Positions 1-28,299 of a stretch of 28,299 nucleotides of DNA are shown here, piece by piece; position 1 is the first letter of the stretch, and each line of letters opens with the position of its first letter. The notes beneath the pieces are model-generated. The model searched no databases. It saw only the letters and a program-made list of their open reading frames with translations, and was not told the DNA's origin. The stretch is from a virus: positions 1 to 28,299 of the IMG/VR virus record IMGVR_UViG_3300033149_000908; one strand, given 5' to 3'. The translations under genes were made by a program, and so were the position numbers.

Positions 1-1124
1 CTGATTTTGATTACACTCACTATTCTGTTACTCGTATTCCTGTCAACAAATTACCTGATGGTTTTATGGACGCAGGTCAAATTGGTCGTGCCAAGGCTAC
101 AGTTCACGCTGGTATCTATCAAATGGAATATGGTGCTGTATTTACCACCGACAGCCAAGGATTCTTTAAACGTAGTCTTATCGAAGGCTGTACAACAAAC
201 CCCAAGGAACCAGTCACTCTGCCACACTCTGGCGAAGTAGTGTTCGAGGCATCTTTGAAGGGTGACACCAACAAGAAGTATGTGTTTGGTGTTGACCCTG
301 CGTCTGAGGTGGATAACTTTAGCATTGTTGTTATGGAGGTTAATTCAGACCACAGAAAGGTTGTACATTGCTGGACCACCAACAGAAAATCACACAAAGA
401 AAAGTTAAAGTCTAAACTTGTTGATGAAGATGATTTTTATTCTTATTGTGCAAAAAAGATCAGGGAATTAATGAAGTCGTTTCCGTGTGCTGAGATCGCT
501 ATGGATGCTCAGGGTGGCGGTATTGCTGTCATGGAGGCGTTGCACGACAAAGACAAGATACCAGCGGGAGAACTACCGATATGGCCCGTTATCGAGGAAA
601 AGGCCAAGGACACAGACGATCACCCCGGACTTCATATTTTGCGGATGTGTCAGTTTGCCAAGTATGATTGGCTGGCGGAAGCGAATCACGGATTAAGAAA
701 AGACTTTGAAGATAAGATTGTGCTTTTCCCATATTTTGACACTGCTAGTCTTGGTATTGCTCTAGAGGTAGACAAGTCTGTCGGAAGAAAGTACGACACC
801 TTGGAAGACTGTGTTATGGAGATCGAAGAACTCAAGAATGAGTTATCTATGATTGTTATAACGCAGACAAATACGGGCCGAGAACGATGGGACACCCCAG
901 AGGTAAAAACTGGTGCGGGCAGAAAGAGTAGACTCAGAAAGGATAGGTACTCTTCTTTGATTATGGCTAATATGTCTGCTCGAAGTTTGCTTGTGGAAAA
1001 AACCACATTGGAAACTGGTGCTTTTGGCGGCTTTGCGGATGGTTCACCGTCATTTAGTGGCGTTGGTGAAAAATTGTTTCAGGGTCCAGCTTGGTTCGTG
1101 GAAAAAACGCAGGATATTTATTAG
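1..1124 (+). CDS. terL: Terminase large subunit, C-terminal part (5' truncated by window)
   Basis: The frame is open from base 3 to the stop at 1122-1124, so the gene begins upstream of the window and the first in-frame ATG at 66 is internal. What remains is mainly the RuvC/RNase H-like nuclease domain that cuts packaged concatemeric DNA. Three acidic residues expected for the metal site are visible: Asp in FGVDPAS (codon 294-296), Asp in IAMDAQGGG (codon 504-506) and Asp in RLRKDRYSSLIMAN (codon 942-944). The ATPase half with Walker motifs lies outside the window. Position directly before the portal gene is typical. Identification rests on these motifs and gene order; the family is well established. 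The stop is followed after one base by the TTGTGTAT octamer. Confidence 0.9.
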   Translation, partial: DFDYTHYSVTRIPVNKLPDGFMDAGQIGRAKATVHAGIYQMEYGAVFTTDSQGFFKRSLIEGCTTNPKEPVTLPHSGEVVFEASLKGDTNKKYVFGVDPASEVDNFSIVVMEVNSDHRKVVHCWTTNRKSHKEKLKSKLVDEDDFYSYCAKKIRELMKSFPCAEIAMDAQGGGIAVMEALHDKDKIPAGELPIWPVIEEKAKDTDDHPGLHILRMCQFAKYDWLAEANHGLRKDFEDKIVLFPYFDTASLGIALEVDKSVGRKYDTLEDCVMEIEELKNELSMIVITQTNTGRERWDTPEVKTGAGRKSRLRKDRYSSLIMANMSARSLLVEKTTLETGAFGGFADGSPSFSGVGEKLFQGPAWFVEKTQDIY

Positions 1125-1125
1125 A

Positions 1126-1133
1126 TTGTGTAT
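1126..1133 (+). promoter_or_regulatory. Putative late promoter octamer TTGTGTAT, copy 1 (portal)
   Basis: Exact TTGTGTAT one base after the terminase stop and 54 bases before the portal ATG. It is one of six identical copies that precede genes in this window. No convincing sigma-70 -35 box is seen upstream. Promoter function is inferred from placement. Confidence 0.6.
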
Positions 1134-1135
1134 AG

Positions 1136-1170
1136 CAATGTAATCGACAATCATATCGTCAATTGTATTG
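1136..1170 (+). other. Imperfect hairpin in portal leader
   Basis: Two 16-base arms around a CAT loop (1152-1154) pair at 14 of 16 positions, counting two G-U pairs; the mismatches are C-A and A-C. It lies directly after promoter copy 1 and just upstream of the AAAGGAAA ribosome binding region at 1172-1179. No T-run follows, so it is not an intrinsic terminator. It could shape the 5' end or the access of ribosomes to the portal message. Confidence 0.4.
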
Positions 1171-1187
1171 CAAAGGAAACAATCTAA

Positions 1188-3311
1188 ATGTCTAAAGACC
1201 CTCTTTATCAAACGTGGGCAAGCGATGCCGAAAAAGACAAAATAACCAACAATGTTAACCTAGAGGGTTATGATGGAGTAGTATATAAGTCGGAAGCTCA
1301 TGGAATTGGGCCTTACTACGGCGGTAGAAAGCAGACTTATCTAGATATTGAGCCAAACAGAAATGTTCGGCCATCTTTTGATCGTGGCGACTATGACGCC
1401 TTTCGTCCGGGCGAAGCCATACCTCAACGCCAAAAGAAGATTATTGCTGCATGTATGCAGGCTTATGATCGCGTTGGCATTATCCGTAATGTTATTGACT
1501 TGATGGGTGATTTTGCCAGTCAGGGATTGGTGCTTGTTCATCCAAATAAAACAATTGAAAAATTTTATAGAAAATGGTTTAATCAGGTCAACGGATATGA
1601 AAGATCTGAGAGGTTTCTAAACTATCTTTACAGATGTGGAAACGTCATTGTAAAACGCAGAACTGCTAAACTAGATAGAAAAAAAGAAGCCGAATTAAAG
1701 CGTGCTGCTGGTGCCGACATTGTTATTGACCCTAAAAAGGTTCCACGCAGAGAAATTCCTTGGATGTATGATTTTTTGAATCCTACTGCTGTAGATATTA
1801 GCGATGCGGGTATGTTGGCTGTTGGCAAGCCTAGTTTCTATCTAAATATTTCCAAGTATACCCAGCAAGCCCTGATAAAAACCGCCACTACGAATGAGGC
1901 TGTTTTTAAAACATTGCCCAAGGATCTACAGAAACAGGTGCAGAATGGCGAAAGAAGGATTCCTCTAGATCCTAATAATACCTTCTTTTTCCACTATAAA
2001 AAAGACGATTGGCTGCTTTGGGCTAACCCAATGATTTATGCTATTCTGGACGATGTACGTATGTTGCAGAAAATGCAGTTGGCTGATTTGGCGGCTTTGG
2101 ATGGTACGATTAGTCAGGTTAGATTGTGGACCGTTGGCGACTATGACCATAAGATTGTTCCAACAAAGGCGGGTCTTCAGAAGATCAGAGACATTCTTGC
2201 CAGCAACGTTGGCGGTGGCACGATGGATTTGGTTTGGGGTCCAGAGCTTAAATTTACAGAAAGTAATTCTCAAGCCTACAAGTTCTTAGGATCTGAGAAA
2301 TATCAACCAGTTCTTACCAGTATCTATGCTGGACTTGGAATTCCTCCGACTCTTACCGGTGCCTCTGGTGCTAGTGGTGGTTATACCAATAACTACGTTT
2401 CTCTAAAAACCCTTATTGAAAGATTAGAGTATGGCCGGGAGATATTGGCACAGTTTTGGAAGCAGGAAATAGAGTACGTCAGAAAAGCTATGGGCTTCAG
2501 ACTTCCTGCTGAAATTCACTTTGATAGTATTATACTCTCTGATGAGTCTGCACAGAAGAAATTGCTTATGGACCTGACCGATAGGGGAATTCTGTCTGAT
2601 GAAACCTTGCTTGAGAGATTTAGAGAATTGCCAAGTATTGAAAGGGTTCGCGTGAGACGAGAGGAAAGAGATCGTAACGATCCTAAAACCCCCAACAAGG
2701 CGGGTCCATACCATAATCCTCATCACAAAGAGGATATGGCGAAAATTGGTATTACCAAGGATGTTCTTGATTCTGAAGAGTATTTTGAACAAATAGGTTT
2801 ACCATATGAGGAAAAAGAGGAGGTTGAAGTAAAACCCTCTGGTCCTAATCAGAAAAAGAGCGAACCTGTTAATGAACCCGGAAGACCGCCACTCGCCCCG
2901 GATAACCAACCAAGAAAGCAGCGGCGTGTTTTGCCCCGTAGTGGCGAACCTACTTCCGCTGTGTTGTGGGGTATAGAGGCTCAAGAGAAGATATCGGAGG
3001 TTATGACCCCTATTGCCTGCACTCACTTTGGAAAGGCGGACGCTCGTGCCTTGAGTAAATCCCAAGTTGAGGAATTGGAGTATCTTAAGCTATGTATATT
3101 CACTGGTATGGAGCCCATGATTGAGGTTACACCGGAGATTATACAAGAGGTTTTACAATCTAATACTAAGCCTAGTAAGGCATTTGAAGATATGGTTGAT
3201 GGCAAAGCCACCACCTTTAATAGCGTTAGACAAAGAAAGCCTAACACATCTGAAATGCGTCATATTTACGCTTCTTCATTCGCGGAAATATTCTGCTTTT
3301 GGTCAAATTAA
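1188..3311 (+). CDS. Portal protein
   Basis: A 707-residue protein directly downstream of TerL, in the size range of phage portal proteins. The portal is the dodecameric ring at one capsid vertex through which DNA enters and to which the neck attaches. The first ~500 residues look like a portal core, with segments such as DRVGIIRNVIDLMGDFASQG and later GLGIPPTLTGASGASGGYTN, a pattern seen in portals of this type. After about residue 490 the protein becomes charged and low in complexity, with a Pro/Lys/Arg-rich linker around residues 540-590, then a separate ~110-residue C-terminal segment of unknown role. The ATG at 1188 is preceded by a modest GGAAA site. It appears to be transcribed from its own promoter octamer and separated from the protease gene by another. 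Confidence 0.85.
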   Translation: MSKDPLYQTWASDAEKDKITNNVNLEGYDGVVYKSEAHGIGPYYGGRKQTYLDIEPNRNVRPSFDRGDYDAFRPGEAIPQRQKKIIAACMQAYDRVGIIRNVIDLMGDFASQGLVLVHPNKTIEKFYRKWFNQVNGYERSERFLNYLYRCGNVIVKRRTAKLDRKKEAELKRAAGADIVIDPKKVPRREIPWMYDFLNPTAVDISDAGMLAVGKPSFYLNISKYTQQALIKTATTNEAVFKTLPKDLQKQVQNGERRIPLDPNNTFFFHYKKDDWLLWANPMIYAILDDVRMLQKMQLADLAALDGTISQVRLWTVGDYDHKIVPTKAGLQKIRDILASNVGGGTMDLVWGPELKFTESNSQAYKFLGSEKYQPVLTSIYAGLGIPPTLTGASGASGGYTNNYVSLKTLIERLEYGREILAQFWKQEIEYVRKAMGFRLPAEIHFDSIILSDESAQKKLLMDLTDRGILSDETLLERFRELPSIERVRVRREERDRNDPKTPNKAGPYHNPHHKEDMAKIGITKDVLDSEEYFEQIGLPYEEKEEVEVKPSGPNQKKSEPVNEPGRPPLAPDNQPRKQRRVLPRSGEPTSAVLWGIEAQEKISEVMTPIACTHFGKADARALSKSQVEELEYLKLCIFTGMEPMIEVTPEIIQEVLQSNTKPSKAFEDMVDGKATTFNSVRQRKPNTSEMRHIYASSFAEIFCFWSN

Positions 3312-3328
3312 ACCCCCTTTCTTATTTT

Positions 3329-3336
3329 TTGTGTAT
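3329..3336 (+). promoter_or_regulatory. Putative late promoter octamer TTGTGTAT, copy 2 (protease-MCP operon)
   Basis: Exact octamer 17 bases after the portal stop, preceded by a T-rich run. Only 23 bases separate it from the ATG at 3360, so the leader would be very short. It would drive protease-scaffold, decoration and capsid genes, which have no further copy between them. Confidence 0.6.
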
Positions 3337-3359
3337 TATTGGATATGGAGAATCCAAAT

Positions 3360-4838
3360 ATGAATATACCTATTTATCAATCTGAAATAAATGATGGTTT
3401 AGCAGATCAAATACAGAACAACTCTGTGGCCTGCTACGCCATCGCGGAATCTAATGCTAAACCTTCACCGGAAGCTGTAGAAAAACTGCAAAAAATATTG
3501 GCAGAAGGTAGAGATAGTGGTGAGCTTGCATTAGCCGAGAATAAGGGTCAGATAGATTTATTTTATCTAAAATCCATCTTGGTAAGCACTGGCTGGAATA
3601 AAAACGATGATGTTTTTGATCCAAAAGAATTGTGGGAAGCAAGACATACACCAGAAGACAAGCCGTTTAACTTTATGCACGATGAGAATGACATTATTGG
3701 TCATATCACTGCAAATGAAGTGGTTGATTTTGATGGTAATCCTGTGGATCAAAATTCGGAAGAAATCCCCGGTCAATTCAACATCCTCACTTCTGCTGTA
3801 ATCTACACTGAATGGTCTGATCCTGACCGCAGGTCTAGAATACAAAACCTAGTTCAAGAAATAGAAGAAAACAAATGGTTTGTTAGTATGGAATGTCTTT
3901 TTCCAAACTTTGATTACGCCTTAGCAAAAGATGGCGAATTTAGAGTTATCAGACGGAACGAGGCTTCTGCATTCTTGACTAAGCATTTAAGGTCATACGG
4001 AGGTGATGGAAAGTACGAAGACTACCAAGTGGGAAGACTGTTAAGAAACTTATCGTTCTCTGGTAAAGGCTTAGTTTCCAAACCCGCAAACCCACGAAGT
4101 ATAATTCTGGAAGGAAATGATTTTTTTGACGAATCTCAATCTAAAGTTTTATCTTTATCTTCACTAAAGGAGAAGAATATGTCTGATAATTACGAAAAGC
4201 AGGTTGATGACCTGCGTGCTGAGTTGGCAGAAGCTAAAGCTGCTAACGAGGCTCTTAAAGAGAAAGTTGTTGCCGAGCAACAGGCTGAATTTGAAGAAAA
4301 AATTCAGAGTCTCGAAGCTACAATCGCAAGTTTGTCTGAAAAGGTTTCAGAACAAGCCGCTGCGAATGAAACTCTTGCCAAATCTTTGGAAGAAGCACAA
4401 GAAGCTATGGCTGCTAAAGACGAAGATATGAAGAAGAAAATGGAAGAGTTGAAGGAAATGAAAAAGAAAGAAGCTATGTATAAGCGAAAGGCAGAGCTTG
4501 AAGAAGCTGGTTTTGACGCTGAAGAGGCTTCCGCAACCGTTGCTGAATTTGAGTTGGTTGACGACGAAACATTCAGTAAAATTGTTGCCATGATGAAAAA
4601 GAAGGCTGGCGACAAAAAAATGGAGAAAGAGGAAGCTCTTAAGGAAAAAGCATCTGAGCAGGCTGAAGAAGAAGAAGTTGATTCTGCTGAAGCAAGCGAA
4701 GAAATTTTGGACGATGTTGAAACATCTCCAGAAGTTGCTGTTGCAGAGGCTATGGGCGAGGAAGATCCCGCTCAAAATCTTCGTGCCGTGGCTTCAGAAT
4801 GGATCGGTTCTGTTCTTGGTCAAAAAGAAAACAACTAG
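3360..4838 (+). CDS. Prohead maturation protease fused to scaffold domain
   Basis: A 492-residue protein with two parts. Residues ~1-260 resemble a capsid maturation serine protease: the likely catalytic His107 sits in FNFMHDENDIIGHI and the likely Ser176 in WFVSMECLFPNF, followed by the closing motif KGLVSKPANPRSI that is common at the end of this domain. Residues ~274-440 are a highly charged Glu/Lys/Ala coiled coil typical of internal scaffolds, then an acidic tail. The ATG at 3360 was chosen because GGAG at 3347-3350 lies nine bases upstream; the in-frame TTG at 3339 and ATG at 3345 lack a spaced site and lie almost on the promoter octamer. The protease would cleave scaffold and possibly capsid during head maturation. 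The exact protease family was not proven. Confidence 0.85.
   Translation: MNIPIYQSEINDGLADQIQNNSVACYAIAESNAKPSPEAVEKLQKILAEGRDSGELALAENKGQIDLFYLKSILVSTGWNKNDDVFDPKELWEARHTPEDKPFNFMHDENDIIGHITANEVVDFDGNPVDQNSEEIPGQFNILTSAVIYTEWSDPDRRSRIQNLVQEIEENKWFVSMECLFPNFDYALAKDGEFRVIRRNEASAFLTKHLRSYGGDGKYEDYQVGRLLRNLSFSGKGLVSKPANPRSIILEGNDFFDESQSKVLSLSSLKEKNMSDNYEKQVDDLRAELAEAKAANEALKEKVVAEQQAEFEEKIQSLEATIASLSEKVSEQAAANETLAKSLEEAQEAMAAKDEDMKKKMEELKEMKKKEAMYKRKAELEEAGFDAEEASATVAEFELVDDETFSKIVAMMKKKAGDKKMEKEEALKEKASEQAEEEEVDSAEASEEILDDVETSPEVAVAEAMGEEDPAQNLRAVASEWIGSVLGQKENN
4179..4838 (+). CDS. Nested in-frame scaffold protein
   Basis: Inside the protease gene, AAAGGAG at 4166-4172 stands six bases before an in-frame ATG at 4179. 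This would give a separate 219-residue protein made only of the coiled-coil scaffold and its acidic tail (MSDNYEKQVDDLRAELAEA at its start). The ribosome binding site matches those of the decoration and capsid genes, which fits the high copy number needed for scaffold. Such nesting is known for lambda C/Nu3. Expression from this start is inferred, but signal quality and domain boundary agree well. Confidence 0.8.
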   Translation: MSDNYEKQVDDLRAELAEAKAANEALKEKVVAEQQAEFEEKIQSLEATIASLSEKVSEQAAANETLAKSLEEAQEAMAAKDEDMKKKMEELKEMKKKEAMYKRKAELEEAGFDAEEASATVAEFELVDDETFSKIVAMMKKKAGDKKMEKEEALKEKASEQAEEEEVDSAEASEEILDDVETSPEVAVAEAMGEEDPAQNLRAVASEWIGSVLGQKENN

Positions 4839-4865
4839 TTATTCAAACTCAAAGGAGAATTAATA

Positions 4866-5357
4866 ATGGCTCTCAAACAAGATAGATCTACTCTGGCAAC
4901 AGACATCTCTTACTTCATGAATGAAGTTGCAGAACGAGGTGGGGTTGTCGCACATGGTACTGCTGGTAGCGGTGCTTCAATGGATAACGGTAACGCTGTT
5001 GTTACCTATGCTGCTGACGCCTCTGGTGTTGTTCCAGTTGGGCTGTTGATTAACGATATGGTTAACATTGACCTGACTCGTCAACACTTGAATCAGCACA
5101 AAGATGAAGTTCAGAAGGGCGGCAAAGTCACTCTTCTCCGTAAGGGTTGGGTTGTAACCGATGCCTTGGAAGGCACTGCTCCTAATCAGGGCGATTTGGC
5201 TTACCTTGGTCACAGTGGCAACTTGGCAACAAGTAACATCGTATCTGATGACGCTGATGATGACGGTTCTACCCGTATTGTTGGTCGCTTCTTGAGCGAT
5301 GTTGATCAGTACGGTTACGCCAAGGTCTTCATCGACCTCCCTAACACTAACCTCTAA
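4866..5357 (+). CDS. Head decoration / capsid-stabilising protein
   Basis: A 163-residue beta-rich protein between scaffold and capsid genes, the usual place for head decoration (lambda gpD-like position) proteins. It shows a conserved-looking core with GVVPVGLLINDMVNIDLTRQ and GGKVTLLRKGWVVTD, then an acidic loop (DDADDDG) and a C-terminal strand region. AAAGGAG at 4851-4857 sits eight bases before the ATG, a very strong site consistent with an abundant virion protein. No octamer precedes it, so it should be co-transcribed with the protease and capsid genes. The role is inferred from context and general character, not from a catalytic motif. Confidence 0.75.
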   Translation: MALKQDRSTLATDISYFMNEVAERGGVVAHGTAGSGASMDNGNAVVTYAADASGVVPVGLLINDMVNIDLTRQHLNQHKDEVQKGGKVTLLRKGWVVTDALEGTAPNQGDLAYLGHSGNLATSNIVSDDADDDGSTRIVGRFLSDVDQYGYAKVFIDLPNTNL

Positions 5358-5383
5358 TTTAAACAACTAAAGGAGAAGAAATA

Positions 5384-6427
5384 ATGTCATACAACAGACC
5401 TACACCTGAATTCATCGAACTGCTGAAACAGTCTGGTGATTCTGATAAATCGGTTGCAATGCAAGCCCAGCGAGAAATCGCAAAGGCTTTGGAAACACCT
5501 TTGCGTAAGGGTGTTTTGTTTGGAGATGTTGTTCGCGGTATCTACGAGGCTATGCCTCTTGAGCCCGGAGCGTCACCTGAGTTCCCATTGGATCTCTTGG
5601 CACCCGGAACCGAGATTGATCACGTCGCCTTCACTAATCCCGGTAACGGACGTATTCCTGAGCGTCACGTTGAAGGTGATTACGTCATGGTTAACACCTA
5701 CGGTATCACAAGCTCGATTGACTTCTTGCTTCGATACGCTAGGGAAGCTAACTGGGGCGTTGTTAGTCGAGCTATGCAAGTTCTGGAATCGTCCTTCGTT
5801 AAGAAGATCAACGATGACGGATGGCACACTTTGCTGGCTGCTGCCGTAGACCGTAACATCTTGGTTTACGATGGCGATGCTGGTGCTGGTCAGTTTACCA
5901 AGCGATTGGTGAGCTTGATGAAGACTGTTATGCGTCGAAATGGTGGTGGTAACAGCGTTACTGCTCCCGGTCGATTGACTGATCTTTACATGTCGCCAGA
6001 AGCTATCGAAGATATCCGCAACTGGGGTGTCGATCAGCTTGACGAAGTTTCCCGTCGTGAAATCTACACAGCATCGGATGATGGTGCTTCTTTGACACGA
6101 GTGTTTGGTGTCAATCTTCACGACCTGTTTGAGTTCGGTGACGGACAGGAGTATCAAGAATACTTCATCAACGATTTGGGTGGTTCTATCGAATCAAACG
6201 ATGTTGAGTTGGTTATTGGTCTTGATCAATCCGCTAACGACTCGTTCGTTATGCCTGTCAAGAAGGAAGTTGAGATCTTTGAAGATCCCGCACTTCACCG
6301 TCATCAGCGACAAGGCTACTACGGCTGGGAAGAATCATCGCTGGCTCGTTCTAAGAACGAATACGGTAGATTATTCGAGAAAAGCCGCTTCGGAAGAGGC
6401 GGCTTTTTTTCTGTTAATTGTGTATAA
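5384..6427 (+). CDS. Major capsid protein (with probable abnormal C-terminal extension)
   Basis: A 347-residue protein directly after the decoration gene, with AAAGGAG at 5369-5375 eight bases before ATG. Size, order and strong initiation support the HK97-fold major capsid role, the shell subunit of the head. The N-terminal segment (MSYNRPTPEFIELLKQSG) and the dense middle (FTNPGNGRIPERHVEGDYV, RIFGVNLHDL-like strand near 6100) suit a capsid protein. The last ~16 codons are odd: they run through a perfect intrinsic terminator (6382-6410) and the promoter octamer (6418-6425) before the TAA at 6425-6427. An out-of-frame TAG at 6367-6369 lies just before the terminator, so a one-base indel or stop loss is a plausible explanation; the natural C-terminus may be near NEYG. 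Confidence 0.88.
   Translation: MSYNRPTPEFIELLKQSGDSDKSVAMQAQREIAKALETPLRKGVLFGDVVRGIYEAMPLEPGASPEFPLDLLAPGTEIDHVAFTNPGNGRIPERHVEGDYVMVNTYGITSSIDFLLRYAREANWGVVSRAMQVLESSFVKKINDDGWHTLLAAAVDRNILVYDGDAGAGQFTKRLVSLMKTVMRRNGGGNSVTAPGRLTDLYMSPEAIEDIRNWGVDQLDEVSRREIYTASDDGASLTRVFGVNLHDLFEFGDGQEYQEYFINDLGGSIESNDVELVIGLDQSANDSFVMPVKKEVEIFEDPALHRHQRQGYYGWEESSLARSKNEYGRLFEKSRFGRGGFFSVNCV
6382..6410 (+). terminator. Intrinsic (rho-independent) terminator at end of capsid gene
   Basis: A 10-bp stem (arms 6382-6391 and 6396-6405, one G-U pair) closes a GGAA tetraloop, which is a GNRA type, and the 3' arm runs into seven consecutive T (6404-6410). It is a textbook terminator between the head operon and the first fibre gene. 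Unusually, the annotated capsid reading frame extends through it. Confidence 0.9.
6418..6425 (+). promoter_or_regulatory. Putative late promoter octamer TTGTGTAT, copy 3 (first fibre gene)
   Basis: Exact octamer directly after the terminator and 45 bases before the ATG at 6471. It overlaps the last codons and stop of the capsid ORF. Here the downstream bases make a TATAAT, but the other five copies do not, so the octamer itself seems to be the conserved element. Confidence 0.6.
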
Positions 6428-6470
6428 TGTGTTGAGTGAGTTTGTTTGACAATTAAACGAGAGAACAAAT

Positions 6471-8504
6471 ATGGCAGTTGTATCCGTATCAGCACAGAAC
6501 AGTAGATTAACCGATATGGAATCCACTACTGGAATTGGCGATATTGGTGGTGGTACTGGTGCGGCGTTGGAAACCGATTTCAAATACCAATCAAGCAACT
6601 GTGTAGCTAGAAAAGGTGCTTCGGGACAAAGAGGTTTCTATTATATTAACGGAACTACAGATGATTTGAGCGGTGGTGGTACTTACACTACGGTTCTGTT
6701 TAAGTACATTTGTGCTACTCCCGGTCTTCTAGAGCTATCCACCTCTGGTAACGTTGGTTTAGAGTTGAGCATTGGAAGTGGAACTGGCGATCATTATGAT
6801 TATGATGTCCAGTTTGGCGACACTTATCCAGCTATTTCTAGTTTTTTGATTCTTCCGATTGATCCCAATATCGCTGGGTTTAGAGATAGAACCACGGGTA
6901 GTCCTGCCTTAGCTTCGGCAGATTATTACGGTATAGAGTACGACCAGACGGGCGTTTCTAAATCTCCAAACAATGGATTAGATGCTATAGATTTGGCTAT
7001 TGGTTTGACATTGGTTGGTGGAGATGGTGCAGATCCAGACGGTACTTGGCAAGATTTTTCAGACTTTGATTTCGGAACTACTACCAATAGGTTTGGATAT
7101 GTAAGGGAGTTGGATGGTATTTATTTTATGTACGGAACTTTACAGATAGGTTCTGCCACCGCAACAGTTTTCAACGATTCTGGACAGACTTTGACTTTTC
7201 CAGATGGATTATTCGCTCCGGGGTGGTCTGGCATAGGTATTGATTTGCAGAATGCCACAAACGATATAGATTTTTCCAACAGTACCTTTCTAGGGCAGGG
7301 AGATTCAACAACCTCAGATACTCGCCCCGTAATAACTGTTACAGGTACATCTGGGTCATTTTTAGCCACATCTTGTGTTTTTGACAACTTTGCAGACATA
7401 ACTATGACTTCTGCCGCAGAGTTGAATGGGTGCTTGCTTACTGGCCTTGCGTTGCTAACTTTGGGTGGCGGAACCTTGGATGGTTGCACTTTCAATACTG
7501 CCGATACTGCCAGTGGGGTGGCTTTAATAGATACATCAACATTAAACAATATACAGAATTGTTCATTTGACAATACTGGTGGAGTTGGTCATGCAATAGA
7601 GCTTGACACTACGGGAACTTATACTTTTAGCAATAACTCCTTTACTGGTTATGGTGCAGATGGAACAAATGATGCTGCTATTTATAACAATTCCGGTGGT
7701 GCTGTGACCATCAACATTACTAATGGTGGTGACACTCCGACCGTTAGAAATGGAGCCGGGGCTAGTACAACAATTAATAATGCGGTATCGGTTTCTATTT
7801 CTGGTGTTAGTGAGGGTACTTCTGTGCAGGTTATTGCAGATGCAACGGTTGGAAGTGTTACTGAGGGTGATGTTATTTCCGAAGGTTTAGCAGACAGTAC
7901 CGGATCGTTTTCATTTTCATTTAACTATGAAGGTGATATTGATGTTGTCGTTCGCTGCCGCAATCAGGGTTTTCCAACTGCTGGTATTGCGGAATCTAAC
8001 GGTGGTGGTACTTTTGCAGATGAAACAACGGCAAACAACAGTAGTGCGGTAAATGATATTACACTACTTCCCGCCATTTCCCCGGTCAGTGGTGACGGTT
8101 ATAATTGGGGGCATGGCGAAAAGTTTAATCAGTTGAAGTTGGACATTTCTACCGCCGGTGGTGCTGGAGTGGCTAGTCTAACTTGGGAATATTGGAATGG
8201 TAGTGCGTGGACAGCGGTAAGCAATTTATCTGATGGTACAAATAGCTATCAAAACACTGGACCAAACATAGTTTCATGGGACGCTCCTTCGGGGTGGGCT
8301 ACAACCTCGGTTAATTCCCAAGGACCATATTATTACATTAGGGCAAGACAAAATTCTGCCACTGTTCCGGGGGCTCAACCTTTGGGAAGGAAAGTTAAAC
8401 TGGATGTGACAAGATATTTGCCATTTACACAGAATAACACGATAACTAATAGTGGACTCAGTGTTGTGGCGGTATGGATCGAAGATACTATTTCAACTTT
8501 TTAG
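6471..8504 (+). CDS. Large beta-helix fibre/adhesin-like structural protein
   Basis: A 677-residue Gly/Thr/Ser/Asn-rich protein with no recognisable catalytic motif. Residues ~240-440 have the short repeating turns of a right-handed parallel beta-helix (for example IDFSNSTFLGQG, NGCLLTGLALLTLGGGTLDG, IQNCSFDNTGG). Residues ~530-650 form a jelly-roll-like module marked by LTWEYWNGSAWTAVSN and GPYYYIRARQNS, a pattern seen in phage fibre proteins. The C-terminus (RYLPFTQNNTITNSGLSVV) shares a motif with the next gene's product. Its placement straight after the capsid gene, with its own octamer and a weak GAGAG ribosome site, suggests a virion surface protein: a head, neck or tail fibre. Which structure it attaches to cannot be read from the sequence. 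Confidence 0.7.
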   Translation: MAVVSVSAQNSRLTDMESTTGIGDIGGGTGAALETDFKYQSSNCVARKGASGQRGFYYINGTTDDLSGGGTYTTVLFKYICATPGLLELSTSGNVGLELSIGSGTGDHYDYDVQFGDTYPAISSFLILPIDPNIAGFRDRTTGSPALASADYYGIEYDQTGVSKSPNNGLDAIDLAIGLTLVGGDGADPDGTWQDFSDFDFGTTTNRFGYVRELDGIYFMYGTLQIGSATATVFNDSGQTLTFPDGLFAPGWSGIGIDLQNATNDIDFSNSTFLGQGDSTTSDTRPVITVTGTSGSFLATSCVFDNFADITMTSAAELNGCLLTGLALLTLGGGTLDGCTFNTADTASGVALIDTSTLNNIQNCSFDNTGGVGHAIELDTTGTYTFSNNSFTGYGADGTNDAAIYNNSGGAVTINITNGGDTPTVRNGAGASTTINNAVSVSISGVSEGTSVQVIADATVGSVTEGDVISEGLADSTGSFSFSFNYEGDIDVVVRCRNQGFPTAGIAESNGGGTFADETTANNSSAVNDITLLPAISPVSGDGYNWGHGEKFNQLKLDISTAGGAGVASLTWEYWNGSAWTAVSNLSDGTNSYQNTGPNIVSWDAPSGWATTSVNSQGPYYYIRARQNSATVPGAQPLGRKVKLDVTRYLPFTQNNTITNSGLSVVAVWIEDTISTF

Positions 8505-8510
8505 TCTTTT

Positions 8511-8518
8511 TTGTGTAT
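8511..8518 (+). promoter_or_regulatory. Putative late promoter octamer TTGTGTAT, copy 4 (fibre-neck operon)
   Basis: Exact octamer six bases after the preceding stop and 47 bases before the ATG at 8566, after a T-rich run. No other copy is seen until 19781, so it may drive about 11 kb of fibre and neck genes. Confidence 0.6.
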
Positions 8519-8565
8519 TACAACTAGGCTGATGAACCAACCATAAATTTCTTAGGAGTTAAATA

Positions 8566-11115
8566 ATGAGTTCAATATCTATTCTCGGAGGGGATTTTGA
8601 AATCCTTTTTGATGATGAAAACAACCAAAACGGTGGATCTAACGCCGTAGCGGGTATGAGAACTGTTCGTCATACGGGCAGTAGCGAAACCGTATACACT
8701 ACAAATCAACTTTATTCTGCTGTTGCAGATGCGGCTGACGAATTCGTTGCAATGGGTTTTAGGAATCCAATGCTTCCCGTTACGCCAAATGCTTACACGA
8801 TGGAAAATCAATATTTTATTCCTCGTAGCTCTACTCAGTATCTCAAAGAAGGTGCTATTACCGCAGACTGGAGTTTGACTGGAACCGTTGCTGGTGACGG
8901 TGTTGTTAAAGTGGCTTACACTGGGGGCACGAATTTTGTTTCCACTGATATTGGTCGTCAGGTTATTCAAGCTACCACAACTCACAGCGGTACTTTGCTT
9001 GACTTTGACCGAGATCAAGATGGCACGACTGTCGCTTGGATTCGTCCAGACGATCCTGCGACTGATACCTTTTCTGGAACCGATTCGATTTCCGTGACTG
9101 CCGATGGTGGTGCGGGTGCTTCTACCTCGTCTACAGCGGGTGTGAATGGTGAACATGTGTTCTCCGCTATTCAGGCTATTGGTAGCGTTCCTACCGCTAC
9201 AGAGGTTTATCTTATCCAGAATCGTGAAAAGGTACAAGGCTGGGGCCAAAGTGACACCTTCCAATGGTGGGCAACTGATGCAGATGCCTCTCTTGGTATT
9301 ATCTCGATTCTGATTCAGGTCAAAGATAGTGGAACTTTGATTGCAGATGGTGACGTTGAGGTTTTTGCTCGTCGATACACTGCTCTGTATGATAACTTCC
9401 GTCTTAACGTTGCTGGTGGTGGTTTCTCCGCTCTGCCTCTTGCTTCTGCTCCAGATATTAACAATACTACTGGATACAGTAATAGTGGTACGCTTACTTC
9501 CGTTACTGGAACGCCAACCGTTGGTAATGCGGTTTATGTTGGTGCTACATTTGCTACAGCTACAGCCAAGGGCGTTGTGACTGCGGGTGATGCAACTAAC
9601 TTTGATTATTATCTAATCGGTGACTTGACAGATCTTGGTAGCACAACAGCGGTCAAGGGTTATGACTTTGATGCCGCTGCTGATGATGGTTTCCTAGCTA
9701 CCACTGGTACAATCGGAACAACAAGCGGTGGACCGGCTGATGCTACTGCTGGAGAGGGTGGTACAGTTACAATCACGCTTGATCACACCGATGTCGATCA
9801 TGATGGCAATGGTACTCCAGAACCTTATTCGATTACAGTTGATTGTCAAGGAGATGTGGCAATTGCAAAAGTGTACGAACGTATCAAGTACGTTACTCGT
9901 CGCGGTCAAGACAATAGCTTCTGGGATACTAACTCTTCGAACATGCCCGGAGAAACGTACCGAGGTCTTGATACCTTTGTAGAATTCGATGGTGCCGTTG
10001 GCGGTGCTATGACTGATGGTGAGAACGTTACTGGTCAGAACGGTTATACTGCACGATTGGCTGGTTATTCAACCAGTACCGCTTGGGCTAGTGCAGCAGA
10101 CTATATCACACTTTCTGACAGTCAAACATCTTTGGATTCCATTATCGACAACGATACGATTTCTGGTGTGACTAGTGGTAATACCGTTGAAGCTCGTACT
10201 GTTGCTGGTGGTGGTAGTTACGGTATTATTACCTTTACTTCGCCTAAAGCGTCTCCATTTGGTACGTTTACGGGTAGTCAGATCTTTGGTGCTCGTGGTG
10301 TTGCGTTTATCAATCCTGATTCTGCTGATGTTCAGAACTATATTTTAGTTACCAATACCGCTGCTTTGGATAGAATTCTTGTTGCAAGAGACACGGGAAC
10401 TAGCGGTGTTATCGACAAAGATCAGTTTGGAGGTATGACCGCTGCATCGGCTGGAGACACCAGTATTACTATTGGAGATGGATCTCTCAACGAGCAAGTT
10501 CCTCAGTCTGGTTATATTAGGGTTGTTGATACCGATCCTGCGTTGTCTCGACTAGGGAACACGGATACTCAGCAAGAGCATAAGTATGAGTATAGCTCGC
10601 GAGATGCTTCTACTGGTGTGTTTACTCTTACTGCCGTTACAGATGCCGCTGGTACATGTAATACGGGAAGTAATAACACTACTTTAGTTGGCAATGCGAC
10701 ATCTTGGTCTAGCGGTGGTACTCCTGTTCAGGTTGGTATGCTGGTTAGAAATGTTACCTCTGGTGGAGTATGGGAGGTTGTTTCGGTGGATAGCGACACT
10801 CAGCTAACTATTAATAAGCTGTATGGTCCCGCCGCTGGTGGTGATGATTGGAACGATGGTGTAGATGATTATGAAATTAATCGAGTTATTACAGCCTATA
10901 CAACCGATGATGATGCTTATGACTTGATTCTTGATGTCGAAGCTAGTACAACATCCGTTTCCAACACGTTCACGAAAACACTCTCTGCTAACTTTGGTGT
11001 TGTTGTGAATGTTCGTCAAGGTAAAGTTATTTTGCCATTTACTCTGAATCAAACTCAGGGTGATGGAAGCACTACTGTTACGGTTGTACGTCAGCCCGAC
11101 AATATTGCTACATAG
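8566..11115 (+). CDS. Large beta-rich virion structural protein
   Basis: An 849-residue Gly/Thr/Asp-rich protein with AGGAG well spaced before the ATG. It is built of beta-strand repeats interrupted by acidic loops that could bind calcium (for instance DFDRDQDG and DHTDVDHDGNGTPEP). The N-terminal region (FRNPMLPVTPNAYTMENQYF) is distinct and may be the attachment part. The C-terminal end (ILPFTLNQTQGDGSTTVTVV) aligns without gaps to the end of the 677-residue protein encoded upstream, pointing to a common assembly or docking element. No enzyme motif was found. The likely role is a capsid-, neck- or tail-attached structural or adhesion protein; the family was not recognised with certainty. 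Confidence 0.65.
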   Translation: MSSISILGGDFEILFDDENNQNGGSNAVAGMRTVRHTGSSETVYTTNQLYSAVADAADEFVAMGFRNPMLPVTPNAYTMENQYFIPRSSTQYLKEGAITADWSLTGTVAGDGVVKVAYTGGTNFVSTDIGRQVIQATTTHSGTLLDFDRDQDGTTVAWIRPDDPATDTFSGTDSISVTADGGAGASTSSTAGVNGEHVFSAIQAIGSVPTATEVYLIQNREKVQGWGQSDTFQWWATDADASLGIISILIQVKDSGTLIADGDVEVFARRYTALYDNFRLNVAGGGFSALPLASAPDINNTTGYSNSGTLTSVTGTPTVGNAVYVGATFATATAKGVVTAGDATNFDYYLIGDLTDLGSTTAVKGYDFDAAADDGFLATTGTIGTTSGGPADATAGEGGTVTITLDHTDVDHDGNGTPEPYSITVDCQGDVAIAKVYERIKYVTRRGQDNSFWDTNSSNMPGETYRGLDTFVEFDGAVGGAMTDGENVTGQNGYTARLAGYSTSTAWASAADYITLSDSQTSLDSIIDNDTISGVTSGNTVEARTVAGGGSYGIITFTSPKASPFGTFTGSQIFGARGVAFINPDSADVQNYILVTNTAALDRILVARDTGTSGVIDKDQFGGMTAASAGDTSITIGDGSLNEQVPQSGYIRVVDTDPALSRLGNTDTQQEHKYEYSSRDASTGVFTLTAVTDAAGTCNTGSNNTTLVGNATSWSSGGTPVQVGMLVRNVTSGGVWEVVSVDSDTQLTINKLYGPAAGGDDWNDGVDDYEINRVITAYTTDDDAYDLILDVEASTTSVSNTFTKTLSANFGVVVNVRQGKVILPFTLNQTQGDGSTTVTVVRQPDNIAT

Positions 11116-11150
11116 TTTTTAGTTTAGAAAAGAAAATAAGGAAGGATAAA

Positions 11151-11693
11151 ATGAGAGATAGCAATAAAGGAAAAGAGGGTTTAGACTCTCTAAGAATAAA
11201 TGGTTCAAAATTAGACAATCTACCGCTCGGCCAAGGCGAAAAGGCTAAGGAAGGGCTGGTAGATTTTCTTAAAACTGACAAGGAAACAAAAGTAAACAAC
11301 ATCAATGCAAAATACCCAAAGGTTAGTGAAGAGTATATTCGTGGCACATTAAAAGAGCTAAATACAAATATCAAACGTGTTAAGAATATGAAGAAAGACT
11401 TACAGGGTAATATCTCTGAGTATAGAGCGTTGATTACTGAGGGTCGCTTTAGAGATGTTCAAATTGAACAACTTAATAAGGACAATCCAGAAGACGCAGA
11501 AAAAATTAAACAACTATTAAAGCAATATCCGCCGTACAATATACAAGCTCTTGAAGAACAAATAGAACAATTCGAGCAGTCAATAGAAAGATGTGATTCC
11601 GTAATAGAACAAGAGTATAAATCTATTGCGGAGTTCACTAAAAACTTGGCACTTGTTCAACAGAGGGATCGTGAGCTTAAAGCAATAAAGTAG
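11151..11693 (+). CDS. Coiled-coil protein of unknown function
   Basis: A 180-residue, very charged and mostly helical protein with a good AAGGAAGGA site. Residues ~55-105 (VSEEYIRGTLKELNTNIKRV and onward) and ~125-175 (ALEEQIEQFEQSIERCDSVI) read as two amphipathic helices separated by a Pro-rich turn (KQYPPYN), suggesting a helical hairpin or long coiled coil. It lacks a signal peptide or membrane segment. Flanked by two large fibre-like genes and only seven bases upstream of the next, it could be a fibre chaperone, an assembly factor or a connector rod. Its name should stay hypothetical. Confidence 0.6.
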   Translation: MRDSNKGKEGLDSLRINGSKLDNLPLGQGEKAKEGLVDFLKTDKETKVNNINAKYPKVSEEYIRGTLKELNTNIKRVKNMKKDLQGNISEYRALITEGRFRDVQIEQLNKDNPEDAEKIKQLLKQYPPYNIQALEEQIEQFEQSIERCDSVIEQEYKSIAEFTKNLALVQQRDRELKAIK

Positions 11694-11700
11694 GATTTCT

Positions 11701-14649
11701 ATGACAACCAGAGATGATGTAAATGCAGACTATCAGCCATCCCCAAGGGTGGTAGAAGTATCTGCTCCGTCTACAGAGTTAACGGTGCAGGATCTTGTAG
11801 ACACATTAAGAATATCGGAAGAGGGGTTTGCAGAAGGTTTAGCATTTGACAAACTAATTGATGCTGCTGGCAAGGAAGATCTTGGCGGTGGTGTTTTGGT
11901 TGGCATCACCGCAAACCTTCAAGACGCTCAAGTAGCATTTGAAGCAAGAAGAACGCCCGCAGAAACAGGAACCGTTACTACTGGTAGCGGTGCCGGTACT
12001 AATGGTCTACAAACTTTTGAAGATGCTGCTGCTGATTTTGTGACAGCCGGTGTAGCCAGAGGCTCGCTCGTAATTAACTTTACAGATAATAGTATTGCAG
12101 ATGTTTATGAAGTTGTCAACGCAACCACTTTAACCACTAGAACACTTGTTAATGGATCGAGCAATAGTTTTGATATAGCCGACGATTATCAAGTATTTAA
12201 CATTATTCAGTGCAATATTAGTGGTGGCAACCTAGTAGCCGAGGATGATCTAGGGGCACAGCTTTCGCCCGTAGTTCCGACCGCATTTACTCAAATCGTC
12301 CGAACTGCTTCTTCTTCTGCTACACTTTCAGAATCGCAAGATATTCAGTTTGCCAGTTTCAATGGCGGTGTAACCGTTGATACTACAGGCGGAACTTCTG
12401 GAACTGCTTTTCCAACGGGTACATCTAGACAGCCTGTTGATAATTTTACAGATGCTCTGAATATAGCTTCTAGTCGTGGTTTGGATAAATTCTTCATCAT
12501 TGGTAACTGCACTCTTAGCAGCTTAACTTTTGATAGTTATGTATTTGAAGGACAGTCTACATCAAGAACAACAATCACTATTGATGCTAGTGCAAGTGTA
12601 ATTGCTAGTGAGTTTACAAACTGTACGGTTACTGGCACTTTAGATGGTAATTCTGTTATTGAAAACGGGGTTGCATTGAATCTCGACTTTGTTGATGGGG
12701 TTGTTAGAAATAGCGGTATAGTTGGAGAGGTTAGTCTTAGTGGGTCTAGCACATTGCAATTACTGGACTGCTATGAAGGATCTCAAACAAGACCTTATAT
12801 CAACTTTAATGGGTCTGGTACGGGGTTAATTGTTACCAACTTTAATGGTGCTATTGGCCTTAGAAACAAATCGGGTGCAGACTCGGCATTTCTTGATATG
12901 TCTAGTGGTGATATCGAGATTGATAACGATGTTACTAATGGCACAATCACTCTGCGAGGCGTAGCAAAATGGAATAATAAGTTTGATTATTCTGGTGGTG
13001 CTACGATTGTTGATGAAACCATCTTTACTCGCGTTGATGAAACTCATGGTCAGATTATTCGATCTGTATTCTTAGATGGAACGGCGGCCAGTAATGGAAA
13101 TGGTTATCAACAAGCTCCATTCGACAATTGGGCCGATGCGATTGTTGCCGTTGATGACAGATCCTTAAGTAACATCGTCCTAAAGGGTGACGTTACGATG
13201 GATAGAGATATATCTGATCTTACTATTAAAGGTTTGAACCTACCCTTTGTTACTTTGACTGGTTTTAAAATTGATAGATGTAACTTTGAAGAATGTGTAA
13301 TATTGGGAGCACAGGGGGCTGCCGCTGATGCTACCGACATCCAATTTTTCGAAACCTGTGGTATTTTGAACGTTACTAATTTTAATGGTTCTGCTAATGG
13401 TTGTGCTTTAGCGGGAACTATATCCATAGCAGATAGTGCTAATTGCATTATGAACGATGCAACAGAATTAAATCCAGCCCTTGGTCCGATAGTGATTGAT
13501 TTTCAGGCTGGCGGCGGGAGTGGAAGTCAGGTAGCTCTAGAAAATGCCGCTGGGGAATATGTAATTAGAAATATGGATCATCCAGACGATAGATTTATAG
13601 CCAATTTTACTGCTGGACAAATTACTATAGAGAGTAGTTGTACGGCGGGAACGGTTAGTTTACATGGTATTGGGGATTGGGAAAATGCGTCCACCTACTC
13701 TGGAACTACGGTAGTTACGGATGATCTTGTATCCCCTCAACAAACTCAATACGCCGCATATAACGGTGCGGTTTGGCTTGATCCTTTAGTTGGAAACTCT
13801 GGTACTGGTTATCCTCTTGGAACGACACAATTCCCAGTTGACAATGATGCCGACGCTGACACTATTGCTGGTAATCTAGGATTTTTAGAAATTCGTCTTG
13901 TTCACAGTGCCACCCTGACTTCAAATCACACAGATAAAAAGTTCTTTGGTCGCAGTCCTCGGACAACCCAATTAACCATTGACCCCGGTGCTACGCTGAG
14001 TGGTTGTGAATTTGAAAATCTTCTATTAACTGGCACTATTTCTGGAGGAACATACATTACCCAGTGTGCCATAAAAAATGTTTCTGGTCTACAGGGGCAT
14101 TTTGAACAATGTGTAATCAGAGAAGGAACCAATACGCTGTCTGGTGCTAGTATAGGTATGTTTAACAAGTGTGTTGCTGTTTCTGCGACGGGGCCGGGGT
14201 CGGATATTCCAATTGTAGATTGTAATGGTGCAGGGTCTAATGTCGCATTTAGGGGGCTTATTGGAGAATTGAAAATAACCAATAAAACCGGCCCAGAACC
14301 AATGTCCATCGCGTTGAATGGGGCGAGGGTAGAATTAGATGCAACCGTTACCGATGGTAGTATTCGTGTATTTGGTGTCGGAGAACTAATAGATAATTCG
14401 GGGGGAACTGCTGTTGTAGATAGAGATGAGCTTGTTAGTCCTGAATATGTGATGGAGGATGTGTGGCAGGCTGCTGCGGCATCGTTTGATGATGTTAACT
14501 CAATGGGTAGCATAATGAATGATGTTTTGGCTATGGCTTCTGGTAAAATAGTTGAAAGTCCATCTGGTACATTTACATTTTATGACAGGGATAATACAAC
14601 CCCTAGATTCGTGCTGACTAAAGCTGGCAGTGAAAGGACACGAAGCTAA
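11701..14649 (+). CDS. Modular beta-helix fibre protein with three related modules
   Basis: A 982-residue fibre-like protein. After an N-terminal ~210 residues, three modules of roughly 235 residues start near residues 213, 449 and 681. Each opens with a segment of the form (V/F)xxD..xGxxGxxxPxGTxxxPVDNxxDA (for example GTSRQPVDNFTDALNIA and GTTQFPVDNDADADTIAG; the middle copy is QAPFDNWADAIVAV) and continues as a beta-helix of short turns with buried Asn/Cys. Each module ends with a similar strand set (GTITLRGVAKW, GTVSLHGIGDW, GSIRVFGVGEL). The C-terminal ~55 residues (GTFTFYDRDNTTPRFVLTKA) look like a conserved small domain that may fold or attach the fibre. No glycosidase motif was seen, but beta-helix depolymerases cannot be excluded. 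The stop overlaps the next start (TAATG). Confidence 0.7.
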   Translation: MTTRDDVNADYQPSPRVVEVSAPSTELTVQDLVDTLRISEEGFAEGLAFDKLIDAAGKEDLGGGVLVGITANLQDAQVAFEARRTPAETGTVTTGSGAGTNGLQTFEDAAADFVTAGVARGSLVINFTDNSIADVYEVVNATTLTTRTLVNGSSNSFDIADDYQVFNIIQCNISGGNLVAEDDLGAQLSPVVPTAFTQIVRTASSSATLSESQDIQFASFNGGVTVDTTGGTSGTAFPTGTSRQPVDNFTDALNIASSRGLDKFFIIGNCTLSSLTFDSYVFEGQSTSRTTITIDASASVIASEFTNCTVTGTLDGNSVIENGVALNLDFVDGVVRNSGIVGEVSLSGSSTLQLLDCYEGSQTRPYINFNGSGTGLIVTNFNGAIGLRNKSGADSAFLDMSSGDIEIDNDVTNGTITLRGVAKWNNKFDYSGGATIVDETIFTRVDETHGQIIRSVFLDGTAASNGNGYQQAPFDNWADAIVAVDDRSLSNIVLKGDVTMDRDISDLTIKGLNLPFVTLTGFKIDRCNFEECVILGAQGAAADATDIQFFETCGILNVTNFNGSANGCALAGTISIADSANCIMNDATELNPALGPIVIDFQAGGGSGSQVALENAAGEYVIRNMDHPDDRFIANFTAGQITIESSCTAGTVSLHGIGDWENASTYSGTTVVTDDLVSPQQTQYAAYNGAVWLDPLVGNSGTGYPLGTTQFPVDNDADADTIAGNLGFLEIRLVHSATLTSNHTDKKFFGRSPRTTQLTIDPGATLSGCEFENLLLTGTISGGTYITQCAIKNVSGLQGHFEQCVIREGTNTLSGASIGMFNKCVAVSATGPGSDIPIVDCNGAGSNVAFRGLIGELKITNKTGPEPMSIALNGARVELDATVTDGSIRVFGVGELIDNSGGTAVVDRDELVSPEYVMEDVWQAAAASFDDVNSMGSIMNDVLAMASGKIVESPSGTFTFYDRDNTTPRFVLTKAGSERTRS

Positions 14650-14831
14650 TGACAGCCGACTTGCAAGCAATATCGACTTTTGGGTGGTTTCCATCTGCCC
14701 CAGTCACAGACGACCTTACGTTAGTATCCACTTTCGGATGGTTTGGCTTTGAGGACATTGTAGCCAATCCCGACATTATACAGTTTATGTTACATATAAA
14801 TAGAATGGTAGAATTAGACCTCTTTAGATAG
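14649..14831 (+). CDS. Tiny protein with duplicated STFGWF and C-terminal INR motif
   Basis: A 60-residue protein whose ATG overlaps the stop of the fibre gene (TAATG), implying translational coupling. It carries the hexapeptide STFGWF twice, 18 residues apart, followed by a C-terminus LHINRMVELDLFR. The same pattern, L-x-I-N-R-x-x-E then alternating hydrophobic residues and a final Arg, ends the 71-residue protein encoded 765 bases downstream. Alternation of hydrophobic and polar residues suggests a beta-strand. Function unknown; a fibre tip, cap or attachment peptide is possible. Confidence 0.6.
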   Translation: MTADLQAISTFGWFPSAPVTDDLTLVSTFGWFGFEDIVANPDIIQFMLHINRMVELDLFR

Positions 14832-14840
14832 GATTAAAAA

Positions 14841-15596
14841 ATGGCAGACAATGTACCAATTACCCCCGGAGCGGGTGCAAATATTGCAGCAGATGAAATT
14901 TTAGGCGTGAAGTATCCACGTTCTAAGATGGTTGTTGGTGCAGATGGCGTCAATGATGGGGACGTTTCTGATGCCAACCCTGTACCAATGAAAATTCGTG
15001 GTGACGAGTTTTCCTCCGGTGCTACCAAGTATGACGCCAAAGTGACCTCTGATGGTGAGCTTGCAACCACATCAACAGAGCGTGAGCGTAATGTTTATGC
15101 TGTGTACCATGATGATAGCGTTGGCACCGGCGATACTGATTTTGTTTTGATAGACAAAGACGACACTACAAACTTCCCGCATAGCGAAACCGGAAGAATA
15201 GACATTTCTGCTATCAATTTACATTTGGCCCAATCTTCTGCGAACCCAGATGGTGAGTTTATCATGGGTGTCATTACTAGAATTGATGGCGTGGACGCAG
15301 ATATATGCTGGGCTTTTGGGCTTGATTTTAACCTGCCCTCAAATACAGATATTAGAGAAGATTTCAACTTTGCTCCAAGTCAGTTGAAGTTTGAAGTGGA
15401 TAGTGGTGACACGACTAGAATTATTACCAACTATAAATCGCTCAATGATGCCGCTTTTAATACTGCAACTCCCATGCCTAGTCCGAGAGGTGCTGCTACA
15501 GTAACTCCCGCCGTTGGGGATGTTGTGTGTAGACTAACTAATAGTAGTGGTGTATTAAGACTCTTTCTTGGCGTTATGTATCATGGAGAGCCCTAA
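14841..15596 (+). CDS. Fibre-associated structural protein
   Basis: A 251-residue protein. The N-terminal ~50 residues (PITPGAGANIAADEILGVKY, then KMVVGADGVNDGDVSDANPV) match a pattern that recurs at the start of phage tail-fibre or minor virion proteins and probably serves as an attachment segment. The rest is predicted beta-sandwich ending in VLRLFLGVMYHGEP. It lies between two tiny genes that share a C-terminal motif and overlaps the downstream one by a single base (TAATG). No enzyme signature was found. The role is inferred from the N-terminal pattern and context. Confidence 0.6.
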   Translation: MADNVPITPGAGANIAADEILGVKYPRSKMVVGADGVNDGDVSDANPVPMKIRGDEFSSGATKYDAKVTSDGELATTSTERERNVYAVYHDDSVGTGDTDFVLIDKDDTTNFPHSETGRIDISAINLHLAQSSANPDGEFIMGVITRIDGVDADICWAFGLDFNLPSNTDIREDFNFAPSQLKFEVDSGDTTRIITNYKSLNDAAFNTATPMPSPRGAATVTPAVGDVVCRLTNSSGVLRLFLGVMYHGEP

Positions 15597-15811
15597 TGGT
15601 AGATGGATCGCTATTACTTTTATTTTTTCACGATAGTTCCGGTCCACCGGCTTTTAGGGCCGAGGAAATCAACTTTTCACTGGATACAAACACCCAGTCT
15701 GAGTTTAATTTAGAAATTCAGACGGAAATCGAGCAGATTTTGAGTATAAATAGACAACTGGACGACACGTTAGAAATAAATCGTTCAATGGAATTTACAG
15801 TAGAGAGATAA
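15596..15811 (+). CDS. Small alternating-strand protein with INR repeats
   Basis: A 71-residue protein coupled to the preceding gene through TAATG. Its last ~35 residues alternate strictly between hydrophobic and polar positions with a decamer-like repeat (ILSINRQLDD, TLEINRSMEF, then TVER at the end). The C-terminal L-x-I-N-R-x-x-E-x-x-x-x-R signature is shared with the 60-residue protein upstream. Such alternation fits a long beta-strand in an intertwined trimeric fibre or a strand added to a partner. The N-terminus has a short hydrophobic stretch (LLLLFF) but not a full membrane segment. Function unknown. Confidence 0.6.
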   Translation: MVDGSLLLLFFHDSSGPPAFRAEEINFSLDTNTQSEFNLEIQTEIEQILSINRQLDDTLEINRSMEFTVER

Positions 15812-15814
15812 ATC

Positions 15815-16141
15815 ATGGCTTGCTCAGAAGAAGAAGTACATTACAATGATATAGGCACCGACATCGTGGTGACTGTAAATGACTGTGTTTCTGGCACAGC
15901 CACAGCATTAGATGTTTCGAGTGCTACTACGTTAGAATTAATTTTAAAAGCCCCCTCTGGTGCTTCGTCTACTAAGACAGCGGGTCTGAATACAGACGGT
16001 ACTGATGGGAAAATCAAGTATACTTCTGTAGACGGTGATTTTAACGAAGTGGGAACATGGAGAATACAGGCAAAAATAGTTATTGGCGGTGGGACATTTA
16101 GGTCTGATGTGGGGACTTTCAAAGTTTACGAAAACCTATAA
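15815..16141 (+). CDS. Small Ig/beta-sandwich baseplate-type structural protein
   Basis: A 108-residue protein with strand-rich sequence and the motifs DVSSATTLELILKAPSGA, GTDGKIKYTSVDGDFNEVGTW and GTFRSDVGTFKVYENL. This layout matches the short N-terminal beta-sandwich domain seen in baseplate upper protein-like phage proteins, where it serves as a structural or attachment module. It starts three bases after the preceding stop and is followed at 12 bases by the connector-like gene. Assignment as a virion protein is fairly safe; the exact location in the virion is not. Confidence 0.65.
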   Translation: MACSEEEVHYNDIGTDIVVTVNDCVSGTATALDVSSATTLELILKAPSGASSTKTAGLNTDGTDGKIKYTSVDGDFNEVGTWRIQAKIVIGGGTFRSDVGTFKVYENL

Positions 16142-16153
16142 GGTGGAGATATT

Positions 16154-16660
16154 ATGCCTTGGCAAATGGATATGATTCTCATGTTTAGATCGGTTATTGG
16201 CGATCTGGATGAGACAAAATATACAGATGAAAGACTCAAGCAGATTTTAATGGTTGGTGCTTATAACGTCCAAAATGAAGCTGTGTTTCTCAATACATAT
16301 GTTGTTAATGTTGGTCAGGTTTCAATTACTCCCGATCCAGTGGATGAGGGTGATAGTGACTTTACCATTTTAACAGTTTACAAATCTGCCTGTATTTTAA
16401 TTGGCAGCGAGGTTAAAACAGAATCAGCTAATGCTATTTCGATTAAAGATGGTCCATCGGCCATTGACCTTAGAGGGGTTAGTGGTAGTCTTTTAACGCT
16501 ATACAAGGATGTATGTGCTAAGTTTGATGAACTTATGACTAAGTATCAATACGAAAAAGGCGATGGTGGAACTCCTATCGGAACTGCTATTCTCGGACCT
16601 TACAGTCCGGGTAGTTGGGGGGTAAGTCAAAACCGTTATGATGGAGGTAGATATTACTAA
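16154..16660 (+). CDS. Head-tail connector/adaptor candidate
   Basis: A 168-residue, mainly alpha-helical protein with a good GGTGGAG ribosome site. The N-terminus (LDETKYTDERLKQILMVGAY) and the helix pattern with short beta-hairpin insertion are like the head-tail adaptor proteins that bind below the portal (HK97 gp6/SPP1 gp15 type). The C-terminal tail is Gly/Tyr-rich and ends in GGRYY. It is the first clearly non-fibre gene after the adhesin block, at the head of a run of neck-type genes. The stop overlaps the next start (TAATG). Assignment is by general character and gene order. Confidence 0.5.
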   Translation: MPWQMDMILMFRSVIGDLDETKYTDERLKQILMVGAYNVQNEAVFLNTYVVNVGQVSITPDPVDEGDSDFTILTVYKSACILIGSEVKTESANAISIKDGPSAIDLRGVSGSLLTLYKDVCAKFDELMTKYQYEKGDGGTPIGTAILGPYSPGSWGVSQNRYDGGRYY

Positions 16661-17664
16661 TGGCTACACTTACAACATTAACGCTGGATGGTGATGGTGT
16701 AATAGATGGCACCATTATGCATGATGATATCACATCCCCTCGATATGATCCCCCCTTTTACACACATTGTAATGATGATCCAGATAGTAGTTCATTCGAT
16801 TACGTTGCGAATGAAGGAAGCCCCGGAACGATGACGGCGAGGTTTACATTAACTAACGTTGATGCTGATTTTGACAGCATGGACACTTTTCAAATTAGGG
16901 TAGATAGAGAGGGTGGATTTGTTCCCGGTGCTACCGCTGTAATAAATGCTAGAGTATATTCAGGAACGGGAACTGGTACACCCTTGACTGATAGTCAACA
17001 AGTCGCTTCTTTTACAGATCTTAGAAGTGTTGCCACTGTTGTGTTTGGTAGCTTAACTGGTACTAAAGCACAATGGGATGATGCGGAAGTCGCGTTTGAG
17101 TGGCAAAACGTATCCACAAATGGTGAAATTATAAAAATTTACGGGTGTGATTTTGATGGTACTTATACAGAATCAGCACCGGCCAGTTCAACTTCAATCG
17201 CTGGGCGTTGGTTAGGAGAAAATAAAATGAGTTCACAAAAAATTATCGGTGGTAACGGTTTTAACGAGGGTGGTGCTACGGTTTTTTCAACCGTCACTGG
17301 CGAGGCTACAGATGTGTCGAATCCAGACCTTAATAGAACTGCACTTCCTACAGACTACAATATGTACGGAATTGTAGAAAGTCAGGACATTCTTGAAACC
17401 GCTGCGACCCAACTTCTTCGGGCTGGAATTCCCGGTAGACAATTTGAGGTTTTATCGTATGCGTTTGTTTGTAGTGCCGCTTCAACAGTTACTTTCAAGT
17501 CTGATACGACCGTTATAGGTGGTCCCTTTGTTGTTGCTGCAAATGGTGGAGTTTCTGCAAATGGTGGCGGTGAAGCCTTGTTTACAACTGCCGTGGGGGA
17601 AGATCTCAACGTGCAAACTACTGTCGGAGACATCGGTGGTCACATAACCTATAGGATTATCTAA
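16660..17664 (+). CDS. Two-domain beta-sandwich structural protein
   Basis: A 334-residue protein with two beta-rich halves. Residues ~1-175 resemble a carbohydrate-binding-like sandwich (FTLTNVDADFDSMDTFQIRV, QWDDAEVAFEWQNVS). Residues ~190-334 are a small sandwich domain recurrent in phage structural proteins, with FKSDTTVIGGPFVVAANGG and TTAVGEDLNVQTTVGDIGG. At the joint, AGGAG (17214-17218) stands eight bases before an in-frame ATG (17227), so the second half could be made separately, or two genes may have fused by loss of a stop. Both ends overlap neighbours by TAATG. Likely a virion surface protein; the precise role is unknown. Confidence 0.6.
   Translation: MATLTTLTLDGDGVIDGTIMHDDITSPRYDPPFYTHCNDDPDSSSFDYVANEGSPGTMTARFTLTNVDADFDSMDTFQIRVDREGGFVPGATAVINARVYSGTGTGTPLTDSQQVASFTDLRSVATVVFGSLTGTKAQWDDAEVAFEWQNVSTNGEIIKIYGCDFDGTYTESAPASSTSIAGRWLGENKMSSQKIIGGNGFNEGGATVFSTVTGEATDVSNPDLNRTALPTDYNMYGIVESQDILETAATQLLRAGIPGRQFEVLSYAFVCSAASTVTFKSDTTVIGGPFVVAANGGVSANGGGEALFTTAVGEDLNVQTTVGDIGGHITYRII
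17214..17229 (+). promoter_or_regulatory. Internal ribosome binding site and ATG within the two-domain gene
   Basis: AGGAG at 17214-17218 followed after eight bases by ATG 17227-17229 in the same frame as the host gene. Use of this start would give a 145-residue protein beginning MSSQKIIGGNG that contains only the second domain. An out-of-frame TAG at 17213-17215 overlaps the site, as at many normal gene ends. Confidence 0.45.
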
Positions 17665-18179
17665 TGGCGATTAATATCCCAAGCGGCGTTTTTGATGTAT
17701 ACAATGAAGCTATCTTGCTTTTCACAAGGTCGGCCACTTTGGTCTATCCTGAGAAAAAGGAGGACTGTCCGAATTGCATTATGAATACGATGGGTACAAG
17801 TAATCGGTCTGTGAGCATTTATCAAACCGGTGGTCCATACCCATTTGATCGGGGTATGCCTTGTCCTTATTGCAATGGAAAAGGTTACAAGGCTGTAGAA
17901 GCAACTGACAGTATCACGCTTAGAATTTACTGGGATAGGAAGAACTGGGTTAAGACTGGGGCAGAAATCAACATTCCAGACATGTCGATTCAAACAATCG
18001 CTTACATGACAGATTTAGACAAAATAGAAAAAGCAAAATACTTGATTCCCTCTTATGATGGAATTGAGAAATACGACCCCAATGCAAAATACGAAAAGGC
18101 TGGAATATCTTTTCCTCAAGGATTTAAACAAAACAACACAAAATATGTTGTGACATTCTGGAAAAGGGCACAAGGATAA
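17664..18179 (+). CDS. Neck/head-completion candidate with CxxC zinc-binding pair
   Basis: A 171-residue protein with two CxxC motifs, Cys35-Cys38 (CPNC) and Cys67-Cys70 (CPYCNGKGY), likely to bind one zinc ion; the second resembles a DnaJ-type zinc repeat but no J domain or full four-repeat array exists. The zinc knuckle is inserted in a beta-rich protein with a strand-type end (TKYVVTFWKRAQG). It sits between the beta-sandwich gene and a tail-completion candidate, where head-closure proteins are usually encoded. Zinc binding is inferred from the four cysteines; a neck role is inferred from position. Confidence 0.5.
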   Translation: MAINIPSGVFDVYNEAILLFTRSATLVYPEKKEDCPNCIMNTMGTSNRSVSIYQTGGPYPFDRGMPCPYCNGKGYKAVEATDSITLRIYWDRKNWVKTGAEINIPDMSIQTIAYMTDLDKIEKAKYLIPSYDGIEKYDPNAKYEKAGISFPQGFKQNNTKYVVTFWKRAQG

Positions 18180-18181
18180 AC

Positions 18182-18793
18182 ATGGCAAGAGTTACATTTC
18201 TGGAATCCAATGCGGAGTTAGAAAAAAGAATACGGAAGGGTTTGGCTGAAGATATCAACAAGGCGATTCGTTCTAGAATTCCGCAATTAGAATCTCAGCT
18301 AGAACCTATATTCCGCAGTGCTTTGCGAGATAGTCCAGAGATGAACTCATTGTCAAACGGTTTACTAAGAGCCGAATTCGGATTGGAAAACGATCCCTCA
18401 AATGCTATTGTGGAGGCTGTAGTTAGCAGTTTAACTGTTCAATGGGTTAAAATAAACCCCAGCAATTTTTCTGGCGGCGTGACTATTTCATTGCAACCAT
18501 CGGATTTTGCTAATCTTTTGTCTCTGCCAGAAGGTAAGCAGGAGATTAAAGGTGGTTCTCTGCCTTGGCTGTCATGGTTATTGACATTGGGAGATGAAAT
18601 CATCATAACTGGATACGGAGTGGAGTTTGGATCATTTCCAACAACAAGAACCGGAGAAGCTAAAATGTCCACTAAATTTGCACCATACAAAGTTAATAGT
18701 GCATTTTCTGGAACTATAGATGACAACTTTGTTACTAGAGCAATTGATAGAGTCGCTGTAGAAGTTCAGAATGTGATAAGGAGGATACTATAA
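18182..18793 (+). CDS. Neck or tail-completion candidate
   Basis: A 203-residue protein with a helical N-terminus (LEKRIRKGLAEDINKAIRSR), a central beta region (GGVTISLQPSDFANLL, LGDEIIITGYGVEFG) and a C-terminal helix (DDNFVTRAIDRVAVEVQNVI). This order is like proteins of the HK97 gp10/tail-completion class that join head and tail. It starts two bases after the preceding stop and its own stop overlaps the next start (TAATG). The gene lies where tail-completion proteins are usually found. Homology was not tested. Confidence 0.5.
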   Translation: MARVTFLESNAELEKRIRKGLAEDINKAIRSRIPQLESQLEPIFRSALRDSPEMNSLSNGLLRAEFGLENDPSNAIVEAVVSSLTVQWVKINPSNFSGGVTISLQPSDFANLLSLPEGKQEIKGGSLPWLSWLLTLGDEIIITGYGVEFGSFPTTRTGEAKMSTKFAPYKVNSAFSGTIDDNFVTRAIDRVAVEVQNVIRRIL

Positions 18794-19773
18794 TGCCGGG
18801 AGGAAGTAATACTAAATTAAGTCTATACAAAGATAAAGTCCTAGATGCTGGATTATCTGAAATACTTTTGGATAATTTTGTAAATTTTTATGATTGGGGC
18901 TTGGTGGATGCTGGCGGGTTCTACTCTATAAACATTCCTCAGAGCGGCATTTACGGTGGTGATCGACATAAGCTAAGACTTGTAGATAGCCCAAATTATA
19001 CAGATGGTCAGGTCTGGGAGGGGTATAGACAGAATTGGGTTTGGGAGGGTGATGGCAATATAGATGGCGTCACCGAGCAACCTATCAATATATCTGGCGT
19101 TTTTGTAGATGGTTCATTTTACGCTAATGGTAATGTAGACAAACCTTTTTATATTGATTATCAGTTGGGTCGGGTTGTATTTGATTCTGCTGAAAGTACA
19201 TCTAGCGATGTACAAATAGCCTATAGCCACAAGCGTGTTCAGGTGGTTCCAGCCGAGGGTATTTCTTGGTTTCGTCAACTTCAGCAAAACTCCTTTAGAA
19301 ATGAGTCTAATTTTCAAGTACAGGGATCTGGAAACTGGCTAAGACTTGGACAATCTAGGGTGCAGTTGCCAGCGATAGCTGTAGAAGTGGTGCCAGCACG
19401 AGATACCAAGGGGTTTGAGTTGGGTGGCGGACAGTGGGTGAGAAGTGACGTTTTGTTCTACGTTATGAGTGAGAATCACTGGGAAACCGTTAATTTGATG
19501 GATACCATTGTTGCACAAAACGATAGAACTTTAACCCTGTTTGACACCACAAAGGTGGCACAGAGCGGGGTTTCCCCTTTTACTTTTGAAAATGGCAAAC
19601 AAAGAGAGCTACGTGGTCATGCTACCGCAAGTGGATTATACCCGCAATTAGTGGAAAATTACCCCTTTAGAAAATGTTTTATTTATGAAACAAGGGGGGA
19701 TAATATCACACAATTATCTGTAGATCTCTACATGGGCGTAGCACGCTGTAAAACCGAAGTGGGGCCGGTTTAG
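18793..19773 (+). CDS. Neck/tail-terminator-region structural protein
   Basis: A 326-residue protein just before the tail tube transcription unit. The first ~150 residues are rich in Trp, Tyr and Gly (for example QNWVWEGDGNIDG) and look like a beta-sandwich. The C-terminal half contains VRSDVLFYVMSENHWETVNL followed by MDTIVAQNDRTLTLFDTTKV, an alpha/beta pattern reminiscent of tail terminator proteins, which cap the tube and join it to the head. The length is greater than ordinary terminators, so a fusion of accessory and terminator domains is possible. It is too short and has the wrong character to be a tail sheath. Assignment is tentative. Confidence 0.45.
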   Translation: MPGGSNTKLSLYKDKVLDAGLSEILLDNFVNFYDWGLVDAGGFYSINIPQSGIYGGDRHKLRLVDSPNYTDGQVWEGYRQNWVWEGDGNIDGVTEQPINISGVFVDGSFYANGNVDKPFYIDYQLGRVVFDSAESTSSDVQIAYSHKRVQVVPAEGISWFRQLQQNSFRNESNFQVQGSGNWLRLGQSRVQLPAIAVEVVPARDTKGFELGGGQWVRSDVLFYVMSENHWETVNLMDTIVAQNDRTLTLFDTTKVAQSGVSPFTFENGKQRELRGHATASGLYPQLVENYPFRKCFIYETRGDNITQLSVDLYMGVARCKTEVGPV

Positions 19774-19780
19774 GCGTTTT

Positions 19781-19788
19781 TTGTGTAT
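19781..19788 (+). promoter_or_regulatory. Putative late promoter octamer TTGTGTAT, copy 5 (tail tube)
   Basis: Exact octamer seven bases after the upstream stop, within a T-run, 49 bases before the tube ATG. It gives the tail tube its own strong start, which suits a high-copy protein. Confidence 0.6.
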
Positions 19789-19837
19789 ATAATAATGCCT
19801 TTACCAGAGGGTATAACTCAAATAGAGGAGAATTTAA

Positions 19838-20872
19838 ATGGCACGTAATGATAGAATATTCTACGCTTGCCAAGCCGTTGTTATCGCTGCACCAACAGGA
19901 GAAGATCCTGCTGCTGCCGGTATTGTTCGTGGCTTGCAAAGTGTTGGAATGAATTCAAATTTTACGCTTGATCAGGTTTTTGAAATCGGTCAGCTTGAAA
20001 TTTATGAAAACATCGAAGATGTTGCTGATGTTGAAGTTACCTTGGAAAAGGTCATTGATGGCGAAAAACTTATCTTCAATCTCGCCTCCAATGGTTTGTG
20101 TCAAACTGACTTGGTAGCTGCTGCCAAGTCTCGTTGTGACGTTTATCTTGCGATTTACGACGATGGTACTTCCAATGCAACTGGTACAGCAAGAAATGTT
20201 TGCTGGAACTCCGGTATGTATATTTCGTCTGTTTCTTACAACTATAGTGTTGACGGAAACGCTACCGAGTCTGTGACTTTGGTTGGTAATGATCGTTTCT
20301 GGAATAATGACGGAAACCAAACTAGCGATACTGCTACGGCACAATTCCCCGCCGGTCTTACCGATGGTGAATTTGGAACAGACACGCCAAACTCTGGTGT
20401 TGTTCGCCGTAGGGATATTGACCTTGTTAGTTCTGACCTTCCGACCCTTGTTAAGTCCCAAGTTGGTGACGACACTGGTGGTCAAGGTGGCGGATTCCAC
20501 ATCCAGAGTGTTGCTGTATCTGCTGACTTTGGTCAGGAGAACATTTTGGAACTTGGACGATTTGGACCTTATGCCAAATTTACTTCGTTCCCAATTGAAG
20601 TTACCTGTGAATTTGAAGTTATCGCAACTTCTGGTGACTTGAAAAGTGTTTCCGGTGCAGATAAGAACTTGACCGATCAAGACATCGTTCTGTTTGACGA
20701 TGCTGGTACGGTTCTTGATCTTGGTGGAGCATCGTCTCCGACAGGTCTGACTGGAAAGAACAAGTTGACTTCGGTTTCCTATTCTGGTGGTGACACTGGC
20801 GGTGGGAACTCTACAGTTACTTATTCTTACAGTAACTTTAACACTTTACTCGTTGATGATGGTGGTAGCTAG
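19838..20872 (+). CDS. Major tail tube protein
   Basis: A 344-residue beta-rich protein with its own octamer and a strong AGAGGAG site. The N-terminal section (RGLQSVGMNSNFTLDQVFEI, then GQLEIYENIEDVADVEVTLE) has the look of tail tube/major tail proteins, whose rings stack into the tail around the tape measure. A second half with FGPYAKFTSFPIEVTCEFEV continues the strand pattern, followed by an apparently flexible Gly/Asp/Ser-rich end (DDGGS). Position, expression signals and character agree. No sheath gene lies beside it, in keeping with a non-contractile tail. Confidence 0.75.
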   Translation: MARNDRIFYACQAVVIAAPTGEDPAAAGIVRGLQSVGMNSNFTLDQVFEIGQLEIYENIEDVADVEVTLEKVIDGEKLIFNLASNGLCQTDLVAAAKSRCDVYLAIYDDGTSNATGTARNVCWNSGMYISSVSYNYSVDGNATESVTLVGNDRFWNNDGNQTSDTATAQFPAGLTDGEFGTDTPNSGVVRRRDIDLVSSDLPTLVKSQVGDDTGGQGGGFHIQSVAVSADFGQENILELGRFGPYAKFTSFPIEVTCEFEVIATSGDLKSVSGADKNLTDQDIVLFDDAGTVLDLGGASSPTGLTGKNKLTSVSYSGGDTGGGNSTVTYSYSNFNTLLVDDGGS

Positions 20873-20896
20873 TATATCTTTTTAGGGATTTAGGAT

Positions 20897-21943
20897 TTGG
20901 ATGATATATACTACAGCAAAGTTTTAAATAGAATAATTCAAGGTCGCCTACGCTTACGGCTGGGCGATCTTGTTTTGTTCATATATGAACCTGATATGGA
21001 TATCCTTGAGGAGTCTTATGAGGTTTACGAAAAGGCCAAAGAAAAGGCTTACTTTTCCGGTTGTTATTTGGATGAAGATATTATCAATATACTCATCGAA
21101 AATGACTTATGGTCGCCCTTTGATGATCAAGAATGTAAAAAGATCAATAAAGACATAGAAAAACTAAAGATACAGGCTTTCAAGTCTTTCTTTAAAAAGA
21201 AGGAACTACAAGGAATAAAAAGAAGTATAAGACTAATGGAAAAACAGTTAGCCATAACTGCAAGTAAAAGAAAATCATTAGATCACCTGACATGCAGTGG
21301 TGTCGCCGCTTTTGCCAGAAAATGTTGGATTATTGAGCAAACCACAAAAACACAAGATGGAGATTCGTATAATTTTAACAGGGCTAGTGTAACGGATATT
21401 CTTGACATGTATTCAGAAAATGCAATAAAACCCGAAGAATTTAGAAAAGTTGCACGAGACAATCCTTGGAGAATTATGTGGAACTCCTCTAAGAAAAGGG
21501 GCGATGTTTTTGGCAAGCCCTCTATACAGTTAGATTCTAATCAGTTATCTTTGATTTCATACAGTCAACTTTACGATAACGTTTACTCATCTCCCGATCA
21601 GCCCGCCGAAGCGGTGATTGAGGATGATGATTGTTTAGATGGTTGGTTTTTAGTGCAAAAAGAAAAATACGAAAAAGAAAAGAAAGCCAAGGAGATTGAT
21701 GATATGCTTTCACCAAAAGTCGCGGGCTCTCAAGAAGTTGTACTAATGGCGAACAATAGAGAAGAAGCTAATGAAATACATAATCTTAATTCAGAGGTTT
21801 CCAAGAGAATTGTCCGACAAAGACAGGCGGATATAGATTCTGCATCGGGAAATATGAATTTCAAAGAGCTTTCGGACGTAAGAGAGGAAAGATATATGAA
21901 CGCAGTTAACCAAGGAACTCAAGCAATTAAAGGAAAGGGATAG
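20897..21943 (+). CDS. Tail assembly protein/chaperone candidate (TTG start)
   Basis: A 348-residue, charged, mostly helical protein between tail tube and tape measure. The start is a TTG with AGGG (20884-20887) about nine bases upstream; the next in-frame ATG would remove a conserved-looking N-terminus (DIYYSKVLNRIIQGRLRLRL). The middle is coiled-coil-like (KDIEKLKIQAFKSFFKKKEL), and a Lys/Glu-rich part plus Arg-rich tail follow. Genes here usually encode chaperones that bind the tape measure or tail structural parts. An intrinsic-terminator-like hairpin lies inside codons ~15-25, which may lower its expression relative to the tube. Function is inferred from context. Confidence 0.55.
   Translation: MDDIYYSKVLNRIIQGRLRLRLGDLVLFIYEPDMDILEESYEVYEKAKEKAYFSGCYLDEDIINILIENDLWSPFDDQECKKINKDIEKLKIQAFKSFFKKKELQGIKRSIRLMEKQLAITASKRKSLDHLTCSGVAAFARKCWIIEQTTKTQDGDSYNFNRASVTDILDMYSENAIKPEEFRKVARDNPWRIMWNSSKKRGDVFGKPSIQLDSNQLSLISYSQLYDNVYSSPDQPAEAVIEDDDCLDGWFLVQKEKYEKEKKAKEIDDMLSPKVAGSQEVVLMANNREEANEIHNLNSEVSKRIVRQRQADIDSASGNMNFKELSDVREERYMNAVNQGTQAIKGKG
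20940..20971 (+). terminator. Terminator/attenuator-like hairpin inside start of chaperone gene
   Basis: Arms 20940-20948 and 20963-20971 form nine pairs with one G-U, closing a 14-base loop, and the 3' arm is followed by a T-rich stretch (TGTTTTGTTC). It sits 43 bases into the gene that follows the abundant tail tube. It may partly stop transcription so that downstream genes are made in smaller amounts. Confidence 0.45.
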
Positions 21944-21947
21944 AATT

Positions 21948-22331
21948 GTGAAAGATAAAATCACAAAAGGTTTTTTAGAAAGCTCGATAAACTTAAGAAA
22001 CATTCGAGAGGAAAGGAGAAAAGAGGTTTCAAAAGATGCTTTATTTAAGTCCTGCAAAAAGAAAGTCCAGACCACTATGATCGGGGCTTTGGACGCCATA
22101 GAAAAACAGTTGGGTTTTTTGTGGGGTTTCGATGGACAAGACGTTCTTACAGAGGAGCAGAAGCAACTCAAAGAAATTTATGATGAGGTTAGAGCAAATA
22201 TACTAGACAGGGGCAATACACAAATCAGAAACTTGGAAGCGGAATTTGCTAATTATGATGTAAGTCGGAAAATGTATCAGATCAACATCCCTGTTGTTCC
22301 TGAGTCAAACAATCAAGAAGGAGAAAAGTAA
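21948..22331 (+). CDS. Small helical protein in tail-chaperone region (GTG start)
   Basis: A 127-residue charged helical protein that begins with GTG four bases after the preceding stop, with GGAAAGGGA just upstream. A short Trp/Gly/Phe patch (KQLGFLWGFDGQDVLTEEQK) interrupts the helices. It is followed after two bases by the next gene (AAGGAG site). Tail assembly chaperones are often encoded as a pair here, sometimes through a -1 frameshift, but no clear slippery heptamer was found at the junction. Function unknown, probably tail assembly. Confidence 0.55.
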   Translation: MKDKITKGFLESSINLRNIREERRKEVSKDALFKSCKKKVQTTMIGALDAIEKQLGFLWGFDGQDVLTEEQKQLKEIYDEVRANILDRGNTQIRNLEAEFANYDVSRKMYQINIPVVPESNNQEGEK

Positions 22332-22333
22332 TA

Positions 22334-23296
22334 ATGGACACAGAAAGACAAATAGAAGGCTTGGATAAAGATGGTAACACTGTTAAGGTATTGTTAAAGT
22401 CGCCCGGACCACAAGAATACAGAGATTCTCAAATAGAGTACAACAAGGCTTTTAGAAAGGCTTTGGATTCTGGTGCTTTGTTGAGACAGAAATTGTCTGA
22501 CCACATGGAAGAACAGGGTATCTGGAACGAAGATAAGCAGCAAAAAAACGATCAATACGCCGAGGACATTGCCGCTAAGGAGGAGGTTTTGAGAGTCGGT
22601 GGCATCCCTCTTTCTGAGGCACGAGATGTTGCAATCGAACTTCGGCAGCTTCGTTTTGAGTTTAGAGAATTTCTGGCAGAAAGAAATCAGCTTGATCAAA
22701 ACTCTGTGGAGGGACAGGCCGATAATGCAAGATTTTCTGAGCTTGTTAGGCTTTGTATGCTAAATCCTAAAACCAAGCGTCCTTATTTCCAAAGCCAAAA
22801 AGATTACGATGCCAGTATGGACCAGCCTTGGGTTGTTGAGGCTTCCGGCGAACTGGCACAAATGATATATGGTCTAGATCCTGATTATGATAATAAGCTA
22901 ACAGAAAATAAATTTCTGAAAGAATTCGATTTTGTTAATGAGGACTTGCGTTTGGTTAATAACGGGGGACACCTCGTTGACACCGAGGGCCGCCTTATTG
23001 ATGAAGATGGTAGATTTGTCGCTTATCGCACAGAAAAGGCTCAAGAAGAGCAAGACGTAGAGCAGCGGTATTTTGTCAATCGGGGTGGCGAGGAGGTTGT
23101 AGAAGTCGTTGACTCAGATGGTGATTCCACTTGGGTTGTGAAGGACAAAGCTGAAAGAAAGCCATTCTTGGACGAAAAGGGAAAACCCATTATTTCTGCC
23201 AAAAAAGAAGATGCTGAAAAGGAGGAAGATTTGGTAGCGGAAACAAAGCCAAAGCGAACCAGAAAAAAGTCTGAGAAAACCTCCACAGACTCATAA
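22334..23296 (+). CDS. Tail assembly chaperone-like protein
   Basis: A 320-residue acidic protein directly upstream of the tape measure unit. The N-terminal ~230 residues contain KSPGPQEYRDSQIEYNKAFR, DSGALLRQKLSDHMEEQGIW and VEGQADNARFSELVRLCMLN, a pattern I associate with proteins encoded just before tape measures in several tailed phages. The C-terminal ~90 residues are a run of acidic repeats ending in a Lys-rich tail (KPKRTRKKSEKT). Such proteins likely bind the tape measure while the tube assembles. The stop is followed after one base by the promoter octamer. Assignment is from position and pattern. Confidence 0.55.
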   Translation: MDTERQIEGLDKDGNTVKVLLKSPGPQEYRDSQIEYNKAFRKALDSGALLRQKLSDHMEEQGIWNEDKQQKNDQYAEDIAAKEEVLRVGGIPLSEARDVAIELRQLRFEFREFLAERNQLDQNSVEGQADNARFSELVRLCMLNPKTKRPYFQSQKDYDASMDQPWVVEASGELAQMIYGLDPDYDNKLTENKFLKEFDFVNEDLRLVNNGGHLVDTEGRLIDEDGRFVAYRTEKAQEEQDVEQRYFVNRGGEEVVEVVDSDGDSTWVVKDKAERKPFLDEKGKPIISAKKEDAEKEEDLVAETKPKRTRKKSEKTSTDS

Positions 23297-23297
23297 A

Positions 23298-23305
23298 TTG
23301 TGTAT
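23298..23305 (+). promoter_or_regulatory. Putative late promoter octamer TTGTGTAT, copy 6 (tape measure)
   Basis: Exact octamer one base after the upstream stop and 63 bases before the tape measure ATG, the longest leader of the six. Confidence 0.6.
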
Positions 23306-23323
23306 CAAGGTATGGGAAATCTA

Positions 23324-23344
23324 GTGGGGCTATTTTAGCCCCAC
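23324..23344 (+). terminator. Perfect 9-bp hairpin in tape-measure leader (terminator or leader structure)
   Basis: Arms 23324-23332 and 23336-23344 are perfectly complementary, G/C-rich, with a TTT loop. Only a short AAGTTTT follows, so termination would be weak. It lies after promoter copy 6, so it would be present in the tape measure mRNA as well as ending readthrough from the chaperone genes. The ribosome site AAGG at 23359-23363 is downstream and not sequestered. Confidence 0.5.
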
Positions 23345-23368
23345 AAGTTTTAACATAAGAAGGTAAAA

Positions 23369-26300
23369 ATGGCACAGCGATTTAATTTAACTGCACAGTT
23401 GCAAGTACAGGCCAACAGGGGCGATATCAATCGCACAGTTCAACAAATCAAGAAGCAGCTTCAGCCCCTTGGTAATGTTAAGCTGAACGTGCAAACGAAC
23501 GCTAAATCCTTGGCTCAGGCCAATAAACAAGTACAAAACTTTAATAAGGGCATTAAAGCGTCCGCTAAGTCTACTAGCGAACTTAACAAGACTCTGGCTG
23601 AGTCCGCAAGAAGATTTAGTGTTATTACTGTTGCTACAGGGACTTTACTTTCTTTGGTGAATGCTTTCAAGCGTTCCACAAAAGAAGCCATTGCTTTTGA
23701 GCTTGAGTTGGTTAAAATATCTCAAGTTACTGGGAAAATCGTCCCAAGGTTGAGCGGCCTGTCTGATGAGGTGACGAGACTTTCTACCTCTCTTGGTGCT
23801 AGTTCTGCCGACCTTCTTAACGTATCTCGAACATTGCTCCAAACAGGTCTTAGTGCCCAGAAAACAACCAAGGCTTTAGACATTCTGGCTAAGACAACGT
23901 TGGCTGCTACGTTTAATGACATTCAGTCTACAACAGAAGGTGCTATTGCTGTTCTTAATCAGTTTAGTACATCGGCAGCAAAAGCCGGGGGTGAAATAAA
24001 ATTCTTGGAGAAAACATTAGACTCGATTAATGCGGTGTCTAAGAATTTCGCTGTTGAATCTGCCGACCTTGTTACTGCGATTCGTAGAGTGGGTGGTGTT
24101 TTTGCCAATGCGGGTGGTGAAGTTAATGAGTTGATTGCGTTGTTCACTAGTGTTCGTCAGACTACTCGTGAAAGTGCTGAAACTATTGCTACCGGTTTGA
24201 GAACTATTTTTACACGTATTCAACGTCAAGACACCGTAGATGCGTTAAAAGAACTTGGCATTAATTTACAAGATGCAGAGGGTAACTTCGTTGGTGCTTT
24301 TGAAGCTGTAAAGAGATTGTCTTCGGGGTTGTCTGGTCTTGATCCTCGTAACTATAGATTTGCTGCTATTGTTGAACAGCTTGGTGGTTTCCGTCAGGTT
24401 GGTAAGGTTATTCCTTTGATCAACCAGTTCACAGTTGCACAACAGGCACTCAATGTCGCCCAAGGTGCCGCTGGATCTATCAATAAAGATGCTCAAACAG
24501 CACAGCAGGCACTTGCTACAGAAATTGCAAAAACCAGAGAGCAGTTTGATGCCTTTATTCGTAAGTTGACTGACAGTAGTGCATTCAGAAGCGTTATTAC
24601 TGGATCGCTCAAATTGGCACAAGCATTGATTAAAATTGGCGAGGCATTGGAACCCGTTTTACCTCTTTTGACCACTTTGTTTGCTTTGAAAGCTGGACAG
24701 GGATTGGCAAAGGGTATTGGAATTTTGAGAGGGTTTGGTGGTGCTTCTAGTGGAATTAGGGCTACTAAATTTAATCGCGGTGGTCCAGTTCCCGGCAGTG
24801 GAAACAGAGATACCGTTCCAGCTATGTTGACTCCGGGTGAATTTGTCATCAGAAAAAGTAGTGTCAAAAAGCTGGGCATGAGCACTCTTGCCGCCATGAA
24901 TGAAAATAGGTTTCAAGATGGCGGTCTACAAAAAAGACTTGCCACTAAACAGGGTGCAAAGGTGGGATCTGGTGCAGGAGTGGCTGCCGGTGCCATACTT
25001 AGAACTGCTGGAGATAAGACCCCCGGTGACGGGGTACTGTCAATTGGCGGTGCCTTTTTACAGCCGCAGGGAATTGTAAAATCTATTGATGCAAATGTTC
25101 CCTCTTCTGCATTTCTTAAAAAGGCAAAAGAAGGATTAGGTGGGGGAGCTAGTGGTGGTGCGAAAGACCTTAGTGCGACGGACGCTGCAAAAATTGCTCA
25201 GATCGGTAACAGTATAAAAATTCGTATTAATTCCGGCTCACTGGGTGATGAAGTTTCTACTAAGTTTAGAAAAGGTATAGAGAACTCCCTAACTGAATAC
25301 TCTAGAGAGTTTGCCAGTGTAAATATCGGAACGCAACCTTCTTTCAATCAACAAAGATTTAGACAAGGATTTAAAAGATCTAATATCGAACAGATCGAAG
25401 GTGGTATCTTTGAATCTTTTCTTAACGGCTTGTCCAGAACTCCTTTTAATGAGAATAAGATTCAGGCTAATGACATCTTTGACTTTCCTTCCGGTTTGGG
25501 TAGTAGTTCCTCTTTATTCAAGTTAGATCAGTCTATTCCAACAGATGCTAAGAGAACCTTTAATCAAGATGCTTTAAATAGTCTTACCAAGAAGGGGTCG
25601 AATCGACTTTTAGAAGCCGCTAGAGTTACTTTGGCAACACAAATTAGTGCCGGGAAAACAGGGGGAGTGGGAGGATCAACCCAAGCGGCGGCTAGAGCCA
25701 AGGTTCTTAAAAGAAACAAGGGCGGCGGTATTTCTGGTCAAGACACCGTTCCTGCATTGCTAACCCCCGGCGAGTTTGTATTCAACAAATCTGCTGCCCA
25801 AAGTATTGGTTATAGCAACCTGAACAAAATGAACAAGCAAGGCGTTCAGGGTTTTAATAAAGGTGGAAGCGTTGGATTTAAAAGGTTTGCCGCAGGTGGT
25901 CCGACCGGTGCTGGTTTGGGACTTAGCACTACCAATGTTGGAAGCCTTGAGGCGGTTGCTGGTGCATTGGATAGAATTGGCGTTAGTGCTGGAAAAACAG
26001 AACAATCTACAGCACGATATGCTGAAGTTATAAATGTCGCCTCTCAAGAATTGCTTGCCGGAGCTTCCGACGCTGAAGCATTTGATAAGGCATTTGCAAA
26101 ACTTAGAGACAGTTCTAAGGCTGCAAAAAAGGCTACTGAAGAACAAGCAAAAGCCGAGGAAAAACAAGCACAGGCTCGTAAAAATGATCCCGCATCACGA
26201 AAAGCAGATATCAAAGCGGGTCTGTCTCAAAAGGGGCAAACTCAAGTAAAAGATATCCAGAGCATCAAGTCATTCGCCCAAAATACACAACAAGCATCGC

Positions 26301-28084
26301 GAGCGGTTGATGTTTACAAGAAAGCTGTAGCTTCGGGTGCTTCAACTCAAGAGGCGTACAAGAGAGCACAACAAAGTCTTATTAGCCAAAGCCAAAGTGC
26401 CTCTAGCTCCATTGGCTTTTTTGCCAAAAAACAACAAGAAGCTGGCAAAGAAAGCACAACACTCGTTCAAAGATTTAAAAACTTGAGTGCCGCAGTTGCA
26501 CAATCTGCTGTAGGCCAAAGGGCTGGCAAACTTGCCGGAGGAGCAAAACAGGTTGGTCAGGGTGTTGCTCAAAATATAGGCAATCTACAACAGTTCGCAT
26601 TTTTGGCTGCTAGTATCGGTGCTGTTGTTGGTTCGTTGGGTGCTTTTGATGATGCCACAAACAAAGCCCTGACAGAATCTTTGGGATTTGGTGCTGGTTT
26701 GGCTGGTATTGCTGGTACTTTTGCACAGCTATTCACAGCACAGGCCGCAAACACTGCTAGTACCGTTGCAAATACCACCAGTGAAGAACTTGAAACTCAA
26801 GCAAATCTTAAATCCGCTGCGTCCGAAAACACCAAAAGTGGGGTCGTTAAAGGCTTTACCGGTGCTCTTACTGGTGCGATTGTAGGAGTCGGTGTTGCTG
26901 TAACTGCACTTAAATTCTTTTCTGCCAGAGCAAAAGCTATTGCCGATGCAGCTAAAAAAGACTTTGACGCTGGCTTCAAAGAAATAGCAGAAACCGGAAG
27001 CGGAAACGCAAACAAGTTAAAGGCGGCTGCTGCCACAGAGGTATTGCAAAGGCAGAAAGCTGCTAAATCATTTGAAAACGATGCACTCGCTATTGCGGGA
27101 GGTAGTGCGGCTGCCGGTGCTATCGCTGGTGCTGCCATTGGTTCTTTTGTTCCTATATTGGGAACTGCTGTTGGCGGTCTTGTTGGCGGTCTTATTGGTG
27201 CTGGTATTGGTGTCGCGGCTGCCTTGGATGGAGTGGAGGCTGAGTTAAGTGCAGAACAGCAAGCAAGACAAAGAGAAATTGAGGCAATCAATGCAAGTAT
27301 TGATGCACTTGTTGGATTCACTGCAACTACCGCAAACGCTAAAGCAAACCTTGCCACTATCGAGCAGTCAGAAGGCTTGAGCGACGAAAGAAAGTCTGAG
27401 CTAAGACGAGAACAGGTTGGCAATCTCTTAACTCAAGGGGGCGGTAGTGCCGCTGCCTCGTTTGATGCCACTAGAGAAATCAGATCACTTTCTCGTGCAA
27501 CCGGGAAAAGCGAAGCTGAATTGGCAGCACTTGATGATGATGCTTTAACTACATTGTTTAAAAAATCTGGAATTAAACAATATTCGGCGGCTGTGGTTAA
27601 ACTTAGGGTTGCCACGAAACAACAAAGCCAAGCAGCCGAAAGATCCAAGACCGCACTACAAGAATCGGCAAAAACATTTAGTGACGAGTTGTCTCGTGCT
27701 CCTGTTGGAAAAACTTTTAGCCAACTTGTGGCCGAGGGTGGCTCGTTTGCCAAGGCACTCAAACAACGACAGGAGGCGTTGAGACAGGCAAACCAAATAG
27801 AAATTCAGGCCGCTGAAGACAAGATTTTTGATGCCTCAAATATCAAAGATTCAGAGCAAAGGACAAAAGAGGTTGCCAAAGCTCAAGCACAACTTGCTGA
27901 AGTTCAAAAGAGGGCACGTCAGTCTCAACAATTGCTTATTGAAGGTGCTAAAAATACCATCAAAACAAGAAACGATGAATTCAAAGCTATTCAAGATGAA
28001 ACCAAAGCCAGAATAGCTCTTGATAGAATCCTTAGACAGCAAGCACATTCAAAGCTATTCAAGATGAAACCAAAGCCAGAATAG
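23369..28084 (+). pseudogene. Tail tape measure protein, frame broken near the window end
   Basis: This is the long tape measure protein that sets tail length and helps DNA exit. The in-frame part gives 1571 residues before a TAG at 28082-28084. An N-terminal coiled coil precedes a tape-measure core (residues ~75-330, for example FNDIQSTTEGAIAVLNQF). Two copies of DTVPA(M/L)LTPGEFV lie near residues 480 and 791, each beside Gly-rich NRGG/NKGG segments. Gly/Ala-rich hydrophobic segments near residues 1070-1120, 1165-1180 and 1240-1290 may insert in membrane. The last 34 codons fall in an exact 68-bp tandem duplication; the final 12 residues (from HSKLF) are frameshifted. Without the extra copy the frame runs on to the window end, at least ~1620 residues. 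Whether the break is real or an assembly error cannot be told here. Confidence 0.85.
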
Positions 28085-28115
28085 CTCTTGATAGAATCCT
28101 TAGACAGCAAGCACA
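27980..28115 (+). repeat. Exact 68-bp tandem duplication in tape measure gene
   Basis: Copy 1 is 27980-28047 and copy 2 is 28048-28115, identical at all positions; the match extends one more base to the left. Sixty-eight is not a multiple of three, so the second copy shifts the frame and creates the stop at 28082-28084. Removing one copy restores an open frame. Confidence 0.95.
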
Positions 28116-28299
28116 AGAACTCAACGCAATCAATCAACTAAACAAAGAATTGCAGGCTGCTGGAGATAGTATAAGAGACTTTACTGATGTCTTAAACGGA
28201 AACATTCCAAGTCTTCGTGTTGGCAAACCTGAAGTTGGTGCCGATGTGCCAGTTGGTCAGTTAGGACAGAATCTTAATGAGTTTGTTTCTACTTTGGAT
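28048..28299 (+). CDS. Tape measure protein, continuation in the restored frame (3' end outside window)
   Basis: Starting at the first base of copy 2, the frame (+2 relative to the upstream part) has no stop through 28299, giving 84 codons. It resumes the coiled-coil character (QQAQELNAINQLNKELQAAG) and then a loop rich in Gly and Val (LRVGKPEVGADVPVGQLGQN). No plausible start codon with a ribosome site opens it, so it is the remainder of the same gene and not a new one. Confidence 0.85.

Follow-up and report, generated by a model that had tools for sequence, protein, structure and literature searches.

The octamer TTGTGTAT marks the starts of structural gene groups and looks like an on-switch for the late genes of a large, as yet uncultured family of bacterial viruses; its most likely reader is a virus-encoded sigma factor. 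In the DNA analyzed here (the window, positions 1 to 28,299 of IMG/VR virus record IMGVR_UViG_3300033149_000908), the forward strand has six copies of the octamer, each within a gene gap. We consider it quite probable that these copies are the cores of single-element late promoters, that they are used by the host RNA polymerase together with this phage sigma, and that the sigma feeds back on its own operon. Among the open-access papers searched, we found none that describes TTGTGTAT as a phage promoter. The elements and the genes around them are as follows (open reading frames and start codons in the window were assigned mechanically).

66..1124, + strand: large terminase, C-terminal part (phrog_2, terminase large subunit); the window opens inside this gene
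1126..1133, + strand: putative late promoter element TTGTGTAT (exact match, junction conservation, start step), preceding the portal gene; predicted +1 at A1142
1188..3311, + strand: portal protein (phrog_2739), first gene after the 1126 element
3329..3336, + strand: putative late promoter element, preceding the protease/scaffold-like gene (likely start ATG 3360); predicted +1 at A3345
3360..4838, + strand: protease/scaffold-like gene, first after the 3329 element; function by position only, no convincing family match
5384..6427, + strand: major capsid protein (weak match to the phage G gp27 major capsid; phrog_2522)
6377..6410, + strand: intrinsic-terminator-like hairpin and U-tract, ending 7 nt before the 6418 element
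6418..6425, + strand: putative late promoter element, between the capsid gene and gene 6471-8504; predicted +1 at G6434
8511..8518, + strand: putative late promoter element, preceding gene 8566-11115; predicted +1 at G8527 (the −1 base is A, not a pyrimidine)
19781..19788, + strand: putative late promoter element, preceding the tail-tube-like gene; predicted +1 at G19797
19838..20872, + strand: tail-tube-like gene (position only; weak phrog_985)
23298..23305, + strand: putative late promoter element, preceding the tape-measure-like gene; predicted +1 at G23314
23369..28084, + strand: tape-measure-like gene (function by length and position)

A previous reading of the window from its letters (the sequence-only reading) had reported forward copies at 1126, 3329, 6418, 8511, 19781, and 23298, and all six are exact. 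The spacing that it gave between each octamer's end and the gene start that follows (23-63 bases) is correct. It had also stated that all six gaps of at least 43 bases have the octamer and that shorter gaps do not, which is true if the gene after portal starts at ATG 3360. We took this start, which has GGAG in front of it, rather than TTG 3339. The copy at 6418 overlaps the final codons of the capsid ORF (stop codon at 6425-6427), and we read the hairpin at 6377..6410 and the element behind it as probable terminator-then-promoter punctuation. Immediately upstream of the capsid gene there is no element, and its transcription presumably begins at 3329 or farther upstream. Two reverse-strand copies (at 22216 and 26283), which the sequence-only reading did not mention, are both inside genes and look like chance occurrences.

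Over both strands, TTGTGTAT was observed 8 times, as compared to 1.14 times expected from shuffles (the maximum in 100 shuffles was 4). By forward count it ranks only 34th among the 8-mers of the window; ranked by gap-confined copies, it is first. The gene-gap zones account for 2.2% of the coding span and hold 6/6 of the forward copies (probability 0.022^6, or about 1e-10, for an octamer that was picked post hoc).

The motif model that the sequence-only reading had suggested building turned out to be broader than the octamer: in relatives, a T/A-rich lead-in is followed by (T/G)GTGTA(T/A)A, or KGTGTAWA, and TGTGTAAT and TGGTGTAT are variants of the element. We dropped the strict octamer as the motif in favor of KGTGTAW, as the TTGGTGTAT and TGTGTAAT variants were missed. 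For example, TGTGTAAT is found in the relative G007 at 29292, the place that matches 23298 in the window, and in the relative G003 at 119093. At gene junctions that were chosen without using the motif, the element was present between the large terminase (TerL) and portal genes in 47 of 51 non-redundant relatives, between the portal and protease genes in 71 of 72, and before the tail-tube-like gene in 8 of 9. It also follows the capsid gene in 58 of 63 relatives (KGTGTA at most 170 bp past the capsid match). In the same test, the element was found neither between the protease and decoration genes (0/75 non-redundant relatives) nor between the decoration and capsid genes (0/73) nor at a further junction (0/5), and the opposite strand gave only 0-2 copies. 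Across related loci there were 275 forward versus 23 reverse copies (these contigs are partly redundant), and the reversed word, as a control, gave 23 and 21. Some late-strand gaps of at least 40 bp do lack the element (four in G003 and three in G002). Absence from related phages would have spoken against a promoter, as the sequence-only reading pointed out, but the word recurs at fixed gene junctions. The sequence-only observation holds, with the refinement that the octamer is a subset of KGTGTAWA.

A transcription start would be expected to show up as a pyrimidine-purine step at a constant distance from the element. Indeed, over 40 gene families, 63% have such a step 8 nt beyond it (index 14/15), versus 26% at other offsets (0 of 3001 permutations reached the observed value), and the predicted +1 is a purine at all six sites in the window. 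The strong positions are KGTGTAWA and its T/A lead-in only, that is, a single element. We did not find a fixed −35 box around it, and we rejected a strong −35 box since only a weak A-rich patch was seen near −40. (This patch leaves room for a second contact.) Among 26 late gaps, 15 contain TGTGTAT and none contains a strict sigma70 pair (TTGACA and a TATAAT-like box, 15-19 bp apart). In contrast, early-strand gaps of the same phages have the strict pair (TTGACA/TATAAT) in 14 of 82 and any KGTGTAW in 8 of 82. The promoter reading is supported by the junction conservation, the strand bias, the start step, and the occurrence of sigma70 boxes in early gaps only.

The sequence-only reading had proposed a phage sigma-like factor, a phage RNA polymerase, or a host alternative sigma as the reader and had suggested looking for a sigma-like or polymerase gene elsewhere in the genome. 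A sigma gene is present behind the same word, and the element is often upstream of it in relatives. Specifically, a contig (L018) that contains the complete 660-aa large terminase gene (L018:7326-9308) shares a 2,743-bp overlap with the window (99.96% identity) and has the order element, small ORF, sigma gene. This near-identical overlap shows that the sigma is encoded by the window's own phage, some 6.3 kb before the window begins and preceded by a copy of the element. Among 57 relatives, 41 have the element upstream of their sigma gene and 16 lack it there (controls: 4/57 for the reverse strand and 16/57 for the reversed word). The window phage's sigma (L018:1372-1893) has 173 amino acids, with region 2 (PF04542, 33.5 bits, cut-off 24) and no region 4 that is recognisable by Pfam. 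Its predicted structure has a sigma2 fold, with ECF region 2 as the best match among solved structures, and a three-helix unit is predicted at the C-terminus, which could be a reduced region 4. Sigma factors head the whole-chain fold matches, though without reaching significance (E above 0.01), so the region assignment rests on Pfam. Region 2 proteins are encoded in 13 of 16 records; T7-type RNA polymerase (PF00940) was found in 0 of 16, with control genomes likewise giving no match. In most cassettes, a small acidic ORF without a family match lies before the sigma gene. An HTH plus coiled-coil protein after the sigma was rejected as region 4 because its 13.6-bit match is below the cut-off. 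Several relatives, including G007, encode a second phage sigma with regions 2 and 4.

We propose that each late promoter is a single extended −10-type element at about −15 to −8, without a fixed −35 box, and that transcription would begin at the purine located 8 nt downstream of it. This phage sigma, in which region 2 but not region 4 is recognisable, would reprogram the host RNA polymerase, which would melt the DNA at the element and transcribe the packaging, head, and tail genes. Since a copy of the element also precedes the sigma gene, the late programme would be self-amplifying. We infer the late timing of the element-driven genes, the exact start sites, and that the reader of the element is the region-2-only sigma rather than the second one.

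The reader of the late promoter element could instead be a host alternative sigma or the second phage sigma (ECF-like, with regions 2 and 4), and the region-2-only sigma would then serve another class. This seems unlikely: a sigma with both regions does exist in G007 and other relatives, and a relaxed −35 contact could account for the weak A-rich patch near −40, but a conserved −35 element at ECF spacing is absent. Also, the second sigma sits in another module (at 94.9 kb in G007), whereas the region-2-only sigma adjoins the packaging/head module and is itself behind the element. We give a slim chance to a split sigma, in which the region-2 protein would read KGTGTAWA and a partner encoded by another gene of that operon would replace region 4 on the polymerase flap. 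The candidate partners are the product of the small acidic ORF and the HTH plus coiled-coil protein encoded after the sigma, which has a weak region-4-like match. If true, this would be a gp55/gp33-like arrangement that evolved independently of T4, with no recognisable sliding clamp.

It is very unlikely that the host primary sigma, helped late by a phage activator, uses the element as an extended −10, with no dedicated sigma involved. At some sites TGTGTATAAT resembles TG plus TATAAT, and the A/T bias extends beyond TGTAT; but TG abuts TAT instead of being one base apart, the bases downstream of the element vary, and sigma70-type matches are at the chance level in positions 1-20000 of the window (39 versus 44.2). 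The absence of strict pairs from late gaps (0/26), as compared to the early gaps of the same genomes (14/82), also argues against it. Least of all do we expect a signal for RNA processing or anti-termination, or one linked to a terminator, instead of a promoter. Several copies do come right after a terminator hairpin and U-tract (also after the capsid gene in relatives), but many have no upstream hairpin, and initiation fits both the fixed-distance pyrimidine-purine step and the different make-up of the early gaps, where sigma70 boxes occur.

If single-element promoters read by the region-2-only sigma are the correct reading, then a large uncultured phage group gains a readable transcription map (late genes, unit starts, and the switching factor), and the promoter and its probable sigma would form a small portable pair. 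In some 50,000 phage records, there is next to nothing comparable to the group's capsid, portal, and sigma proteins, and the sigma and portal had no tblastn match in annotated phages. With regard to the host, capsid relatives come from two Flavobacteriales bins and from bins labelled Chitinophagia and Alphaproteobacteria, and G007 has two DUF1501 genes.

Bacillus phage G has the same gene order (sigma-like gp3, portal, decoration, capsid); its capsid is 25% identical, and gp3 is among the fold matches of the sigma. The gaps of its late module show no conspicuous KGTGTAW word, so we rejected phage G as a relative that shares the word.

The T4 late promoter carries TATAAATA. As the sequence-only reading had noted, the octamer differs from it: the core here is KGTGTAWA. 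Both systems have a single element without a −35 box, a small phage sigma with region 2, and control of late genes, and a T-R-T-R-W-A-T-A pattern is common to the T4 element and TGTGTATA. T4 late transcription uses gp55, gp33, and gp45 (PMC2988020). The match between gp55 and the sigma is weak (hhalign probability 28 over 33 columns), and no sliding clamp of either type (PF02916 or PF02767) was found in eight long relatives, where a divergent clamp could escape. As to a gp33-like co-activator, the small acidic ORF before the sigma gene matches no family. A DnaE-type polymerase is a further difference from T4. Late genes of phage 7-11 are also driven by a phage-encoded sigma, gp47, but its promoter is bipartite (GTAAtg-16-aCTA; PMC8948821) and its sigma has region 4.

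The closest known promoter is that of phiEco32, whose middle and late genes have the consensus tAATGTAtA, start 6-8 bp downstream, and depend on the sigma gp36 (PMC8948821, PMC4331800). The sequence-only reading, which called the octamer a candidate undescribed promoter class, did not consider this promoter; here both the word and the protein are different. Again there is a single −10-type element with no −35 box, 7 of 9 bases of the consensus agree with TTGTGTATA, the start distance is similar (here an in silico step 8 nt past the element), the phage sigma lacks region 4 (here, region 2 only by Pfam), and structural genes lie on one strand, with early genes under sigma70. However, the second and third bases differ (TTGTGTATA here, TAATGTATA in phiEco32), so these sites depart from tAATGTAtA; homology between gp36 and the sigma is undetectable beyond generic region 2 (hhalign probability 1.9); the phiEco32 sigma gene is in the middle module, not in front of packaging genes; and the phage group is unrelated to Kuravirus. 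With the natural T/G variation at the first position and the phiEco32 and T4 elements for comparison, the choice of a −10 word by a region-2-only sigma becomes directly testable.

The strongest single result of this sequence-based analysis comes from orthologous junctions that we placed by protein matches before looking for the word KGTGTA, so that the counts, which are non-redundant, are independent of the motif. Among the relatives, KGTGTA was present at the junction from large terminase (TerL) to portal (47/51), from portal to protease (71/72), and at the tail-tube-like junction (8/9), and it lay within 170 bp past the capsid match in 58 of 63 cases. It was absent from the junctions from protease to decoration (0/75), decoration to capsid (0/73), and tube to the next gene (0/5). 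(As controls, KGTGTA on the opposite strand gave 0–2 hits and the reversed word 0–6.) The element marks particular unit starts, not gaps in general.

The window itself is a complete viral contig of 28,299 bases; its genes, which all run forward, cover the end of the packaging module, the head, and the tail. An exact search for the octamer TTGTGTAT confirmed the six forward copies reported by the sequence-only reading (1126, 3329, 6418, 8511, 19781, and 23298). Their confinement to gene gaps also held up: all six lie in gap zones, which account for 2.2% of the coding span. Shuffled windows contained 1.14 copies on average (maximum 4). Other 8-mers occur more often in the window, but TTGTGTAT ranks first for gap-confined copies. 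The two reverse-strand copies (22216–22223 and 26283–26290) are within genes and are consistent with chance.

When used as queries, the portal and capsid proteins each gave about 600 related stretches, and we retained the best 80 of each. The strand bias that the sequence-only reading had proposed looking for is present in these relatives: 275 forward versus 23 reverse copies of TTGTGTAT in 153 loci (1.75 Mb, contigs partly identical), with 23 and 21 copies of the reversed word. Remoter relatives have TTGGTGTAT, TTGTGTAGA, or TGTGTAAT at equivalent sites, so the element is better written as KGTGTAW, with a T/A-rich lead-in before it and usually an A after it.

In three long relatives, the modules are divided by strand. 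Among the most enriched words of late-strand gaps were TGTGTAT (15/26) and TTGTGTA (13/26), versus none on the opposite strand; TATAAT and TTGACA were among the top words in early-strand gaps. Of the 82 early gaps, 14 had a strict sigma70 pair; of the 26 late gaps, none did. TGTGTAW is in all six late gaps of at least 40 bp in one record (G007) and is missing from four such gaps in G003 and three in G002. From gene content and strand, we infer that element-led genes are late.

We aligned 156 non-redundant sites from 40 downstream-gene families, with equal weight per family. Counting from the first base of KGTGTAW, a pyrimidine-purine step occurs at index 14/15 in 63%, as compared to a mean of 26% and a top of 37% at other offsets (0 of 3001 permutations reached 63%). 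Index 15, which is base 8 past KGTGTAWA, gives these predicted transcription starts in the window:

1142, forward strand, A
3345, forward strand, A
6434, forward strand, G
8527, forward strand, G
19797, forward strand, G
23314, forward strand, G

A T precedes the purine at five of the six. If the start at 3345 is used, then TTG 3339 is ruled out as the start codon of the protease/scaffold-like gene; ATG 3360, with GGAG upstream, is compatible with it. Within 6377–6427, the capsid ORF runs through a hairpin that resembles an intrinsic terminator, and as capsid matches in many relatives end at residue 317 of 347, the protein may have been extended into the terminator by its final 30 residues. 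Capsid relatives also occur inside metagenome bins labelled Flavobacteriales, Chitinophagia, and Alphaproteobacteria (L287–L290).

The search for a sigma-like gene, also suggested by the sequence-only reading, succeeded: a protein with sigma-70 region 2 is encoded in 13 of 16 records. This sigma factor (about 167–180 amino acids) has a conserved cassette, whose order is sigma, an HTH and coiled-coil protein, and sugar-nucleotide genes, in most cases preceded by a small acidic ORF. L018, a contig that overlaps the window by 2,743 bases at 99.96% identity, shows that the window's phage population has this cassette, continuing in L018 with a ClpP-like protease, TerL, and portal. The features in L018 are:

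1045, copy of TTGTGTAT ahead of the small ORF at 1097
1372–1893, sigma gene, some 6.3 kb before the window begins

The HTH and coiled-coil protein (L018:3105–3905), with its HTH at the N-terminus, lies downstream of sigma in every cassette seen; it has a weak region-4-like match and is possibly the small terminase subunit. The ClpP-like gene is immediately ahead of TerL (L018:6673–7329; likewise G007 10393–11031). Several records encode a second sigma with regions 2 and 4, in a non-late module (L166:15746–16225, at 94.9 kb of G007, and other relatives). G007 also has DNA polymerase III alpha split over two ORFs (L165:10077–14826, 69–74 kb) and two DUF1501 genes, an unusual phage cargo (L167:2261–3658 and 4749–5960, 101–106 kb).

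Pfam matched region 2 in the cassette sigma (33.5 bits, cut-off 24) and found no region 4. AlphaFold2 (pLDDT 82, pTM 0.47) predicted three confident sigma2-fold helices, followed by a weak linker and a C-terminal unit of three helices; the top solved structure was an ECF sigma factor, matched in its region 2, with E-values above 0.01. The element is upstream of the sigma gene at 41 of 57 distinct loci (opposite strand 4, reversed word 16). Position, this autoregulatory layout, and domain logic suggest that the region-2-only sigma reads the element, although the second phage sigma may read it instead. A sigma without region 4, such as the cassette protein, is compatible with a promoter that lacks a −35 box, and a weak A-rich signal around −40 possibly marks a contact further upstream.

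Among open-access papers, we found none that describes the word as a phage promoter. Phage G has gene order in common and a distantly similar capsid, but the word does not stand out in its late-module gaps. Among known promoters, the closest is phiEco32 tAATGTAtA (PMC8948821, PMC4331800), which agrees with TTGTGTATA at 7/9 letters and is read by gp36, a sigma factor lacking region 4. Transcription from gp36 promoters was measured to start 6–8 bp downstream, in agreement with our prediction of 8 bases (PMC8948821). The single-element design is common to T4 late promoters (PMC2988020). As the region-2-only sigma has no convincing homology to phiEco32 gp36 or T4 gp55, and no sliding clamp of the bacterial or T4 type was found in eight long relatives, we do not assign the promoter system to either; it would instead resemble phiEco32 and T4 in how it works.
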